Source: Stella humosa
GTDB lineage: Bacteria; Pseudomonadota; Alphaproteobacteria; ATCC43930; Allostellaceae
Reading direction: 5' to 3'
DNA: 64,000 bases
Assembly: GCF_006738645.1 (NCBI RefSeq)
Contig: NZ_AP019700.1
Coordinates: 2,244,001 to 2,308,000, forward strand
Shown here: one piece after another, positions 1 to 64,000 of the stretch
Position numbering within the stretch: the stretch's first letter is position 1
How the letters are laid out: every line of letters starts with the position of its first letter
Translations under genes and position numbers: made by a program
Notes under the pieces: model-generated
Database searches by the model: none
Seen by the model: the letters and a program-made list of their open reading frames with translations, nothing else
Told to the model about the DNA's origin: nothing

Positions 1-1281
1 GATGCGCAGGTCGGTGATGTCGGTCTGGGTTCCGATCAGTCGCCGGGCAGTGCCGTCCGCACCACGCTCGATAACGGTGCCGCGGCCCAGCATGGACAGC
101 CAGCGACCGTCGCGGTGGCGGATGCGGAACTCCGCCTGGTAGGGGGCGCCGCCGGCGCCGGAGGGATGGGAGATGCCGGCCGTCACGCGCTCGCGGTCGT
201 CGGGATGGACGCGGTCGATCCACTCCGCGATGTCGTCGCCGATCTCGCCCTCGCCATAGCCCAGCATGCGCTTCCAGCGCGACGAGAAGAACGTGCGCCG
301 GCTGGCAAGGTCGCAGTCCCACACCCCCTGGCCGGCGCCCTCGAGGGCGAAGTTCCACCGGCTTTCGCTCTCGATCAGCGAAGCGCGCATGCTGGCGACC
401 ACGAGGGGGCCGAGCGCGATCAGCGTGACGCCCAGCCGGATGGACATGGCCGAGGTCACCATGTCCTCCGACCCGGGGACGTGCAGGATGCCGGCCGAGA
501 CCGCGACCAGGATCCAGACGCTGTAGCCCAGCGTCAGCAGCACGGTCGGAAACAGGCTGTAGGTCAGCGCGCACCACAGCAGCGCCGGCACCGCAAAGCC
601 TATGGCACCAGCCCCGCCCACCAGGATCGTCGCCACCAGGGCGAAGAGCAGCGCCAGGATCGGGCCTGCGTTGGCTATGGTCACCTGGCGCCCGGCCGCG
701 CGGACCGATCGCACGGCCTCCGGCCAGGTGGGGGCCGTCAGCACCACCGGCAGGACGACGATGCTGTTGACCAGTTCCGTAGCAACCCAGAAGCTGAAGC
801 CGGTCAGCAGGCCGCGGTCGAACAGCAGCTTGGCCGCCCCCGCGCCGACCAGACCGGCACCTGTCGCCGCTGCAACGCAGATCGCCAGCAGATAGAGCAC
901 CGACAAGGGCCGGCGCAGCCTTCGATCCTCGTCCCCAAGCCGATGATAGAGCAGCAGGCCGACCAGCACGCCCGCCATGTTGGCCGCACTTAGCCAGATC
1001 GTGACGTTCAGCGTGCCCCGGGTGATCAGGTCGGCGGCCACGAAGCCGGCAAATGCGGCCAGCCCGGACAGCGGCGTCGCCATCGTCGGATTGCGGACCA
1101 GCAGACCGAGGAGCAGGGCATTCGCGGGCCAGAACGCCGCCAGCATGCCGACGGGGCGGGTGAGGATGCCGAACAGCGATGCCGCGAGCACCACGGCACC
1201 GATGATGGCGGCGTCCGTCAGCTCCCGTCCGATGGCGCCGAGCCACCGGCCATTGCCATCGGCCCGCTGCCCATCTGCCAT
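1..1281 (-). CDS. MASE1-type membrane sensor with PAS domain (3' end outside window)
   Basis: The frame is open for 427 codons from an ATG at 1281, preceded by a good GGAGGTG ribosome site, and runs off the left edge. The first ~290 residues are a string of hydrophobic segments of the MASE1 type, including a FWPANALLLGLL stretch. After 'SMRASLIESESRW' comes a PAS domain with W-D-x-D, HPDDRERV and a PAC ending RRLIGTQTDITDLRI. Membrane-bound sensing of an unknown signal is the family role. The output domain is not visible but is likely GGDEF, EAL or kinase. The neighbouring gene at 1408-5151 has the same MASE1-PAS plan, so the two may be duplicated paralogues. The head of this gene lies 127 bp beyond the 3' end of that neighbour and is on the same strand. 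Confidence 0.8.
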   Translation of the reverse strand, partial: MADGQRADGNGRWLGAIGRELTDAAIIGAVVLAASLFGILTRPVGMLAAFWPANALLLGLLVRNPTMATPLSGLAAFAGFVAADLITRGTLNVTIWLSAANMAGVLVGLLLYHRLGDEDRRLRRPLSVLYLLAICVAAATGAGLVGAGAAKLLFDRGLLTGFSFWVATELVNSIVVLPVVLTAPTWPEAVRSVRAAGRQVTIANAGPILALLFALVATILVGGAGAIGFAVPALLWCALTYSLFPTVLLTLGYSVWILVAVSAGILHVPGSEDMVTSAMSIRLGVTLIALGPLVVASMRASLIESESRWNFALEGAGQGVWDCDLASRRTFFSSRWKRMLGYGEGEIGDDIAEWIDRVHPDDRERVTAGISHPSGAGGAPYQAEFRIRHRDGRWLSMLGRGTVIERGADGTARRLIGTQTDITDLRI

Positions 1282-1407
1282 GGCCACCTCCCCCTGGCGT
1301 CGCTGCCGACAACCATTGATCGAGGACACGGTAGCCGATGAAAGCGGATTGGGAAACCTCGGCCGCAATTAGGCCAGCCAGATCCCGCGCGGTTGGTTGG
1401 CTCTGGA

Positions 1408-4400
1408 CTACCCGGCCGCCTGCGGATGACCGGGCGCGGTGGGCGGCTCCGCGAACAGGGATTCGATGGGTGCCGGTTCGCCCAGGAAATAGCCCTGTGC
1501 CATGTCGACGCCGATCAGGCGGATGGCCTCAAGGGTGGCTTCGTCCTCGACGCATTCCGCCACCGTGGTGATCCCCAGCGCATGTCCGACATCGTTGATC
1601 GATTCGACGATGCGCCGGTCGACCACGTTGGTCTGCAGGTTGCGCACGAAGGCGCCGTCGATCTTCAGGTAGTCCACCTCGAACTGCTTCAGGTACGAGA
1701 ACGAGCTGAGGCCGCTGCCGAAATCGTCCAGCACCACGCGCGCGCCGGCCGCCCGCACCGCCGTGACGAAGCGCGAGGCGATGGCGAAGTTGTTGATGAT
1801 CGCGGTCTCGGTGATCTCGAAATGCAGCCGCTCCGGCGCGATGCCGGCCGCCCGCATCTCCTCCAGCACGAAGGGCCAGAGCAGCGGGTCGCTCAGCGAG
1901 TTGGCCGACAGGTTGATTGCCAGCGTGATGTCGGGCGCATCCTGCAAGGCCTGGCGATGGGTGCGCAGCACGGCGCAGATCACCCAGCGGTCGATGCTGC
2001 CCATCAGGTCATAGCGCTCGGCCGCCGGGATGAAGGCGGCCGGGCCCATCAGTTCGCCATGCTCGTCGACCAGGCGCAGCAGGATCTCGAAGTGGCGGGT
2101 GCCGGGGTCGCCCTGGCGCAGGTCGCGGATCTCCTGGGCGTAGAGGCGGAAGCGGTTGGCTTCGATCGCCGCCCGGATGCCCGATGCCACGCGGATGTCG
2201 CGATGGTAGCGGTCGGCGTCGCCTTCGCCCGCGGCATAGACCGACACCCGGTTGCGGCCCCCCGCCTTGGCGGCGTAGCAGGCGACGTCGGCCTCCTTCA
2301 GCAGTTCCTCGTAGGAGTGCGAGCGGTCGCTGATCTCGGTCAGGCCGATGCTGGCGCCGACGTCGTAGATGCGCCCCTCCCACGGGAAGCGGAGCGTTTT
2401 CACCGCCTCGATGACCCGTTCGGCGATCGTCTCGGCCTCGTCGACGGCGCATTCGCGCAGCAGGATGCCGAACTCGTCGCCGCCCAGCCGGGCGGTCACG
2501 TCGCCCGGGCGGACCATGGCGCGGATGGTGCGCCCGATCAGGCGCAGCAGGGCGTCGCCGGCGGCATGGCCGGCGCTGTCGTTGACGATCTTGAAGCGGT
2601 CGAGGTCGAGGAAGCAGAGGGTCGACTGGCGGTCGCTCCCGGCCATCTCGCGCCGGGTCTCCTGCAACGCCAGTTCGAACGCGGCGCGGTTGGGCAGGCC
2701 GGTCAGCCCGTCATGCAGGGCCGAATGGGTAAGCTGCTTCTGCAGCGCATGCGCCCGCGTGATGTCCTGGAACACCAGCACGGCGCCGATGATCTCGCCC
2801 GATGCGGTGCGCACGGGCGCTGCCGAATCCTGGACGTTCATCCGGTCTCCACCGCGGCTGATCAGGACGGCCCCGTCCTGCAGGTAGTATGGCCGCATGT
2901 GGCGCAGGCATTCCTCGACCGGGCTGGCGACGGTCTCGCCCGTCTGCTCGTCGACGATCTGGAAGATCTCGTCGAGCGGCTGGCGGTCGGCCTCGCTCAT
3001 GGCCCAGCCGGTTAGCTGCTCGGCGATCGGATTCATGAAGGTGATGCGCATGTCGGCGTCGGTGCAGATCACGGCGTCGCCGATCGAATAGAGCGTGATG
3101 CGCAGCCGCTCCTTTTCCTCGAAGAGCGCATCGGTCAGTCGGTGCTGCTCGGTCACGTCCCAGTGGGTGCCGATGATGCGCAGGGGCTGGTCGGCGCGGT
3201 CGCGCAGCACGCGGCCGAGGATGCGCATGAAGCGGACCGCGGCATCGCTGCGAATGATGCGGAATTCGCTGTCGAACGCCTCCGTTCCGGCCAGCGCCTG
3301 GTCGAACTCGCGCTGGACCCGCGACGCGTCGTCGGGATGCAGGCGCGCGGCCCAGGCGGCGCGCGTCGCCCCGAAATTGCCGGGCGCGGTGCGGTACAGC
3401 TCGTGCATCCGCTGGTCCCAGGTCATCAGGCCGGTAGCCACGTCCATTTCCCAGATGCCGACGCCGGCGGCCTGGACGGCTAGCTGCGTGCGGTCGGCGA
3501 GCGCCTGGAAGGCATCCTCGGCCTGCTTGCGCTGGGTGATGTCGGTGTGGGTCCCGATCATCCGCAGCGCCCGGCCTTCGTCGTCGCGCGCGATGACGCG
3601 CCCCCGATCGTGAATCCAGACCCAGTGCCCGTCGCGGTGCAGCATCCGGAACTCGGCCTCGAGCAGGTCGGTCTCCCCCTCGATGCATTGCCGGACCAGC
3701 TCCATGACGCGCGGCCGGTCATGGGGATGCAGCAGCCCCTGGAAGACAAGGTTGTCGTCGCCGAGATCCTCGGGCAGGTGGCCCAGGATCGCCTTCCAGG
3801 TCGGCGAGTAGTAGGTCGTCCCGGCCGGAACATCCTGGTCCCAGACGCCCTGGCCGGCGCTCTCCAGGGCAAACTGCCAGCGGCTTTCGCTTTCGATCAG
3901 GCTCGCCTCGGCCCGCTTGCGCTCGTCGATGTCCTCGATCTGGGCGATGAACCAGCGCGGTTCGCCGGTCTGCTCGTCGCGCACGGCCGATACCGACAGG
4001 GTGGCCCAGAAGATCCGCCCCGAACGGGTGACGAACCGACGCTCGGTGCGATGGTTGGTGCCGACGCCGCCCAAAATGGCCGGCGCGAAATCCAGTTCGC
4101 GCCCGGCATCGTCGGGGTGGGCGACCTCCGCGAAGAAGCGGCCAACCAGCTCCTGCTGGCGATAGCCCAGCATCGCCGCCACCGCCTGATTGACGCGCAG
4201 CCAGCGGCCATCCAGGTCGATGAGGGCGGTGCCGATGGCGGCCTCGTCCACGACGCGGCGGAACCGCGCCTCGCTGGCGACCAGCCGGTCGCGCAGCAGG
4301 GCCACCATGAAGGGGGGCAGCGTCGTCAGGGTGGCCGCGACATGCTCCTGCACCGGCAGGGCCGTGGCCTCGATCCCCGAAGCCGACAGGTACATCCGCA

Positions 4401-5151
4401 CGATCACCGTGGCGACCGTCGACGAGGCCAGGATCGCGGTCTGGAAGGCATTGAGCCGCATTGCCGCCAGGATGAGCGGCAGGGCAACCACGATGAAGGG
4501 ATAGGTCAGGTGGTCGAGTGCCAGCACGGTGATCGCCAGCGTGACGGCCAGGTGCGCGGCAAACTCGATCGCCGTCCGGCGGCGGCACCAGCGGGCGATC
4601 GCCGACTGGCTGACGGTCAGCGCCGTCGGCAGGATGATGGCCGCGCCCATGACCGAGCCCACCCACCATATCGCCGCCGAGCGGGTGAAAGGATCGCCCG
4701 ACAGTTCCGACAGGGCGAGGGCCCCCGGCAAGGCGGTGACGGTCGGCGTGATGAAACCGGCGATCACGATGGCGGCGACGACGCGCCTTGGCCGCGACGG
4801 GTCGCGGCCGCCGACACGCCAGACCAGCGCCAGGGTCAGGGCGACCTCGAGCGTGTTGGCGACCGCCAGGGCCAGGGCCGGCGCCGCGCCGGCGCCGGTC
4901 GCGATATAGGCGGCGAAGATGCCGGCCAGCACGGCGGGCAGCGCGGCCAGGCGGCGCTCGTCCGGCCAGCGCAGCATCGCGGCTACGGCTGCCGCATTGG
5001 CCAGCCAGGGTGGCGCCAGGTTGCCCGGCAACCGGGCCAGCAAGATGCAGGCCAGGGCAAGCAATCCGCAGCCCAGCGCCAGCGCGACCAGCCGCACCGA
5101 CAGCAGGCGCTCCGTCGGCGGGGCGTTCACGGACGGCGCGGCCTGGGTCAT
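1408..5151 (-). CDS. MASE1-PAS-GGDEF-EAL cyclic-di-GMP sensor enzyme
   Basis: A 1247-residue membrane protein from the ATG at 5151; the open frame extends 42 codons further, but this ATG lies 7 bp after the dgoA stop. Residues ~1-290 are a MASE1-like multi-pass membrane region. At least four PAS/PAC units follow, each closing with motifs such as IGTHTDIT or IEDIDERKRAEASL. The GGDEF domain has an intact RLGGDEF active site near residue 890, and an RPGD inhibitory I-site five residues before it. The EAL domain starts near 1018 with EILLR in place of EALLR, and keeps INLSA, EITET, DDFGSG, KIDG and AECVED. Both diguanylate cyclase and phosphodiesterase activities are therefore possible. Which dominates, and what the PAS units sense, cannot be told from sequence. 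Confidence 0.92.
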   Translation of the reverse strand: MTQAAPSVNAPPTERLLSVRLVALALGCGLLALACILLARLPGNLAPPWLANAAAVAAMLRWPDERRLAALPAVLAGIFAAYIATGAGAAPALALAVANTLEVALTLALVWRVGGRDPSRPRRVVAAIVIAGFITPTVTALPGALALSELSGDPFTRSAAIWWVGSVMGAAIILPTALTVSQSAIARWCRRRTAIEFAAHLAVTLAITVLALDHLTYPFIVVALPLILAAMRLNAFQTAILASSTVATVIVRMYLSASGIEATALPVQEHVAATLTTLPPFMVALLRDRLVASEARFRRVVDEAAIGTALIDLDGRWLRVNQAVAAMLGYRQQELVGRFFAEVAHPDDAGRELDFAPAILGGVGTNHRTERRFVTRSGRIFWATLSVSAVRDEQTGEPRWFIAQIEDIDERKRAEASLIESESRWQFALESAGQGVWDQDVPAGTTYYSPTWKAILGHLPEDLGDDNLVFQGLLHPHDRPRVMELVRQCIEGETDLLEAEFRMLHRDGHWVWIHDRGRVIARDDEGRALRMIGTHTDITQRKQAEDAFQALADRTQLAVQAAGVGIWEMDVATGLMTWDQRMHELYRTAPGNFGATRAAWAARLHPDDASRVQREFDQALAGTEAFDSEFRIIRSDAAVRFMRILGRVLRDRADQPLRIIGTHWDVTEQHRLTDALFEEKERLRITLYSIGDAVICTDADMRITFMNPIAEQLTGWAMSEADRQPLDEIFQIVDEQTGETVASPVEECLRHMRPYYLQDGAVLISRGGDRMNVQDSAAPVRTASGEIIGAVLVFQDITRAHALQKQLTHSALHDGLTGLPNRAAFELALQETRREMAGSDRQSTLCFLDLDRFKIVNDSAGHAAGDALLRLIGRTIRAMVRPGDVTARLGGDEFGILLRECAVDEAETIAERVIEAVKTLRFPWEGRIYDVGASIGLTEISDRSHSYEELLKEADVACYAAKAGGRNRVSVYAAGEGDADRYHRDIRVASGIRAAIEANRFRLYAQEIRDLRQGDPGTRHFEILLRLVDEHGELMGPAAFIPAAERYDLMGSIDRWVICAVLRTHRQALQDAPDITLAINLSANSLSDPLLWPFVLEEMRAAGIAPERLHFEITETAIINNFAIASRFVTAVRAAGARVVLDDFGSGLSSFSYLKQFEVDYLKIDGAFVRNLQTNVVDRRIVESINDVGHALGITTVAECVEDEATLEAIRLIGVDMAQGYFLGEPAPIESLFAEPPTAPGHPQAAG

Positions 5152-5158
5152 CGACGGG

Positions 5159-5818
5159 TCAGGCCGCCGGGCTGGAGGCGGCCAGGAAAGCGCGCGCCTT
5201 GGCGCCGACCGCCTCAGCGCTGTCGCCCGGCTTGTAGAGCGCGGACCCCAGCCCGAAGCCGGCCGCCCCGGCCGCACGATAGTCGGCCATGTTGGCCAGC
5301 GTCACGCCTCCCACCGGCAGCAGCCGGGTGCCGCGCGGCAGCACCGCGCCCCAGGCCTTGACGGCGGCCGGTGGCAGCGCCTCGGCCGGGAACAGCTTGA
5401 CGGCATCGGCGCCGGCGGCCAGTGCCGCGAACGCCTCGGTCGGGGTGAAGGCGCCGGGGATGGCGGTCATCCCGCGCAGGCGGGCGGCGCGAATCACCGC
5501 CGGGTCGCAGTGGGGGCTGACGACCAGCGTGCCGCTGGCAGCCGCGATGTCGGCCACCTCGCGGGCGCTGGTGACCGTGCCCGCGCCGATCACGGCGCGA
5601 TCGGAAAAGGCTTCGGCCAGGGCCGCGATCGAGCGTAGGGGCTCGGGCGAGTTCAGCGGCACCTCGATCAGCGTGAAGCCGGCCTCGACCAGGGCGGCCC
5701 CGATCGGGCGGGCCTCGTCCGGCCGGATGCCGCGCAGGATGGCGACCAGCGGGCAGCGTTGGAACGCGGCTTCGAAATCGAGCGGCATCTCGGGCCAGTC
5801 TTCCTGTCTGCGGTTCAT
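5159..5818 (-). CDS. dgoA: 2-dehydro-3-deoxy-6-phosphogalactonate aldolase
   Basis: A 219-residue KDPG/KDPGal-type aldolase. It splits 2-keto-3-deoxy-6-phosphogalactonate into pyruvate and glyceraldehyde 3-phosphate in the cytoplasm (De Ley-Doudoroff galactose pathway). Visible motifs are VAILRG at the N-terminus, VPLNSPEPL, GAGTV, the Schiff-base lysine in VKLFPAE, and VGGV near the end. The start at 5818 overlaps the dgoK stop by four bases (ATGA), which implies translational coupling. A KDPG aldolase (Eda) is the close alternative by sequence, but the adjacent DgoK kinase makes the galactonate substrate more likely. No galactonate dehydratase or transporter is present in the window. Confidence 0.88.
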   Translation of the reverse strand: MNRRQEDWPEMPLDFEAAFQRCPLVAILRGIRPDEARPIGAALVEAGFTLIEVPLNSPEPLRSIAALAEAFSDRAVIGAGTVTSAREVADIAAASGTLVVSPHCDPAVIRAARLRGMTAIPGAFTPTEAFAALAAGADAVKLFPAEALPPAAVKAWGAVLPRGTRLLPVGGVTLANMADYRAAGAAGFGLGSALYKPGDSAEAVGAKARAFLAASSPAA

Positions 5819-6735
5819 CGCCGGACGAGCCCGGCCTGGGTGGCGAGCGCCAGGTGGCCCGCGCGTACGCAGGCGGCCGGCGCATCCCGCGTCGCAATGC
5901 CCAGGCGCCGTGCCGCCCGGCGGTAGCGATCGGCCAGGTCGGCGCTGCCGATCAGGATCAGTTCGCCGTCGCCGGCCGCGATCCCGCCCAGTTCCGCACC
6001 GATCAGCAGGCCGGAGAGGTAGTCGGCTGCCTCGTCCTCGGCCAGTTCGTCGAAAAGGCGCAGGGTCCGCGCGGCGAAAATCGCGTGCAGCAACTGGCCC
6101 GCCCCCTGCAGCCCGCGCGCGGCATCGACGCCCCGCGCGAAGCCGGAGCCGTCCCCGCTTGCCGCACCCATCAGGCGGCCGAGGATGGTGTGGGTCCGCA
6201 GGGCCGCGAACAGCTCCCCGGTCATGCAGGTATGGAAGCCGATGATCCGGCCCTGCGCGACGGTGACGGTCTTGGAGTGGGTGCCGGGCAACAGGAAGGT
6301 GCCGCCGTCGATCGCCATGAGGGCCAGCGCGCCGACGATCTGGCATTCCTCGCCGCGCATGACGTCGGGCACGCCGTCGCGGTCGCGGGCGGTGACGCCG
6401 GGTGCCACGCGGATGGGCCCGAAGTCGGGCACGGTGATCGGCGTCAGGTGGCGGCCGAGTTCGTCCAGTGCCACGGGGCAGGGCAGGTAGGGCGCCTCGA
6501 TCCAGCCCTGGCGGCTGCCGATCATGCCCGACAGCAATGCCGGCAGCGGTCCATGCCGCTCCAGCCATGGGCGGCAGGCATCATGCAGGGCGGCAGCGAA
6601 CGCCCCACCCGCGATGTTCATGATGCCGAGCGGCGCCTCGCGCTCGTCGAGCACGCCGCCATCGGCTGTCAGGAGATACACGCGAAGGGACGTCGTCCCC
6701 CAATCGACGCTGAGCAGAGCCGCCAAAGCCGACAT
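5815..6735 (-). CDS. dgoK: 2-dehydro-3-deoxygalactonokinase
   Basis: A 306-residue kinase that phosphorylates 2-keto-3-deoxygalactonate at C6 using ATP, supplying the substrate of the next gene, dgoA. The N-terminal phosphate-binding loop VDWGTTSLRVYLL is characteristic of DgoK. SGMIGSRQGW, LLPGTHSKTV and FHTCMTGELFA are further family blocks. The annotated ATG follows a GGGGG stretch at only about two bases, which is too close for a normal ribosome site; a TTG three codons in (6726) would have better spacing. The GGGGG also lies in a potential hairpin. Length and motifs match the family and no damage was seen. Confidence 0.9.
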   Translation of the reverse strand: MSALAALLSVDWGTTSLRVYLLTADGGVLDEREAPLGIMNIAGGAFAAALHDACRPWLERHGPLPALLSGMIGSRQGWIEAPYLPCPVALDELGRHLTPITVPDFGPIRVAPGVTARDRDGVPDVMRGEECQIVGALALMAIDGGTFLLPGTHSKTVTVAQGRIIGFHTCMTGELFAALRTHTILGRLMGAASGDGSGFARGVDAARGLQGAGQLLHAIFAARTLRLFDELAEDEAADYLSGLLIGAELGGIAAGDGELILIGSADLADRYRRAARRLGIATRDAPAACVRAGHLALATQAGLVRR

Positions 6736-6736
6736 T

Positions 6737-6761
6737 CCCCCAGAAGACCACTGTTTGGGGG
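6737..6761 (-). promoter_or_regulatory. hairpin containing the dgoK ribosome-binding G-run
   Basis: CCCCCA (6737-6742) pairs with TGGGGG (6756-6761) across a 13-nt loop. On the transcript the G-run lies immediately upstream of dgoK, so the structure could limit ribosome access. The sequence supports the pairing; its regulatory role is inferred. Confidence 0.35.
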
Positions 6762-6792
6762 TATCCTAGACCGGTCGATGCCGGTCTGGATA
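6762..6792 (-). terminator. strong inverted repeat between 6793-7215 gene and dgoK
   Basis: TATCC(T)AGACCGG pairs with CCGGTCTGGATA around a TCGATG loop: a 12-bp stem with one bulged T. It begins directly after the stop codon of the upstream minus-strand gene. There is no T-run, so it may be a weak terminator or an operator for the dgo genes rather than a classical Rho-independent terminator. Confidence 0.4.
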
Positions 6793-7215
6793 TCAGGCGA
6801 TGATGCGCACGTCCGGTGGAATTGCAGAGCCCGGCATCGCGTCCGGCAACGCCTTGCCGCACTCGACCTGGCCCAGCAGTTCGACGTCGTCGATCGTGTA
6901 GGCGAAGAGGGGCTCGGCATAGCCGACGGCAACCCTGGTGGCACCGCCGGCGTCCAGGCCGATCGGCCGTCCGACGACGATGTGAAGGCGCGCCTGCTCG
7001 CTGCGGGCCTCGGCCAGGTGCCGGCGCGCGCTGGGCAGGTCGATTCCGTGGCTCGGGATATGGATCCGGCCACCCTCGAACACGGCCTCGTAGCAGGTGA
7101 CGCCCTCATCGTCGTCCGGCAGGGCGCCCAGATGTATGTACTGGACCACGCCGGAAGAACCTGTGGCGGCGATGCTGCCGCATTCCTGCTCATCCGTCGC
7201 GCTGCCTGCCATCAT
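6793..7215 (-). CDS. hypothetical protein, 140 residues
   Basis: I do not recognise this protein. It is acidic in its N-terminal half, lacks a signal peptide or membrane segment, and includes VVQYIHLGALPDDDEGV and CYEAVFEGGRIHIPSHG. The central part reads like a short globular domain with alternating beta-type residues. It lies alone between a GST gene and dgoK on the same strand. The strong hairpin after its stop suggests a separate transcript. The first two codons are both ATG, so the start could be one codon later. Codon use matches its neighbours, which favours a real gene. Confidence 0.6.
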   Translation of the reverse strand: MMAGSATDEQECGSIAATGSSGVVQYIHLGALPDDDEGVTCYEAVFEGGRIHIPSHGIDLPSARRHLAEARSEQARLHIVVGRPIGLDAGGATRVAVGYAEPLFAYTIDDVELLGQVECGKALPDAMPGSAIPPDVRIIA

Positions 7216-7316
7216 CGCCGCCTCCGCCGCTGGACTCCCACCTGGGAAGCCAACTGCGGGGCGGGCCGGAAGTTCCGGGGGACGATGGAATAGAACCAGG
7301 CTTGAGCCGTAGCCTG

Positions 7317-7937
7317 TCAGACGAGCGGGTTCATCACGTGCTGGCGATAGCCCGCGCGCTCACCCAGGCGCTCGTACCAGGCCTTCACGTTCGGCAGGTC
7401 GGGGCGCTCGATCGGGAACCAGAACCAGCGGAACGCCTGGATGCCGGTCGGGATGTCGGCCAGGGTGAAGCTGTCGCCGGCGATATACTTGCGGCCCGCC
7501 AGGTGCTGGTCGAGCAGCGTCAGCGCCTCGGCCGTCTTCTGCTGCGAGGCGGCGATCACCTTGGGGTCCTGGTCGGGCTTGGGCGTGCGCACGATCTGCA
7601 GGAACATGGGCGTGATGGCGGGGCCGGCGACGGTGGCGCCCCAGTCCATCCAGCGGTCGATGTCGGCGCGGGCCTTCAGGTCGGCCGGCCACAGCGCTTC
7701 GGCGCCATGCTTGGCCGCCAGGTAGCGCATGATGGCGTGCGATTCCCACAGCACGAACCCGTCGTCGTCGACCGTGGGCACCAGGCCGTTGGGGTTCAGC
7801 GCCAGGTACTCCGGATCCTTGTTGCGCCCGTACGGGCCGCCGATATCCTCCCTCGCGTAGGGCAGGTCGAGTTCAGTGCAGAGCCACAGCACCTTCTGGA
7901 CGTTGGACGAGGTCTTGCGGCCGAGAATCCTGAGCAT
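7317..7937 (-). CDS. glutathione S-transferase family protein
   Basis: About 206 residues. The start is taken at the ATG at 7937 because GGAGG lies nine bases before it; the open frame runs 13 codons further upstream. The N-terminal thioredoxin-like half contains LGRKTSSNVQKVLW (a Ser-type catalytic position), LNPNGLVPTVDDD with the cis-proline, and WESHAIMRYLA, the Glu-Ser pair that binds the gamma-glutamyl part of glutathione. The helical C-terminal half contains FTLADIPTG, the conserved folding motif. A cytosolic detoxification or reductive role is the family expectation. The natural substrate is unknown and the neighbours give no hint. Confidence 0.9.
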   Translation of the reverse strand: MLRILGRKTSSNVQKVLWLCTELDLPYAREDIGGPYGRNKDPEYLALNPNGLVPTVDDDGFVLWESHAIMRYLAAKHGAEALWPADLKARADIDRWMDWGATVAGPAITPMFLQIVRTPKPDQDPKVIAASQQKTAEALTLLDQHLAGRKYIAGDSFTLADIPTGIQAFRWFWFPIERPDLPNVKAWYERLGERAGYRQHVMNPLV

Positions 7938-8042
7938 GGGCGATCTTTCCTCCGAAACGGGCACCGTTCCCGGCACCGGCCGGCGATGCTAGCGCCAGCC
8001 GCTCCTGTTCCAAAGCCTGTCGTCCTGGATTAGGCTGCCGGC

Positions 8043-8225
8043 ATGAGCAAAGATGCCGACCGGATGGCCGCCGCCCTGCGCGAGAACCTGCGCCGCCGCA
8101 AGGCGCAGAGCCGCGGGCGCAGCGACGCCGCGACCTGTTCCGAGCCATCGGTCGGCGGCGGTGGTGCGACCCCAGGCGAAGCCGTCGATCCCTCCGAGCT
8201 TCCCGCGCGGCCGGCAATCGACTAG
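8043..8225 (+). CDS. small conserved basic protein, 60 residues
   Basis: The first ~27 residues, MAAALRENLRRRKAQSRGR, are the recognisable part: very short proteins with an LRxNLxRRKxQ motif occur beside murA/dcd in alphaproteobacteria. The rest is low-complexity, rich in Gly, Pro and Ala. No clear ribosome site precedes the ATG. It lies 36 bp ahead of dcd in the same direction and may share its transcript. Function unknown. It could be a spurious ORF, but the match of its head to the family pattern and its position argue for a real gene. Confidence 0.5.
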   Translation: MSKDADRMAAALRENLRRRKAQSRGRSDAATCSEPSVGGGGATPGEAVDPSELPARPAID

Positions 8226-8261
8226 AAACGGCCGACCCGCAATCGGTCGCCGGATTTTCCA

Positions 8262-8813
8262 ATGCCAGTGATGCCCGACTCCTGGATCCGCGAAAGCGCG
8301 GGGAAGGGGATGATAGAGCCCTTCGTCGAGCGCCAGACGCGCGAAGGCGTGATCTCCTATGGCCTGTCGTCCTATGGCTACGACGCCCGGGTGTCGCGCG
8401 AGTTCAAGATCTTCACCAACGTCGACAATGCCATCGTCGACCCCAAGAACTTCGCGCCCAACAGCTTCGTCGATCGCGAGCTCGACGTCTGCATCGTGCC
8501 GCCCAACAGCTTCGCGCTGGGCCGGACGATGGAGTATTTCCGCGTGCCGCGCGACGTGCTGGTCATCTGCCTCGGCAAGTCGACCTATGCGCGCTGCGGC
8601 ATCATCGTCAACGTGACCCCGCTGGAGCCGGAGTGGGAAGGGCACGTGACGATCGAGATCTCCAACACCACGCCGCTGCCGGCCAAGATCTATGCGGGCG
8701 AGGGGATCTGCCAGTTCCTGTTCTTCCAGGGCGCCGGCCCTTGCGAGACCTCCTATGCCGACCGGGCCGGCAAGTACATGCGCCAGCAAGGCGTAACCCT
8801 GCCCCGCCTCTGA
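8262..8813 (+). CDS. dcd: dCTP deaminase
   Basis: 183 residues, the normal length. It deaminates dCTP to dUTP, the precursor for thymidylate, in the cytoplasm as a homotrimer. The sequence shows the family blocks [40 protein letters not shown] and [17 protein letters not shown], which carries the catalytic glutamate and the surrounding nucleotide contacts. It ends in the conserved GVTLPRL. A second in-frame ATG at 8271 is an alternative start. It lies between the small basic gene and murA, a common alphaproteobacterial neighbourhood. Confidence 0.96.
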
Positions 8814-8959
8814 TCCGGCGCACCGCGGCCACGCCGCCGCCCTGAAGGCGGGGTTCATTTGCATGGATGAAGCCCCGATATATGTTCGTCTCCGCCGTCC
8901 CCGGCCCCGCGATCGGTTGCGATCCCGGGGCAGAACCTGATTCGAGGTTCCAGCCGTCC

Positions 8960-10249
8960 ATGGACAAGATTCGCATTCGCGGCGGCCGGCCGCTGCACGG
9001 CCAGATCCCGATCAGCGGCGCCAAGAACGCGACCCTGCCGCTGATGGCCGCCTCGCTGCTGACCGACGGCACGCTGACGCTGTCGAACGTGCCGCACCTG
9101 GCAGACATCGCCACCATGGCCAGCCTGCTGGCCCAGCACGGCGTATCGGTCGGCATCGACGGCGCGGCCCCCGGCGGCGGCCATACCGGCCGGGTGATGG
9201 CCTTGCAGGCCGGCACGATCACCAGCACGACGGCGCCCTACGACCTGGTGCGCAAGATGCGCGCCTCGGTGCTGGTGCTGGGGCCGCTGGTGGCGCGCGA
9301 GGGCCGGGCGCGCGTCTCGCTGCCCGGCGGCTGCGCCATCGGCACGCGGCCGGTCGACCTGCACCTGAAGGGGCTGGAGCGGCTGGGCGCCAAGGTCGAG
9401 CTGACCGCGGGCTACATCGAGGCGAGCGCCCCCGGCGGGCTGGTCGGGGCCGAGATCGTCTTCCCGTTCGTGTCGGTCGGCGCCACCGAGAACCTGCTGA
9501 TGGCGGCCACCCTGGCGCGTGGCGAGACGGTGCTGTTGAACGCCGCCCGTGAGCCGGAGATCGTCGACCTGGCGGAATGCCTGTCGGCGATGGGGGCCGA
9601 TATCGAAGGCGCCGGCACTGACCGAATCCGCATCCGCGGCAAGGATCGCCTGCACGGCGCCGCCCACACCGTCATCTCGGACCGGATCGAGACCGGCACC
9701 TACATGATGGCGGTCGCGATCACCGACGGCGACGTCGAGCTGATCGGCGGCCGGCTCGACCTTGTGCGGTCGGTGGCCGATGCGCTGACCCCGGCCGGCC
9801 TGACGGTGGAGGAGACCGCGCGCGGCATCCGCGTGCGCCGCGCCAACGGCCGCCTGACCGGCATCGACGTGATGACCGAGCCCTATCCGGGCTTCCCGAC
9901 CGATCTTCAGGCCCAGCTCATGGCGCTGATGTCGACGGCGGGCGGGGCGGCGATGATCACCGAGACGATCTTCGAGAACCGCTTCATGCATGTGCCCGAG
10001 CTGACGCGCATGGGCGCCAACATCAATGTCCACCATGCCTCGGCCCTCGTCCGCGGCGTGCCGCGGCTGACCGGGGCGCCGGTGATGGCGACGGACCTGC
10101 GGGCATCGGTTTCGCTCGTGCTGGCCGGGCTGGCGGCCGAGGGCGATACCATCCTCAGCCGCGTCTATCATCTCGACCGCGGCTACGAGCGGGTGGAGGA
10201 GAAGCTGGCGGCATGCGGTGCCGAGGTGGAGCGAATTCGCGAATCCTGA
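8960..10249 (+). CDS. murA: UDP-N-acetylglucosamine 1-carboxyvinyltransferase
   Basis: 429 residues from the ATG at 8960; the open frame begins 31 codons earlier, but the MDKIRIRGG head is the normal MurA N-terminus. The enzyme transfers enolpyruvate from PEP to UDP-GlcNAc, the first committed step of peptidoglycan synthesis in the cytoplasm. The Lys-Asn pair in SGAKNATLP and the catalytic cysteine in [10 protein letters not shown] (the fosfomycin target) are both present. [15 protein letters not shown] and [10 protein letters not shown] are further conserved blocks. The gene is complete and is followed by the DUF2948 gene, as in many relatives. Confidence 0.97.
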
Positions 10250-10277
10250 CGTTACGGCGGATGGCAAGGAGGGGCCG

Positions 10278-10706
10278 ATGGCAAAGCTGAAGCTGCGTGC
10301 GGTCGATGCCGAGGACATGTCGGTGATCTCGGCCTGCCTGCAGGACGCGATCGTCACCCTGGGCGACATGACCTGGGAGCGGGAGAGCGGTCGCTTCCTG
10401 CTCGTTGCCAGCCGTTTTTGCTGGGAAGGGTGCCGCGATGCCGAGGGCGGGCTGCTGGAGCGGGTCCATGCCGGGGTGTGCTTCGACGGGGTGACGGGCG
10501 TGCGCCATCGCGGCGTCGACCAGTCCAAGCGCGAGGCGCTGCTGTCCCTGCTGGCGACGACGCCGGTGGAGGGCGGAATCCATCTGGAGTTCGCCGGCGG
10601 CGCCACGATCCGGCTGGAAGCAGAGGAAATCCTGTGCCATCTACAGGATATCGACGAGCCGTGGCCCACCCAGTGGCGGCCGTCGCATCCGCTCGAAGAA
10701 GGTTGA
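10278..10706 (+). CDS. DUF2948 family protein
   Basis: 142 residues. The ATG at 10278 has a strong AAGGAGG ribosome site; the open frame extends 20 codons upstream into the murA stop region, which is unlikely to be translated. LKLRAVDAEDMSVISACLQDA and the closing RLEAEEILCHLQDIDEPWPT are typical of the DUF2948 family. These proteins are encoded between murA and hisG/hisD in alphaproteobacteria and have no known function. It is cytoplasmic by sequence (no signal or membrane segment). Co-transcription with murA and hisG is likely. Confidence 0.9.
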   Translation: MAKLKLRAVDAEDMSVISACLQDAIVTLGDMTWERESGRFLLVASRFCWEGCRDAEGGLLERVHAGVCFDGVTGVRHRGVDQSKREALLSLLATTPVEGGIHLEFAGGATIRLEAEEILCHLQDIDEPWPTQWRPSHPLEEG

Positions 10707-10766
10707 CCAGGCCCCGGCCATTGCCGGGCGCACCTATTCCTTTCCAGCGTTTCAGGGAGCTTTCCG

Positions 10767-11441
10767 TTGTCCGCGAACGATGTCCTCGTGCTCGCGCTGC
10801 CCAAGGGCCGCATCCTCAAGGAAGTGATGCCCATGGTGCGCCGTGCCGGGATCGAGCCGGAGCCCGCGTTCGATGATCCCGACGATCGCCAGCTCCGCTT
10901 CAAGACCAACCGCCCCGGGATCGACATCATCCGCGTCCGCAGCTTCGACGTGGGCGCCTTCGTGGCCTTTGGCGCCGCCCATCTGGGCGTCGCCGGCAGC
11001 GACGTGCTGATGGAGTTCGACTATCCCGAGATCTATGCCCCGCTCGACCTGAAGATCGGCCATTGCCGGCTGATGGTGGCCGAGCCCGAGGAACTGTCGG
11101 CCACCGACGACCCGTCGCGCTGGAGCCATGTGCGCGTCGCGACCAAGTATCCCCAGCTCACCCGCCGCCATTTCGCCGCGCGCGGCGTGCAGGCCGAATG
11201 CATCGCGCTCCATGGCGCGGTGGAACTGGCGCCGCGCATCGGCCTCTGCCGGCGCATCGTCGACCTGGTGCAGACGGGCTCGACCTTGAAGGCCAACGGC
11301 CTGGTGGAGATCGAGCACATCGCCGACATCTCGTCGCGCCTGATCGTCAACCGCGCCGCGCTGAAGACACGGCCGGACGAGGTCCAGGGCTGGGTCGACC
11401 GCTTCAGAGCGGTGACCGAGGCCCCGGCCACCCGCCACTAG
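10767..11441 (+). CDS. hisG: ATP phosphoribosyltransferase, short form
   Basis: 224 residues. It joins ATP and PRPP in the first step of histidine synthesis. The start is a TTG at 10767 with GGGAG seven bases before it. [11 protein letters not shown], the [13 protein letters not shown] region and the PRPP loop [14 protein letters not shown] are visible. The length is that of the short form, which lacks the C-terminal regulatory (histidine-binding) domain. Short HisG enzymes need the HisZ subunit for activity and feedback control; hisZ is not in this window. hisD follows four bases later. Confidence 0.95.
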
Positions 11442-11445
11442 TCTT

Positions 11446-12744
11446 ATGGTTCGCCGTCTTTCCACCGCCGACCCGGGCTTCGAAGCCGACTTCCTGGCCC
11501 TGCTGGCCGAGAAGCGCGAGGCCGACGAGGATGTCGACCAGGTCGCGGCTGCGATCATCGCCGACGTGCGCTCGCGCGGCGACGTGGCGGTCGCCGAATA
11601 TACCCACCGCTTCGACCGGCTCGACACGGCCGCCATCGGGCTGCGCATCCCGGCGACCGAGGTGCATGGCGCGGTCGAGCGCTGCGCGCCCGAAGCAGTC
11701 GCCGCCCTGCGCATGGCCGCCGGCCGGATCGAGGCGTTCCACCGACTGCAGATGCCGGCCGGCATCGACCATGTGGACGCGGCCGGGGTGCGGCTCGGCA
11801 TGGTGTGGCGGCCGATCCCGGCCGTCGGCCTCTATGTCCCGGGCGGGCTTGCCGCCTATCCCAGCTCGGTCCTGATGAACGCGCTTCCGGCCAAGGTGGC
11901 GGGCGTCGGCCGGGTTGCGGTGACGGTGCCGACGCCGGACGGCATCCTCAACCCGCTGGTGCTGGCGGCGCTGTCGATCGCGGGGGTGGACGAAGTCTAT
12001 CGCGTGGGCGGGGCCCAGGCGGTGGCGGCACTTGCCTATGGCACCCGGAGCATCGCGGCGGTCGACAAGATCGTCGGTCCGGGCAATGCCTATGTCGCCG
12101 CCGCCAAGCGCCGCGTCTTCGGCACCGTCGGCATCGACATGATTGCCGGCCCGTCGGAGATCCTGGTGGTGGCCGATGGTGCCAACGACCCGGACTGGAT
12201 CGCGGCCGACCTCTTGTCCCAGGCCGAGCATGACATGGCGGCCCAGTCGATCCTGCTGACCGACGACGCGGCCTTCGCCGACCGCGTGGTGGCGGCCGTG
12301 GCGGCCGAGCTGGCGGTGATGCCCCGCCGTGAGATCGCGGCCGAAAGCTGGCGGCGCTTCGGCGCCGTCATCCTGCTGCGCAGCCTGGACGAGGCACCGG
12401 CCCTGGTCGACCGGCTGGCGCCCGAGCATCTGGAACTGGCCGTCGACGCGCCCCAGGCGCTGGCCGACCGCATCGTCAATGCCGGGGCCATCTTCCTCGG
12501 CCGCTACACGCCCGAGGCGGTCGGCGACTATGTCGCCGGCCCCAACCACGTCCTGCCGACGTCGCGCAGCGCGCGCTTCTCGTCCGGCCTGGGCGTGCTC
12601 GACTTCCTGAAGCGCACCACCTTCGTCGCCTGCGATGCTGACAGCCTGGCCCGGATCGGCCCGGCCGCGGTGACGCTGGCCGAGACGGAGGGGCTGCATG
12701 CCCATGCGCGGTCGGTCGCGATCCGGCTCCGGCCCGCCGGCTGA
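11446..12744 (+). CDS. hisD: histidinol dehydrogenase
   Basis: 432 residues, the usual length. The zinc enzyme carries out the last two steps of histidine synthesis, histidinol to histidine with two NAD+. Recognisable blocks are VPGGLAAYPSSVLMNALPAKVAGV, the NAD-binding GPGNAYVAAAKRRVFG, IAGPSEILV, the SQAEHD segment with a zinc/active-site histidine, and APEHLEL near the C-terminus. It overlaps the next gene (UPF0262) by 47 bases if that gene starts at its first ATG. It forms an operon with hisG. Confidence 0.97.
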   Translation: MVRRLSTADPGFEADFLALLAEKREADEDVDQVAAAIIADVRSRGDVAVAEYTHRFDRLDTAAIGLRIPATEVHGAVERCAPEAVAALRMAAGRIEAFHRLQMPAGIDHVDAAGVRLGMVWRPIPAVGLYVPGGLAAYPSSVLMNALPAKVAGVGRVAVTVPTPDGILNPLVLAALSIAGVDEVYRVGGAQAVAALAYGTRSIAAVDKIVGPGNAYVAAAKRRVFGTVGIDMIAGPSEILVVADGANDPDWIAADLLSQAEHDMAAQSILLTDDAAFADRVVAAVAAELAVMPRREIAAESWRRFGAVILLRSLDEAPALVDRLAPEHLELAVDAPQALADRIVNAGAIFLGRYTPEAVGDYVAGPNHVLPTSRSARFSSGLGVLDFLKRTTFVACDADSLARIGPAAVTLAETEGLHAHARSVAIRLRPAG

Positions 12745-13249
12745 GCCGCCGCGGGCAGACGAGCCGGCGGCCGCCGCGCCGCCGGAGCAGCGCATCGCGC
12801 GCGTGACGCTGGACGAGCACACCGTCCTGCGCCGCAACCCGGACGTCGAGCATGAGCGCGCCGTCGCCCTGTTCGACCTCGTGGAGGAGAACCGCTTCGC
12901 CCTGGTCGACGGCCCGGCCGGCCCCTACCACCTGCATCTGGCGATCGCCGACAGCCGCCTGCGCATCCTGGTGCGCGACGCCCAGGACCAGCCGCTGGTG
13001 GAGATCCTGCTGCCGCTCCTGGCCTTCCGCCGGATCGTGCGGGACTATTTCATGATCTGCGAGAGCTACTACGCGGCTATCCGCCGCTCCACCCCCTCGC
13101 AGATCGAGGCGATCGACATGGGCCGGCGCGGCCTGCACGACGAAGGCTCGCGCCTGCTGCGGGAGCGGCTGGCCGATCGCGCGACCATCGACCATGCAAC
13201 CGCCCGGCGGCTCTTCACGCTCGTCTGCGTGCTGCATATCCGGGGCTGA
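12698..13249 (+). CDS. UPF0262 family protein
   Basis: 183 residues if begun at the first ATG, which lies inside hisD. The conserved family part starts near residue 31 (RIARVTLDE) and runs to the end: HERAVALFDLVEEN, FRRIVRDYFMICESYY, SQIEAIDMGRRGLH and TARRLFTLVCVLHI. These match the alphaproteobacterial UPF0262 family, found directly after hisD. The first ~30 residues are a proline/alanine-rich extension encoded partly over the hisD end, so the true start may be later. The function of the family is unknown. Confidence 0.88.
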   Translation: MPMRGRSRSGSGPPAEPPRADEPAAAAPPEQRIARVTLDEHTVLRRNPDVEHERAVALFDLVEENRFALVDGPAGPYHLHLAIADSRLRILVRDAQDQPLVEILLPLLAFRRIVRDYFMICESYYAAIRRSTPSQIEAIDMGRRGLHDEGSRLLRERLADRATIDHATARRLFTLVCVLHIRG

Positions 13250-13254
13250 GCCAG

Positions 13255-13695
13255 GTGCGGCGTCCGGCCAGCGTCCTCTTCGCCTGCAGCCAGAATTCCG
13301 TCCGCTCGCCGATGGCCGAGGCGATCCTGAAGCAGCTTCAGCGGGCGCGCATCTTCGTCGATTCCGCCGGCCTTCGATCGGAGCCCATCGACCCTTTCGC
13401 GATCGCCTGCATGGCCGAGATCGGGCTCGACCTGTCGCGCCATCGCTCCAAGAGCTTCGACGAGCTGGAGGACACCTCCTTCGACCTGATCGTCACGCTC
13501 TCGCCGGAGGCGCACCACCGGGCGCTGGAGATGACGCGGACGATGGCGTGCGACGTCGAATACTGGCCGACCTTCGACCCGACCATCGTCGACGGCAGCC
13601 GGGATGTCCGGCTGGAGGCCTATCGCACGGTCCGCGACGGGCTGTGGGACCGCATCGCCGCCCGCTTCCCCGGCCTGCCGACCCCGGCGCCCTGA
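13255..13695 (+). CDS. low-molecular-weight protein tyrosine phosphatase family protein
   Basis: 146 residues from a GTG at 13255, five bases after the UPF0262 stop. The N-terminal ACSQNSVRSPMAEAIL is the LMW-PTP/arsenate reductase P-loop: Cys, five residues, Arg, Ser. DLSRHRSKSFDEL and the acidic FDPTIVDG near residue 110 fit the family. Members remove phosphate from phosphotyrosine or reduce arsenate. This lineage, located between UPF0262 and infA/maf, has no established substrate. The VOC-family gene starts one base after its stop. Confidence 0.87.
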   Translation: MRRPASVLFACSQNSVRSPMAEAILKQLQRARIFVDSAGLRSEPIDPFAIACMAEIGLDLSRHRSKSFDELEDTSFDLIVTLSPEAHHRALEMTRTMACDVEYWPTFDPTIVDGSRDVRLEAYRTVRDGLWDRIAARFPGLPTPAP

Positions 13696-13696
13696 G

Positions 13697-14335
13697 ATGC
13701 TGAAACTCGACCACCTCACCGTCATCGCGCCGACGCTGGCCGAAGGAGTGGCCCACGTCCGGTCGTGCCTTGGCCTCGAGGTGCCGTTCGGGCAGCGCCA
13801 CGCCTACATGGGCACCCACAACCACCTGCTCCAGTTGGGCGATGGCGTCTACCTGGAGATCGTGGCCGTGGACCCCGATGCCGCGGGGCCGGGGCGCCCT
13901 CGCTGGTTCGGCCTCGATGACCAGCAGGCGGTCCGGGCGGATTGGGACGCAGGCCGGCGCCTGCGCGGCTGGGTCGCTGGAACGGACAGGATCGACATGG
14001 TCCTGGCGCGTCGGGAAGGGACCTTCGGCCGGAAGGTCTCCCTGCCATCGAGCGACCCTACTTTCGAGTTCTCGCTGCTGGACGACGGCTCGCTGCCGCT
14101 GGGCGGGGCGGCACCCTCGATCATCGACCGGCGCGGCAAGGCGCGCGCGATGGCGACGATGGCGGACCTGGGTGCGCGCCTGCGGTCGTTCTCGCTCGAG
14201 CATCCGGAGGCCGACGCGATATCCGCGCTCTACCGGGAGCTTGCCATCGAGCGGGCACCGTCCGTCTCGCACGGCGGTGGCCTTCGCTATCGTGCACGGA
14301 TAGAAACGCCGGGCGGGATGCGGGAGCTTTTCTAG
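13697..14335 (+). CDS. VOC/glyoxalase-like domain protein
   Basis: 212 residues from the ATG at 13697; the open frame runs further upstream inside the phosphatase gene. It opens with LDHLTVIAPTLAEGVAHVRSCLG, the beta-alpha start of a vicinal-oxygen-chelate fold, with metal-ligand candidates in the first His, HNHLLQLGDG and the YLEIVAVDP strand. This is the glyoxalase-like (Glyoxalase_3) subtype. Metal-dependent chemistry or binding of a small molecule is expected; the substrate is unknown. It is the first of four genes placed between the phosphatase and maf, where relatives usually carry infA. Confidence 0.8.
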   Translation: MLKLDHLTVIAPTLAEGVAHVRSCLGLEVPFGQRHAYMGTHNHLLQLGDGVYLEIVAVDPDAAGPGRPRWFGLDDQQAVRADWDAGRRLRGWVAGTDRIDMVLARREGTFGRKVSLPSSDPTFEFSLLDDGSLPLGGAAPSIIDRRGKARAMATMADLGARLRSFSLEHPEADAISALYRELAIERAPSVSHGGGLRYRARIETPGGMRELF

Positions 14336-14375
14336 GCGGCGGTGGCAGCCCGCCCTGCATTCCCCAAGGGCGGTG

Positions 14376-15383
14376 ATGCGCAAGGATTGGATCGAGGCCT
14401 TTCCGGCGGCACAGCGAGAGACCGCACGGGCGGCACTGGCCGGCGCTTTCGGGCCGGCCCAGATTGATACCGTCACGCCCGTAGGCGGCGGCGCCTCGGG
14501 AGCATTGCCTTACCGGGTGGAGGTTGGGGGTCGCCCCTATCTGCTGCGGATCGAGGGCAAGGCAAGCCCACTGCGCAACCCCCATCAGTACCACGCTCTG
14601 CGCATCGCCGCGGCGAGCGGGATCGCACCGGTTGTGCATCATATCGACGAGGTAGCGCGCGTCGTGGTGACCGACTTCATCGCGCATCGCCCGTTGCAGA
14701 CCTACCCAGGTGGCCCTGCCGCATTGGTGGTGGCGATCGGTGCGCTGCTGGCACGTCTCCAGGAAGGCCCGGTCTTTCCGCATTTCGTCGACTATCCGGA
14801 CATCGTCGGGCGCCTGTTCGCCCACGTGCGCCGAACCGGGCTTTTCGCCGATGGCCTGCTCGATGCCCATTTCGAACGGCTCGGGAGGATTAGCCAAGCC
14901 TATGCCGGCGGCCTTGACCGGCTCGTCGCCAGCCACAACGATCTGATCCCCGGCAATATCCTGTTCGACGGCCAGCGGCTGTGGCTGATCGACTGGGAGT
15001 CGGCCTACCGCAACGATCCGCTGGTGGACGTCGCGACGGTCTTGGACACCCTGGCGACCGCGCCGGCCCTGGAGGCGGCATTCCTGCGAGCGTGGCTGGG
15101 CCGCGCGCCGGATGCCGACCTGCTGACCCGCCTGGAACTCACCCGCGCGCTGACGCGGCTTTACTATGCCGGGGTCATGCTGAGCGGCTCGGCGGCGGCC
15201 GGCCGCGCTGCTCCCGACACGGACCTGTCATGTCCAAGCCTCGAAGACTTTCGACAGGCGATCGCCGACGGACTCCTGACGCCGGGAACGGTCGAAACCC
15301 GGCATCTCCTGGGCAAGATGTTCCTTGCGTCGTTCCTGACCGGTGCCGAGCCGCCGGGGTTCGAGCACGCGGTCCTGGCCTAG
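14376..15383 (+). CDS. phosphotransferase (APH/choline kinase family)
   Basis: About 335 residues. The ATG at 14376 is preferred over the adjacent GTG at 14373; AAGGG precedes it. Residues ~38-60 resemble the nucleotide-binding loop (GGGASGALPYRVE, YLLRIEG). The catalytic loop SHNDLIPGNILFD and the metal-binding LIDWESA are clear APH/choline-kinase motifs. The protein therefore transfers phosphate from ATP to a small hydroxylated molecule; choline, a sugar or an aminoglycoside cannot be separated by eye. Its last four bases overlap the convergent C45 peptidase gene. Confidence 0.87.
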   Translation: MRKDWIEAFPAAQRETARAALAGAFGPAQIDTVTPVGGGASGALPYRVEVGGRPYLLRIEGKASPLRNPHQYHALRIAAASGIAPVVHHIDEVARVVVTDFIAHRPLQTYPGGPAALVVAIGALLARLQEGPVFPHFVDYPDIVGRLFAHVRRTGLFADGLLDAHFERLGRISQAYAGGLDRLVASHNDLIPGNILFDGQRLWLIDWESAYRNDPLVDVATVLDTLATAPALEAAFLRAWLGRAPDADLLTRLELTRALTRLYYAGVMLSGSAAAGRAAPDTDLSCPSLEDFRQAIADGLLTPGTVETRHLLGKMFLASFLTGAEPPGFEHAVLA

Positions 15384-16363
15384 ACCCCCTCCAACGCGCC
15401 GTAGTCATGCGTATAGGCATCGGGCGTGAAGTTGCCGATGCGCTGGGTCCAGCGCTTGCCCGGCCACAGATAGTCGACCCGCCCGTCGGTCGGCCGATAG
15501 ACGGCGGTATAGGCGGTGGCGGATGCCGCGCGGCGGGAAAAGAGGGGCGGCTCCAGCATGCGCGCGGTCAGCGCGGCGAGCGTCATGTCCGGATCGGCCA
15601 GCGCCGTCATCAGCGCATCGTGCCGAGCCAGAGAGCGTGTGCTGGCGTCGAACTGGCGGGAGGCGGCGGTGTCCTGATGGTTGGTGCAGACCGGCACGCG
15701 CGAGACGGCGGGCAGGCGGTCCGGGCCGAGGAAGACGGTCGCATGGTCGCCCGAACGGTCGAGCAGGGTCACGTTCTGCGACAGGGCGACGGGGATGCGG
15801 CAGAGCGCGGTCACGGCCTCGTCGACCCGGCTGCACGTCTCCAGCACGTAGCGCAGCAGCAGGATGACCGCGAAGCCCAGCCCCTGGGCGGGGCTGCCGC
15901 CGGCGGTCAGGCTGGCGACGAGGCCATCGGCGTTCATGCCGTCGATGCAGCCGCCCCACGGCCGCTGGGCCTTGGCGATCACTTCCCGTCCGAACCAGGA
16001 TGTGCTTTCGAAGCGATCGGACACGAGGTCGAGCCGGAAGTCGTAGTTGCGTACCAACGCTGGCCCGCCGTCGCCCAGCCACACGGCTTGGCTGCAGCCG
16101 TCGCCCATCGGCGGCGGGCGATAGTGGCTGAGGATGCAGCGGTCGAGGTCGTCCTCGGCGGTCAGCGCGCAGGCTTGGTCGTAGGGGGCCAGCAGTTCGG
16201 GCATGTGGCGGGCGATCGCCGCCCGGCATTCGGCGGCCGATGGCGGTGGCGCCAGCCCCTGGCCCAGATACCAGCGCCGGGCGGCTTCCCGGCCGGTGCG
16301 AAAGCGTGCCGCCCAATCCTGGCCGGGCTCATCCTCGCGGGCCGCGACGAAGTCCTTCAGCAT
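15380..16363 (-). CDS. C45 family autoproteolytic acyltransferase/hydrolase
   Basis: 327 residues. GDGCSQAVW carries the nucleophile cysteine expected at the new N-terminus after self-cleavage in the acyl-CoA:6-aminopenicillanate acyltransferase (C45) family. It is followed by VRNYDFRLD, GGCIDGMNADGL and VCTNHQDT, which match the Ntn-hydrolase core. The residues before the Cys (about 90) would be the pro-part. Members hydrolyse or transfer acyl groups on amides; the actual substrate is unknown. It is transcribed with the glycosyltransferase gene that ends one base upstream of its start, and is convergent with the phosphotransferase gene. Confidence 0.82.
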   Translation of the reverse strand: MLKDFVAAREDEPGQDWAARFRTGREAARRWYLGQGLAPPPSAAECRAAIARHMPELLAPYDQACALTAEDDLDRCILSHYRPPPMGDGCSQAVWLGDGGPALVRNYDFRLDLVSDRFESTSWFGREVIAKAQRPWGGCIDGMNADGLVASLTAGGSPAQGLGFAVILLLRYVLETCSRVDEAVTALCRIPVALSQNVTLLDRSGDHATVFLGPDRLPAVSRVPVCTNHQDTAASRQFDASTRSLARHDALMTALADPDMTLAALTARMLEPPLFSRRAASATAYTAVYRPTDGRVDYLWPGKRWTQRIGNFTPDAYTHDYGALEGV

Positions 16364-16364
16364 C

Positions 16365-17531
16365 CTAGACGACCCGCGGCGCCAACTCGCGCATCAGGTC
16401 GAGCCAGGGCGGCATGCAGCGCGACAGGTCGTAGCGCGCAATCGCGGTCTCGCGCGCGGCGCGGGCCAGATAGGCGAAGGCGGGCGGGTCGCGCAGCACG
16501 TCGACCACGCGCGCGGCTAGGTCGTTGGGGTCCGACGCCTCCGCCAGCAGGCCGTTGTAGCCGTGCTCGATCACCTCCTCGACCGCGGGGTTGCGCGCCC
16601 CGACGACGACCGCCCCCAGCGACATCGCCTCGATCACCGACCAGGACAGCACGAAGGGCCGCGAGGAATAGACGTGCGCCGTCGTGATCTGCATCAGGCG
16701 GATGAAATCCTGGTAGCGGATGCGGCCAAGGAAATGGACGCGCGGGTCGTTCATCCCCATGTCGCGCACGAGGGCGGCGCGGTGGCTGCCGCCGCCCTCG
16801 GGCTCCGGCCCGTACTGCGCGCGCTCGCCGCCGACGATGATGATCTTGGCGTCCGGCACCTGGCCCAGGATGCGCGGCACGGCGTAAAGGAATTCCGGGA
16901 AGCCGCGCATCGGCTCCAGCCCGCGGGCGACGTAGGTGACGATCTTGTCGCGCGCCGACAGCATGGTCAGGTCGGGCAGCTCGAAGCGGGCGAGCGGGTC
17001 CGGGTGCAGGCGCCGCGTGTCGATGCCGTCGTGGATGACGCGGATCTTGGGCTGGTGGGCGGCCGGGAAGGTGCCGCGCTGCCAGTTGGTGGGCGACACG
17101 CCGGCCGCGGCCTGGTCGAGGGCCGCCTGCATGTGCCACATGCCCATGGCATCCATCGTCGTGCCGGTATCGCGGAAGAACTCGCAATAGGCGATCATCG
17201 GCACGTCGGGAAAGACCTCGCGCAGCGGCACGGCACCGCCCCAGCCGGGATGGGCAATGACGAGGCGCGGCTGGAAGCCGGAATCCGCAAGCGCCCGCAG
17301 CTTGCGCCCGGCGGCGCGCGCGTGGCCCAGCAGGTTGGCGACCGGTTGCAACGCCCGGTCGCCCGGTGTGCCGACCGTGTCGGGCCGGTAGAAGTGCTTG
17401 TCGACGATGGTGAAGGCGGAATTGTCCTGCACCGACAGGAAGACGCTGCGCGGCCGGACCCGCGGCGCCAGATGCTGAATCAGATTGAGGAACTGGCCCG
17501 GGACGCTGTGGTGGATGTAGAGAATGGACAT
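16365..17531 (-). CDS. glycosyltransferase family 4/1 protein
   Basis: 388 residues, GT-B fold. The N-terminal half begins ILYIHHSVPGQF. The donor-binding half contains KIIIVGG, HFLGRIRYQDFIRLM and the EX7E motif in SWSVIEAMSLGAVVVG...VEEVI, all typical of retaining GT4 enzymes that use nucleotide sugars. It probably adds a sugar to a cell-surface polymer, but the acceptor is not predictable. Divergent from maf, with about 200 bp of intergenic DNA between them. It sits in the four-gene insertion that separates the phosphatase gene from maf. Confidence 0.88.
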   Translation of the reverse strand: MSILYIHHSVPGQFLNLIQHLAPRVRPRSVFLSVQDNSAFTIVDKHFYRPDTVGTPGDRALQPVANLLGHARAAGRKLRALADSGFQPRLVIAHPGWGGAVPLREVFPDVPMIAYCEFFRDTGTTMDAMGMWHMQAALDQAAAGVSPTNWQRGTFPAAHQPKIRVIHDGIDTRRLHPDPLARFELPDLTMLSARDKIVTYVARGLEPMRGFPEFLYAVPRILGQVPDAKIIIVGGERAQYGPEPEGGGSHRAALVRDMGMNDPRVHFLGRIRYQDFIRLMQITTAHVYSSRPFVLSWSVIEAMSLGAVVVGARNPAVEEVIEHGYNGLLAEASDPNDLAARVVDVLRDPPAFAYLARAARETAIARYDLSRCMPPWLDLMRELAPRVV

Positions 17532-17732
17532 TCGTTCCCGATGCGCTGTCCGTCAGTATGGAGGAGGCGGACCCTGCACCGGGCCGCCCGATGATTCTAC
17601 CCTGAATCCGTTCACATCGGGAGGGGTGATAGGGAAATTGGATGGCGTGGCGCCGGACAAGCTGGCACACAGCGCGGCCTGGACGGCGGTCGCGGTCCGG
17701 CATGATGCTTCATCGATTTTCGTCTTCATAAG

Positions 17733-18341
17733 GTGGCCGTGCAGCAACATTCCGATGCCGATGGGGCGGCCCTGATCCTCGCATCCGCCTCGCCGCGCCG
17801 GCTCGACCTGCTGCGGCAGGTCGGCCTCGTGCCGGCGGCCGTCGACCCGGCTGACATCGACGAGGCCCCCCACCGCCAGGAACTGCCGGCCGATCACGCG
17901 CGCCGCCTGGCGGGCGAGAAGGCGGCCCTGGTGGCGGCGCGCCACCCGCAGGGCTGGATCCTGGCCGCCGACACCGTCGTCGCCTGTGGCCGCCGCATCC
18001 TGCCCAAGGCCGAGGACGAGCAGACCGCACGCACCTGCCTGGAGCTGCTGTCCGGCCGCCGCCACCGGGTCCATGGCGGCGTGGCGCTGGCCGCCCCCGG
18101 CGGCAAGATCACGGTCAGCCTGGTTCAGACGGCCGTGCTGTTCAAGCGGCTGACGGCCGACGAGATCGATGCCTACCTGGCCGGCGGCGAATGGCGCGGC
18201 AAGGCCGGCGGCTATGCCATACAGGGCCGGGCGGCGCTCTTCGTGCGCGGCATCGTCGGCTCCTACAGCAACATCGTCGGGCTGCCGCTGTTCGAGACGG
18301 CCGCACTGCTGCGCGGCCGCGGCTTCCCGCTGCGGCCATGA
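17733..18341 (+). CDS. maf: Maf family nucleotide pyrophosphatase
   Basis: 202 residues with a GTG start at 17733 (a second GTG at 17739 is possible). It hydrolyses modified or canonical nucleoside triphosphates to the monophosphates. The signature LASASPRRLDLLRQ opens the protein. AADTVV carries the catalytic Asp, and GKAGGYAIQGRAALFV is the conserved C-terminal block. The stop overlaps the start of the RNase E/G gene (ATGA), so the two are translationally coupled. The maf - rng - yacG - tRNA-Phe order is common in alphaproteobacteria. Confidence 0.93.
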   Translation: MAVQQHSDADGAALILASASPRRLDLLRQVGLVPAAVDPADIDEAPHRQELPADHARRLAGEKAALVAARHPQGWILAADTVVACGRRILPKAEDEQTARTCLELLSGRRHRVHGGVALAAPGGKITVSLVQTAVLFKRLTADEIDAYLAGGEWRGKAGGYAIQGRAALFVRGIVGSYSNIVGLPLFETAALLRGRGFPLRP

Positions 18342-19708
18342 CCATGACCGCGCCCACCATCGATCGCATCCTGGTCGACCGCGTGCCCGGCGAGACGCGG
18401 GTGGCGGCATTGGCCGGCGGCCGACTGGTCGACCTGCACATCGTCCGCGGCGACCCGCGCTTTGCCGTGGGCGCCATCCATCTGGGTCGCGTCGCCCAGC
18501 TCGTGGCCGGGTTCGATGGCGCCTTCGTCGATATCGGGCTGGAGCAGGCGGCCTTCCTGCGGCTGGCGGACGTGGCGTCGCCGCCGGTGGCGGGCGACGT
18601 GCTGCCGGTGCAGATCGTCCGCGCGGCGGGCGGCGAGAAGGGGCTGGGCGTCACCGCGCGGCCGCGACTGGCCGGCCGGTTCATCGACTGGCTGGCGGGT
18701 CGGCCCGGCCTGCGCACCGCCCGCGGCGTGGCGATGCTGGCCGGGCTGTCGCTCGCCGATGATGAGGGCGCGGAACTGAAGGCCGCATCGGCCGATGCCG
18801 ATCCCGCGGCCGTTGTCGTCGAACTGGCCCGCCTGCGCGCTGAATGGGCGGCCGTGCTGGCGCGCGCGGCCCGGGGCGTGGCTCCGGCGGCCCTGCATCC
18901 GGCGGCAGAACCCTGGATGGCGCTGCTCCAGCAGCCGTGGGCGGCCGGGGCCGAGGTGGCCTTCGCCGACCGGGCCGGCCTGACCGCTGCGCGCGCCGAC
19001 GTGGCCCGCCTGTTCCCCGACCTGGCCGAGCGGCTGGTCCTGGACCCGGCCGGCTGGCGGATGTTCGACGAGGCGGGGGTGGAGGAGCAGGTGGCGGCCG
19101 CCCTGGCTCGCCGGGTGCCGCTGCCGGGCGGCGGGGAGCTGGTGATCGACGAGGCCGAGGCCGCGACATTGATCGACATTGATGCCGGCGCCTCCCGCGC
19201 GGCGCCGGGCACGATCAACCGCAAGGCGGTGCCCGCGATCGCCGCCGCCCTGCGCCTGCGCGCGATCGGTGGCCAGGTGCTGGTGGATTTCGTGCGCGAG
19301 GGCGGCGCCAAGTCGCGCGATGCCCTGGTGGCGGCCATGCGCGAGGCCGTGGCAGCCGATCCCGAGCCGGTCGAGATCGCCGGCTGGTCGCGCCTGGGCC
19401 TGCTGGAATTGACCCGCCGTCGCGCCCGCCCGTCGCTGGCCAGCCTCATGTCGGCGCCGGCCGCCGACCGCGCCGCCTCGGCGGTGGCGCGCGGCTACGA
19501 CGCGCTGCGTGCGGCCGCGCGCACGGCCGGCGAACCCGCCGTGGCGGCCATCACCGTGGAGGCGGGTGCAGTGGTCGAGACGGCCCTGCGCGGGCCGCTG
19601 GCGGGCAACCTGGCGGCGCTGGCCAAGGCGACCGGCCTGGCGATCCGCGTCGCGGCGGCACCCGCCCTGGCGCCGTCGGCGTTCCGCGTCGCCGCCGGCC
19701 GGCCGTAG
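18338..19708 (+). CDS. ribonuclease E/G family protein (short)
   Basis: 456 residues from the ATG that overlaps the maf stop; the longer open frame runs back inside maf. The N-terminal ~100 residues form the S1-like RNA-binding region (GAIHLGRVAQLVAGFDGAFVDIG, typical of RNase E/G). The catalytic aspartates are in LIDIDAG and QVLVDFV. There is no long C-terminal scaffold domain, so it resembles RNase G more than full RNase E. It should act on the 5' ends of rRNA or mRNA in the cytoplasm. The zinc-link cysteines of classical RNase E are absent. Confidence 0.9.
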   Translation: MTMTAPTIDRILVDRVPGETRVAALAGGRLVDLHIVRGDPRFAVGAIHLGRVAQLVAGFDGAFVDIGLEQAAFLRLADVASPPVAGDVLPVQIVRAAGGEKGLGVTARPRLAGRFIDWLAGRPGLRTARGVAMLAGLSLADDEGAELKAASADADPAAVVVELARLRAEWAAVLARAARGVAPAALHPAAEPWMALLQQPWAAGAEVAFADRAGLTAARADVARLFPDLAERLVLDPAGWRMFDEAGVEEQVAAALARRVPLPGGGELVIDEAEAATLIDIDAGASRAAPGTINRKAVPAIAAALRLRAIGGQVLVDFVREGGAKSRDALVAAMREAVAADPEPVEIAGWSRLGLLELTRRRARPSLASLMSAPAADRAASAVARGYDALRAAARTAGEPAVAAITVEAGAVVETALRGPLAGNLAALAKATGLAIRVAAAPALAPSAFRVAAGRP

Positions 19709-19720
19709 AGGAGCGTTCCG

Positions 19721-19915
19721 ATGACCCAGTCCGCCTGTCCCATCTGCGGCGAGCCGGCGAAGGAAGCCCATCGCCCCTTCTGTTCCTCGCGCTGCCGCTC
19801 GATCGACCTCGGCCGCTGGCTGAACGAGGCGTACCGCATTCCGGCCGGCCCGGCCGACGAGCCGGACGAGAACGAGCCGGACGAGGATGGGGCGGACGAC
19901 GAGGACCGCCCGTAG
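19721..19915 (+). CDS. yacG: YacG-type zinc-ribbon DNA gyrase inhibitor
   Basis: 64 residues. CPICGEPA and FCSSRCRSIDLGRWLNEAYRIP give the four-cysteine zinc ribbon and the SxxCRxIDLGxW signature of YacG. The family binds GyrB and blocks gyrase in vitro. GGAG lies a few bases before the ATG. The tail is strongly acidic (Asp/Glu/Pro). In relatives yacG is followed by tRNA-Phe; here about 3 kb (a toxin-antitoxin remnant and an ABC transporter) separates them. Confidence 0.94.
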   Translation: MTQSACPICGEPAKEAHRPFCSSRCRSIDLGRWLNEAYRIPAGPADEPDENEPDEDGADDEDRP

Positions 19916-19919
19916 GAGG

Positions 19920-19979
19920 TCACGAGGGCATCGGCCATGTGAGATTGCTGATGATGTTCGTGTCGAGGAGACAGCGCAT
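19920..19979 (-). pseudogene. truncated VapC-type PIN-domain toxin (19 codons)
   Basis: The antitoxin stop overlaps an ATG at 19979 (ATGA), exactly where a VapC toxin should begin. The frame reads MRCLLDTNIISNLTWPMPS and then stops. LLDTNIISN is the N-terminal strand of a PIN ribonuclease, with the first catalytic Asp. A normal VapC is about 130 residues. The remaining ~110 codons are missing: the sequence joins the 3' side of yacG directly, with only four bases between the two stop codons. This is a deletion remnant and cannot make an active toxin. Confidence 0.8.
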
Positions 19980-20248
19980 CAGATGGCGACCTTGCGGCCT
20001 TCTTCACGCGGACGGGGCAGGTCTAGATCGGAGCCGATCAGCGGCGATGCCAGCAGCGCCTTGAGGATGCCGCCTTTCCTCGGGGGTTGCCCACCGATGG
20101 TCTCATTGATGGCCGCCCGCAACCGATCGGATTCCGGCCCGCCCTCGGCAAGGCGGCGAGCGAGCGCCCGCACCAGGTCCCGGTCCGAAGCGCCACCGGT
20201 CACCTCGAACTGGACCAGGCCTTTCTCGGCCGACGCAGGATCAGACAT
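19979..20248 (-). CDS. antitoxin of a broken VapBC-type module
   Basis: 89 residues. The C-terminal half (GGILKALLASPLIGSDLDLPRPREEGRKVAI, given here only as landmarks around LLASPL, DLDL and GRKV) is the pattern of antitoxins encoded just upstream of PIN toxins, where the tail wraps the toxin. The N-terminal half has no DNA-binding fold I can name. Its stop overlaps the start of the 19-codon PIN stub. Its own start lies eight bases inside the end of the ABC ATPase gene. It is intact while its toxin is lost, so it is now an orphan. Confidence 0.65.
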   Translation of the reverse strand: MSDPASAEKGLVQFEVTGGASDRDLVRALARRLAEGGPESDRLRAAINETIGGQPPRKGGILKALLASPLIGSDLDLPRPREEGRKVAI

Positions 20249-21029
20249 TCATCTCGGCCGCCCGCAGCGATTCCTCGCGGATCGCCTCGGTCAGTTCCTC
20301 TTCGATGGCGGCGAACTCCGGCGTCGTCTTCATCCGCCAGTGGCGCGGGTGGGGCAGGGGTACGGGCACCTCGCACTTGATGCGGCCGGGCCGGGCGGTC
20401 ATCACCAGCACGCGGTTGGCCATGAACACCGCTTCCTCGATGTCGTGGGTGACGAAGAGGACTGTCTTGCGATCGGCCTCCCACACCGACAGCAGCAGCT
20501 CCTGCATCAGCGCGCGCGTCTGGTGGTCGAGCGCGCCGAACGGCTCGTCCAGCAGCAGGATGGCCGGGTCGTTGGCCAGCGCCCGGGCCAGCGCCGTGCG
20601 CTGCTGCATGCCGCCCGACAGCATGCGGGGATAGTGGTCGGCAAAGCCGGTCAGGCCGACCTGCTGCATCAGCCGGTCGGCGATGCGGCGGCGCTCGGCC
20701 TCGGGCACGCCGCGCTCGCGCGGGCCGAAGCCGATGTTCTCGCGCACCGTCAGCCAGGGGAACAGGGTGTAGGACTGGAACACCATGCCGCGGTCCGCAC
20801 CCGGCCGCGTCACCTCGCGCCCGTCGACCAGCACGCGGCCCTCGGTCGCCTGGTCGAGCCCGGCCACGATGCGCAGCAGGGTGGACTTGCCGCAGCCGGA
20901 CGGGCCCAGGATGGCCACGAACTCGGTGTCGGCGATGGCGAGGTCGAGCGGCACCACGGCGCGCGTCGACCGGCCGCCGCGCAGGCCGGGAAATTCCCGC
21001 CCGACGCCTTCGATGGATACGGCGGCCAT
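20241..21029 (-). CDS. ABC transporter ATP-binding protein, nitrate/sulfonate/taurine type
   Basis: 262 residues. Walker A GPSGCGKST, Q-loop MVFQSYTLFPW, signature LSGGMQQRTALARAL, Walker B ILLLDEPFGALD and the H-loop VTHDIEEA are all intact. The sequence style is that of the SsuB/TauB/NrtD group. It energises the permease encoded two bases upstream and the binding protein before that. Its stop overlaps the antitoxin start. The substrate is probably a sulfonate, an aromatic acid or a pyrimidine precursor and cannot be fixed without experiment. Confidence 0.93.
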   Translation of the reverse strand: MAAVSIEGVGREFPGLRGGRSTRAVVPLDLAIADTEFVAILGPSGCGKSTLLRIVAGLDQATEGRVLVDGREVTRPGADRGMVFQSYTLFPWLTVRENIGFGPRERGVPEAERRRIADRLMQQVGLTGFADHYPRMLSGGMQQRTALARALANDPAILLLDEPFGALDHQTRALMQELLLSVWEADRKTVLFVTHDIEEAVFMANRVLVMTARPGRIKCEVPVPLPHPRHWRMKTTPEFAAIEEELTEAIREESLRAAEMNV

Positions 21030-21031
21030 GT

Positions 21032-21856
21032 CTAGCGTCCGAGCTGCCAGGGGAAGAAGAAGCGGTTCACCGCCCGGAATCCGAGGTCGGTGACGAGGCC
21101 GATGGCGCCGATCAGGAAGATGCCGAAGATCATCTGGCCGGTGTCGAGGAAGCGCTGGCTGTCCATGATCATGTGGCCGATGCCGGCATCCGCGCCGATC
21201 AGCTCGGCGACGATGACGTAGGTCCAGGCCCAGCCCAGCACCAGGCGCAGCGTCTCGGCGATCTGCGGGGCGGCATAGGGCAGCATGACGCGGGTGACGA
21301 TGCCGCGGCTGCCGGCGCCCAGCGTATAGGCGGCCTCCACCAGGTCACGCCGCGTCTCGCCGATCAGGACCGCGATCATCAGGACGATCTGGAAGAAGGC
21401 GCCGATGAATATGACGGCCAGCTTCTGCGCCTCGTCCACGCCCAGCCACAGGATCAAGAGCGGGATGAAGGCCGATGCCGGCAGGTAGCGGGCGAACGAC
21501 ACGAAGGGTTCGAAGAAGGCCTCGACCGGCTTGAAGGCGCCCATGGCGATGCCGAGCGGCACGGCCAGGGCGGCCGCCACCACGAAGCCGCCGACCACCC
21601 GGCCGATGGTGATGGCGATGTCGCCCGCGAAGCCGAATTCGGTCAGCAGGCGCCAGCCCGCGGCGAAGGTGCGGGCAGGGTCGGCCAGGAACAGCGGCTT
21701 CACCAGCCCGCCCCAGGTGACCCCGCCCCAGAGGGCGAAGAAGAGCACGAAGAACGAGACCCCGAGCGTGACCCGCGCCCGGGGGGAGATGGCGACCAGG
21801 GGCTCGAACGGCGACGGTCCGCGCCGCCGCCCGGCCGGTGGTGGCAGGGTGGTCAC
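21032..21856 (-). CDS. ABC transporter permease, NitT/TauT family
   Basis: 274 residues with about six hydrophobic segments. The cytoplasmic coupling loop (EAAYTLGAGSRGIVTRVMLPYAAPQIAETLRL; the E-A-A and G landmarks at about residues 170-190) is the BPD_transp_1 signature that docks on the ATPase. The start overlaps the binding-protein stop by four bases. The N-terminus is rich in Pro and Arg before the first membrane segment. It works in the inner membrane with its two neighbours. Confidence 0.92.
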   Translation of the reverse strand: MTTLPPPAGRRRGPSPFEPLVAISPRARVTLGVSFFVLFFALWGGVTWGGLVKPLFLADPARTFAAGWRLLTEFGFAGDIAITIGRVVGGFVVAAALAVPLGIAMGAFKPVEAFFEPFVSFARYLPASAFIPLLILWLGVDEAQKLAVIFIGAFFQIVLMIAVLIGETRRDLVEAAYTLGAGSRGIVTRVMLPYAAPQIAETLRLVLGWAWTYVIVAELIGADAGIGHMIMDSQRFLDTGQMIFGIFLIGAIGLVTDLGFRAVNRFFFPWQLGR

Positions 21857-22815
21857 GACAGGAAGCTCGGATCCATCAGGGCCTTCAGGTCCGGCCGGCT
21901 GCGAATGATGCCCGATTCGATCTGGATGTCGGCCGCCGTCTCCATGAAGGGCAGGAGCTGGCTTTCGAAATAGGCCTTGTTCTCGGCCTTGCTCTGCCAG
22001 GCGACGAACTGGGCCGATGCCTTGAATTGCTCGGGCGACTGGCTGACGCGGGCACCCATGATCTTGTAGCTCTCGTCCGGCTGCGCCTTGATCATCGCCA
22101 GGGACTCGTTCCAGCCCGCGATGAAGGCGCTGACGGCGGCGCGATTCTTGGCGATGTAGGCGGGGCTGAAGGACAGCGAATCAACGATGCAGGGATAATC
22201 GACCGTGGTCGCCAGGATCTTGCCGGCCTTGGGGTCGTCGCGGATGACCGACAGGTAGGGCTCGTAGCTGGCGGCCGCGTCGTACTGCCCGGCGACGAAG
22301 GCGTTGGCGGCGTCCTTGGGGCCGAGCGAGGCGAGCTTCACGTCCTTCACGCTCATGCCGTTCTTCTTCAGCATCCAGACCAGCATGAAGTAGGGGGCAG
22401 AGCCCGCACCCTCGCAGGCGATGGTCTTGCCCTTCAGGTCGGCGAAGCCGTTGATGGCGCTGCGTACCGCCACCCCGTCGCCGCCCTTGGAGATGTCGAT
22501 GATCATGACCTGGGTCAGCTCGATGCCGGCGGCGGCATAGCTGATCTGGCTGTTGACCACCGTGGTGATCGCCTGGATGTCGCCGGACGCGAAGGCGAGG
22601 TGGCGGTCCTTCTGGGGGATGAACTTGGTCTCGACCTCGACCCCGTGCTTCTTGAAGAGGCCGGTCTTCTCGCCCAGCGTGATCGGGGCGAACCCGGTCC
22701 AGCCGCTCATGCCGACGACGATCTTCGGCATCGCCTGGGCGCGGGCGCGGATCGGCAGGGCCGCCCCGGCGGCCCCGGCCGCCAGCAGGCCCAGTGTCTT
22801 GCGTCGCGTCAGCAT
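21853..22815 (-). CDS. ABC transporter substrate-binding protein (SsuA/TauA-like) with Tat-like signal
   Basis: 320 residues from the ATG at 22815, chosen because GGAGG lies six bases before it; the open frame extends 24 codons upstream. The N-terminus MLTRRKTLGLLAAGAAGAA with a following ARA cleavage region looks like a twin-arginine signal. The mature part begins MPKIVVGMSGWTGFAPI and contains LKGKTIACEGAGSA, typical of NMT1/SsuA periplasmic binding proteins. It captures the substrate for the transporter. First gene of the operon; its 5' end faces tRNA-Phe. Confidence 0.9.
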   Translation of the reverse strand: MLTRRKTLGLLAAGAAGAALPIRARAQAMPKIVVGMSGWTGFAPITLGEKTGLFKKHGVEVETKFIPQKDRHLAFASGDIQAITTVVNSQISYAAAGIELTQVMIIDISKGGDGVAVRSAINGFADLKGKTIACEGAGSAPYFMLVWMLKKNGMSVKDVKLASLGPKDAANAFVAGQYDAAASYEPYLSVIRDDPKAGKILATTVDYPCIVDSLSFSPAYIAKNRAAVSAFIAGWNESLAMIKAQPDESYKIMGARVSQSPEQFKASAQFVAWQSKAENKAYFESQLLPFMETAADIQIESGIIRSRPDLKALMDPSFLS

Positions 22816-22903
22816 CGGCATCCTCCATCGGGGGAACATGAAGCCCCATCCGTAGCAACTTCCAGGCCGGGCGGGGAAGGGAACCATTTCCGCTTTCCGA
22901 CGC

Positions 22904-22931
22904 TGGACAGGACGGACGAAGTTTCCTATAA
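22904..22931 (+). promoter_or_regulatory. sigma70-type promoter of tRNA-Phe
   Basis: A TGGACA -35 box (22904-22909) and a CTATAA -10 box (22926-22931) are 16 bp apart. The mature tRNA starts 39 bases after the -10 box. Boxes and spacing are close to consensus, so this is the most credible promoter in the region. Confidence 0.6.
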
Positions 22932-22969
22932 GCCCGGTCTCGCGCGGGACGGCCAGTCCCCGCCCCGGT

Positions 22970-23047
<78 letters not shown>

Positions 23048-23073
23048 ATTTTCCTAGCGATATCAAATACTTA

Positions 23074-23106
23074 GGGGCGCCTCGGCCAGCCGGCCGGGCG
23101 CCCCTT
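23074..23106 (+). terminator. hairpin after tRNA-Phe
   Basis: GGGGCGCC (23074-23081) pairs with GGCGCCCC (23097-23104), followed by TT. It sits 29 bp after the tRNA end, but on the element side of the att site, so it came with the element and now probably stops the tRNA transcript. Confidence 0.5.
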
Positions 23107-23110
23107 CGTG

Positions 23111-23196
23111 TTGCAACGTGTTACGACGCTTTTCTTAGGTTTTCCGGGCTTTCCCAACTGCTCCCGCTGACTCCGTGCAACATGGCTGCAACACGG
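23111..23196 (+). repeat. integrase arm-type repeats, left end of element A
   Basis: TGCAACATGG (23176) and TGCAACACGG (23187) are direct repeats spaced 11 bp apart, with a weaker TTGCAACGTG at 23111. The same pair with the same 11-bp period occurs at 40445 and 40456. Such helically phased pairs at both ends fit arm-site binding by the element's integrase. Confidence 0.5.
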
Positions 23197-23220
23197 TGTT
23201 CCGTCGATGTTCGCCGCGAA

Positions 23221-23751
23221 TCACCAGACCAAAACCATCGGCAACACCGTAGCCGGCCGCCCGCCAAGCCTCCCCAGACAGACCGCGCGGACCGCCCTGC
23301 GGTCATCCTCGAACCACGCACCAGCCGGCCAGCGCGCCGCGGGGTCGAAGCCGTAGTCGGCGGCGTTCGCCACCTCGCCGTCGCCGGCCCGCGCATTCGA
23401 GCCCAGCAGCTTTCGACGCCGTGCCCCGTAGGTGCGGGGATGCACGCCGAACAGCCCTGCGGCCCTGGCGTCGCTGATGCCCGCCAGTAGCAGCCGCTCG
23501 ATCGTCTCCCGGCTGGCCGGCCACGGCTGCGGTCCTGCGAGGCTGGTCGGGACCGGGGGCCGCCCCGGGCGGTCCGGCTTCCGGGTCCGCGGCGGCCGCC
23601 CCTCGGGCTGTAGCTCGACCCCGAGCGCGTGGGCCATGTTGAACACGGCGGTCTGCCCGCGGCCGTAGTGCCGGGCCAGCGAGCGCACCGACGCGCCGGC
23701 CTGGACGGCTGCCGCAATATCCCCGGCAGTGGGAGGCCAGGGCGCGGTCAT
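23221..23751 (-). CDS. phage-type protein with two helix-turn-helix segments
   Basis: 176 residues from the ATG that overlaps the previous stop (ATGA at 23748-23751). Two separate helix-turn-helix-like stretches are visible: SVRSLARHYGRGQTAVFNMA near residue 25 and SDARAAGLFGVHPRTYGARR near residue 90. An RPPRTRKPDRPGRP basic linker lies between them. This suggests a DNA-binding protein, perhaps a terminase-small-subunit-like or regulatory protein, but no family is certain. It is the last of three coupled genes at the left end of element A. Confidence 0.6.
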   Translation of the reverse strand: MTAPWPPTAGDIAAAVQAGASVRSLARHYGRGQTAVFNMAHALGVELQPEGRPPRTRKPDRPGRPPVPTSLAGPQPWPASRETIERLLLAGISDARAAGLFGVHPRTYGARRRKLLGSNARAGDGEVANAADYGFDPAARWPAGAWFEDDRRAVRAVCLGRLGGRPATVLPMVLVW

Positions 23752-24071
23752 GGCTGCGGCTCCGGCCGGCCGCCGCCGAACGCCTCTCGGCCCAGCAGCA
23801 GGTCCGGCCCCAGATAGCCGTTGTCGATGATCGCAGCGACCCGGCAGCAGTACGGCTCGCCCACCTCGACCACGCACTCAGCGAAGGCCATGGGGTAGTC
23901 AGAGAGCTTGATATAGCGGCCCGTGATGGTGGCCTCGGCCCGCAACCGATGGGACAAGACAGACCAGACGCGGCGCGGGGCCAGAACGGCCATGGCGCCG
24001 CGCTGGGCCGACCCGACGGTCGTCGAGACGGCGCGGCCCGTCCAGGGGAACGGCTTCTCGGTGGCGGTCAT
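23748..24071 (-). CDS. hypothetical protein, 107 residues
   Basis: Not recognised. The ATG at 24071 overlaps the preceding stop (ATGA) and the gene overlaps the next one the same way, so it belongs to a three-gene coupled set. The sequence has TITGRYIKLSDYPMAFAECVVEV and VAAIIDNGYLGPDLLLGR, suggesting a small beta-rich fold. No signal peptide, membrane segment or cysteine cluster. The ATGA coupling is the main reason to accept it as real. Confidence 0.55.
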   Translation of the reverse strand: MTATEKPFPWTGRAVSTTVGSAQRGAMAVLAPRRVWSVLSHRLRAEATITGRYIKLSDYPMAFAECVVEVGEPYCCRVAAIIDNGYLGPDLLLGREAFGGGRPEPQP

Positions 24072-24577
24072 CGGCCCGCCTCCCGGAGGATCCGGCCGAA
24101 GTCCGCTTCCACGGTATCCAGGAAGCCGATGACGTCGGACGCGTCGCCATAGAAGGTGCCGTCCAGGACCATCCGCTTCGCATGATGGATGCGCATGGCA
24201 CACTCGGCAGCCGACACGGCCGGCTCCGTCATCGCCCGGTTCTCAAAGTAGCTGTCGACGAAGTTGACGGCGACGTGCTGCGCGTCCTCGCCCTGTTCGC
24301 GCTCGAGGCCGATATGCCAGATGCCGCGGAAGAAGTGATGGTAGGCGAAATCCAGTTCGACGGACTGGTGCGGCATCACGCGATCCAACTCCGCGCCGAT
24401 GGCGGCGACGGCGGGATGGTTCGCCGTGATCTCGCCGGGTCGGATGCCGGGGCCGGTGATGTAGTCCCGCGCCAGCCGCTCGACAAGTGCCAGCAGGTCC
24501 GCGGGGGCAGCGACGTCGTAGGCGGGGGGCGGGGTCGGCAAGCCGGGGTCGGTTGGAGTAATCTTGCTCGTAGCCAT
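24068..24577 (-). CDS. hypothetical protein, 169 residues
   Basis: The start at the ATG at 24577 is chosen because AGGA lies just before it; the open frame continues upstream through the promoter region. The sequence is acidic, with a proline-rich head and a helical body (LLALVERLARDYITG, HHFFRGIWHIGLEREQGED, FLDTVEADFGRILREAG). I do not recognise a family. It is the first of three coupled minus-strand genes, divergent from the XRE regulator, and probably expressed early under its control. Confidence 0.55.
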   Translation of the reverse strand: MATSKITPTDPGLPTPPPAYDVAAPADLLALVERLARDYITGPGIRPGEITANHPAVAAIGAELDRVMPHQSVELDFAYHHFFRGIWHIGLEREQGEDAQHVAVNFVDSYFENRAMTEPAVSAAECAMRIHHAKRMVLDGTFYGDASDVIGFLDTVEADFGRILREAGR

Positions 24578-24610
24578 TTCCTGAACCCTCAACGTTCTGG
24601 TTGTGGTCAG

Positions 24611-24714
24611 GCCGGGCGGGGTGCTGGTAACACCTCGCCCGGCTGTCGGTTGTTCTGATTTCAGAACATGGTTACGATGCATCAGTATGCGGCAGCATGC
24701 AACAAGTTCGTAAC
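24611..24714. promoter_or_regulatory. divergent control region with palindromic operators
   Basis: Three structures lie between the divergent genes. GCCGGGCGGGGTG pairs with CACCTCGCCCGGC (24611-24643, one mismatch). GTTCTGATTTCAGAAC at 24652-24667 is an uninterrupted inverted repeat, and a GTTCTGA half-site recurs just before the XRE start. GTTACGA (24671) mirrors TCGTAAC (24708). The layout resembles a phage immunity switch bound by the adjacent regulator. Confidence 0.5.
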
Positions 24715-24723
24715 GGGGTTCTG

Positions 24724-24951
24724 ATGTTGGCTGTTCAGTGCAAGATGGCGCGTGCTGCGCTTGGGATGGGTGTCCGCGATCTCGCGGCGGCGGCGGCCGT
24801 GTCGCCCGATACAATCGCCCGTCTAGAACGAGGCGAGACGCTGTATCCCCGCACCATCGCCGCCATCCGCAACGCCCTCGAAGCCGCGGGCGTCGAGTTC
24901 ATCGCGGAGAACGGCGGCGGGGCAGGGGTGCGGTTGAGGAAGGGTAGGTAA
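24724..24951 (+). CDS. XRE-family helix-turn-helix regulator
   Basis: 75 residues if begun at the ATG at 24724; the frame also has an ATG nine codons earlier. Residues ~6-60 form a Cro/CI-type helix-turn-helix: KMARAALGMGVRDLAAAAAV, SPDTIARLERGE, then a helix and the closing VEFIAENGGGAGVRLR. That tail is common to a large group of short XRE regulators in proteobacterial phages and islands. It likely represses itself and the divergent leftward genes through the palindromes upstream. Confidence 0.85.
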   Translation: MLAVQCKMARAALGMGVRDLAAAAAVSPDTIARLERGETLYPRTIAAIRNALEAAGVEFIAENGGGAGVRLRKGR

Positions 24952-25097
24952 GTGCCGCCACGTCCAGGTGGGCATAGAACACGGAACGCGATCCATTCGA
25001 CGCGGGCGGAAATTGCGCGAAGAGGCGTTATTAGGCGTATATTGTTCTGCGCGAAGACCCATAGGATGTATTGTATGGCAGCCAGATGGAGACGGGC

Positions 25098-25331
25098 ATG
25101 CTCGCATGGATCACGGTTGCCGCCAGTGCCACAGCTGCTGCGCTATGGCTGGCGGCCTCACTAGTGCCGCTCCCGAAGGAGTTTAATGTTGGCTACGGAG
25201 GCGTCGGTGGTACTGCGGAAATCTTGCACCGACGATTGCGTCTCATGGGGAGGCTGAACGCTGTTGGCGCGGGTGCAGCTAGCGTTGCAGCAGCAGCGCA
25301 GGCCTGGGCGACCTGGAGTATTTCTCCATAG
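25098..25331 (+). CDS. small two-segment membrane protein
   Basis: 77 residues from the ATG at 25098 (GGAGACGGGC precedes it); an ATG at 25086 is an alternative. One hydrophobic segment is at the N-terminus (MLAWITVAASATAAALWLAA) and one at the C-terminus (AVGAGAASVAAAAQAWATW). The loop between them contains RRLRLMGRLN. Small proteins of this layout are common in phage and integrative elements; the function is unknown. It stands alone between the XRE gene and a ParB-like remnant. Confidence 0.45.
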   Translation: MLAWITVAASATAAALWLAASLVPLPKEFNVGYGGVGGTAEILHRRLRLMGRLNAVGAGAASVAAAAQAWATWSISP

Positions 25332-25334
25332 CGT

Positions 25335-25590
25335 TCCCTGATCGATCACCACGCGGGCACGCTGTACGCTCGCGCTGCTCACGTTGAGCAGCGCGGCTGC
25401 GTCGGCCTGGGCGGTGCGTTCGGATGCAGACGCGGGGGGGGGCGATGCCGCAGCGTTCGGGGCAGCTGCCTCAATTGAGACAGCTGGGCTTCTGCCGCCC
25501 GGATCAGCGCGCTGCCCGTTCCTGAGCGTCACCCAGCCGCGCCGTCACCAGCGCCCGCTGGCTCTCGTTCAGGTGCCGGGAGGGCGCGAC
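25335..25590 (-). pseudogene. fragments of a ParB-like/phage regulatory protein
   Basis: Two pieces of one recognisable protein lie in different frames. SRHLNESQRALVTARLG is at about 25540-25580 and ends in a stop at 25504. QADAAALLNVSSASVQRAR and VVIDQG are at 25335-25421. In intact ParB-like proteins of phages and islands the two blocks follow each other within one chain. The stop, the frame change and the loss of both flanks mean it is broken. An open frame of 123 codons covers the second block but is mostly unrelated sequence. Confidence 0.5.
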
Positions 25591-25613
25591 GGCATGACGT
25601 CATACCGCGCAAG

Positions 25614-25640
25614 AAAAAGGCCGCCTCGGTGGGCGGCCTC
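25614..25640 (-). terminator. Rho-independent terminator of hicBA
   Basis: On the minus strand GGCCGCC pairs with GGCGGCC around a CACCGA loop, followed by TTTTT. It begins nine bases after the hicA stop. Stem and T-run make this the clearest terminator in element A. Confidence 0.85.
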
Positions 25641-25649
25641 AATCTCGGT

Positions 25650-25859
25650 TCAGCGGAACAGGGCCCGGTCGAGGGCAGATTGTCGGACAATCGCGGCCAA
25701 GGTGCCTGGCGCCGGCTCATCGTTGTCTGCGCATGAGAGGGTGACCAACCGCAGCGCCCCCTTGATCTCCGCCCTATACTGGCGGTGGCTACCTTTCTGG
25801 CGAACCAGCACGAAGCCGTGAGCAAGAAGCACCGCGACAATGTCGCGGCCCTTCTTCAA
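25650..25859 (-). CDS. HicA-type mRNA interferase toxin
   Basis: 69 residues. The family pattern is clear: an N-terminal helix (MKKGRDIVAVLLAHGFVLVR), the catalytic GSHRQY with its histidine, a beta strand (RLVTLSC), and GTLAAIVRQSAL at the end. HicA folds as a double-stranded-RNA-binding domain and cuts mRNA, stopping growth unless bound by HicB. Its ATG overlaps the stop of the antitoxin gene (ATGA). Here the antitoxin comes first, the reverse of the classical hicA-hicB order. A good terminator follows. Confidence 0.8.
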   Translation of the reverse strand: MKKGRDIVAVLLAHGFVLVRQKGSHRQYRAEIKGALRLVTLSCADNDEPAPGTLAAIVRQSALDRALFR

Positions 25860-26176
25860 GCGTGGCAGATCAGGTTATGGCTTGCTCCAAACCGATCGGT
25901 CGGCGGCGGCCGACGCGCCATCGAGGACCGCAGAACAGCCCACCAGTACGGCAGCCACGCCGACAGCGGAGATGGCCGATAAAGCAGGTGCCGTCGCTCT
26001 TCAGCCGGGAGATCGCGAACTGACTCAATGTGCAACTCGACCGCTTCTTGCAGAAGCGCAATCGTGTCTTCGAGCGACGGGCCGTCTACGGCGATATCGA
26101 GATCGAGGCACATTCCTGACCAGCGATCACCTTGGCCGTGAACGTAGCAGCGTAGGATGCGATCCATGTCCATCAC
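25856..26176 (-). CDS. HicB-like antitoxin
   Basis: 106 residues. ILRCYVHGQGDRWSGMCLDL, then the DLDIAVDGPSLEDTIALLQEAVELHIE block, is the HicB RNase-H-like partner fold, which lacks catalytic acids. The C-terminal ~40 residues are hydrophobic and basic (SAWLPYWWAVLRSS) rather than an obvious DNA-binding domain. It should neutralise HicA, encoded by the next gene. Several ATG codons cluster at the start. Direct repeats upstream at 26355-26382 may be the operator. Confidence 0.72.
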   Translation of the reverse strand: MMDMDRILRCYVHGQGDRWSGMCLDLDIAVDGPSLEDTIALLQEAVELHIESVRDLPAEERRHLLYRPSPLSAWLPYWWAVLRSSMARRPPPTDRFGASHNLICHA

Positions 26177-26354
26177 CGTTCCGACGTGAAAGCGCGCGCT
26201 AGCGCAGCATCTTTAGAACGTCGACACACCAGTGCTTGCTCCCACAGTATCGAAAAAGCCTATTTGCGGAGCGCTTGTTGTGAGGGCCGCGCTACGGGGC
26301 CTCTTAGAAACGCCTCTCGCGGACGCTACACCGGCAGCGTGTGCGTTGCACGCA

Positions 26355-26382
26355 TCATGTGGTGTCAACGTCATGTGGTGTC
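26355..26382. promoter_or_regulatory. direct repeats upstream of hicBA
   Basis: TCATGTGGTGTC occurs at 26355-26366 and again at 26371-26382, a 16-bp period, inside a 250-bp gap without genes. It lies about 180 bp before the hicB start. The position suits an autoregulatory operator, but no binding protein can be assigned from sequence. Confidence 0.35.
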
Positions 26383-26426
26383 GTTGGTTGACGCGTGCAT
26401 TCACAAGGTCGTCAGATGCTGGGCCG

Positions 26427-26837
26427 CTACCGCGCGAGCAGTCGGCACGTCCCGCCCCACACAGTCATCAAGTCCACGAACAGGAAGGGCATAGCGGGCT
26501 CCCACACGCGAATTCGGAGCATGTCATCCGGCACGCTGATCATCGCGGGTGATGTCGTGCGGGCGACGACGTCGTTCACCGCCGACCCCTTCTGAATGAT
26601 GCGATACTGCGTCGTGGCGGCGGTCCCGCCGGGATAGACACGACGCAGAACGGCGGTCCGCTCGTCGAATATAAGGCGGAAGTTCGTCGCCCAAGCGCCG
26701 CCCGGCGCATCCCCGAAGCGACCGTCACTGCCGACGCTCCGAGCCTCGGCAATCGCGCACTCAAACAGCCGATCGGCCGCCTGGGCGGTGCCGGCAACCG
26801 CCAGGCAGAGCGCGAGGAGGATGGGGCGGAGGGTCAT
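26427..26837 (-). CDS. exported hypothetical protein, 136 residues
   Basis: The ATG at 26837 is preferred to a TTG four codons upstream, since GAGGG precedes it. A cleavable signal peptide is evident: MTLRPILLALCLAVAGTAQA, then ADRLFECAI. The mature part is about 115 residues with FDERTAVLRRVYPGG and VWEPAMPFLFVDLM, and two cysteines that could pair in the periplasm. No family recognised. It follows another exported protein gene by nine bases. The pair lies downstream of the tape-measure gene and looks like cargo rather than a virion part. Confidence 0.6.
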   Translation of the reverse strand: MTLRPILLALCLAVAGTAQAADRLFECAIAEARSVGSDGRFGDAPGGAWATNFRLIFDERTAVLRRVYPGGTAATTQYRIIQKGSAVNDVVARTTSPAMISVPDDMLRIRVWEPAMPFLFVDLMTVWGGTCRLLAR

Positions 26838-26845
26838 GGCGGCCC

Positions 26846-27475
26846 TCAAAGATCCCGGCGCCTCTTTGGCCTTCGTTCTTCCAGCAGGTCGCTGAGCGGA
26901 CGATGGGACATCAGCAAACGCCCGGCATCCACTTTCCCTGCGGCGCCCCTCTCGCCCATTGCGATAGATGACGTCTTCCTAACCCACACGTGACGCCGGT
27001 CACCAAACGTCGCACCCATACGATTCTGGATGGTGCGCCGCTCGGTGTGATCGGCCGGCCCGTACTTGCCGGCAATCTCTTCGGCAATCGTCCCGTAGTG
27101 TTCCGCCCGAAACGTGATCATGATCCGCACGAGCTTCTGATCTAGGAAGTAATAGACAGGCGTGGCGTCCACCCCGGCGATCGTCTCCCGCCGCCAGTCT
27201 TTCCGGAGGACGTCCTCCGGGCCATTCATCGTGCACGCAATTACGCCGACCTTCGGCTCCCACGCCTCGAGGGTGAACCATTCACTGAATCTGGGGTGGC
27301 GATCCGAACAGTACGGGCGCTCACCGCCTCTGAACGCATTCGCTCGGCGGAACTCCGCCAATGTCGTGGTGCCCACCACCGCGCCCTTGAAGCCGTAGTT
27401 GCCTTCGTCCGCCGCCGCTACGCCGACCATCGACAGCCACGCGATGACAAGTATTCTCAGCGGGCGCTGACGCAT
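26846..27475 (-). CDS. exported hypothetical protein, 209 residues
   Basis: The start is at the ATG at 27475 with a strong GGGGGAGG site. The signal peptide runs MRQRPLRILVIAWLSMVGVAAA, with cleavage before DEGNYG. The mature protein starts YGFKGAVVGTTTLAEFR, a pattern seen in small periplasmic proteins that bring a short beta-rich domain, and contains a pair of cysteines (PYCSD, VIACTM). The C-terminus is very basic (RRPKRRRD). The function is unknown. It forms a pair with the next exported protein. Confidence 0.6.
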   Translation of the reverse strand: MRQRPLRILVIAWLSMVGVAAADEGNYGFKGAVVGTTTLAEFRRANAFRGGERPYCSDRHPRFSEWFTLEAWEPKVGVIACTMNGPEDVLRKDWRRETIAGVDATPVYYFLDQKLVRIMITFRAEHYGTIAEEIAGKYGPADHTERRTIQNRMGATFGDRRHVWVRKTSSIAMGERGAAGKVDAGRLLMSHRPLSDLLEERRPKRRRDL

Positions 27476-27599
27476 TGGCCTCCCCCATTTGGCGAGAAAC
27501 CTGCCAGTAGGGAACGGAGGGTGCAACAAGTAGTTGAAAGTGCGACGCCGAGACGTCGCGGGCGGGGGCGCGTCGGTATGACCATGCCTTCGATCGCGT

Positions 27600-27661
27600 C
27601 CCGGCGCAGGGTGTCGGCCCTGCGCCGGGCTGCCGCCGCCCTGTGGGAGCGGCAGGGCGGC
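27600..27661 (-). terminator. two successive GC hairpins after the tape-measure operon
   Basis: CCCGGCGCAGGG pairs with CCCTGCGCCGGG (27600-27629, 12-bp stem, 6-nt loop), and GCCGCCCTG with CAGGGCGGC (27635-27661). They follow the stop of the 1762-residue gene. There is no T-run, but their strength and position suggest termination or mRNA protection. Confidence 0.5.
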
Positions 27662-27666
27662 AGTCG

Positions 27667-30600
27667 CTACACGGCCCGGCGCAGCGGCGGAGCCGACCCG
27701 ACCTTCGGCGCCCGCCCGGCTCGCGCCGCCTTGGCATCCGCATGCATCTCTTCGCGGGTCGCGTTGCCGGCCTTCGTGCCCTGGTCGATCTGGGCTAGGC
27801 GGGCCGCCACGATGCCGATGGCCGCATTCGCCTTCCGCAGCTCGTGCACCACTTCGCGATGCTCGGCCGCCGTCGGTCCGCTGCGCCCGGCGGCCAGGCC
27901 CTCAATGATGCGCGAGTGGGGCACCGAGAACACCCGCTCGCCCGGCATCAGCATGGCCGGCACGCTGTCCCGGCCAGCGACGCCGCCCGTCACCAGCCCG
28001 CCGAGCGCGTAGCCGGCGGGGGCGCCGGAGCCGGCGAAGAACCCCGGCGGCACGGTCGTGAACTGGCGCAGCTTGTCGATAAAGCCTTTCCAGCGCGTGC
28101 CGTCGGTCGAGGCGTTCAGCCAATTCAGATGGTCGGTTCCGCCGAAGTCCAGGTTCATGGGGAAGCCCGCTTGCCGCGCCGCGGCGAAGTATTCCAGGCG
28201 GTCCAGGCCAGCCAGCCCCGAAGGGTGCGCCTGGAGCATCCAGGCGTAGGCGGCTTCCTCGGTGGCGGCGCCCGTGTAGGACGCGAACCCCTTCATGAAC
28301 TCGACGACGGACTCGTTGGCGCCGCGGCCGAGCGACTGCATGCCGAACCTGATCTGCGTCAGCTTGCCGGCGCTGTCGAGGTAGTAGCCGGCGCCCGGAG
28401 TGGTCGGGGTCGACCCACCACCGCCGCCACCGCCACCGCCGGACGTGCCGCCACCGCTGCTGCTGCCCAGGGCGGACAGGTCGCCCCGCAGCCCTTCGAT
28501 CTGGCCATTGAGCCGCGCCAGTTCCGCATTGGCCGTGGCAGCCAGCGCCAACTGTTGGGTCTCGAAGGTTGCCGTCTTCTGCTCGGCCTGCGTGATCATG
28601 CCAATGGTGCGGTCGAACAGCGCGACGTACTGCGGCGACGAGCCAAACACTTGCTTGCCGAGCGACAGGACGGTGCTGCTCACTTGCTGTAGTTCGCGGG
28701 CCGCATCGGGCGCGTCCGCGCCGCCGGCCAGGACACGAGCCAGCGCCGCCGCCTGCTGCCGCTGGGCTTCGGCAAGCTGATCGCCAAGGGATGCCGGGTT
28801 GTTGCTCGGGTCGGTCAACAGCCCGAGGCGATACAGACGCAGGCTGTCGGCAGCACCCTTAAAGGCGTTGGCCATCCGCTCGGCCTCGCGGGCCGCATCG
28901 TTCTGGATGCGAGCCAGGTCCTGGAGGCTGTCGATCTGGTCTTGAATGGCTTGGCGCGCGCCATCGTTGCTGCTGCCGCCGCCGCTGCCGCCGCCGGAAC
29001 TGGTCGACGACCCGTTGTCGTTGGCCGGCAGGTAGCCGCCGGCCTGCGGGGCAACGGCCCGGGTGTAGCCGGCCTGCGCATACTGGCGGATGGCGTCCGC
29101 CTGCGCCTGCGTGATGTAGCCGGCCGTCGACGGGTTGTTGTCCGGGTCCAGGTTGTAGATCAGCCTGTTGCCCATCTCGCGCAGGGCCGCCTCGTCGCCG
29201 GTCGCGGCTGCCGAAACGAGCCCGAGCAGGCGGGCATACTGCGTAGTGTCGAGCCCCTGGCCGGCGAACAGGTCGCGGCTGCTCATTTGGAATGCGGGAT
29301 TGATCGTCTGTTCGATGCCGGTGCGGATGTCGATGGCCAGCGCCGTCATCTGGCGCGCGATTTCCTCGCGGGCGCGGATCGCGCCGCCCACCATGTCGTC
29401 CCAGATGCCTTGTTGGATCTGGCCGATTTCCTCGGTCTTGAAACCGACGTCCGTCAGGATCGGCAGCAGGTCGCGCATGAAGGCTTCATATTCGGCCGTG
29501 GCTGCGGTCACGGGGTCGAGCGTGGCGCCCAGGCCCAGCGTCGTCAGGACATAGCCGCGCGTGGCCGCGTCGGCCTTCGTGGTGCCGTCGGCCAGTTCCT
29601 CGGTGCCCAACTTCAAGTCCGCGATCTTCTCGCGGAAGTCGTCAACTCCGGTCTTGATGTCGGCCGCCATCTTTCGGCCGCTCTCGCCCACCGCGCGCAG
29701 CGCCAGGGCCACCGGGTCGAGCGCCGCGGTTCCAAGCTCGACCAGCGGATCAAACATGCGGCCGAACTCGACGTCGGCCAGGAAGCCCTCCAGGTCGGTC
29801 GCCGTGCTGTTCTGCACGGCGGTCGCGACGGTCTCGCCCAGGCCCGACCAGTCGGCCGACTTCAGCGCGGCCATGCTGAAGTCACTGAAGGCCTGCGCCA
29901 TCTGCTCCTTATCTTCGGGGTCGAACGTGAACACCTGCCAGTCGTCGACCGACTGCGCGTCGGGCGCGCCGTAGCTGATGCTGGCGCCTTCCTTCTTCCC
30001 ATACCGAGCGGAGACGGTGCCGCCGAACTCGACGCCGCTATAGCGGCGCGCCAGCTCGTCCAGCGTGCGCTGGCCGGCGTCGGCGATGTTGTCGACCAGC
30101 GTCAGCGACGACGCGTGCTTGTCGCCGCGGTAGAGGCGATCGAAGCTGAGGTCGCCGCCAGCGCCCGCCTGGTCGAAGGTGAACGACGACTCCGCGCCCA
30201 TGTTGCTGGGCTTCTTGCCGAACAGGCTGCCGACGAGATTGCCGATGAACCCGCCGATCGGGCCGCCGATGCCAGGCAGCAGGAAGTTGCCCAGGGCGAA
30301 TCCGCCCGCCCCCAGGCCGGCCTGGATGAAGTTGCCGGAAATGATGCCGGGAAGGGCGGAAGCCAGCGGGCCGATGATGTCCATGGGCGTGAAGCTGATA
30401 CCGCCCTGCATGCCCGAAGCGCCGCCGGCGCCGCCCGCGCCCCATGGCGTGGCAGACCCCGGCCCGAACGTAGCCTCGGCGCCGTAGTACGCGCTCCCGA
30501 CCGACTGCGACCCCCCGATGTTGGCGAACGGCGTGTTGGCCCAGCGGAAGGCGTCCCCCACAAGCCCGCCGACGTCCGCACCGCCGATGCTGAAGGATGG

Positions 30601-32955
30601 CACGCCGATGCCGCCACTGGCGCCGCTGCTGCCCGTGCGCGTCGACGAGCCGGCCAGCCCGAACAGGCCAGGCATGTTCGTGACCGCGTTCGTCATCATC
30701 GGCAGGACGATGGGGCGCAGCAGCGCCTCGGCCGCGATCTGCGAGAATGCCCGCAGCGCCATGTCCGTGAAGGATTTCCAAAAGTCTTTCGTCTTACCCG
30801 TCAGGGTGTCGAACAGCGCATCGGCGCCGAAGTCGACGATCCGGTCGGTCGAGCGGCCAATCGCGCGGTCCACTTCCTCGCGGTAGCGCGCGGCCGCCTG
30901 CTGGGCGGCTTTGAAGGCGGGGTCCGATTCCTCCAGGTTGCGGTTGATTTCGGCGGTCGCTGCCGCAAAAACTTCCTGCGTGATCGAACCGGCGCGCAGC
31001 AGGCGGTCGAGCGTTTGCATCTCGGCGCTCGCCTTCTGGGCGGCCGGCATGAACCGCTTGGTAAGGGAGTCAGCCAAGGCGTCGTCCGCCTTGATGATCG
31101 CCTCGAACTCCTTCGATCCGGCCGCTAGCCGCCGTTCGTGCTCGAGCGCGACCGCCGTCGCATCCTTCACGGACTGGTTCAAGCTGTCGAAGCTGATTTT
31201 CTCCTCGCGGATCTTCTTGTTCAGCCCCGCCGCCTTTTTCTCGGCTTCGTCGTACGCCTTGACCGCCAGCCCGAGATACCGCGTGTGGTCTTGGATGCTG
31301 AGGTTTCCCTCCGACAGCGCCTTGTCCAAGCCCATCACGGTCTCGGAAAACGTCTTCATATTTTTGAATCGTGGGTCCAGGTCGGACAGCACCTTGTCCA
31401 GTTCCTTCCTGGCCGCGACCTGTTCCTTCAGTGCGGCATTGGCCTGGGACTGCGCCTTGGCTTCGTCCGCCGCCGCCTGCTCAGCCATGCCCCGTTGGGC
31501 GGTCAAGCGGGATTCCTGCAACGCCATCTCCTGCGTCAGGCTGAGCGCCTGCTGCAGGTTGGCAATGTTGGCATCGTTCTGCCGGGCCAGTCCCTCCAGC
31601 CCGCCGGCCCGCTGCTGATCGCGGATGCGCTCCAGGTTGGCGATCTGCTGCACCAAGCCGGCCGCAATGTTCTGGTTCGTGGCCGGCTTCGACAGGTTGT
31701 TGAGGATGTTGGCGATGCCCTGGAGCCCGGCCGCCAGCACCTTTGTCAGGCCGATACTGTCGTTCAACGAGTTCAAGAACCGCGTCCACGCGACCGACGC
31801 CTCGCCGGCCGCGCGCTCGACGGTGACGGGCAACTGCGCGAACTGCTGGTCGGCCTGGGCTGCGCCCTTCTGGAGCGCGCCGAACACCTTGTCGGCGGTC
31901 AACTGCCCCTCGCTACCCATCGTCCTAAGCTGGCCGATGCTGACGCCCAGGCCCTCGGCGATCTGCCGCGCCACGAGCGGCAAATTTTCAAGGATGCTGT
32001 TCAACTCGTCGCCGCGCAGCACGCCCGACGCCAGAGCCTGGGCAAGCTGAATGCTGCCATTCGCGACTTCCGAGGCCGACGCGCCGCCGACGGCGCCCAG
32101 TTTCCCGACGGTCTCGACCAACCGCGCCGCTTCCTCCTGCGTCGCGCCCAGGGACTTCGATGCCAAGTAGAAGCGGCTGAATGCCTGGCCCACGCCGTCG
32201 ACCGATGCGCCCGTCTTGCTGGCGATGTCGAACACCTGCTGCACCGCCATCTGGCCCTGGGCCGCGGACCCGGACAGCGCCGTGAACCTGCCCGCCAGCA
32301 TGGCGACCTGATCGCCGGCCGTGACGATCTGGCGGCCAAGGTCCATCACCCCGGCGACCGAGAACGCCGCCGCCATGACCGGCCCGAGCTGCCGGCCGAG
32401 CGCCATCAGCATGCCCATGCCGCCGCTGACTTGCTCCTGTCCGCCGGCCGCCTGGGCGTTGGCCTGCTGCATCATTCGCCCGTAGTCCGACGCGCTGATC
32501 TGGCCCTGGCGTAGGGCCTGATTCAGAACCGCCTGCTGCTGCGCCAGCCGCGCCTGCGATGCGTGCGTGCGATCGAGCGCGCCACGCACCGCATCCAGGT
32601 CGCTCGCGAACTTCCGCTCGGCGGCGGCCGTACCGTCGATTTCCCGACGATATCTGGTCAGCGATCGCGCCGCTTCATCCTGGGAGATGATGCCCCGCCG
32701 CACCTCGGCGTCGGCGGCCCGGATCGCCTGCTGCATCTTGGCGTGTACGGCCAAAGTCGGGTCCATGGCCTGCTGGATGTTTTGCCACTGCCGCGCATAC
32801 CGCGCCTGGTGCTGCGACAGCCCGGTCATCTGCGCGGACTGCTTTTCCATGGCCGCGGCCGCGCTGTTCATCGCCTTGGCATAGGTATCGGCACCCTCCT
32901 TCGCGAGGCGGGCGTCGATGACTAGCTCGGTAACGATGCGCTCGGTCGCGGCCAT
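27667..32955 (-). CDS. phage tail tape-measure protein
   Basis: 1762 residues from the ATG at 32955, which has GGAGG before it; the open frame runs 56 codons further. Residues ~20-200 are coiled-coil. A tape-measure domain follows at about 200-420 (landmarks: GDQVAMLAGRFTALSGSA, FSRFYLASKSLGA, GDELNSILENLPLVARQIAEG). The middle has glycine-rich and hydrophobic stretches (FGLAGSS, IGGPIGGFIGNLVGSLFG) typical of the membrane-active region. A long Gly/Ser linker precedes a C-terminal domain with GGLVTGGVAGRDSVPAMLMPGERVF. It sets tail length and aids DNA entry. At this length the tail would be long (roughly 260 nm at 0.15 nm per residue). Confidence 0.93.
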   Translation of the reverse strand: MAATERIVTELVIDARLAKEGADTYAKAMNSAAAAMEKQSAQMTGLSQHQARYARQWQNIQQAMDPTLAVHAKMQQAIRAADAEVRRGIISQDEAARSLTRYRREIDGTAAAERKFASDLDAVRGALDRTHASQARLAQQQAVLNQALRQGQISASDYGRMMQQANAQAAGGQEQVSGGMGMLMALGRQLGPVMAAAFSVAGVMDLGRQIVTAGDQVAMLAGRFTALSGSAAQGQMAVQQVFDIASKTGASVDGVGQAFSRFYLASKSLGATQEEAARLVETVGKLGAVGGASASEVANGSIQLAQALASGVLRGDELNSILENLPLVARQIAEGLGVSIGQLRTMGSEGQLTADKVFGALQKGAAQADQQFAQLPVTVERAAGEASVAWTRFLNSLNDSIGLTKVLAAGLQGIANILNNLSKPATNQNIAAGLVQQIANLERIRDQQRAGGLEGLARQNDANIANLQQALSLTQEMALQESRLTAQRGMAEQAAADEAKAQSQANAALKEQVAARKELDKVLSDLDPRFKNMKTFSETVMGLDKALSEGNLSIQDHTRYLGLAVKAYDEAEKKAAGLNKKIREEKISFDSLNQSVKDATAVALEHERRLAAGSKEFEAIIKADDALADSLTKRFMPAAQKASAEMQTLDRLLRAGSITQEVFAAATAEINRNLEESDPAFKAAQQAAARYREEVDRAIGRSTDRIVDFGADALFDTLTGKTKDFWKSFTDMALRAFSQIAAEALLRPIVLPMMTNAVTNMPGLFGLAGSSTRTGSSGASGGIGVPSFSIGGADVGGLVGDAFRWANTPFANIGGSQSVGSAYYGAEATFGPGSATPWGAGGAGGASGMQGGISFTPMDIIGPLASALPGIISGNFIQAGLGAGGFALGNFLLPGIGGPIGGFIGNLVGSLFGKKPSNMGAESSFTFDQAGAGGDLSFDRLYRGDKHASSLTLVDNIADAGQRTLDELARRYSGVEFGGTVSARYGKKEGASISYGAPDAQSVDDWQVFTFDPEDKEQMAQAFSDFSMAALKSADWSGLGETVATAVQNSTATDLEGFLADVEFGRMFDPLVELGTAALDPVALALRAVGESGRKMAADIKTGVDDFREKIADLKLGTEELADGTTKADAATRGYVLTTLGLGATLDPVTAATAEYEAFMRDLLPILTDVGFKTEEIGQIQQGIWDDMVGGAIRAREEIARQMTALAIDIRTGIEQTINPAFQMSSRDLFAGQGLDTTQYARLLGLVSAAATGDEAALREMGNRLIYNLDPDNNPSTAGYITQAQADAIRQYAQAGYTRAVAPQAGGYLPANDNGSSTSSGGGSGGGSSNDGARQAIQDQIDSLQDLARIQNDAAREAERMANAFKGAADSLRLYRLGLLTDPSNNPASLGDQLAEAQRQQAAALARVLAGGADAPDAARELQQVSSTVLSLGKQVFGSSPQYVALFDRTIGMITQAEQKTATFETQQLALAATANAELARLNGQIEGLRGDLSALGSSSGGGTSGGGGGGGGGSTPTTPGAGYYLDSAGKLTQIRFGMQSLGRGANESVVEFMKGFASYTGAATEEAAYAWMLQAHPSGLAGLDRLEYFAAARQAGFPMNLDFGGTDHLNWLNASTDGTRWKGFIDKLRQFTTVPPGFFAGSGAPAGYALGGLVTGGVAGRDSVPAMLMPGERVFSVPHSRIIEGLAAGRSGPTAAEHREVVHELRKANAAIGIVAARLAQIDQGTKAGNATREEMHADAKAARAGRAPKVGSAPPLRRAV

Positions 32956-33229
32956 GTGGCGGCCTCCATCAGAGGGACGGAGCGTCGGGAGACGCCCCAT
33001 CCCGGCGCCTCGGGGCGCGGGGTATGGATATCTTGTGGCGCTCGGGATTCTGCCGCCGAGTGGCCGATCCCCCGGCCGGCTACGGATGCCGGCCGGGATG
33101 GTGGTCATCGCCGCGCCCGTCAAAAGCTACCGGGCCGCGATCTGTCGGGGTTGTCCGAGGCGGGGGCACTGGCCGACTGATCCCCCTCCGGCGGCCCTTG
33201 TTCGCCGGACTATGGCCCCTAGACACTGT

Positions 33230-33523
33230 TCACTCGCTGCCGCCTACCCAGATCCGGACACGGCCGGCGGTACGCCCCCCGAGGATGCCTTCGTGCGCGA
33301 TATCCACGTCGATGCCGACGCGCCGACCATGCGGCGCCGCTGCTGCGATGGTTTCCCGGATGGTCAGCGACAGATCGGCCGCGATCTGCTGCGCGACGTT
33401 GTAGGTGGTGGTGGGCGGCGCCGTCACAGGCTGCCGCGCGTCCTCTCGGACGCGACGCACGATCTCCCTGGCCGGCATCTCGCTGGCGGGGGCCGCCACT
33501 ACCCAATCTCGTGCGCTGCTCAT
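33230..33523 (-). CDS. small phage protein, 97 residues
   Basis: Starts at the ATG (33523) that overlaps the stop of the upstream coiled-coil gene. The sequence has REIVRRVREDARQPV, YNVAQQIAADLSLTIRETI and VGIDVDIAHEGILGGR. The closing RVRIWVGG suggests a short beta-strand end. I do not recognise a family. Its place just before the tape-measure gene is where tail-assembly or head-tail-connecting proteins are usually encoded. Confidence 0.55.
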   Translation of the reverse strand: MSSARDWVVAAPASEMPAREIVRRVREDARQPVTAPPTTTYNVAQQIAADLSLTIRETIAAAAPHGRRVGIDVDIAHEGILGGRTAGRVRIWVGGSE

Positions 33524-33858
33524 GATCTGGCTTCCCTCGCTGGGGCCGGCACCCGGACCCGTGGTTTCGTCTTCGCCGTCGTGTCCGCCTCGATGCCGGC
33601 ATCGTCGAGCCGGCGCTGCAACTCCCGGACGGTGACGGCCATGGCCTCGATCTCGGCCTCGCGGCGCTCGATGTCGACGCTCGCCTTGGCGCGCATCTCG
33701 GCGAACTCGGCGCGCATCTCGGCGATGGTCTGGCGGGCCTCGGCTTCGATGGCCTGCCGTTCGCGCCGCCAGGTCTGCCGCTCCTCGGCGATGACCTGGC
33801 CCAGCGCCGCGCGCAGCGCGTCGGGGGCCGGCTGTAGCCGCTTGCCGGGGTTCTCCAT
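33520..33858 (-). CDS. coiled-coil phage protein, 112 residues
   Basis: The ATG at 33858 overlaps the capsid-gene stop (ATGA). Residues ~20-85 form one long charged coiled coil (EERQTWRRERQAIEAEARQ, RAEFAEMRAKASVDIERRE) with strong heptad character. The tail is short and basic. No catalytic motifs. Coupling to the capsid gene suggests a scaffold, head-decoration or chaperone role, but this is inference. Its stop in turn overlaps the next gene. Confidence 0.6.
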   Translation of the reverse strand: MENPGKRLQPAPDALRAALGQVIAEERQTWRRERQAIEAEARQTIAEMRAEFAEMRAKASVDIERREAEIEAMAVTVRELQRRLDDAGIEADTTAKTKPRVRVPAPAREARS

Positions 33859-34934
33859 CACCACCACACCGCCCCGTCGATGTAGGCGACGGCTCCGCTG
33901 CGCTGCTTGGCGAAGGCCACATCCATCAAGAGCCGCAGCGCCAGCGTGTTCGTCTGGAACATGCTGCGGACCGGGTCGGCGACCGTGGGGCCGGTCGCGC
34001 TCACGATCTCAAGCGGGGTGTCGCTCATGTGGATGACTGCCTCTTCGGCCGCCGCGATCTCGACGTCGCGGCCGATGCCGTGGACCAGCGCCTGGGGGTC
34101 GACCGCGATCAGGCGTCCGGCCGGGATCGCGAGCGATGCCAGGACGGGCACCGTCAGGTCGGGCCGGCGGACCCGCATCACCGCGGCCAGGGCGGGGGAG
34201 GCGACGAAGGCGACATCACCGCTGCCGGAGGCGCCGACGGCGGCAGCCAGGTCCGCCAAGTCGTCGTCCAAGTAGCCGGTTGCCGGGGTCGGGGTAACGC
34301 CGTAGAGCATTCCGGCATGTGCAGCCGCGCTGCCGGCGGTCGTTGCGAAGTAGGCGGAGTCCAGACTGATCGCGGCCTCGCGCCGCAACATCGTCTCGAA
34401 CACGGCGTAGGCCGCCGACCGCTTCGCCAGTTCCGTGCTGAAGGGCAGGATGCAGCCCATCTTCTTGGGGCCGATGACGACGAGCGAGAAAGCACCGGCC
34501 GAGACGGGGATCGCGGATGCTTCGCCAACCCATCCGATCCTCGTCGGCGCCGCGTTGCGGGTCGGCAGGCGAATGTCCTTCCATTCGTCGAGCGGAATCA
34601 CGATGCCGCTGGGGGCGAGGGCCGCCGCGGCGCTGCCCGGCGCCATCCACTCCAGGAAGCCGCCCATGAGTGCAGGCGCCACTTCCTCAGCCCAGCCCGG
34701 AACCGACGTCGTCGCGGGGTCGATCGCGGCCCGCTCGATCGCGGCGATTGCCGCACGGTCGCCCGGCCAGCTCTCGCGGATGATGTTGGCGGCCCTCTTC
34801 TCCGGGTCATGATCGCGGACGGCGTGCGCGCGCATAAGCGCGAAGGCCGCGCGGACCAGCGACGTGTCCCGTGCCGGCGAAGTGGCCGGCCTGACGGGAA
34901 TCGGGAGCGGGCCCCCGCTGGAAAGACTCTTCAT
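33858..34934 (-). CDS. phage major capsid protein (HK97-like)
   Basis: 358 residues. The pattern of an HK97-fold capsid is visible in the C-terminal half: a substrate-like strand and long loop (IPVSAGAFSLVVIGPKKMG), LRREAAISLDSAYFA, VAFVASPALAAVMR, and the final TNTLALRLLMDVAFAKQRSGAVAYIDGA, which is the usual C-terminal P-domain strand. No separate maturation protease or scaffold is fused. It is the main evidence that element A descends from a tailed phage. The assignment is by pattern; an encapsulin-like relative cannot be excluded without a structure comparison. Confidence 0.72.
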   Translation of the reverse strand: MKSLSSGGPLPIPVRPATSPARDTSLVRAAFALMRAHAVRDHDPEKRAANIIRESWPGDRAAIAAIERAAIDPATTSVPGWAEEVAPALMGGFLEWMAPGSAAAALAPSGIVIPLDEWKDIRLPTRNAAPTRIGWVGEASAIPVSAGAFSLVVIGPKKMGCILPFSTELAKRSAAYAVFETMLRREAAISLDSAYFATTAGSAAAHAGMLYGVTPTPATGYLDDDLADLAAAVGASGSGDVAFVASPALAAVMRVRRPDLTVPVLASLAIPAGRLIAVDPQALVHGIGRDVEIAAAEEAVIHMSDTPLEIVSATGPTVADPVRSMFQTNTLALRLLMDVAFAKQRSGAVAYIDGAVWW

Positions 34935-34955
34935 GGCGAGATTAGAGCATATGCA

Positions 34956-34978
34956 ACGCGTCTATGTTGTAGACGCGT
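34956..34978. promoter_or_regulatory. perfect palindrome before the capsid gene
   Basis: ACGCGTCTA and TAGACGCGT are separated by five bases. The 9-bp arms are identical and end at the stop codon of the upstream gene, 22 bases before the capsid ATG. It could be an operator or a hairpin that sets capsid mRNA start or stability. Confidence 0.5.
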
Positions 34979-35223
34979 CACACTTTGTTGCGCTGGGATG
35001 CCGCCAATTCTTCCAGCATACGCGCCACCGCGTCGCCGATCTCGCTGCGGTCTTCGGACTTTTGCTCCGGTAGCCACCGCAGATCCATCAGGATCTCGAC
35101 GACGTGAACCGACACGGGCACTGGCACGACGACGAGGCCGAGGCGCTGGCGCTCGCGCAGGCGGCGCTGGCGGGCGGTTGCTGGGCGGGCCGCACCCCTG
35201 GTCCGGCCATAGTCAACGCTCAT
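34978..35223 (-). CDS. hypothetical phage protein, 81 residues
   Basis: RQRRLRERQRLGLVVVPVPVSVHVVEIL and LRWLPEQKSEDRSEIGDAVARMLEEL are seen in small conserved phage proteins of proteobacteria, where a basic head precedes a helical tail. No named function. A GGGGG-type ribosome site lies before the ATG. Upstream, AAGGGGG and CCCCCTT can form a hairpin at about 35236-35257. The stop abuts the palindrome before the capsid gene. Confidence 0.6.
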   Translation of the reverse strand: MSVDYGRTRGAARPATARQRRLRERQRLGLVVVPVPVSVHVVEILMDLRWLPEQKSEDRSEIGDAVARMLEELAASQRNKV

Positions 35224-35478
35224 GCTTCACCCCCTAAAGGGGGTGGAGAAACCCCCTTCCGAAAATTCATCGCACTGCGCACGGCGGACCCGGCCGGCTG
35301 GCAGCCCTGGATGTGGCGGGTCGGCGCCTGCCCCCCGGACCGGCCCATTTTCCTTTCAGAAACGCGATCCTGTGCGGCGTGGACCCGCGCGGTCTGGCGC
35401 CCTTCGCCGTTTTCGGGTCGAGGGTGCCCCCGAGGGGTCGCTGCCTCGATGCCGACGGCCGTCCGTCCCGTGCCACCA

Positions 35479-35772
35479 TCACGGGCGTCCCGGGAGGCGA
35501 CGGCGGGGCGGCCGCTGCTGGCCCTCCGGCGCGGGCTGGGCCTCCACGGCGGCGAGGCGGGTGGTGACGCCCAGCACCACGTCGGCCGCTTGGCTGGAGA
35601 CATCCGCCAGGCCGACGATATTGGCTTCGGCCGTGTCGAGCCGACCAGCGACAGCGTGAATGGCCTTGGCCAGATCTTCCACCATCTGCGCGAAGGCGAT
35701 GCCGCCGGACTGGAGCACGGCGACCTGGGCCTCAAGGTCAGCGACACGCGCGGCGAGGGCATCCTGGTCCAT
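35479..35772 (-). CDS. coiled-coil protein, 97 residues
   Basis: The ATG at 35772 is chosen since GGAGG lies eight bases before it; it starts two bases beyond the end of the previous gene. MDQDALAARVADLEAQVAVLQ shows heptads, and the second half (VEDLAKAIHAVAGRLDTAEANI, VLGVTTRLAAVEAQ) is helical. The tail is proline- and arginine-rich. It has the features of a small tail or capsid accessory protein, but no family is recognised. The 255 bp after its stop show no convincing gene. Confidence 0.55.
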   Translation of the reverse strand: MDQDALAARVADLEAQVAVLQSGGIAFAQMVEDLAKAIHAVAGRLDTAEANIVGLADVSSQAADVVLGVTTRLAAVEAQPAPEGQQRPPRRRLPGRP

Positions 35773-35773
35773 C

Positions 35774-36190
35774 TCAGTGGCCTCCATCGGCTTGGCCCGC
35801 GGACGGCTCGGGCAGGTCGGGCAACGGCCGGCCGCCATTCATCAGCGCACCGATAAACTCGACGAGCGGCCCGATCAGGTCGGCATTGAAGCCGCTGCGG
35901 TAGATCGCGCTTTCCATGCCGCGCAACCGGCCCTCGGCGGGCGTCGCCATGCCGACTAGGATCACCGTCTCGATGGCATCGAGGTCGAACCGCAGGATGG
36001 CTTCCCGCGCGGCGACCAGCCCGCCGAACGCCCGACTGATCGCCAGGGCCGCGGTGAGGCTGGGGTGCAGGACATGCTGGGCGCCATCGAGCGTGACCAC
36101 GATAGCGTCGGTGCCGGCGGTCGGTGCGCGCTTCGGCTCGCCGATCACCCGATCGGCTTCGGCGGCGGCGATAGGGTCAGGGTCGGTCAT
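35774..36190 (-). CDS. tail assembly chaperone-like phage protein
   Basis: 138 residues. An acidic head is followed by AIVVTLDGAQHVLHPSLTAALAISRAFGGLVAAREAI, a pattern like the gene-transfer-agent and phage tail-tube assembly chaperones: a short beta hairpin with an LxPS/T motif and then a helix. The remainder (ETVILVGMATPAEGRLRG) is helical. A chaperone or tail-terminator role would suit its place upstream of the capsid and tape-measure genes. The identification is tentative. Confidence 0.45.
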   Translation of the reverse strand: MTDPDPIAAAEADRVIGEPKRAPTAGTDAIVVTLDGAQHVLHPSLTAALAISRAFGGLVAAREAILRFDLDAIETVILVGMATPAEGRLRGMESAIYRSGFNADLIGPLVEFIGALMNGGRPLPDLPEPSAGQADGGH

Positions 36191-36301
36191 TGGTCGATCT
36201 CCAAGTGGTAGGGGTGGGGGCGGGCCGGTTTCGGTCGGTGGACGGCCGAAGGCGGCAGCCGGCGGGTTCCGCAGCTGCCATAAACGCCACGAAAAAAGGT
36301 T

Positions 36302-36505
36302 TCAGACCCGCCGCGCATCGGGCTTCCGTCGCAGCATGTCGCCCGGCCATGTCGGGGTGGGTGGCATGTCCGCCGCACGCAGCGGCGGTGGCTCCGGGGC
36401 GTTGCTGGTGCTGCGGGACGGCGCCTGCCAGGCAGCGGCCGCGGCCAGCGCCTGCCTGCTCGGCTTCCTGATGCGCGTGGTCCGTGACGTCTTTTCAGGG
36501 ATCAT
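36302..36505 (-). CDS. possible small protein, 67 residues
   Basis: An open frame from the ATG at 36505: basic, with MIPEKTSRTTRIRKPSRQALAA at the start and several prolines later, no recognisable domain. No strong ribosome site. It lies in a 504-bp region (36191-36694) with no other convincing gene. The rest of that region is the tandem repeat tract at 36594-36700 and noncoding sequence. Treat this call as weak. Confidence 0.25.
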   Translation of the reverse strand: MIPEKTSRTTRIRKPSRQALAAAAAWQAPSRSTSNAPEPPPLRAADMPPTPTWPGDMLRRKPDARRV

Positions 36506-36593
36506 TTCAGAGGCTCCGAACGCGGGTGCCGGGCACCCCAAGTGCCCGCGCCCCCGCGTTTCGGGGCAGGGGGGTATGGGGGGTGAGAACACA

Positions 36594-36700
36594 GGGTGTG
36601 GGCAGGTGTGGGCAGGGTGTGGGCACCCATGTGCGCAGGGTGTCCGCAGGGTGTGCGCACCCCGGTTTTGGCATGTGCGCAGGGTGTGGGCATGTCATGC
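36594..36700. repeat. imperfect tandem repeats, iteron-like
   Basis: About six copies of an 11-14 bp unit resembling GCAGGGTGTGGGCA follow each other, some changed to GTGTCCGCA or GTGTGCGCA. The tract begins just past the 3' end of the helicase gene. Tandem repeats next to a replication gene recall plasmid/phage iterons, but the period is irregular. No DnaA box or AT-rich unwinding region was seen beside it. Confidence 0.45.
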
Positions 36701-38215
36701 GGGCCGGAGCCTGGCGCCATCTTTGCTCGGCGGCCCATAGCGCTCCGAGACGATGGCGCCGCGCTGTTGGAGGCGATGCAAGGCGCTCTCAAATGCCGGC
36801 TTGCCCACGCCTTCGCGGCCGGAGTGTCGGGCGAAGATGGTCGGGGCGTAGTTCCGCGCCTGCATTCGCGGGCTTACCCACTCGCCCGCCGTGTAGGTCG
36901 ACTGCAACAGCGCCAGGAACACGCGGTCAGCCTTGCTGGCCATGGCGGTGCGATCGAGCGACCCCGGCTCGTCCAGGGCGTGGAAGACGCCATCCCGCCA
37001 CTGGACGCGGAAGCTGTCGCCCTTGCGCGCGTAGTTGCTCTTTACGCGGGTGATGATGCGGGTGTCGGGGTCGGCATCGGGATCGGGGTCCTGCTCCATG
37101 TAGAGCATGGACCTGACGCCGTTCGGCCAGTGCGTGCTGCCGCTGTTGCCGGTCCGGGCCGCGGTACCGGCGGCGCTGGGGTGCGACAACAACAGCACGG
37201 CACCGTCGATCTCGATGGCCAGCCGATTAAGGGTGGTCAAGAACGCTCGAACCTGTCGGCGCTTGATCTCGTCGCCCCCGAAGAGGTTGGCACTGCTGTC
37301 AAGGATCAGCAGCTGCGCCTTGAATGCCTTGGCTGCGGCGACAACCTGGCCGTAGTAGGGCGTCACCTTGACCCCACCGCGTCCGTCCTCTTCCACCATC
37401 TCGTGCGCATCGACGATGGCACTGCGCCATGCCATGTCGCCGAAGTCCGACAGATCGGCGCCCATGGAGGCGGCCACCGAGGCCATGCGTCGGTGCAGTT
37501 CGCTTTCGTCGTCCTCGCAGTAGATGCCCAGCGACCGCACCCGCTCCACGGCCCAGCCGAGCCATGATGCGCCAACAGCGGTGGAAGCCTGCAACTGGAT
37601 GCCGCCGACCTGGGATTTGCCCACGCCGCCCGACCCCGAGAACAATGTGCACTGGTGCAGCGGCAGCCAGCCCGGCACCAGCCACGCCCGATCGGGGATC
37701 GGCCTCCCAGCCAGGTCCGCTGCGACCGTGATGTCGAACGACGGCCGGTCGGCGCCGCTGGCATTCAGCGCGGCCTGCTCTCGCAAGAGCGCCGAGCGGG
37801 CCGCGGGGTCGCGCTCGGTGACCATGGTGTGAGCGATTTCCAGGCCGCGCCGATCGACCCAGCAACGGATGATGTCCTCGACCCATCGCTCGGTCGATCC
37901 GGCCGACCAGAGGCCGATGCCGGCGCTGTAGACGCGGAGAACGTAGTCGTAGCCGCCGCCCAGCTCGTAGAGGGGATCCTGCCGGGCCGCCGTGTGGACC
38001 GTCACCGGATCGGCGGTCGCACCGCGGGAGATGATGTCCTTCGCCTTCTCGAACAGTATCCCGTTGATCGCGTCCGCGAACATGTGTCCGGCCAGGCCCG
38101 GGTCCACACGGCTGAGCGCCGTCGGGCCGTTCTGCATCAGGGCGGAGACGAGCGCCTGCTCGGCCTCGACGTTGGCCGGCTGCGCCCGTTGGCCGAAGGC
38201 GCCGCCGTCATCCAT
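36695..38215 (-). CDS. replicative helicase: DnaB N-terminal domain fused to RepA-like ATPase
   Basis: 506 residues. The first ~120 residues resemble the DnaB N-terminal domain (VEAEQALVSALMQNG, GHMFADAINGILFEKAKDI, DPVTVHTAARQD). The rest is a RecA-fold ATPase of the RepA/AAA_25 kind: Walker A FSGSGGVGKSQVG near residue 210, CEDDESELHRRM, QLLILDSSANLFGGDE (Walker B region) and a serine-histidine LLLSHPS motif. It likely unwinds DNA at the element's origin or loads a replisome. The start at 38215 lies inside the end of the preceding small gene. The fusion lets element A initiate its own replication. Confidence 0.8.
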   Translation of the reverse strand: MDDGGAFGQRAQPANVEAEQALVSALMQNGPTALSRVDPGLAGHMFADAINGILFEKAKDIISRGATADPVTVHTAARQDPLYELGGGYDYVLRVYSAGIGLWSAGSTERWVEDIIRCWVDRRGLEIAHTMVTERDPAARSALLREQAALNASGADRPSFDITVAADLAGRPIPDRAWLVPGWLPLHQCTLFSGSGGVGKSQVGGIQLQASTAVGASWLGWAVERVRSLGIYCEDDESELHRRMASVAASMGADLSDFGDMAWRSAIVDAHEMVEEDGRGGVKVTPYYGQVVAAAKAFKAQLLILDSSANLFGGDEIKRRQVRAFLTTLNRLAIEIDGAVLLLSHPSAAGTAARTGNSGSTHWPNGVRSMLYMEQDPDPDADPDTRIITRVKSNYARKGDSFRVQWRDGVFHALDEPGSLDRTAMASKADRVFLALLQSTYTAGEWVSPRMQARNYAPTIFARHSGREGVGKPAFESALHRLQQRGAIVSERYGPPSKDGARLRPA

Positions 38216-38396
38216 GGGCGCCACCCAAGGCGAGGCCGGCGACCAGCGCGGCGACCGGCATCGGCAGGGCGAACCTGCGGGCCAGCACGGTTGCCCGGCG
38301 ACGGTCGAGGGTGCTATCGTCGAACTCGTCGCGGCTGCCCAGCTCGACGGTTTCCAGAAGCCCACCGCGCCCCGCCAGGCTGGTGGGCTTCTCCAT
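38208..38396 (-). CDS. small hypothetical protein, 62 residues
   Basis: Starts at the ATG at 38396 and overlaps the helicase start by eight bases. Charged head (GRGGLLETVELGSRDEFDDS), then RRRATVLARRFALPMPVAALVAGLALGG, a basic helix followed by a hydrophobic stretch. This ending is common in small phage proteins encoded before replication genes. No function known. The overlap suggests translational coupling to the helicase. Confidence 0.55.
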   Translation of the reverse strand: MEKPTSLAGRGGLLETVELGSRDEFDDSTLDRRRATVLARRFALPMPVAALVAGLALGGAHG

Positions 38397-38409
38397 GTCC
38401 GGGGCCACT

Positions 38410-38637
38410 CTATGCGGCCTCGGCGGCGGCACGCTCCAGCCGCTCAATGGCGGCACGCTCCAACCGCTCGACATGCGCCCGAAGCGTGCTTTTCCGGGCG
38501 CACCAGACGCCCCCCAACTTAAAGGCGGGCAGCAGCCCCCGCTCTAGCAAGTGATAGGTGCGGCGCTCGTCGCCGCCGATCTCGCCAGTGATGCCTCGTG
38601 CGCCCACGAGCAGGTCATCCGCGATCCGATCAGTCAT
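38410..38637 (-). CDS. excisionase-like DNA-binding protein
   Basis: 75 residues from the ATG at 38637 (a GTG two codons upstream is also possible). LVGARGITGEIGGDERRTYHLLERGLLPAFKLGG is a winged helix-turn-helix of the excisionase/MerR type, followed by WCARKSTLRAHVERL. Such proteins direct excision of integrated elements or regulate early genes. It is divergent from the Arc-like gene and integrase and shares with them the region holding two palindromes. Confidence 0.7.
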   Translation of the reverse strand: MTDRIADDLLVGARGITGEIGGDERRTYHLLERGLLPAFKLGGVWCARKSTLRAHVERLERAAIERLERAAAEAA

Positions 38638-38675
38638 GCCCACACTCCAATCGCTGGCGACGGTTATGCGTCACG

Positions 38676-38743
38676 TTCCGATATATGTGGGAAGCTATCG
38701 TTGGTCGGCTTGCAATTCAAGCCACTTCCGATAAATATCGGAA
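38676..38743. promoter_or_regulatory. two related palindromes in the integrase control region
   Basis: TTCCGATAAATATCGGAA at 38726-38743 is a perfect 18-bp inverted repeat. TTCCGATATATGTGGGAA at 38676-38693 is a degenerate version exactly 50 bp upstream. They lie between divergent excisionase-like and Arc-like genes, which suggests cooperative binding by one of those regulators. Confidence 0.6.
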
Positions 38744-38771
38744 CGCTGGGAAGATCGCGGAGGATATGGAA

Positions 38772-39296
38772 ATGACGGGGCCGACAAAGCGCGCAGGCGC
38801 GCCGCCTACCTCGGAGCCTAGGCCGGGTCAGAAAACGACCCTGAGCGTGCGCGCAAGCCCGCAGCTCAAGGCGAAGATCCTTGATGCGATGAAGATGTCG
38901 GGGCGAAGCCTGAGCGAGGAGGCCGAGCTTCGGCTAGACTGGAGCTTTGCGGCCGAGGAGGAATGGGGATCGGCCGAGATTCGGCGGATGGCGTTCATCC
39001 TGGCGGGCGCGTTCGATCAATGGGGCCGCGCCGCCGCGATCATGAACGGACACCCCGATTGGACTCCGGCCCAATGGGTTGCAGATCCCGATTGCTACGG
39101 TGCGGCCTCCAGGGCCGTGGTCGAAACGCTCTACAGTAACTTGCCGACCAACGATCCAGATTTGCGCCGCCAGTTCCTCGCCAACCTCATCGTGAGGATT
39201 GAGAGCATCCGGCAGAACGAGGATGGTGCACGCCACGGCACTGCCGGATTCATTGAGCGCATAGAGCCGGCCAAGGCGCCCAAGGTGGAACGCTGA
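38772..39296 (+). CDS. Arc-like ribbon-helix-helix regulator
   Basis: 174 residues from the ATG at 38772 (GGAGG eight bases before; an earlier ATG at 38766 is too close to the site). The core QKTTLSVRASPQLKAKILDAM followed by KMSGRSLSEEAELRLD is an Arc/MetJ-like ribbon-helix-helix. The C-terminal ~110 residues are an extra domain without a known name (RMAFILAGAFDQWGRAAAIM). It overlaps the integrase start by one base (TGATG) and so is produced with it. It probably represses int and the divergent genes through the upstream palindromes. Confidence 0.75.
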   Translation: MTGPTKRAGAPPTSEPRPGQKTTLSVRASPQLKAKILDAMKMSGRSLSEEAELRLDWSFAAEEEWGSAEIRRMAFILAGAFDQWGRAAAIMNGHPDWTPAQWVADPDCYGAASRAVVETLYSNLPTNDPDLRRQFLANLIVRIESIRQNEDGARHGTAGFIERIEPAKAPKVER

Positions 39297-40444
39297 TGGC
39301 CGCTATCCGCAAGCGCATCCTGCCGAGCGGGGAAACCCGCTGGCTGGTCGACTACAAGGACGGCGCGGGGCAGCGGCGGGCCAAGATGTTCCCGACGAAG
39401 CGCGACGCCACGGGATGGTTGGATCGGGCCAAGGGCGAACTGCTGGCCGGAACCCACGTCGCGGACTCCGCGAGCATCACGGTTTCTGAAGCCGCGGAAA
39501 TGTGGCTCAAGCGGGCTGAAACCCACGGTCTGGAGTCCAGCACCATCCGGCAGTACCGCCAGCATGCCGAGCTCCATATCAAGCCGCGCGTCGGCGGGAC
39601 TAAGCTTACGATGCTGACAGCGCCCGCGGTCCAGCAGTTCGCAGATGAGCTGATGGCGGCCGGCTCGCGGGCGATGGCGGGCAAGGTGCTAACAAGCCTG
39701 TCCGGCATTCTGGCCGAGGCGCAGTCGCGCGGGCTGGTCGGGCGCAATGTCGCGAAGGATGTCCGTGTCCGACTTCCGAAGCGGCACAAGGCGCGGCCCG
39801 AGATGCCGACGTCCGAAGAACTGAAGGCGATCGTCACGAACGCGGCCGGCCGCTGGCGCCCCCTGATCCTGACCGCGGTATTCACCGGCCTGCGCTCTTC
39901 CGAGCTCCGCGGCCTGCGCTGGGAGCATGTCGACCTGAAAGCCGGGGTGCTGACTGTCGCCGGCCGCGTCGACCAGTGGGGCGCCTACGGCTCGCCGAAG
40001 TCGGATGCCGGACGCCGCGATGTTCCGCTGGCGCCGATCGTCACGAACACGCTGCGGGAATGGCGTCTGACCTGTCCGAAGAACGGGGCCGGGGAACTGG
40101 AGTGGGTATTCCCGAACGGGGCCGGCAACCCCGAGAGTCACGCCAACATCGTCAACCGGGGCTTCGACCCTCTCCAGGTCGCGGCTGGCGTCACGGTGCC
40201 GGGCAAGGTGCGGAACGAGAAGGGCGATCTCGTCGACGGTGCCGTGGCGAAGCACAATTTCCACGCCCTGCGCCATGCCGCGGCCGCGCTATGGATTCAA
40301 CAGGGGATCGGGGCGAAGAAGCTGCAAACGCTCATGGGCCATTCCAGCATCCAGATGACTTACGACGTGTATGGCTACCTGCTCGATCGGACCGAAGACG
40401 ATGTCGCGGTCATGGCGCAGGTCCAGGCGCGCTTGCTAGGCTGA
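39296..40444 (+). CDS. tyrosine integrase of element A
   Basis: 382 residues. An arm-binding N-terminal part (RKRILPSGETRWLVDYKD) is followed by a SAM-like core-binding domain (VSEAAEMWLKRAETHGLESSTIRQYRQHA). The catalytic domain has the Arg in FTGLRSSELRGL, HALRHAAAALW with the His-x-x-Arg pair, GHSSIQMTYDVYGYL with the second His and the Tyr nucleophile. All catalytic residues are present, so it should be active. Its C-terminus faces the att site 55 bp downstream. Two arm-type repeats follow the stop directly. Confidence 0.95.
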   Translation: MAAIRKRILPSGETRWLVDYKDGAGQRRAKMFPTKRDATGWLDRAKGELLAGTHVADSASITVSEAAEMWLKRAETHGLESSTIRQYRQHAELHIKPRVGGTKLTMLTAPAVQQFADELMAAGSRAMAGKVLTSLSGILAEAQSRGLVGRNVAKDVRVRLPKRHKARPEMPTSEELKAIVTNAAGRWRPLILTAVFTGLRSSELRGLRWEHVDLKAGVLTVAGRVDQWGAYGSPKSDAGRRDVPLAPIVTNTLREWRLTCPKNGAGELEWVFPNGAGNPESHANIVNRGFDPLQVAAGVTVPGKVRNEKGDLVDGAVAKHNFHALRHAAAALWIQQGIGAKKLQTLMGHSSIQMTYDVYGYLLDRTEDDVAVMAQVQARLLG

Positions 40445-40465
40445 TGCAACACGGATGCAACACGG
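40445..40465 (+). repeat. integrase arm-type repeats, right end of element A
   Basis: Two identical TGCAACACGG copies at 40445-40454 and 40456-40465, period 11 bp, one base after the integrase stop. The same period and sequence occur near the left end (23176 and 23187). Confidence 0.5.
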
Positions 40466-40499
40466 CGGCCCGGAAGCCGCAGAAACCCTAGGGTTGCCT

Positions 40500-40550
40500 C
40501 GGACTGAAAATCCGCGTGTCGGTGGTTCAAGTCCGCCCCCGGGCACCATT
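40500..40550 (+). repeat. attachment-site repeat, middle copy (tRNA-Phe 3' fragment)
   Basis: 51 bp identical to 22997-23047, from the anticodon stem through CCA and two bases. There is no 5' half of the tRNA here, so it is not a functional gene. It is the right end of element A and the left end of element B. Confidence 0.92.
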
Positions 40551-40642
40551 TCTTCCCAAGATATCAACGACTTAACCGCCCCTGCCATAAGGGTGCTTGG
40601 TGGCTTTGCAGCAGGGTCCGCCCGGGTTTGCAGATTCCGTTC

Positions 40643-40803
40643 TCATCCTGTTTTCTGCTCCCAGGCCGTGACCGCCTTCTGGACCGACAGCTTGCACTTG
40701 GCGTCGCGGGAGTAGTACTCGGCCACGGCCGTCGACCGCTGGCCCAGGAAGGCCGCAATTGTCGCGCTGTCGAAGCCCAGATCGGCCAGCACCGTGCCCA
40801 GGT
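40643..40803 (-). pseudogene. C-terminal stub of a second tyrosine integrase
   Basis: In one frame ending at the TGA at 40643 the sequence reads LGTVLADLGFDSATIAAFLG, then QRSTAVAEYYSRDAKCKLSV and QKAVTAWEQKTG. This is the end of a tyrosine recombinase: a helix, the LGQ-type motif (usually LGH) and a catalytic Tyr in AEYYS. Upstream the conserved H-x-x-R and Arg regions are absent and match breaks down near 40803. It does not resemble the end of element A's integrase. Its C-terminus faces the middle att site, the usual integrase placement, so it marks element B as formerly mobile. Confidence 0.7.
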
Positions 40804-40828
40804 CCATCCCCGCGTGTGCGGGGGAGCC
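40801..40828. repeat. solitary 28-bp type I-E CRISPR-repeat-like sequence
   Basis: A single unit with the core CCCCGCGTGTGCGGGG flanked by GGTCCAT and GAGCC, the layout of type I-E repeats, abuts the integrase stub. No second copy occurs at a spacer distance, and there is no leader or cas gene. It may be a relic or a coincidence of a GC hairpin. Confidence 0.35.
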
Positions 40829-41099
40829 GCCGTCATGGCCGCCGTCCGCGCGTAGCGCTTCCGATCCGATCAGCTGATACCGCAGACTTTGGCGCCACCG
40901 GCTTCAGCATCCGGCGCACCGTGGTCAGCCCGACTGAAGCTTCTACCAAGCCCGGCTATTTGAAATGTGAGCGGATGCCTACGAAGGGTCGGGCGTTTCG
41001 CTGTTCAGAGTTCTGAATGAAACCGCACGGCCACCGGCCTTCACGCAAGCTGCGCAGCGCTACAGGGCACAACCCAATCCTGGAATCGGTGCGCCGCGC

Positions 41100-44000
41100 C
41101 TATCCTGGCCTTCGGTCGAGTGCCTCGCGGACTTTGGCGGCCAGTTCCTGGCGGCGATACGGCTTCAGCAACAGAAGGGTTCCGGGATTGAGGCGTCCAT
41201 GATGGACGATGGCCGCCTCTGAATAGCCGGAGCTGAACAGAATACGGATGTCGGGCCGCAGAATCCGGGCGGCATCGGCCAGTTCGCGCCCATCCATGCC
41301 ACCCGGCATGATGACGTCGGTCAGCAGCAGGTCGATGTCGGTCACGGTTTCCAGGATGGCGACCGCCTGTGGCCCGTTCTCGGCCGCGATCACGTCATAC
41401 CCAAGCGCCGTGAGTTGGTCTGCCAAATGCCGGCGAACCATGGGATCGTCCTCGGCCAGGAGAATATGCTCGTGCCCGCCGACAATGACTTTCTGCGTGG
41501 GCAACACCAGAACTGGCGGATCCACTGACAAGGCCCGCTGGAAGTACAGCTTCACGGACGTTCCTTGTCCTGGCTCCGAGTAGAGGACCGCGTGGCCGCC
41601 CGATTGCTTCAGAAAACCATAGACCATGCTGAGGCCGAGGCCACTGCCCTTGCCGACTTCCTTGGTCGTGAAGAATGGCTCGAAGGCGCGCAGGGCGATG
41701 TCCGGCGGCATGCCGGTGCCGGTGTCGGAAACGGACACCATGACGTAATCCCCGCCCACGATATCGCCATGCATGTGGACGTAGGCGGCGTCGAGCACGA
41801 GGTTGCAGGTCTCGATGGTCAGGCGCCCGCCGGCCGGCATGGCATCCCGCGCGTTGATGGCGAGGTTCAGCAGCGCGACCTCGAACTGGCCGGGGTCGAT
41901 TTCGGTCGGCCAGAGCTGCTTGCCGCAGGCGATCTGGATGTCGATGTTCTCGGTCAGGGTCCGGCCCAGCAGATCGTCCATGCCGGCTACCAGTGCGTTC
42001 AGGTCGACGAGCTTGGGATCAAGCGACTGGCGGCGGGCGAAGGACAGAAGCCGGCTGGTCAGCTCGGCACCACGCTCGGTCGCCTTCACGGCCGTATCGG
42101 CCAGGGCGCGCAGCGATTGTTGGCCCGCCAGCTGCTCGCTCAGGAGCTCGGTGTTGCCCAGAATAACGGTCAGCAGGTTGTTGAAGTCATGGGCGATCCC
42201 GCCCGTCAGCTGACCCACCGCTTCCAGCTTCTGCGCCTGGCGGAGCTGATCATCCAGCCGCCGGCGTTCCGTCACGTCGATCATGCTGCCGACCATTCGC
42301 ACGGCCTGGCCGGCCGCGCCCCGGATGATGAAGCCGCGATCAATGACGGTGGCATAGTGGCCGTCGGCATGGCGAAAGCGGTATTCGTCCGTCCAGCTCT
42401 CTCCGGTTTCCTGCAAGGTTGCATTCAGGCGATCGATGACACGACCGCGGTCTTCGGGATGGATGCGACCTGTCCAGGATTCCAAGCCCGGCTCGATATC
42501 GTCAGGCTCGTAGCCGAACAAGACCTTCACGTTGTCGTTCCACCAGTTGCTGCCCGTCTCCAGGTTCCAATCCCAGACCACATCATTGGTCACCTTCGAC
42601 AGCAGCCGGAATCGCTCGTCGCTGATGCGGATGGATTCCTCCGATCGCTTGCGATCGGTGATGTCGCGCTCGACCGATACCCAGTGCGTCCATGATCCCG
42701 ACGGATCGGCGAGCGGCACGATGTCCAGTTCCAGCCAGAATTCCTCGCCGTTCTTGGCGTAGTTGACGAGCTGGCCTCGGTACGGTTGGCCCTGAGCCAG
42801 GGCGGCGCGGATCCGACCAAGCTCGTGCCGGTCGGTTCTCGCCCCCTGGAGGAATCTCGGTGTGCGGCCGATCGCCTCCTCGCGCGTGTATCCCGTGCGC
42901 CGGACGAAGGCATCGTTCACATAGACGATCTTCGGTCCCGCCGGCTCATCGATCGCATCGGCCGCCGTGATCAGGAGGATGTCGTTCTGGCGGGAGACCG
43001 CGGCCTCCAGCAGCCGCAGCTGTTCCTGCTGGGCGCGTGACCGGGTGATATCCCTGAAGTAGACGGCGATACCATTGGTGGACGGGTAGGCGTTGACGTC
43101 GAGCCATTTCGCCGTGGGTGCGTAGAAGGTGACGAAGCGGGTGGCCGTTCGGCTATCAACTACCTTCCTGCACTCGGCCTCGAAGCTGGATCGCGCCGCC
43201 TCGCCGAGGGCTTCCCACGCAGGCCTGCCCAGCAGGCGCAATCGCTCTGACCCAAGCAGGCTTTCCGCCTGACTGTTCACAAAGGTGAAGTGCCACTCGG
43301 CGTCGAGCGTGATGAAGGCGTCGGATATGTTCTCAAGCGTTTCCTGCAGGCGCCGCGAAAGATCGGCGGACCGCTCCCTCGTGGCTTCCAGTTCCGTCAT
43401 GTCCTGGAAGGCGCCGTGGATTGCCTTCAGGCTGCCGTCGGGCAAGTATTCGGGCTCGCCGATTGCCCGGACCCATTTCACCGTCCCCACCGCGGTGACG
43501 ATCTGCCAGACCTCGTCGAAGGGCTTCCTGTGGTCGATGCATTCGCCGACCGTGGCACGCACCCGATCACGGTATTCCGGGCGGTAAAATGCGACCGCCT
43601 CATCGACGGAAAGCGTGCGGATATCGGCGGCGTCATGGATCGCGGCGGTTTCCTCTGACCACTCCACCTGCCACCGCGCGAGGTCGAGCCGCCAGCCGCC
43701 CAGCTTCCCGGTCCTGCCGGCGATCTTCACGAGGTTGGTTGCCTCGGACAGGCGTTCGGCCGCCGCAACCTGGTCGCTGATATCCTGGACCACGCCTGTC
43801 AGGATCGGTCCCACGGACGATTGGGTTCGCTCCCCCAAGCCTTTGACGGTGATGACCTTGCCGTCCCGGCGAGAGATCCGGTGGCGAAAGTCGAAGTACC
43901 GCTCGGTCGACTGGGCAAAGGCTTCGAATTGCGCCAGCACCATCGCCCGGTCGTCGGGATGGACAACGCCGATATAGCTGTCGAACCGGTGGCCGAAGTG

Positions 44001-44540
44001 ATCGGCGGCGATGCCGTACATCTCGTAGAGGTTCTCGGACCAGGAGAGTGCGCCGCTCTCCAGGTTCATCTTCCATATTCCAATGCCCAGCAGGCGTTGC
44101 GCCGTCCGCATGGTCGCCTGCTGTTCCAGCAGCGTCGCGCGGTCCTTTTCCAGCTCGAGCAGACGCGTGACGTCCATGGTTGAGACCAGGCGCGAGGGCT
44201 GTCCCTGATAGGTGACCGGCTGCGAGCGGATCGCTGCCTGAATGACCTTTCCGGACTTCAAGCGATGGCGCCAGATGCCGGATTCTCTCAGTCCGGTCAG
44301 GCCCGCATCGATCCACAGCCGCAGGGCAGGCGCATCTTCCTCCGGTCGGATGTCGGCAATGGTCATCGCCAAGAACTCATCCCTCGAATAGCCGTAGCGC
44401 GCTGTCGCGGCGGCGTTCACGTCGAGGAAACGCAGCGTGTCGATGCTGTAGATCCACATCGGGTCGGGATGCTGATCGAAGAATATGTCCGGAGCATATT
44501 TCATGGTTGAGACACTGGAATCGCGCGGTTCCGTTGTCAT
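41100..44540 (-). CDS. multi-PAS hybrid histidine kinase with receiver domain
   Basis: 1146 residues, no clear membrane segment, so probably cytoplasmic. Six PAS/PAC units run from residue ~15 to ~760, several with the HPDDR motif. The fifth (GRTPRFLQGARTD) has the layout of a LOV domain, but the photo-active cysteine position is proline, so it is not a flavin photosensor of the classical type. The HisKA helix has GGIAHDFNNLL with His near 784; the ATPase part has NLAINARDAM and GTGLGLSMVYGF. A receiver domain follows with Asp near 1075 (LLTDVIMPGGMDG). Divergent from the EAL regulator, its probable partner. Confidence 0.93.
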   Translation of the reverse strand: MTTEPRDSSVSTMKYAPDIFFDQHPDPMWIYSIDTLRFLDVNAAATARYGYSRDEFLAMTIADIRPEEDAPALRLWIDAGLTGLRESGIWRHRLKSGKVIQAAIRSQPVTYQGQPSRLVSTMDVTRLLELEKDRATLLEQQATMRTAQRLLGIGIWKMNLESGALSWSENLYEMYGIAADHFGHRFDSYIGVVHPDDRAMVLAQFEAFAQSTERYFDFRHRISRRDGKVITVKGLGERTQSSVGPILTGVVQDISDQVAAAERLSEATNLVKIAGRTGKLGGWRLDLARWQVEWSEETAAIHDAADIRTLSVDEAVAFYRPEYRDRVRATVGECIDHRKPFDEVWQIVTAVGTVKWVRAIGEPEYLPDGSLKAIHGAFQDMTELEATRERSADLSRRLQETLENISDAFITLDAEWHFTFVNSQAESLLGSERLRLLGRPAWEALGEAARSSFEAECRKVVDSRTATRFVTFYAPTAKWLDVNAYPSTNGIAVYFRDITRSRAQQEQLRLLEAAVSRQNDILLITAADAIDEPAGPKIVYVNDAFVRRTGYTREEAIGRTPRFLQGARTDRHELGRIRAALAQGQPYRGQLVNYAKNGEEFWLELDIVPLADPSGSWTHWVSVERDITDRKRSEESIRISDERFRLLSKVTNDVVWDWNLETGSNWWNDNVKVLFGYEPDDIEPGLESWTGRIHPEDRGRVIDRLNATLQETGESWTDEYRFRHADGHYATVIDRGFIIRGAAGQAVRMVGSMIDVTERRRLDDQLRQAQKLEAVGQLTGGIAHDFNNLLTVILGNTELLSEQLAGQQSLRALADTAVKATERGAELTSRLLSFARRQSLDPKLVDLNALVAGMDDLLGRTLTENIDIQIACGKQLWPTEIDPGQFEVALLNLAINARDAMPAGGRLTIETCNLVLDAAYVHMHGDIVGGDYVMVSVSDTGTGMPPDIALRAFEPFFTTKEVGKGSGLGLSMVYGFLKQSGGHAVLYSEPGQGTSVKLYFQRALSVDPPVLVLPTQKVIVGGHEHILLAEDDPMVRRHLADQLTALGYDVIAAENGPQAVAILETVTDIDLLLTDVIMPGGMDGRELADAARILRPDIRILFSSGYSEAAIVHHGRLNPGTLLLLKPYRRQELAAKVREALDRRPG

Positions 44541-44797
44541 TTTAAGGTCGCGATCCTGTTCGGCAGAAGCGGAGCATCGGATATTTTGCGCGATGATCGG
44601 AATAATCGCAAGTTGGCAAACCCGGCATAGAGCAACCCAGCTCGGGAAGCAGGAGAGCGACTGATAATCTATTTCAACAATATATCTCTTGTACTGCGAC
44701 GCGGCATCGCTTCTTCTAGGCTGTCAAATGACGCTCTGTGGTCGAAACGTCCGTAAGCGGCGTTGCGGGCCAGGGAGCGCGTGGGGGCGGGCAAGAC

Positions 44798-45982
44798 ATG
44801 GCTACGAAGGGGAATGCACGGCGGCTGCTGATCCTGGACGATGAGGCCGCCGTCGGCGAGATCATCGCGATGATCGCGGGCGGCATGGGCTTCGATGTCC
44901 GCACGGCCACCACGTCCGCGGAGTTCTTCCGGCAGGAATCCAGCTGGCATCCCACGCACATCGCGCTCGATCTCGTCATGCCGACGGTGGACGGCATGGA
45001 GGTCCTGGCCGAGATGGCCAGGCGCGGCACCACTGCTGCCATCATCATCGTCAGCGGTGCGGGATCGCGCGCGCTCCGGGCGGCAGAGCAGACTTCGGTC
45101 GCACAGGGCCTGAACGTGTTGGGCGCCGTACCCAAGCCATTCCGGGCCTCGAAGCTGCGCGAACTATTGTCCTCCGAACGTCCGGTCAGGCAGGACCCGC
45201 CGTCGCCGACTGTGCCGGCCGTGGAAGACCTGCAGGATGCCATCGACAGGCAGGCCCTCACGGTCGTCTTCCAACCCAGGATCCGCTGCACCGACAACCA
45301 TCTGGTCGGGGTCGAGGTGCTGGCCCGCTGGAACTATCCCGGACGCGGCGCGATCGGTCCTAGCGCCTTCATCCCCATCGCTGAGGACGCCGGGCTGATC
45401 GTCCAGCTGACGACCCAGGTCATCGACATGGGGCTGGAATGGCTGGCGCGACGACGCCCAGAGCAGCACCTCCAGATGTCAGTCAACTTTTCGACGGCCT
45501 CTCTCACCGATCGCGGTTTCCCGGAGGTTGTCGAAAACCTTGCGCGCACGCGGGGCATCGAGCCTCATCGGCTGATCCTCGAGGTGAGCGATCGGGCGGT
45601 GATGGCCGACCCAATGGTCAGCCTGAATGTCCTGGCGCGCCTCCGCGACAAGGGTTTCGGACTGTCCATCGACGATTTCGGCAGCGGCAACGCGTCGCTC
45701 GAGCAGCTGGCCCGCATGCCGTTCTCGGACATGAAGATCGATTCGGCCTTCGTTCACGATGCATCGCGTGCCGGGGTGGCGCGCAAGGTCGTCCGCGCGA
45801 TCGTGGCGCTTGGTCATAGTCAGGACATGACCGTTACGGCCGAGGGCGTCGAGGACCACGAAGCCCTTCGCTTCTTGAAAGATATCGGCTGCGATTTCGC
45901 GCAAGGTTACCTGATCGGTCGGCCGATGAGCGCCGAACGAATCTCCGCCTGGATGGACGCGCGCGCGTTCGCCGAAGGATAG
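44798..45982 (+). CDS. REC-EAL response regulator (c-di-GMP phosphodiesterase)
   Basis: 394 residues from the ATG at 44798; the frame opens 20 codons earlier with a GTG. The receiver domain has the DDE acidic cluster, phospho-acceptor Asp in ALDLVMPTVDG and the PKPF lysine. The EAL domain starts with EVLARWNYPGRG (EVL in place of EAL), keeps NFS, DDFGSGNASLEQL, KIDSAFV and AEGVEDHEAL, and replaces EITET by EVSDRA. It is the divergent neighbour of the hybrid kinase and lies just upstream of the Flp pilin gene, so it probably tunes c-di-GMP for the pilus. Confidence 0.9.
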   Translation: MATKGNARRLLILDDEAAVGEIIAMIAGGMGFDVRTATTSAEFFRQESSWHPTHIALDLVMPTVDGMEVLAEMARRGTTAAIIIVSGAGSRALRAAEQTSVAQGLNVLGAVPKPFRASKLRELLSSERPVRQDPPSPTVPAVEDLQDAIDRQALTVVFQPRIRCTDNHLVGVEVLARWNYPGRGAIGPSAFIPIAEDAGLIVQLTTQVIDMGLEWLARRRPEQHLQMSVNFSTASLTDRGFPEVVENLARTRGIEPHRLILEVSDRAVMADPMVSLNVLARLRDKGFGLSIDDFGSGNASLEQLARMPFSDMKIDSAFVHDASRAGVARKVVRAIVALGHSQDMTVTAEGVEDHEALRFLKDIGCDFAQGYLIGRPMSAERISAWMDARAFAEG

Positions 45983-46399
45983 GGGCGGCCAGGCGCATCG
46001 CGCCCGCATTGCCCGATATCTCCCGTCACGCTTCCTTAGCGCCGGCACGGGCGCCGGGTTTCCGCTGCCAGAATGGCCGGCAACGGCACATGGAGATATG
46101 TGCGTGCGACGCGTGTGCCTGCGGCCCCTATCGCAGGCTGGGCGTCTCCAGAATGCTTATAAACACCAATTTGAACGGAATTCGGTGTGATCATAAGTGA
46201 TTGAATTAACTGTAATTCTATTCAATTTCGAGGGCATTCGTTCATAGCGGCCTTATAGCCATCATGGTGCTTTACGGGGTCAGGGGCGGGGGGTACCTCT
46301 TTGTGCGTGAGGCGGCAATTCTACTTATACGGGATGCCGCGATCCTCACCCCGCAGTTTAAATGGCAAACGGACCACGTATCCGAGAATGGAGTTTCCG
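45983..46399 (+). promoter_or_regulatory. intergenic region before flp, AT-rich
   Basis: 417 bp without a gene. The stretch 46140-46260 is AT-rich in an otherwise GC-rich window. GAATTA (46203) and TAATTC (46213) form an inverted repeat with a four-base gap, framed by ATTGAAT and ATTCAAT. It is the likely control region of the Flp pilin. No consensus promoter boxes were convincing. Confidence 0.4.
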
Positions 46400-46594
46400 A
46401 TGCTTTGCGCACTGAATGAAGGCATGCAGTGGGTCGTTTCCGCCGGTCGTGCGCTGCGTCGCGACGAGCGCGGCGTCACTGCCCTGGAATATGGCGTGAT
46501 CGCCGCTGTGGTGATCGTCGTCGGGCTGGCGACCGTCTCGACCATCGGCACGCAGCTGGCCGCCGTCTTCACCAGCATCAGCGGCGCCCTTTGA
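46400..46594 (+). CDS. flp: Flp family type IVb pilin
   Basis: 64 residues; the ATG at 46400 has GGAG nine bases before it. RRDERGVTALEYGVIAAVVIVVGLA is the class IVb prepilin signature (landmarks: cleavage after the RG, then VTALEY with Glu at +5 and Tyr at +6, and the hydrophobic assembly helix). The mature pilin would be about 43 residues, the major subunit of the Flp/Tad pilus. A strong terminator separates it from cpaA, allowing much higher pilin expression than the machinery. Confidence 0.93.
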   Translation: MLCALNEGMQWVVSAGRALRRDERGVTALEYGVIAAVVIVVGLATVSTIGTQLAAVFTSISGAL

Positions 46595-46632
46595 AGCATC
46601 TGCCGGCCGCCGCAGTCCGGCGGCGAGGCGGC

Positions 46633-46667
46633 ACGGCGGGGTCGCAGATCGCGGCCCCGCCGTTTTC
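46633..46667 (+). terminator. Rho-independent terminator after flp
   Basis: ACGGCGGGG pairs with CCCCGCCGT around a 13-base loop, followed by TTTT. It sits 38 bases after the pilin stop and 35 before cpaA. Confidence 0.75.
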
Positions 46668-46701
46668 ATTTGGTGCATAGGGGTTTCTGTAGGCCGGGCG
46701 C

Positions 46702-47220
46702 ATGTCTGCGACATTCCTGATCTCCATTCTGATCGCGGCGCTCATGGTCGGCGCGGCCCTGCGCGACCTCCTGGTTCGTCGCATCCCCAACGGCCTGTCG
46801 GTCGGCGTGGCCCTGTCCGGGCTGACGCTGCGGATGCTGGACGGGCCGATGGCCGCCCTCTCCAGCCTGGCGGCCGCCGGCCTCCTGTTCATCGTCCTGT
46901 TCATCGCCTTCGCCCGCGGCGTGCTCGGCGGCGGCGACGTCAAGCTGGCCACGGCGATGGCCCTGGGCCTGCCGCCGGAGGGGGTCTGGCTGATGGTCGT
47001 CGCCACGGCCCTGGCGGGCGGCGTGCTGTCGCTGGTCTACCTGCTGCTGCGGTGGCAGGCGCGGCGACACGCCCCTTTCCCGTCGGGCTCGAGACACCTG
47101 ATCGGCCGCTTCCTGGCCGTCGAGGGCCGGCGCCTGCGCCGCCGCGGTCCCTTGCCCTATGGCGTCGCCATCGCGGCCGGATCGATATTCACGCTGGCAA
47201 GCCTTCCGGCGGTGGGCTGA
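46702..47220 (+). CDS. cpaA: Flp prepilin peptidase (CpaA/TadV)
   Basis: 172 residues, with about five hydrophobic segments and the two aspartates of the type IV prepilin peptidase family: LRDLLVRRIPN after the first segment and GGGDVKLATA. It is a short TadV-type enzyme without the methylase half. It cleaves the Flp leader at the inner membrane. The C-terminus is basic, then hydrophobic. cpaB starts three bases after its stop. Confidence 0.93.
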   Translation: MSATFLISILIAALMVGAALRDLLVRRIPNGLSVGVALSGLTLRMLDGPMAALSSLAAAGLLFIVLFIAFARGVLGGGDVKLATAMALGLPPEGVWLMVVATALAGGVLSLVYLLLRWQARRHAPFPSGSRHLIGRFLAVEGRRLRRRGPLPYGVAIAAGSIFTLASLPAVG

Positions 47221-47223
47221 ACG

Positions 47224-48096
47224 ATGGCCATTCGCTCCCTCCTGATCGCGCTGATCGTGCTGGCCGCCAGCGGCCTCTCCATCATCGCGATGCAGATGCT
47301 GCTGCCGCAGTACCGCGCCCGCGGCACGTCCGCCCAGGTCGCCGCCGTGGAGATGTCGCGACCGGCATTGGTGCGGACTCTTGTCGTCACGAAGTCGATC
47401 GCCCCCGGATCCCTGCTGCGGTCCGAGGACCTGTCGGTGCGCGAGGTTCCCGCGACGGACGGGACTGCGCGCCTGCTGCGGGATACGCCGGAGGTACGGG
47501 CCGAGCTCGCGGGCGCCCTGGTCCGTCGCTACCTGGAACCTGGCGAGCCGCTCGGCCCCGATGACGTCCTGCGTCCGCGCGATCGCGGGTTCCTGGCAGC
47601 GGTCCTGCGGCCCAACATGCGGGCGGCCACCGTCGGGGTCGATGCGGTCTCGGGTACTGCGGGCCTGATCTGGCCGGGCGACCGGGTGGACGTGCTGCTG
47701 ACCCAGACACTTGGCGAGAACGTCGCCAGCCTGTCGCGGCGCGTCGTCGGCGAGACGGTCCTGAACGATGTCCGCGTGATCGCGGTCGACCAGCACCTGG
47801 CCCAGGGTGCCACCGGCAACCACACCGGGCCGGACGGCAAGATCGCGCGGACGGTGACGATCGAGACCGGTGCGCAGGAGGCCGAGCGGCTTGCCGTGGC
47901 CGCCCAGCTGGGAAAACTGTCCCTGACGATCCGCGCCATGGCCGTGACCACGGAGGACCCGGCGCCGACCCGGCCGTCGATATTCGGCAGCGACGTTTCC
48001 CCGGCCCTGTCCCAGGTCGACGCGACGGAGCGTCCGGTCGGTGCCAGAATGCGGATCATCCAGGGCGACGACCGCCAGGAAGTGGTCTTCAAATGA
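47224..48096 (+). CDS. cpaB: Flp pilus assembly protein CpaB (RcpC)
   Basis: 290 residues with an N-terminal membrane anchor (SLLIALIVLAASGLSII). The SAF domain is at about 55-120 (TKSIAPGSLLRSEDLSVREVP, with the typical GEPLGPDD turn). AGLIWPGDRVDVLLTQ and the AEAERLAVAAQLGKLSLTIRA stretch are family features. It helps the secretin CpaC work in the periplasm. Its stop overlaps the cpaC start by four bases. Confidence 0.93.
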   Translation: MAIRSLLIALIVLAASGLSIIAMQMLLPQYRARGTSAQVAAVEMSRPALVRTLVVTKSIAPGSLLRSEDLSVREVPATDGTARLLRDTPEVRAELAGALVRRYLEPGEPLGPDDVLRPRDRGFLAAVLRPNMRAATVGVDAVSGTAGLIWPGDRVDVLLTQTLGENVASLSRRVVGETVLNDVRVIAVDQHLAQGATGNHTGPDGKIARTVTIETGAQEAERLAVAAQLGKLSLTIRAMAVTTEDPAPTRPSIFGSDVSPALSQVDATERPVGARMRIIQGDDRQEVVFK

Positions 48097-49556
48097 CCGG
48101 GCTCCGGCGCGGCCTGCATGTGCTTCTGCTCCTGGCGTCGCTCGCCCTGACGGGTCCCGAGACCCTGCTGGCCGCCCCGCCCGATACGCCGCATCGCAGT
48201 CGCCTGACCATGGAGGTCGGCGGCGGCCAGCTCATCACGTTGTCCAAGGCCGCCTCGACCGTCTTCGCCGCCGATCCCCGGATCGCCAGGGTCCAGGCGG
48301 CATCGCCGACCACGCTCTTCATCGCCGCCGTCGCCCCGGGGCGGACGATCGTGATTGCGACCAGTGCCGACGGGGCGGAGATCGCTACCTACGATGTCGT
48401 CGTCGGCGGGGCACCGCGCTCGGGCGACGGCAAGCCGGCAGCCGCGGCACCCCCGGCCGCCGCCGCGGCGCCGAAGGCCCCCAATCCGGCCGTCGTGCTC
48501 AAGGCGCTGGAGGCCGCCCTTCGCGTCGCGATACCGGGCGCCACCGGGCTTTCCCTGCAGCGGGTGCCGGGCGGCCTGTCGCTGGCGGGGGAGGTGCCGA
48601 CCGCCAACGACGCCCACCGCGCGATAACCCTCGCCCAGGGCGCGTTGGAGGAGGGGGAGAGCCTGCTGGACGATGTCCGTGTCACGGGCGCGTTGCAGGT
48701 CAACCTGCGGGTCCGCGTGGCGGAGGTGTCGCGCACCATCACCCGGGAGCTAGGCTTCAACTGGCAGGCGCTGCGCAGCGGCCGGTTCAATTTCGGGCTC
48801 CTGACCGGTACGGCGGCGGGCACGGCGATCGGGTCCGGCACCGAGGCCGGCCGCAACCTGATCGGCCTGGGCTACAAGACGAACTCGCTCGATATCAACG
48901 GCCTGATCGACGCCCTGGCCGAGGACCAGCTGATCAGCATTCTGGCCGAGCCCAACCTGACGGCGCAGAGCGGCGAAACCGCCTCGTTCCTGGCCGGCGG
49001 CGAATTTCCCGTGCCCGTCGCGGCCGATGGCGACCGCATAACGATCGAGTTCAAGCAGTTCGGCGTGTCCCTGGCGTTCGTGCCCACGATCGTCGATTCC
49101 GGCCGTATCAGCCTCAAGGTGCGTCCGGAAGTCAGTGAGTTGTCGGATGAAGGCGCCATCAGCGTGCCGGTCTCGGGCGGGGTGGTGAAGGTCCCGGCCC
49201 TGCGGGTCCGGCGGGCCGAAACCACCGTGGAGCTGGGCAGCGGCCAGTCTTTCGCCATCGCCGGGCTGCTCCAGAACGGCACGCGGATCACAAATTCCGG
49301 CCTGCCGTTCCTGTCCGAGGTGCCGGTCCTGGGTGCTCTCTTCAAGTCCGACCGGTTTCGCCAGAACGACAGCGAGCTGGTGATCATCATTACCCCCTAC
49401 ATCGTCCGCCCGGTCAGCGATCCCAAGGGGTTGAGCCTGCCGAACGATGGCTTCCGCCCGGCCAACGACATCGAGCGCATCCTCCTCCACCGGCAGATCA
49501 CTCGCGGCGGCCCGGCCCCCAAGGTACCCGGCAAGGCCGGCTTCATACTGGAGTAG
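48093..49556 (+). CDS. cpaC: Tad secretin CpaC (RcpA)
   Basis: 487 residues. A signal peptide is at the N-terminus (GLHVLLLLASLALTGPETLLAA). An N-terminal pilus-like domain follows (QLITLSKAASTVFAADPRIA, the T2SS/T3SS N-domain). The secretin core is seen in VRVAEVSRTITRELGFNWQ, LAEPNLTAQSGETASFLAGGEFPVP, KVRPEVSEL and LFKSDRFRQNDSELVIIITPYIV. It forms the outer-membrane pore for the pilus. The gene overlaps cpaB and is followed by a small lipoprotein gene. Confidence 0.95.
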   Translation: MTGLRRGLHVLLLLASLALTGPETLLAAPPDTPHRSRLTMEVGGGQLITLSKAASTVFAADPRIARVQAASPTTLFIAAVAPGRTIVIATSADGAEIATYDVVVGGAPRSGDGKPAAAAPPAAAAAPKAPNPAVVLKALEAALRVAIPGATGLSLQRVPGGLSLAGEVPTANDAHRAITLAQGALEEGESLLDDVRVTGALQVNLRVRVAEVSRTITRELGFNWQALRSGRFNFGLLTGTAAGTAIGSGTEAGRNLIGLGYKTNSLDINGLIDALAEDQLISILAEPNLTAQSGETASFLAGGEFPVPVAADGDRITIEFKQFGVSLAFVPTIVDSGRISLKVRPEVSELSDEGAISVPVSGGVVKVPALRVRRAETTVELGSGQSFAIAGLLQNGTRITNSGLPFLSEVPVLGALFKSDRFRQNDSELVIIITPYIVRPVSDPKGLSLPNDGFRPANDIERILLHRQITRGGPAPKVPGKAGFILE

Positions 49557-49561
49557 ATGGC

Positions 49562-49870
49562 ATGTCCAGGCATCGTTGCTGGAGAAGGCTGCTGCTGAGC
49601 ACGGTGGCTCTGGCGCTCGCGGGCTGTTCGGCGCCGGTCGAGCCGACCCAGCGCGAGGGGACCTGGCGGCCGATCGGGTCGAACGACACCAACCTGCGCG
49701 CCATGGTCGCCGACCCGGCGCATCTGTCGCAAGGCGCCGAGAGCAGCGGCGGCCGGGGCTGGCAGGCGTCCCAGGCAATAGGCCGGCTGCGCGACGACAA
49801 GGTGAAGTCGCTGCCCGACGTCCGCGCGTCGCGGGTCGGGCCGGCGCCGTCCACCGGCCCGGGACGCTGA
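49562..49870 (+). CDS. short CpaD-like Tad lipoprotein
   Basis: 102 residues. The signal peptide ends in LALAGCSAP, a lipobox, so the protein is likely anchored to the outer membrane. The body (TWRPIGSNDTNLRAMVADPAHLSQG, seen here as landmarks TWRPIG, NLRAMVADP and HLSQG) resembles the C-terminal part of CpaD/TadF-type pilus lipoproteins. Classical CpaD is about twice as long, so the N-terminal half is missing or this is a reduced form. Its stop overlaps the cpaE start by one base. Confidence 0.7.
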   Translation: MSRHRCWRRLLLSTVALALAGCSAPVEPTQREGTWRPIGSNDTNLRAMVADPAHLSQGAESSGGRGWQASQAIGRLRDDKVKSLPDVRASRVGPAPSTGPGR

Positions 49871-51086
49871 TGCGCCGGGACACGGCCAGGGCCGATGCCG
49901 GCGGCGACCAAAGGACGCCGGCACCGGCACGGCCGCTGGTCATCGCCTACATAACGGATGCCGAATCGGCCGATGTCCTGCGCCTGGCGATGGAGGGTCT
50001 GGGCGACGGGCTGACGGTCGAGCGAGGCGGGATCCGCAAGGCCATCAAGGACATGGCGCACGAGGCGACGCCGCAGGTGCTGATCGTCGACGTGAGCGAC
50101 GCGGACGACCCGCTGGTGGCGCTCAACGACCTGGCGAACGTATGCGAGCGCGATGTCCGCGTGCTGGTCGTAGGCGAATCGCGGGACGTGTCCTTCTACC
50201 GGGACATTGTGCGCGGCCTGGGCGTGCTGGAGTATCTGAGCAAGCCGCTGACCCGCAACAATGTCGGTCGCTACTTCCTGCCGATCGTGCAGGGGCGCAG
50301 CCCAGCGGCCGGCGAGGATATCGGCGGCCGGATCATCACCGTCTGCGGCGCGCGCGGCGGGGTGGGGGCGACGACGATAGCCGCCAACCTGGCGATCCAG
50401 CTGGTCGAGCAGACCCGTGGATATGTCTCGCTCATCGACATGCATCTCCAGTCCGGCGCCGCTGCGATCATGATGGGGTTGAAGGCATCGGCCGGGTTGC
50501 GGATCGCTCTGGAGGAACCCGACCGTGTTGACGCCCTTTTCATCGACCGCACCTCGGTCCCGGTATCGGACCGCCTACGCCTGATCGCCGCCGAGGAACC
50601 CTTCGAGTCGACGCCGAGGCCAACGACCGAGGGGGTAACCCGGCTGATGGCCGAACTGCGCCGCCGGTCCAACTACGTCGTCGTCGATATGCCGACACCG
50701 GCCGACCCGGCGATCCGCGCAATCTACGGCCTGGCCCACACGCGCTTGGTCGTGATGAACCCGGAGATCGTCTCGATCCGCGACGCCGGCCGGCTCCGGG
50801 TCATGCTGGCGGCCATGCCCGACACTAACCCGCCGCTCCTGGTGCTCAACCGGGCGGGCAGCCGGCACGCCATCCCGACCAACCTCGTCAACAACGCGCT
50901 GCCCGCGAAGGTGGACTTCGAGATACCCGACATCCCAAACGACATGATCGTGGCCGCCAATCTCGGCATCCCGGCGGTGAAGCGCAGCCGCGCCTTCCGG
51001 GCTTCCATGCTGGGGCTGGCGGGCGAGATTTCCGGCGTCCGCGTCGACAAGGCGCGGACAGGCTGGTTCCGACGGGCGATCAGCCG

Positions 51087-51090
<4 letters not shown>
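49870..51090 (+). CDS. cpaE: CpaE/TadZ family pilus localisation ATPase
   Basis: 406 residues from the ATG overlapping the lipoprotein stop; the longer open frame runs upstream through other genes. Residues ~20-145 form a receiver-like domain without a typical phospho-site (LIVDVSDADDPL). The ParA/MinD-like half starts near 150: GARGGVGATTIAANLAI (Walker A-like deviant loop with Arg for Lys), SLIDMHLQSGAAAIMM and VVVDMPTPADPAI. It positions the pilus machine at a cell pole or site. The stop overlaps cpaF by four bases. Confidence 0.9.
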
Positions 51091-52433
<1,343 letters not shown>

Positions 52434-52441
52434 GCCGCGTC

Positions 52442-53404
52442 ATGCCGCTGGACCTGGTGGCCGTCGCGACGGTCTGCCTCCTCGTCGTGCTCGGCGCGAG
52501 CATGGTCCTCCTCGTGCGGGACCTGGGGCATGCCCGCCTGACGCGCCGGCTGGGGGAGATCGGACGGCCGGCGGCCCGGCGGGCGGTTGTGGTCGCGCAG
52601 ACCAGCATCCAGATCGACCGGCGCGCCTCGGGCACGGTGGCGGGGCTGCTGGTCCGGGTCTTCGCCTTCGACATCACGCGGCCGCACGAGCACCCGATGC
52701 CATGGCCCGCGGTGGTGCTGCTGGCCGTGGCGGCGGGGGCGGGGGCTGCCATCCTCGCCGGGGCGATGTTCGATCGCCCCACGGCGATTGCCGCCAGCGT
52801 CATCGTCGGCGGTCTCACCGCCCGCAGCATGTTCTCCTATGGCCGCACGTCCTACCGGGAGAAGCTGTTCAACCAGATGCCCGATGCTATGGGCATGATC
52901 GCGCGGGCGATGCGCGCGGGCATCCCGGTCAGCGAGGCGATCCGCTCGATCGCCCGCGAGAGCCCCGAGCCGACGCGGCGCGAGTTCGTCCAGGTGAACG
53001 CCGAGCAGGCCATCGGCATCCCGCTCGAGAACAGCCTGCTGAGCCTCTACGACCGCACCGGGCTCCGGGAATACGGCTTCTTCGCCGTGACGATCGCCCT
53101 GCATCAGCAGACCGGCGGCAACCTGACCGAAACCCTGGACAACCTGGCCGAGATCGTTCGCAAGCGGGTGCAGACGGCTGCGCGCGGAAAGGCGCTGACC
53201 GGCCAGGCCCGCATGTCGGCGGCCATCCTCGCGGTGATACCGCTGATCGCGTTCGGGCTGCTCACGGTCCTGAACCCGCGCTACGTCGCCTTCTATTTCG
53301 TGCACCCCAAGGGGGCGTCGATCGCGGCCACGGTCGTCGTGCTGATGCTGATGGGGATTCTGACCATGCGCGCGATGATCCGCAAAAGCCTGTCCGTGAC
53401 ATGA
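52442..53404 (+). CDS. tadB: Tad inner-membrane protein TadB (CpaG)
   Basis: 320 residues from the ATG at 52442; an in-frame ATG at 52406 would overlap cpaF by 28 bases. N-terminal and internal hydrophobic segments flank the T2SSF domain (FNQMPDAMGMIARAMRAGIPVSEAIRSIA, SLYDRTGLREYGFF, QQTGGNLTETLDNLAEIVR). The C-terminus has two more membrane segments. With TadC it forms the inner-membrane platform on which CpaF acts. The stop overlaps tadC by four bases. Confidence 0.92.
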   Translation: MPLDLVAVATVCLLVVLGASMVLLVRDLGHARLTRRLGEIGRPAARRAVVVAQTSIQIDRRASGTVAGLLVRVFAFDITRPHEHPMPWPAVVLLAVAAGAGAAILAGAMFDRPTAIAASVIVGGLTARSMFSYGRTSYREKLFNQMPDAMGMIARAMRAGIPVSEAIRSIARESPEPTRREFVQVNAEQAIGIPLENSLLSLYDRTGLREYGFFAVTIALHQQTGGNLTETLDNLAEIVRKRVQTAARGKALTGQARMSAAILAVIPLIAFGLLTVLNPRYVAFYFVHPKGASIAATVVVLMLMGILTMRAMIRKSLSVT

Positions 53405-54360
53405 CCGCCGCCGGCAGCCCGTTCGACCCCGCGATGGTGACCGCCGGCCTGGTCGTGCTGGCCTGCATCCTGCTGCTGGTCGGTGCCGCGGGCTGGCTGG
53501 CGGCGCGCAACGCCGACGAGCGCCGGCTGGCGGCGCGCATGGATCGCCTGCAGCGGGACGGCGCCCGATACGTGCCGTCCTCCGAACCCTCGGTCCTGTC
53601 GATGGACGGGATGCTGCGATGGTTGGGTGGCCTGCTGGGCAATACCGCCATCCTGCCCGAGAAGGATCGGCGGGAACTGGAGCGTGCCGTCGCCGCAGCC
53701 GGCTATCGTCCCGGCAACGTCGTGCCGCTCGTGATCGGCACCAAGATCGTCCTGCTGGTGGCGCTGCCGCTGCTCGTCTATGGGCTGACGGTCCTGGCCG
53801 GCGCCCAGTTCTCGACCCGGGTCACGCTGTCGGCTTTCGGTCTGGTGGTCGGCCTGCTGGGGCCGAATTGGGCGCTGGGCTGGATGCAGCGGCGCTACAT
53901 GAAGCAGGTCAGGATGGGCCTGGCCGACACGCTCGACCTCATGGTCATCTGCTCGGAAGCGGGGCTGGGCCTGGAGAGCATGGTCGAACGGGTGGCCGCG
54001 GAGATGGCCCCTTCCAACCGCGCAATCGCCTCGGAATTCCAGACGCTCTCGAACGAACTGCGGCTGCTGTCCGACCGTCGCCAGGCGCTGGTCAATCTCG
54101 GCGAACGGACGGACATGGCTGGGCTGCGGCGGGTGGGGGCGACCCTGGCCCAGACCATCCAGTACGGCACCCCGCTGGGCCAGGCGCTGCGCAGCCTGGC
54201 GGCCGAGATGCGTAACGAGCGCCTGGTCGAGTTCGAGGAGCGGGCCGCCCGTCTGCCGGCCCTGCTGGTGCTGCCGCTGACGCTGTTCATCCTGCCCTGC
54301 CTGGTGCTGCTGCTGGCCGGGCCGTCCTTCGTGCAGCTCATCGAATCCTTCAACCGGTAG
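53401..54360 (+). CDS. tadC: Tad inner-membrane protein TadC (CpaH)
   Basis: 319 residues from the ATG at 53401 (ATGA with tadB); the longer open frame lies inside tadB. Membrane segment at the start (GLVVLACILLLVGAAGWLAA), then a T2SSF domain (LADTLDLMVICSEAGLGLESMVERVA, GERTDMAGLRRVGATLAQTIQYG, LRSLAAEMRNERLVEFEERAARLP) and a final membrane segment. It partners with TadB in the platform complex. tadD begins eight bases after its stop. Confidence 0.92.
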   Translation: MTAAGSPFDPAMVTAGLVVLACILLLVGAAGWLAARNADERRLAARMDRLQRDGARYVPSSEPSVLSMDGMLRWLGGLLGNTAILPEKDRRELERAVAAAGYRPGNVVPLVIGTKIVLLVALPLLVYGLTVLAGAQFSTRVTLSAFGLVVGLLGPNWALGWMQRRYMKQVRMGLADTLDLMVICSEAGLGLESMVERVAAEMAPSNRAIASEFQTLSNELRLLSDRRQALVNLGERTDMAGLRRVGATLAQTIQYGTPLGQALRSLAAEMRNERLVEFEERAARLPALLVLPLTLFILPCLVLLLAGPSFVQLIESFNR

Positions 54361-54368
54361 GGGTCCCC

Positions 54369-55154
54369 ATGATCCGCCTTGTCCTTCCGATCGCCCTTGC
54401 CCTGGTCGGCGCCGGCTGCGCCACGGCATCCAAGGAGGCCGCGGCCCCCAAGCCGGCCATGTCGCCCAGGGCAAACGCCCCGTCACCGCTGGCGGACGCC
54501 CGGATGCGGCTGGCGAATGTCGCCGAGGCCAATGCCAACCTCGATGTCGCGTCCGAGATCTATCGCACCGCGCTGGCCGGTGACCCCAACAACATCGACG
54601 TGCGGCTGCGCCAGGCCAACCTGCTTGCCTCCCAGGGCCGCTTCGCGGAGGCCGCGGCCGGGCTGGAGCAGGGGCTCAAGGTCCGCCCGCAGGACCCGGC
54701 GCTCTTGCTGGCGGCGGGGCGCGCGCGCGTCCGCTCCGGCGATATCGCCGCCGCGCGCGGGCATTTCCAGCAGTTGCTGAAGGTGGAACAGGATCATGTG
54801 GAGGGGTTGAACGGTCTGGGGGTGACGGCCGATCTGGCGGGCGAGCACGCGATCGCCCAGCGGCACTACGCCCGCGCGTTGCGCAGCGCGCCCGAGCATC
54901 CCGGCGCGCGCAACAACCTGGCGCTGTCGCTGGCGATGTCGGGGAAGGTGCCCGAGGCCACGGAAGGCCTAGGTGCGCTTCGGGCGACTGATGCGACCAG
55001 CATACCCATCCGGCACAATCTTGCCTTGGCGACGGCGATGGGTGGCGATCTGGCGGGGGCGCGGCGCCTGCTCGGCTCAGACCTTACCCCGGCTGAGCAG
55101 GACGCGTTCCTGGCCAGCGCCGCCATCCTGCGGTCGGGCGGCGCGCAGAACTGA
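54369..55154 (+). CDS. tadD: TPR lipoprotein TadD
   Basis: 261 residues. A lipobox is visible in LVGAGCAT. Tetratricopeptide repeats run from about residue 50 to 200 (AEANANLDVASEIYRTALAGDP, VRLRQANLLASQGRFAEAAAG, LNGLGVTADLAGEHAIAQRHYARAL, ARNNLALSLAMSGKVPEA). TadD lipoproteins aid outer-membrane insertion or assembly of the secretin. It ends the plus-strand Tad operon, 14 bases from the convergent tadE gene, with no terminator between them. Confidence 0.9.
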   Translation: MIRLVLPIALALVGAGCATASKEAAAPKPAMSPRANAPSPLADARMRLANVAEANANLDVASEIYRTALAGDPNNIDVRLRQANLLASQGRFAEAAAGLEQGLKVRPQDPALLLAAGRARVRSGDIAAARGHFQQLLKVEQDHVEGLNGLGVTADLAGEHAIAQRHYARALRSAPEHPGARNNLALSLAMSGKVPEATEGLGALRATDATSIPIRHNLALATAMGGDLAGARRLLGSDLTPAEQDAFLASAAILRSGGAQN

Positions 55155-55168
55155 AGCGGCCGCCCAGC

Positions 55169-55576
55169 TCAGTAGGTGATCTGGGTGCTTTCCTGGATCG
55201 CGACCGTGGTCGCCGGCAGGAATGGCAGCAGGAAGCTGAAGTTGAAGGTCGCTGTCACGCTGTAGGTCCGCACGGCGCTGGCGTCGGCACCGACGCAGCC
55301 GGAGCAGCTGACCGAAAGGGCGTCGCCGAGGAACGGCGCCTGGGTCCGGGCGATCTGCTGGACGTCATTGGACGAGCGCCCGAGGGACGCCGCCCGCACC
55401 GCCTCAGCCGCCGCATGCCGGACGGAAATGACCGAGAAGGTGTAGCGGGAGAGATCGATGATCCCGAAGATCAGGGCCAGGAAGATCGGCGCCACCAGCG
55501 CGAACTCGAGCGCGGCCACGCCGGCCCGGGAGGAGCGCCACGCCGCCCACAGGCAGCGGGCCGGTTCAGCGTACAC
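55169..55576 (-). CDS. tadE: TadE-family minor pilin
   Basis: About 135 residues, probably from the GTG at 55576, which overlaps the stop of the preceding gene by 11 bases. AGVAALEFALVAPIFLALIFGIIDLSRY has the Gly-x-x-A-x-Glu-Phe start of TadE-like pseudopilins (class III cleavage and assembly helix). The remainder contains two cysteines (SCSGC) and a beta-rich tail. It is a minor subunit or assembly factor of the Flp pilus. Convergent with tadD. Confidence 0.82.
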   Translation of the reverse strand: MYAEPARCLWAAWRSSRAGVAALEFALVAPIFLALIFGIIDLSRYTFSVISVRHAAAEAVRAASLGRSSNDVQQIARTQAPFLGDALSVSCSGCVGADASAVRTYSVTATFNFSFLLPFLPATTVAIQESTQITY

Positions 55577-56030
55577 GGGCGACCGCCGATCCGGTGAAGC
55601 TGCTGGGCAGCACGATCGCCGCCAGCCCGAAGATCGTCTCCGCCGATGCGGTAACACTGACCGAGACATAGCGCCCCGCCGCGGCACCGCTGCATGGCGT
55701 GCCATCGCAGGATACGCTGGGCCCGCTCGTGCCCGGGCAGACGCAATGCGCGGCCGCGACCGAGACCGCGCCGACAGTCCCGCCCAGGGCGGCGACGGTG
55801 GCGGCGGCAATTCCCGGCGCATCGTCCGGGAAGCTCATGGCGTGCTGGGCGCCGGCACGTGCCGCGTTCTCCAGACCGATCGTGCGGTGCAGGGCGATGG
55901 CAAGGTCGGCCAGACCGCCCAGCACGACGATCAGCACCGGCGCGATGATGGCGAACTCGACGGCCGAGCTGCCGCGCACGGATCGCAGGAACTGGCCCAG
56001 TCGTGATGGTCGGCGCGCGCAAGCGATCAT
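55566..56030 (-). CDS. TadE-family minor pilin, second copy
   Basis: 154 residues from the ATG at 56030, five bases after the tadG stop. RGSSAVEFAIIAPVLIVVLGGLADLAI is the TadE prepilin-like start (Glu at +5). Four cysteines in the C-terminal half (HCVCPG, SCDGTPC) could form disulfides. The organisation tadG - tadE - tadE on one strand is common in alphaproteobacterial Tad loci. The two TadE copies share only the N-terminal helix. Confidence 0.82.
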   Translation of the reverse strand: MIACARRPSRLGQFLRSVRGSSAVEFAIIAPVLIVVLGGLADLAIALHRTIGLENAARAGAQHAMSFPDDAPGIAAATVAALGGTVGAVSVAAAHCVCPGTSGPSVSCDGTPCSGAAAGRYVSVSVTASAETIFGLAAIVLPSSFTGSAVARVR

Positions 56031-56035
56031 CCCAA

Positions 56036-57358
56036 CTACTCCGACAGCCGGACTATGCGGATCTGCGGCAGCTGCGTGGCCGGATCCACGCCCAGCGTCG
56101 CGCAGCCCTGTGCATCGACATAGAGATCGGCCGTGCCCGTGATCGTGAGGGAGGCCGACGTGAACGCCTTGCAGGATGTGGACGAGCCCCCGAAATTTCC
56201 GTTCATGGTCAGGTTCGACTTCGGGAAATAGAACAGGCCGGCAGTGTTGATGTTGCCACCGCCATTCAGCGTATAGGAGCCGGCGCTCGATATCCGGGGA
56301 TCCTGGTACATGAGGACACCAGTATAGCCCGCGGTGCCGCCGACCAGGTTCACGGTGGCGCCGCCATTCACCTGCGGTCCCCCGATCGAGGCCGAGCTCC
56401 CGGTGAAGACGAACGTCACGCCATTGCCGGGGGTGCAGGTCGGGCAAGTGACATTGGCCTGGGCGCCGATGTCGAGATCACCGTTCTGGAGATAGTAGAC
56501 GCCGGGCGACAGGCGGGCCGTACCCTTGATGTCCAGTGCGGGGGAATTGCCGGAACTGCAGTAGCGGCCGGGCGCCAGGGCGACGTTGGCATTCGATCCG
56601 ACACTCTGTCCGGTACTGTTGCAGGTGCCGGTGCTGGCTGGCAGCGGAATCCCCGTGCCGGGAGTCCCGGCGGCGAATGGATCGACGGTCGCCGGCTGCT
56701 GCGCGCTGGCCGGCCGGTCGAGGACGACATTCTCCGGGCTGCTGACCGAGATCGAGCCGACCGAGCGCATCGTGAAGGCCCGGACGCTGGAACTGCCCGT
56801 CTGGCTGATCGAGGAGTTCGAGACCAGGCTGCAGCTGGATGCCGAGACCAGCCCGTTGCCGCCGAACGACATGCTGACCTGCTGCGGCGACCCGTTGCCC
56901 AGCGTCAGCACGCAGGCGGCCCCGCCGGGCAGGATCTCGGCGCGGGCAACCGAGCGTGCCGTCACCTCCGTGGCGCCCTGGATGAACAGTGCGGCAAGCT
57001 GAAGCGGAATCTGGCGCCGGACGACGACCTCGACCGCCGTCATGTCGCCGGTGGCGGCGCCGCTGATCGGCGGATGGTTCACGGTAACAAGGGTATCGTC
57101 GATCGCGTCGGTGAAGCCGTTCCGGGCACTCGTCTCCCGTGCGGCGCCCAGGGCGGCAGCCTGGGCCGAAACCGCCATGGCGCCGGCGAAGGCCGCGGTG
57201 TCGGCGGCCGTCTGGGCGCTCCGCCGCTGGACATACCAGGAGCCGCCTTCCACCGCGACGCCGGCGAACCCGATGACCACCGTCGCGGTCACACCGAACG
57301 CCAAAGCCGTGGCGCCATCTTGTGCCCGGCCGAGACTGCGAAATATTCGCACTAGCAT
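56036..57358 (-). CDS. tadG: TadG-like pilus assembly protein
   Basis: 440 residues from the ATG at 57358. The open frame extends 115 codons further, with alternative ATGs at 57424 and 57436. GATALAFGVTATVVIGFAGVAVEGGSWY and QRRSAQTAADTAAFAGAMAV form the Tad/TadG N-terminal domain: a membrane helix and the alanine-rich helix. The rest is a Gly/Ser-rich, periplasmic region of beta-repeat character (NSTGQSVGSNANVALAPGRY, GVYYLQNGDLDIGAQ) with several cysteines. It likely tethers the pilus base to the cell envelope. First gene of the minus-strand set. Confidence 0.85.
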   Translation of the reverse strand: MLVRIFRSLGRAQDGATALAFGVTATVVIGFAGVAVEGGSWYVQRRSAQTAADTAAFAGAMAVSAQAAALGAARETSARNGFTDAIDDTLVTVNHPPISGAATGDMTAVEVVVRRQIPLQLAALFIQGATEVTARSVARAEILPGGAACVLTLGNGSPQQVSMSFGGNGLVSASSCSLVSNSSISQTGSSSVRAFTMRSVGSISVSSPENVVLDRPASAQQPATVDPFAAGTPGTGIPLPASTGTCNSTGQSVGSNANVALAPGRYCSSGNSPALDIKGTARLSPGVYYLQNGDLDIGAQANVTCPTCTPGNGVTFVFTGSSASIGGPQVNGGATVNLVGGTAGYTGVLMYQDPRISSAGSYTLNGGGNINTAGLFYFPKSNLTMNGNFGGSSTSCKAFTSASLTITGTADLYVDAQGCATLGVDPATQLPQIRIVRLSE

Positions 57359-57748
57359 CTCAAGCGTATGGGTCGGCGACGCAGGCAAACGTCGTGTACC
57401 GGCCGCAAGATGGTCCAGCGACATCATGGCCGCCATTGTCGAACCCCAGGTCATGTCACGGGCGGATATTACGCCGAATCCATTGAGCAAGAAAGCGCAA
57501 TGCAGTATCGATGAGGAGGCGCGGCCATGAACATTTGCTGTTGCTGGCGCGTCCTGGCGTCCCCAAGCGTTTCGTGCCGGCACGGGCGAGCGAAGTGGCG
57601 CGCCTGTCTGCTGGGTCGTGGTCGTTCGGGGGAACGCGCCGGGGAAGGCGATCGAACTGCAGATCAGCGGTCCGCCTGCACGAGCGGATCGTGGAGCAAC
57701 CAACGCTGCCGTCCGGTGCCCCGGAAGGCAGCGCCGGAGTAGGATTTG
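57359..57748. other. intergenic region between tadG and the LysR gene
   Basis: About 390 bp. It holds the possible N-terminal extension of tadG and the divergent promoters of the tadG set and the LysR gene. I see no ORF with a ribosome site and recognisable protein, and no clear promoter boxes. Confidence 0.4.
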
Positions 57749-58690
57749 ATGAAGGCGCCTGACGAGATCGAGCAGCTGGAGCGTATCGTCCGCTACAAGA
57801 CCCTGCTTGCGTTCAAGCTGATCGTCGAGACGGGCAGCATGACGGAGGCGGCAAAGCTGCTCGGAGTATCGCAGCCGGCTGTGACCCAGATGATGGCGCG
57901 CCTTTCAGATTACATGGGTTTCGACCTTTTCGAACGCCAGTCCCAGCGTCGGCTTGTCCTAACGCTGCGCGGTCGCTCTGTGCTGGAAGGCGTCGGGCGC
58001 TGTATCGCCAGCATCGAGGCGTTCGGCAGCCTGATCCATCGCCAGGGGGCCTCGATGGCTGAGACCATCGTCGTCGCGGTCGCCTCTTCGCTGGGCCTCC
58101 GGTTCGGCCAGGAGGCCATTTCGCACACGGCCCTGCAGTTTCCGGAGATCCAGTGGCGGGTCGAGCCGGTACCCGATCGCGATGTCAGTGCCGGAATGGT
58201 GGCCGGCGATTTCGACATCGCCCTATCGGCAGAGCCATCGGACGACCCGTCGATCACGTCCGATCACATCGGCATCCTGCCCATAGTCGTCGCGATGCCG
58301 GCGAACCATCCGCTGTCCAGGCTGAAGAAGATCAAGCCGGCCGATCTGCTGAACGAGGAGCTAGCGCTACCCTGCGTCCGCTGCGTCAGCCGGTCGCGCA
58401 TCGACGCCGCCTTTCTGGCGGTTGGTATGCAGGTGCATGCCGCTGTGGAGGGCGGCACGGAGGAAGCCACGCTCGGCTTCATTGGCCAAGGCCGCCGGGT
58501 CGGCCTGCTTTCAGCCTACACGACCTTTGAATCGCGTAGCAGCGGAGTGATCGTGACGCGGCTGTTCGATGCGAATATGCATATCAATCTGCATATCCAC
58601 TATCGCAGCGATTTCCACCGTCTGGATCTTCTGCACGTCTTTCGCAACGTGAATCGCGATCTGTCGCGGCAGACGCAGATTGGCTTGTAG
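57749..58690 (+). CDS. LysR-family transcriptional regulator
   Basis: 313 residues; the ATG at 57749 with GGAG upstream is preferred to the adjacent TTG. The helix-turn-helix near residues 20-65 (TLLAFKLIVETGSMTEAAKLLGVSQPAVTQMMARLSD) is the LysR signature. The effector domain has GDFDIALSAEP, PIVVAMPANHPLSR and GQGRRVGLLS. It binds DNA as a tetramer and responds to a small molecule. The nearest divergent genes are tadG/tadE, which may be its targets. It is the last gene of element B. Confidence 0.92.
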   Translation: MKAPDEIEQLERIVRYKTLLAFKLIVETGSMTEAAKLLGVSQPAVTQMMARLSDYMGFDLFERQSQRRLVLTLRGRSVLEGVGRCIASIEAFGSLIHRQGASMAETIVVAVASSLGLRFGQEAISHTALQFPEIQWRVEPVPDRDVSAGMVAGDFDIALSAEPSDDPSITSDHIGILPIVVAMPANHPLSRLKKIKPADLLNEELALPCVRCVSRSRIDAAFLAVGMQVHAAVEGGTEEATLGFIGQGRRVGLLSAYTTFESRSSGVIVTRLFDANMHINLHIHYRSDFHRLDLLHVFRNVNRDLSRQTQIGL

Positions 58691-59029
58691 GTAGGCAGAC
58701 ACTTTCCGGCAATCTGCTGCCATTCTTGGACGACGTCCAAAGGCACTAACACGGGTGGATTCTCGAAGCAGGACGTTTGTCGTCTTGGTCGCAGAAATTG
58801 CTCACCAGTAATTTCCCTGTAGAACAGGGAGAATCGATGGCTGAGACAGGTTCGCGCGCGACTGCGTCCACCTGGTCGTCGGAATCGTAAGACATTTACG
58901 GGCGCTCCTGCCGCCGAAAGGACCGCGCCAGCGGCCGGCGGGCCCTCTGGCGAGTTTTGCAGATCAGTGGTTATTTACAGGCTTATCCACAGTGCGATGG
59001 TGCAAAACCCATTGATATATAACGATTTT
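58691..59029. other. right end of element B, noncoding
   Basis: 339 bp without a gene. It contains an inverted repeat CCCTGT-AGA-ACAGGG (58815-58829), a perfect DnaA box TTATCCACA (58983-58991) and an AT-rich stretch (ATTGATATATAACG) next to the att site. TTTGCAGAT (58956) also occurs near the left end of element B (40627). A single DnaA box is not enough to call an origin. Confidence 0.45.
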
Positions 59030-59083
59030 CAGCGGACTGAAAATCCGCGTGTCGGTGGTTCAAGTCCGCCCCCGGGCACCATT
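59030..59083 (+). repeat. attachment-site repeat, right copy (tRNA-Phe 3' fragment)
   Basis: 54 bp matching the tRNA-Phe 3' part from CAGCGG to two bases beyond CCA. No 5' half is present. It is the right boundary of element B and of the whole tandem island. Confidence 0.92.
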
Positions 59084-59274
59084 TTCCTCAAGGGCTTTGG
59101 CCCGCTTCCCCCTCAGCATGGATGCGCTCGACGGCTTGCGGTAGCGGGATCGCGCGTTAACGCATGCGGCAGGCGGAGAATGATACGGGCGCGAGGCGCG
59201 AAATCCGGGTTGTGGCGGGACGGCGCGAGGGCGTCTCCTATGCTGCCCGTCGCCGCCAACCAAGGATTCGCCCC

Positions 59275-59979
59275 ATGAGCCATGCATTCCCCTATCGCAC
59301 CGCCCTCATCGTCGGTGCTGGCGCGGGCCTCAGCGCGTCGCTGGCGCGGGCGCTTACGGCGGCCGGCGTCCAGGTCGGGCTGGCGGCCCGCAATCCGGCC
59401 AAGCTGGCGCCGCTGGCCGAGCAGATCGGCGCCCGCACCTATGCGGTCGACGCGTCGGGGGCCGAGGCGGTGGCTGGTCTCTTCCAGGCCGTCGATGCCA
59501 GCTTGGGCGAGCCCGATGTCGTGATCTACAACGCCTCGGGCCGCTCGCCGGGACCACTGGTCGACCTCGACCCAGAGGCGGTCCGGCGTGCCATCGAGGT
59601 GGCCGCGTTCGGCGGCTTCCTGGTGACCCAGCAGGCGGCCCGCCGCATGCTGAAGCACCGCCATGGCGCGATCCTGCTGACGGGCGCGACCGCCAGCGTG
59701 AAGGGTTTCGCCCGCTCGGCCGCCTTCGCCATGGGCAAGTTCGCCCTGCGCGGCCTGGCCCAGAGTGCCGCGCGCGAGCTGGCGCCGCAGGGCATCCACG
59801 TGGCCCATGTCGTGATCGACGGCGGCATCCGCAGCGCCACCCGTGGCGACCCGGCGGACCGGCCGGACAGCACGCTGGACCCGGACGCGATCGCCGAAAC
59901 CTACCTGGCGCTGCTGCGCCAGCCCCGCAACGCCTGGAGCTGGGAGATCGAGGTTCGCCCCTGGGTCGAGACGTTTTAG
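59275..59979 (+). CDS. SDR-family oxidoreductase
   Basis: 234 residues from the ATG at 59275 (AAGGA before it). The cofactor loop is ALIVGAGAGLSASLARAL, the N-N-A motif is VIYNASG, and the active-site strand is ILLTGATAS. The usual Tyr-x-x-x-Lys is Phe-Ala-Met-Gly-Lys (AAFAMGKFALRG), so the catalytic tyrosine position is phenylalanine. This subtype keeps the fold but may have a different mechanism or substrate. Family role: NAD(P)-dependent reduction or dehydrogenation. First gene after the right att site. Confidence 0.85.
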   Translation: MSHAFPYRTALIVGAGAGLSASLARALTAAGVQVGLAARNPAKLAPLAEQIGARTYAVDASGAEAVAGLFQAVDASLGEPDVVIYNASGRSPGPLVDLDPEAVRRAIEVAAFGGFLVTQQAARRMLKHRHGAILLTGATASVKGFARSAAFAMGKFALRGLAQSAARELAPQGIHVAHVVIDGGIRSATRGDPADRPDSTLDPDAIAETYLALLRQPRNAWSWEIEVRPWVETF

Positions 59980-60070
59980 CCAGCGCGCCTGCCGTCCCCA
60001 TCCGACATCCGGAGGATACGCGCATGCGCCCGGCCGCCCGCTTCCTTCCGACCTGAGGCTACGGCCGGCT

Positions 60071-61405
60071 CTACAGCCGCCCGACCGCCTCCACCATGGC
60101 GTCGACCTCTTCCTCGCTGTTGTAGTAGTGGGGCGAGGCGCGCACGAGCTTGTCGATCCCGCGCCGCTCCATGTCCCAGCGGGTGCCGAAGACGGTCGAC
60201 GTGCTGACATTGATGCGGGCGGCGGCCAGCGCCTGCTGCACGGCCTCGGCCGGCTGGGATTTCAACGCGAAGCTGACGATGCCGCACTTCTCGCGCCCGA
60301 TGTCGAGCACGCGGGCGCCGGGGATGGTCGCCAGCCCGTCGCGCATGCGCTGGGCCAGGCCGCAGGTGCGCGCATGGATGGGCTCCAGGCCCCAGCCCAG
60401 CGCATAGTCGACCGCGGCCTTCAGGCCGAGCTTGCCGGCGATGAAGCTCTCCCAGTTCTCGAACCGGCGGGCATCGGGGCGCAGCGCGTAGCGGTGCGGC
60501 GCCACCCAGGTGGCGGCGTGGTTGTCGAGGAAGGGCGGGTCGATGCTGTCGAGGAAGTCCTGGCGCACGAAGAGGAAGCCGGTGCCGCGCGGCCCACGAA
60601 GAAACTTGCGGCCGGTGGCCGACAGCATGTCGCAGCCGATCTCGACCACGTCGACCGGCATCTGGCCGACCGACTGGCAGGCATCCAGCAGGTAGGGCAC
60701 GCCGGCCGCCCGGGCCAGCTTGCCGATGGCGACGGCCGGGTTGACCAGGCCGCCATTCGTCGGGATGTGGGTGACGGCCACCAACCCGACCCGGCCCTTG
60801 CGCTTCTTCACGTCCAGCGCGCGGCCCAGCGCCTTCAGGTCGATCTGCCCGGTCTCGTCGGACGGGACCGTCTCCACCACCGCACCCCGGCGCTGCGCCT
60901 GGTGGAAGAAGGCGATGACGTTCGAGGAATACTCCGCCTCGGCCGTCAGGATGCGGTCGCCCGGTTGCAGCCGGACGCCATAGAAGGCCATGTCCCACGC
61001 GCGGGTCGCGTTCTCGATCACCGCCACCTCGGCTGGGGCGGCATTGATCAGGCTGGCGATCGACTGGTAGACGCCCGTCTCCAGTGCGGCCTCCACCGCG
61101 TCGGCCGCTTCGTAGCCGCCGATCTCGGCCTCGCGGGCCAGATGGTCCTGCACGGCCTGCAGCACCGGCCGCGGCATCAGCGCCGCGCCGGCATTGTTCA
61201 GGTGGTTGACGGCGGCGGTGCCCGGGGTTTCGCGGCGCGCGCGCTCCAGGTCGATGGTGGGGGCGGGGTCATCGTGACACGCTTGGGGCTCGGGGTGGGG
61301 TGCCGGGCTGCGGCAGCTTGTCGCTACTATAGCGGGGCCGCACGGGAAGGCGGAACCGGTTTGCCGCCCCGGGCGTTGCTTCGCCGCTGGCGAAGGTGCC
61401 GGCAC
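60071..61405 (-). CDS. class V aminotransferase (cysteine desulfurase-like), doubtful 5' end
   Basis: 444 codons are open, with a GTG start at 61405, but the conserved protein begins near residue 50 (PTIDLERARRETPG, then HLNNAGAALMP). PLP-binding lysine: SATGRKFLRGPRGTGFLF. VTHIPTNGGLVNP and LLDACQSVGQ are class V blocks. An ATG at 61272 would be the natural start, but it is one frame off; an extra C in the CCCC run behind it would restore MTPAPTIDLER. This suggests either a sequencing error or a real one-base deletion. Related enzymes remove sulfur or cleave amino acids (EgtE/CsdA-like); the substrate is unknown. Confidence 0.78.
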   Translation of the reverse strand: MPAPSPAAKQRPGRQTGSAFPCGPAIVATSCRSPAPHPEPQACHDDPAPTIDLERARRETPGTAAVNHLNNAGAALMPRPVLQAVQDHLAREAEIGGYEAADAVEAALETGVYQSIASLINAAPAEVAVIENATRAWDMAFYGVRLQPGDRILTAEAEYSSNVIAFFHQAQRRGAVVETVPSDETGQIDLKALGRALDVKKRKGRVGLVAVTHIPTNGGLVNPAVAIGKLARAAGVPYLLDACQSVGQMPVDVVEIGCDMLSATGRKFLRGPRGTGFLFVRQDFLDSIDPPFLDNHAATWVAPHRYALRPDARRFENWESFIAGKLGLKAAVDYALGWGLEPIHARTCGLAQRMRDGLATIPGARVLDIGREKCGIVSFALKSQPAEAVQQALAAARINVSTSTVFGTRWDMERRGIDKLVRASPHYYNSEEEVDAMVEAVGRL

Positions 61406-61483
61406 GATGGCGATACGAGTTATGGCGGGACGAGTTCGTCTGCCCTAGATCTGGATTTGTCCCAACCCGGAGGTACGAGAACC

Positions 61484-61870
61484 ATGAGATCCCTTTTCGC
61501 CGCGGCCGCCGCCGCGGCCTGCCTGTCGGCGGCGCTGCCGGCCACGGCCGCGGTGACCCAGGACGACTTCCTGGTCGCGCGGACGTCCAATCTCGTGGCG
61601 CTGTGCACGGTCGAGCCGCAGGACCCGCTCGGCAGCCAGGCACTGCATTTCTGCCACGGCTACATGGCCGGCGTCGCCGACCAGTACCAGGCGCTGGGCT
61701 CGCCGCGCCCGGGCGCGCCCCGCCCGTTCTGCCTGCCGGACCAACGCCCGACGCGGTCCCAGGCCATCGGCATGTTCGTCGAGTGGGTGAAGGCCAACCC
61801 GGCCGAGGCCAGCGCCGAGGCGGTCGACAGCCTGTTCCGCTTCGCGCGGGCCACCTGGCCCTGCCGCTAA
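61484..61870 (+). CDS. Rap1a/Tai-like exported protein
   Basis: 128 residues from the ATG at 61484 with GGAGGT before it; the much longer open frame here is antisense to other genes. The signal peptide is MRSLFAAAAAAACLSAALPATA. The mature part has LVALCTVEPQDPLG, HFCHGYMAGVADQY, FCLPDQ and FVEWVKANPAE, with four cysteines. This is the Rap1a/Tai fold, first known in immunity proteins but common as a general exported family. No partner toxin is near, so immunity is not implied. Confidence 0.72.
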   Translation: MRSLFAAAAAAACLSAALPATAAVTQDDFLVARTSNLVALCTVEPQDPLGSQALHFCHGYMAGVADQYQALGSPRPGAPRPFCLPDQRPTRSQAIGMFVEWVKANPAEASAEAVDSLFRFARATWPCR

Positions 61871-61889
61871 CCTGGAAGGAATTGGCCAG

Positions 61890-62180
61890 ATGACCAACGC
61901 AATCCGAACCGTCGGCACCGTCCTTTTCGCGGGCCTTCTCGTCGCCGGCTGCGCCGGCATGTCGCCGACCGAGCAGCGGGTGCTGTCCGGCGGCGCCATC
62001 GGTGCCGGCGGCGGCGCCGTGATCGGTGCCATCGGCGGCAATGCCGGCCTGGGTGCTGTGCTGGGCGGTGCGGCCGGCCTCGCCGGCGGCTACCTCTGGG
62101 ACCAGCACAAGCAGGCCGAGGCCGACGCCTACTATCGCGGCTACAACGACCGGCGCGCGCCGCCGCGCCGTCGCTACTAG
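61890..62180 (+). CDS. glycine-zipper lipoprotein
   Basis: 96 residues. A lipobox is in LLVAGCAG. A glycine-zipper run follows (GGAIGAGGGAVIGAIGGNAG, then LGAVLGGAAGLAGGYL), as in small outer-membrane lipoproteins of the YMGG/OmpA-like group. The C-terminus is tyrosine- and arginine-rich (YYRGYNDRR). A structural envelope role is probable. It follows the Rap1a-like gene by 19 bases, with GGAAGG nearby. Confidence 0.8.
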   Translation: MTNAIRTVGTVLFAGLLVAGCAGMSPTEQRVLSGGAIGAGGGAVIGAIGGNAGLGAVLGGAAGLAGGYLWDQHKQAEADAYYRGYNDRRAPPRRRY

Positions 62181-62211
62181 CCTCGTCGCTTCAGGTGCGC
62201 GGGCCGGGGGA

Positions 62212-62949
62212 TCAGTCCTCCGGCTCGCCGGCCTGGAGCCAGTCGCGATACTGGGCCTTGGTCGCGTCGTCCGGCGGATAGAGCCCGCCGATCGCCCGTC
62301 CGCGCCGGACCTCACGCTGCACGAAGCGCTCCATCCGCTCCTGCTCGGCGGAATCACGGGCGACCTCCTCCACCAGGTGGCGGGGGATGACGACGACCCC
62401 ATCCAGGTCGCCCACCAGCGCATCACCGGGGAACACCGGCACGCCGCCGCAGCCGATCGGCACCTGTACCTCCACCGGATGCAGGTTCGTCATGCTGGCC
62501 GGGGCGGCGTTGGCGGCGGCGAAGATCGGCAGGTCGATGCCGGCCATCACCGGCGCGTCGCGCATGGCCCCGTCCGAGACGACGGCGGCGATGCCGCGCA
62601 TCTTCAGCCGCCAGGCCAGGATGTCGCCCAGCGTGCCGGCGCGGATCTCGCGCTCGGTGCCGATCACCAGCACATGGCCGGCCGGCGTGCCCTCGATGGC
62701 GATGCGCTGGGCGCTGTCCGGGTCGGTCGGCTTGGGCGCCTGGCAGATGTCCTCGCGGCCCGGTATGTAGCGCAGGGTGACGGCCGGGCCGGCGAAGCGG
62801 GCGGCCGCCGGGTTCATCGGCCGCACCCCGTTGATCGCCAGGCCGCGAAAGCCGCGCTTCAGGAGTTGCATGGTGATGGTGGCGGTGCTGGCCTGCAGCA
62901 GCAGCTCCGTCACCCCCGGCGGCAGCGGCATCGCTTCGATCGCGGGCAT
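62212..62949 (-). CDS. RraA-like protein
   Basis: 245 residues. The RraA/methyltransferase-like fold is seen in GFRGLAINGVRPM, VLVIGTEREIRAGTLGDILA, VSDGAMRDAPVM and GDALVGDLDGVVVIP, the last two being the metal/oxalate-binding blocks. Members are either inhibitors of RNase E or aldolases for 4-hydroxy-4-methyl-2-oxoglutarate. Its length (245) is above the ~160 of classical RraA, which favours the aldolase-like branch. The window also has an RNase E/G gene, but far away. Confidence 0.85.
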   Translation of the reverse strand: MPAIEAMPLPPGVTELLLQASTATITMQLLKRGFRGLAINGVRPMNPAAARFAGPAVTLRYIPGREDICQAPKPTDPDSAQRIAIEGTPAGHVLVIGTEREIRAGTLGDILAWRLKMRGIAAVVSDGAMRDAPVMAGIDLPIFAAANAAPASMTNLHPVEVQVPIGCGGVPVFPGDALVGDLDGVVVIPRHLVEEVARDSAEQERMERFVQREVRRGRAIGGLYPPDDATKAQYRDWLQAGEPED

Positions 62950-62982
62950 GGTTTCCCTCCTTCGGGCGCTTCTTGATTGGTG

Positions 62983-63525
62983 CTAGGGCTGGGTGGCGTC
63001 TCCCGGGCCGAGCGGGCGCTGCATCAGCACGCTGTCGACCCAGCGGCCATGCTTGTGGCCGATGGCCGTCAGCAACCCGGCGCGGCGGAAACCCAGCCGC
63101 TCGTGCAGCCCGATCGAGGCGGCATTGGCGCTGTCGCCGATAACAGCCACCATCTGCCGGAAGCCGGCCGCCTCGCAGCGCCGGATCAGTTCCGCCAGCA
63201 GGGCCGAGCCGATGCCGGCGCGTTGACGGTCGGGCGCCAGGTAGACCGAGTTCTCGACCGAATGGCGATAGGCCGGGCGTGGGCGGTAGGGGCCGGCATA
63301 GGCATAGCCGGCGATCCGGTCGTCGACCGTGGCGACGAGGTAGGGATAGCCGCGCCCGGCGACCTCGCCGTGGCGCCGCGCCATCTCCTCGACGGAGGGC
63401 GGCGTCTCCTCGAAGGAGGCCAAGCCCGTCAGGACGTGGTGGGCATAGATGGCGGCGATGGCCGGGATGTCGGCCGGCAGCGCGTCGCGGACCAGTGGCG
63501 GCGGTGGGGCAGGGGGCTGGCTCAC
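62983..63525 (-). CDS. GNAT N-acetyltransferase, phosphinothricin-acetyltransferase-like
   Basis: 180 residues. The GNAT core is visible: ALPADIPAIAAIYAHHVLTG, the YPYLVATVDDRIAGYAYAG strand, RQRAGIGSALLAELI (the acetyl-CoA loop) and GLHERLGFRRAGLL. This layout matches the PAT/BAR subgroup, which acetylates phosphinothricin, methionine sulfoximine or similar amino-acid analogues. The stop of the adjacent N-formylglutamate amidohydrolase gene overlaps its start by four bases, linking them in one transcript. Confidence 0.9.
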   Translation of the reverse strand: MSQPPAPPPPLVRDALPADIPAIAAIYAHHVLTGLASFEETPPSVEEMARRHGEVAGRGYPYLVATVDDRIAGYAYAGPYRPRPAYRHSVENSVYLAPDRQRAGIGSALLAELIRRCEAAGFRQMVAVIGDSANAASIGLHERLGFRRAGLLTAIGHKHGRWVDSVLMQRPLGPGDATQP

Positions 63526-64000
63526 GCCGCCAGCTTCCGTGGTTCCAGCTCGGCCAGGCGGCCCATCACCTGGCGCATTTCGCCGGCGATGCGGCCGAGC
63601 TGGGCTTTGCGGGTATAGCGCGCCTCGTCCATGTAGAGGTCGCGGTTGATCTCGATCTGCAGGGCGTGCACGCCGTCCGCCGGCCGGCCGTAATGGGTGG
63701 TGGTGAAGCCACCGGCATAGGGCGCGTTGTGCGTCACCCGGTAGCCCAGGCCCCGCAGCACGGCCGCCACCGCGTCCACCACCGCCGGCGCGCAGGAGGC
63801 GCCGTGCGCGTCGCCCAGGATGAAGTCCGCCCGGCGGCGGCCGGGATCGAAGTCGTGCGGGCCGCCGATCGAGGGCATGGAGTGGCAGTCGATCAGCATG
63901 GCATGGCCATGGGCCGCCCGGCGCTCGTCCAGCAGCAGGGCCAGGTCGCGGTGATAGGGCTTGTACAGCCGCTCGATGCGCGCCAGCCCCTCGGCGACCG
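63522..64000 (-). CDS. N-formylglutamate amidohydrolase (5' end outside window)
   Basis: At least 159 codons open to the right edge. LARIERLYKPYHRDL, the catalytic/metal CHSMPS motif with FDPGRRRADFILGD, YAGGFTTTHYG and VHALQIEINRDLYMDE match the N-formylglutamate amidohydrolase (HutG/FGase) family. The enzyme releases formate and glutamate in the histidine-degradation pathway. The missing N-terminal part should lie to the right. It overlaps the GNAT gene (ATGA). Confidence 0.88.
   Translation of the reverse strand, partial: VAEGLARIERLYKPYHRDLALLLDERRAAHGHAMLIDCHSMPSIGGPHDFDPGRRRADFILGDAHGASCAPAVVDAVAAVLRGLGYRVTHNAPYAGGFTTTHYGRPADGVHALQIEINRDLYMDEARYTRKAQLGRIAGEMRQVMGRLAELEPRKLAA

Follow-up and report, generated by a model that had tools for sequence, protein, structure and literature searches.

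Element A of Stella humosa, a probable phage satellite with its own capsid, tape measure and tail chaperone genes

Borders and gene content of element A

Element A occupies positions 23048–40550 (17.5 kb) of the window, the whole stretch of 64,000 nucleotides of the Stella humosa contig NZ_AP019700.1 that was analysed. It is integrated at a tRNA-Phe gene (22970–23045), the 3' part of which makes up the direct repeat found at both ends, with 51 nt identical and 61 nt matching at 93%. A third copy of this repeat, absent from the list of an earlier sequence-only reading, lies elsewhere in the window, at 59030–59083. The following features are found at the locus:

22970–23045 (+): tRNA-Phe, integration site (ARAGORN; Rfam)
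22997–23047 (+): attL core, 51 nt (exact repeat)
23221–23751 (−): 176-aa protein with HTH matches (HTH_38 E 5e-5, below cut-off; 43% to a gene of prophage P2, see below)
23748–24071 (−): 107-aa ORF, no family
24068–24577 (−): 169-aa ORF, no family
24697–24951 (+): XRE regulator (HTH_31 E 3.7e-7)
25650–25859 (−): HicA toxin, 69 aa (HicA_toxin E 1.2e-13)
25856–26176 (−): HicA partner, 106 aa (HicB by position only; phrog_12841, function unknown, E 2e-11; no Pfam match)
26427–26837 (−): 136-aa ORF, no family
26846–27475 (−): 209-aa ORF, no family
27667–32955 (−): tape measure protein (TMP), 1762 aa (Pfam TMP_3 E 1e-53)
33140–33215 (−): Proteo-phage-1 RNA (RF03044; 43.1 bits, cut-off 42)
33230–33523 (−): 97-aa ORF, no convincing family
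33520–33867 (−): 115-aa coiled-coil-like protein, overlapping the capsid stop
33858–34934 (−): HK97-type major capsid protein (MCP), 358 aa, no fused protease (profiles; tree)
34978–35223 (−): 81-aa ORF, no family
35479–35772 (−): coiled-coil-like protein, 97 aa, or 119 aa from an upstream start (weak coiled-coil matches)
35774–36190 (−): tail assembly chaperone (TAC), 138 aa (phrog_6454; homologues at the TAC place in phages)
36592–36659 (no strand): iteron-like array, 11-nt unit, 6.2 copies
36695–38215 (−): replication helicase, DnaB-N and AAA_25, 506 aa (AAA_25 E 3.6e-28; DnaB E 7.6e-12)
38208–38408 (−): 66-aa ORF, no family
38410–38643 (−): possible HTH_17-like excisionase/AlpA-type regulator, 77 aa, weak (HTH_17 E 0.012, below cut-off)
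38772–39296 (+): possible Arc/TraY-like small regulator, 174 aa, weak (TraY E 0.053, below cut-off; Arc-like repressor E 0.019)
39296–40444 (+): tyrosine integrase, 382 aa (Phage_integrase E 1.6e-19)
40500–40550 (+): attR core, 51 nt (exact repeat)

The integrase frame and both att sites are intact. The iteron-like array, which adjoins the helicase gene and is a putative origin, is a further feature missing from the earlier list. The 77-aa HTH_17-like protein also matches phrog_18541 (function unknown, E 5e-13), and its position hints weakly at an excisionase or AlpA-type role. As the matches of the 176-aa protein are to HTH families and its homologue in prophage P2 lies three genes before TerL (with a terminase hint of E 0.14 at best), it is called a regulator and not the small terminase that was also considered. 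Over 61 residues the XRE regulator shares 59% identity with that of a cfPICI-like element in another genome (G210), and the Proteo-phage-1 RNA family is also common to the two elements. This RNA, likewise not listed before, has no match up to E 0.1 in the two sequences with the TMPs of the resident prophages P1 and P2 (L012 and L015), and a literature search on its name found no paper.

The genes missing from element A were sought with a set of 30 queries (terminase subunits, portals, two proteases, capsid, one connector, tubes, tip and one lysin), and both positive controls scored. There was no convincing terminase, portal, protease, tail tube, tip or lysis match; the single weak one, to the lysin (E 0.002), falls over a repeat region and was obtained with low-complexity masking off. 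A profile search for TerS, TerL and portal, of the kind that the sequence-only reading had proposed, covered all 240 frames of at least 40 aa and reached E 0.13 at best. Among the 19 element A genes scanned there is no match to HNH, and no Pfam or PHROG match to RepA_N or a baseplate hub. Thus the terminase, portal, tail and lysis modules of a complete prophage were not found. The sequence-only reading had named a capsid, a putative tail chaperone, two coiled-coil proteins, the 1762-residue tape measure, a helicase and an intact integrase as present, and terminase, portal, protease and lysis genes as absent; the former are borne out by profile matches (weak or by eye for the coils) and the latter by the searches above. 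Judged by its sequence, element A is an att-bounded integrated element with an integrase and its own replication genes, from which part of the virion-making genes is missing (30 queries), as in phage satellites.

Tail genes and the resident prophages

Two resident prophages were examined. P1, on the same chromosome as element A, is a complete-looking siphophage with a lambda-type portal and a gpE capsid, and P2 has a Mu-type portal and a gpE capsid. The TMP of element A, whose open frame reaches 1818 aa, is 44–47% identical to that of P1 over about 1,600 residues, is as long, and keeps the TMP_3 domain and conserved end motifs. It looks like a mosaic, with a P1-like core and P2-like last ~60 residues. 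Identity to P1 at the three codon positions is 59, 64 and 51% (third-position chance, 42%), which shows constraint for the entire time since the two diverged and not for element A by itself. In a class sample, with two candidates scored per genome, no TMP match in the 384 other genomes reached E 1e-80.

P1 is the best candidate tail donor for element A. A head matching that of element A was found in neither prophage. The search for a helper that had been suggested earlier thus gives a candidate for the tail and, in these two prophages, none for the head. A packaging site shared with P1 or P2 is also rejected: in blastn searches with words of 7, the DNA in common comprises only the TMP and one regulator, and the best leftover match (40 bits) is the same as in the control, namely the remaining 44 kb of the window with its second island.

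The TAC matches phrog_6454 (function unknown, E 7e-15) and, at only E 0.059, Pfam TAC_11; there is no NCBIfam match. Homologues are present in 11 phage records, two of which were examined for gene neighbourhood. In a Rhizobium phage the homologue lies between the annotated tail tube and tape measure, and in a Synechococcus phage it is flanked by a tail tube gene and by a long hypothetical gene that takes the place of the tape measure. The closest relative (35% identity) is found in the G001 prophage, which belongs to the same genus, where it precedes the TMP gene with one 54-aa ORF between; that TMP is of another Pfam type, TMP_2. A phmmer search of the PDB, a comparison of sequence only, gave 3 matches up to E 10, and PLE1 TAC (5IR0) and HK97 TAC (2OB9) are not among them. 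The closest relatives of TAC and TMP thus lie in different prophages. Five tip and fibre-region proteins of the G001 prophage are 48–62% identical to those of P1, so that relatives of either tail gene exist among the phages of this genus.

The capsid and its relatives in other islands

The capsid protein matches the PHROG major head protein (E 1e-15) and, just below the cut-off of 27.5 bits, the NCBIfam HK97 capsid (E 1.9e-6, 27.2 bits); there is no Pfam match. A profile of five sequences (A2, from element A and four island capsids) matches a major capsid protein of solved structure with E 2.6e-19, and a structure prediction from the single sequence (pLDDT 35) was left unused. At E 1e-5 nothing was found in 50,697 phage records, a search of 98 other related genomes did not find the capsid, and within its own genome element A is the sole match. 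Peptide-pattern scans of genome and viral contigs gave nothing for the capsid, and those of viral contigs nothing for TAC or helicase. The coiled-coil calls for 35479–35772 and 33520–33867 were made from weak matches and by eye; the latter, the 115-aa protein, is a possible scaffold.

Related stand-alone capsids occur in four other tRNA-adjacent islands, of 9.3–11.1 kb. Each has an integrase, a capsid with an adjacent small coiled-coil-like gene, and a direct repeat at the tRNA (49, 50, 15 and 15 nt). The two border repeats of 15 nt are short, and the G243 island has a second 15-nt tRNA match inside it. In all five islands, element A included, the small coiled-coil-like gene (by eye) comes after the capsid. 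No convincing TerL or portal match was obtained in the four others, where controls matched, and no TMP match, so TMP and TAC are peculiar to element A among them. The G243 island carries, besides its capsid, a long gene that may encode a fibre. A 130-aa protein of this island was not counted as a portal, because portal models (E 1e-17) match only at their last 80-odd positions, an end region where fibre models match too.

In the trees the capsid of element A groups with those of a Sinorhizobium island and a Bradyrhizobium plasmid (100/98–99). The first tree, of 21 rows, does not resolve at its base, and in a second, without the two long rows GX_L025 and ISLfrag_G427, five island capsids form one group (81/79, not starred). 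A single clade including G243 is rejected with p-AU 0.003; the test was devised with the first tree already known. The Bradyrhizobium copy (L005) is broken and is represented by one frame only, and six other capsid matches of the class (frames of 434–634 aa) were entered in the trees only. In two further orders, 2 of 17 and 1 of 18 genomes have the capsid, centres included; the sole addition is the G427 capsid, which is short (256–316 aa) and was treated as a fragment.

Interpretation and comparison with known systems

Element A is probably (about two chances in three) a phage satellite that makes its own capsid and would insert its own TMP and TAC into the tails of a helper. When a helper phage grows in the cell, the element would excise and replicate. 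Its shell would be built from its own capsid protein, perhaps with a coiled-coil-like protein as scaffold, and filled by the portal and terminase of the helper. Its TMP, guided by its own TAC, would enter tails with the tube and tip proteins of the helper, giving a chimeric tail.

The sequence-only reading had left the choice between a heavily deleted prophage and a satellite. The satellite branch is favoured by the capsid islands, the gene order, and the att sites, integrase and replication genes. True phage structural genes, a TMP resembling that of the complete-looking P1, and family-less ORFs filling much of the left third would suit a decaying siphophage without terminase, portal, protease, tube, tip and lysis genes, the rest being debris. 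Against this, the order helicase-TAC-coil-capsid-coil-TMP, with the capsid between TAC and TMP, is unlike that of the phages examined; TMP and TAC align with their relatives over nearly the whole length in unbroken frames, the att sites and integrase frame are intact, and the replication parts are in place. Since related stand-alone capsids, some of the same lineage, recur with a coiled-coil-like gene in four short tRNA islands, decay is unlikely.

Two other explanations give the tail genes a different meaning. TAC and TMP might be decoys that spoil the tail assembly of incoming phages with P1-type tails, and the capsid would then serve either the satellite or this interference. Some defence genes of satellites and prophages are known to act on tail assembly, such as Tai (PMC11364771, in excerpt) and Tab, which targets the TMP (PMC10884400, in excerpt). 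A TMP of P1 length with TMP_3 and conserved end motifs is, however, probably more than a decoy needs, while the PLE11 TMP is incorporated in virions and PLE TMP is needed for efficient transduction (PMC12987554, in excerpt), which makes the decoy role rather improbable. Least credible is that TMP and TAC are recent passengers, acquired through recombination with prophages, with no role in the spread of a satellite that has a working capsid. The four other islands have no TMP match, the TMP has a mosaic look, and the capsid and four small genes separate it from TAC; yet TAC and TMP are both there with open frames of 138 and 1762 codons, and the codon-position identity to P1 shows constraint, though not inside element A alone.

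The chances are about even that element A belongs to an unnamed satellite line in which phage capsid genes were captured at least twice (in the line of element A and separately in G243), and in which a capsid is joined by a small coiled-coil-like gene while TerL and portal are lacking. It would form hybrid virions, with the shell of element A on a chimeric tail, and its two tail genes would come from different phages of the genus. The host branch of bacteria is remote from those of the known cases. Such an element, with TMP and TAC and on one chromosome with a complete-looking siphophage that has a related TMP, would suggest that tape-measure swapping is a general satellite tactic, and element A and P1 are a pair in which it becomes testable. 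To judge by the capsid-only islands, a satellite may lose portal and TerL and still keep a capsid, and through them capsid-portal matching between parasite and helper becomes a testable question.

Like cfPICIs, element A has its own major capsid protein, integrase, regulator and replication gene. It differs in having TMP and TAC, and the protease, portal, head-tail connectors, TerS, TerL and HNH of cfPICIs were not found in it. As cfPICIs carry a whole head and packaging set (PMC10690885, in excerpt), the likeness to capsid-forming satellites noted earlier holds only loosely, and identification as a cfPICI was rejected for want of head-maturation, portal, connector and terminase genes. A sampling of cf-PICIs also has putative tmp genes (Extended Data Fig. 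10 legend of PMC12987554). The Streptomyces satellite MiniFlayer resembles element A in having its own capsid and its own tail part, in its case a fibre, but it also has terminase and portal genes; the G243 island, with a capsid and perhaps a fibre, is nearer to it (PMC10690885, in excerpt).

Nearer precedents for element A than cfPICIs are the PLE satellites of the Vibrio cholerae phage ICP1, which a paper of 2026 presents as the first known case of chimeric tails in satellites (PMC12987554), and the MCP- and TMP-bearing satellites of E. coli (PMC10448857), both sources used in excerpt. PLEs, like element A, encode TMP and TAC, and the helper supplies most of the remaining tail. The PLE capsid is derived from the helper and remodelled by a satellite protein, and ICP1 capsid proteins are present in PLE11 virions, whereas element A encodes a capsid protein itself; the baseplate hub gene of PLE11 has no counterpart seen in element A; and PLE tails are contractile, whereas the relative of the element A TMP is in P1, a prophage with a lambda-type head (PMC12987554, in excerpt). 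The putative E. coli satellites, 224 elements, encode MCP, decoration protein, TMP and baseplate hub. Compared by description, they have RepA_N replication with hub and decoration genes where element A has a DnaB/AAA protein and TAC. Like element A, they combine their own capsid and TMP without terminase, protease or head-tail adapter genes, and most lie, as it does, next to tRNA genes (PMC10448857, in excerpt).

Borders and gene order of element A

Element A (window 23048-40550), an island at tRNA-Phe, is bordered on both sides by a 51-nt exact repeat of the tRNA-Phe 3' end. Its genes were taken from a listing and then re-called with a purpose-made codon-usage caller; Pfam and PHROG scans covered 19 of the 20 in the parts list; the twentieth, a 66-aa ORF, was scanned against NCBIfam and Pfam only. 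Reading inward from the right end, the integrase is followed by a small Arc/TraY-like regulator, an HTH protein, a DnaB-N/AAA_25 helicase and an iteron-like array with an 11-nt unit, which separates the helicase from a gene resembling those for tail assembly chaperones (TAC). Then follow a coiled-coil-like gene, an ORF of 81 aa and the capsid gene, whose stop is overlapped by another coiled-coil-like gene, and after these a 97-aa ORF. A Proteo-phage-1 RNA, scoring 43.1 bits where 42 is the cut-off, lies between this ORF and the gene for the tape measure protein (TMP); the cargo beyond that gene includes HicA, a regulator of the XRE type and a protein that matches HTH families.

The tRNA-Phe att core occurs a third time (window 59030-59083), bounding a second island (40551-59083) directly behind element A. 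This second island encodes a PAS sensor kinase of large size and has a pilus cluster (Flp/Tad-like, by eye) and a LysR-like gene, as well as a 54-aa piece (40643-40807) resembling the end of an integrase. The integrase of element A might excise that element alone, or both islands together.

The Proteo-phage-1 RNA, an Rfam family, occurs in 6 of 385 genomes, four of them over the cut-off. It is also found in the head/packaging operon of two elements resembling capsid-forming satellites (cfPICIs), in both of which Pfam confirms portal and TerL.

cfPICI-like elements with Proteo-phage-1 RNA
G210:C32:81400-96000 (L064/L068); RNA two bases after TerL
G136:C2:625000-633500 (L065/L067); RNA, below cut-off, before TerS-TerL

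The RNA may be a satellite marker, or a packaging or regulatory site. In five of its sequences (window 33140-33215, alignment A3), bases that the Rfam structure leaves unpaired, GTCGG/CCGAC or GACGG/CCGTC, lie some 30 nt from each other and seem by eye to be complementary, changes on one side being compensated on the other (in G210 only in part). They may be a missing helix, or the dyad of a cut site.

Missing genes and relatives of the tail genes

The sequence-only reading had seen neither terminase nor portal in element A. This was borne out, with no convincing match either from tblastn queries or from a profile scan of 240 open frames. The thirty tblastn queries were proteins for terminase, portal, protease, capsid, connector, tube, tip and lysin. 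Drawn from two resident prophages of the same genome (P1 and P2), the prophage of a congeneric genome (G001), cfPICI-like elements, phages and islands, they gave no match to E 0.01 except for one lysin (E 0.002, over a repeat region with masking off), and the positive controls matched at E 0 (TMP) and 4e-18 (TAC). For the main queries the labels were compared with Pfam matches, the G001 "tail tube" itself being without a tube match. Profiles for TerS, TerL and portal reached only E 0.13 at best. Lysis genes were covered by one lysin query and family scans only.

The tape measure shares 44–47% identity with that of P1, a lambda-type prophage; its first ~100 residues have no counterpart there, and its last ~60 resemble the P2 TMP (both by eye). 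Partial matches occur in two genomes of the same genus (G003, 38%; G002, 37%). With only two candidates scored per genome, no other genome of a class sample (384 besides that of element A) reached E 1e-80. The TAC is 35% identical (E 9e-19) to that of the G001 prophage, where the gene sits just before a tape measure of TMP_2 type. In that prophage the portal, protease, capsid and terminase are of HK97 type, and five proteins of its tip/fibre region are 48–62% identical to those of P1. Relatives of both tail proteins are therefore present in phages of this genus. Behind its portal domain, the G001 portal (755 aa, L048 5623-7890) carries a match to the anti-CBASS domain Acb1 (Pfam E 6e-39), a predicted fusion of a counter-defence enzyme to a structural protein.

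The capsid and its relatives in other islands

The capsid gene is single-copy in its own genome. A search of 98 other relatives, scoring up to 20 candidates per genome, did not turn it up, nor did one of 50,697 phage records. Four plasmid records match, three from Sinorhizobium and one a broken Bradyrhizobium copy; in two of the three Sinorhizobium records the gene is in two pieces. As the nearest named relatives by capsid, these two genera suggest that the host of element A is an alphaproteobacterium. In Sinorhizobium M103 (L006 19692-20868) the island is as in strain K101, with the capsid frame split by a one-base length difference. With five candidates scored per genome, the single protein matches 3 of the 385 genomes of the class sample, its own included, and a profile of five capsids matches 10 at E 1e-6, of which two besides that of element A already contribute to the profile. 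The neighbourhoods of four relatives were read.

Islands with a stand-alone capsid, each at a tRNA
L004 (Sinorhizobium); 10.8 kb; 49-nt direct repeat
G303; 11.1 kb; 50-nt direct repeat
G243; 10.7 kb; 15-nt direct repeat, second 15-nt match inside the island
G333; 9.3 kb; 15-nt direct repeat

The 15-nt borders are less sure, because of the second match inside the G243 island. All four islands have an integrase by Pfam, small genes resembling regulators (in some cases by eye only) and, adjoining the capsid, a small coiled-coil-like gene (by eye); replication genes are present in L004, G243 and G333, with none identified in G303. TerL queries, and TerL and portal profiles, found no match in any of the four, where controls matched, nor did the TMP query. 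One portal query matched a 130-aa protein of G243 (E 3e-4), confined to its last 45 residues. TerS-like genes occur in G333 (phrog_83, E 3e-7) and, weakly, in G243 (0.008), neither with a Pfam match. At the end of the G243 island is a 590-aa gene (L030 7901-9673; G243:C1:3709900-3711672) with no convincing family match, which we take for a tail fibre from its composition and place; the 130-aa gene near it matches portal and fibre models over their end part. In the G303 island (L028 8668-11202), defence genes resembling ShosTA and a SIR2-like gene adjoin tRNA-Pro.

In the capsid tree the copies from element A, Bradyrhizobium and Sinorhizobium group at 100/98-99. When two long rows are dropped, five island capsids form one group (81/79, not firm). 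Extending that clade to G243 was rejected (p-AU 0.003, in a test chosen after the first tree); the G243 capsid places with those of PAJU2 (annotated as a protease fusion), RHph_X2_26 and a B. elkanii plasmid. Under this tree model, capsids would thus have entered such islands at least twice.

Candidate helpers and known satellites

P1 (about C1:967-1006 kb) has a GpA terminase, a lambda-type portal, a gpE capsid and an S78-like protease just short of the cut-off (E 0.0012); P2 has a Mu-type portal and a gpE capsid. Two stretches of P1 without coherent phage genes, G000:C1:978161-979545 beside the portal gene and 988011-988931 before the tail tube, the latter containing an opposite-strand frame of 306 aa, are possibly inserted cargo. 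A capsid has to fit the portal that fills it, and the heads of both prophages differ in type from that of element A. The head is therefore the weak point of a chimeric-virion reading, which needs a helper from outside or elsewhere in the chromosome, or some other mechanism. A 2024 review (PMC11389934) mentions a strain whose 17 prophages all failed to mobilise its resident satellite to any detectable extent.

According to PMC12987554, PLE11 and other PLEs, satellites of the Vibrio cholerae phage ICP1, encode TMP and TAC; PLE11 virions have satellite TMP and hub in tails otherwise largely helper-made, and tmp deletion lowers transduction by about 99.9% (PLE11), 96% (PLE1) and 99% (PLE4). The legend of its Extended Data Fig. 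10 also credits a range of putative satellites and cf-PICIs with tmp genes. Leaving these aside, the literature searched describes no satellites of this kind outside Gammaproteobacteria. Putative E. coli satellites have MCP, TMP, decoration and hub genes, without terminase, protease or adapters (PMC10448857). The set in element A, its own capsid plus TMP and TAC, resembles in kind those of these elements and of the PLEs, and by analogy we infer that element A would mount its own shell on a chimeric tail. Element A is of a kind already known from satellites, in a form that is new.
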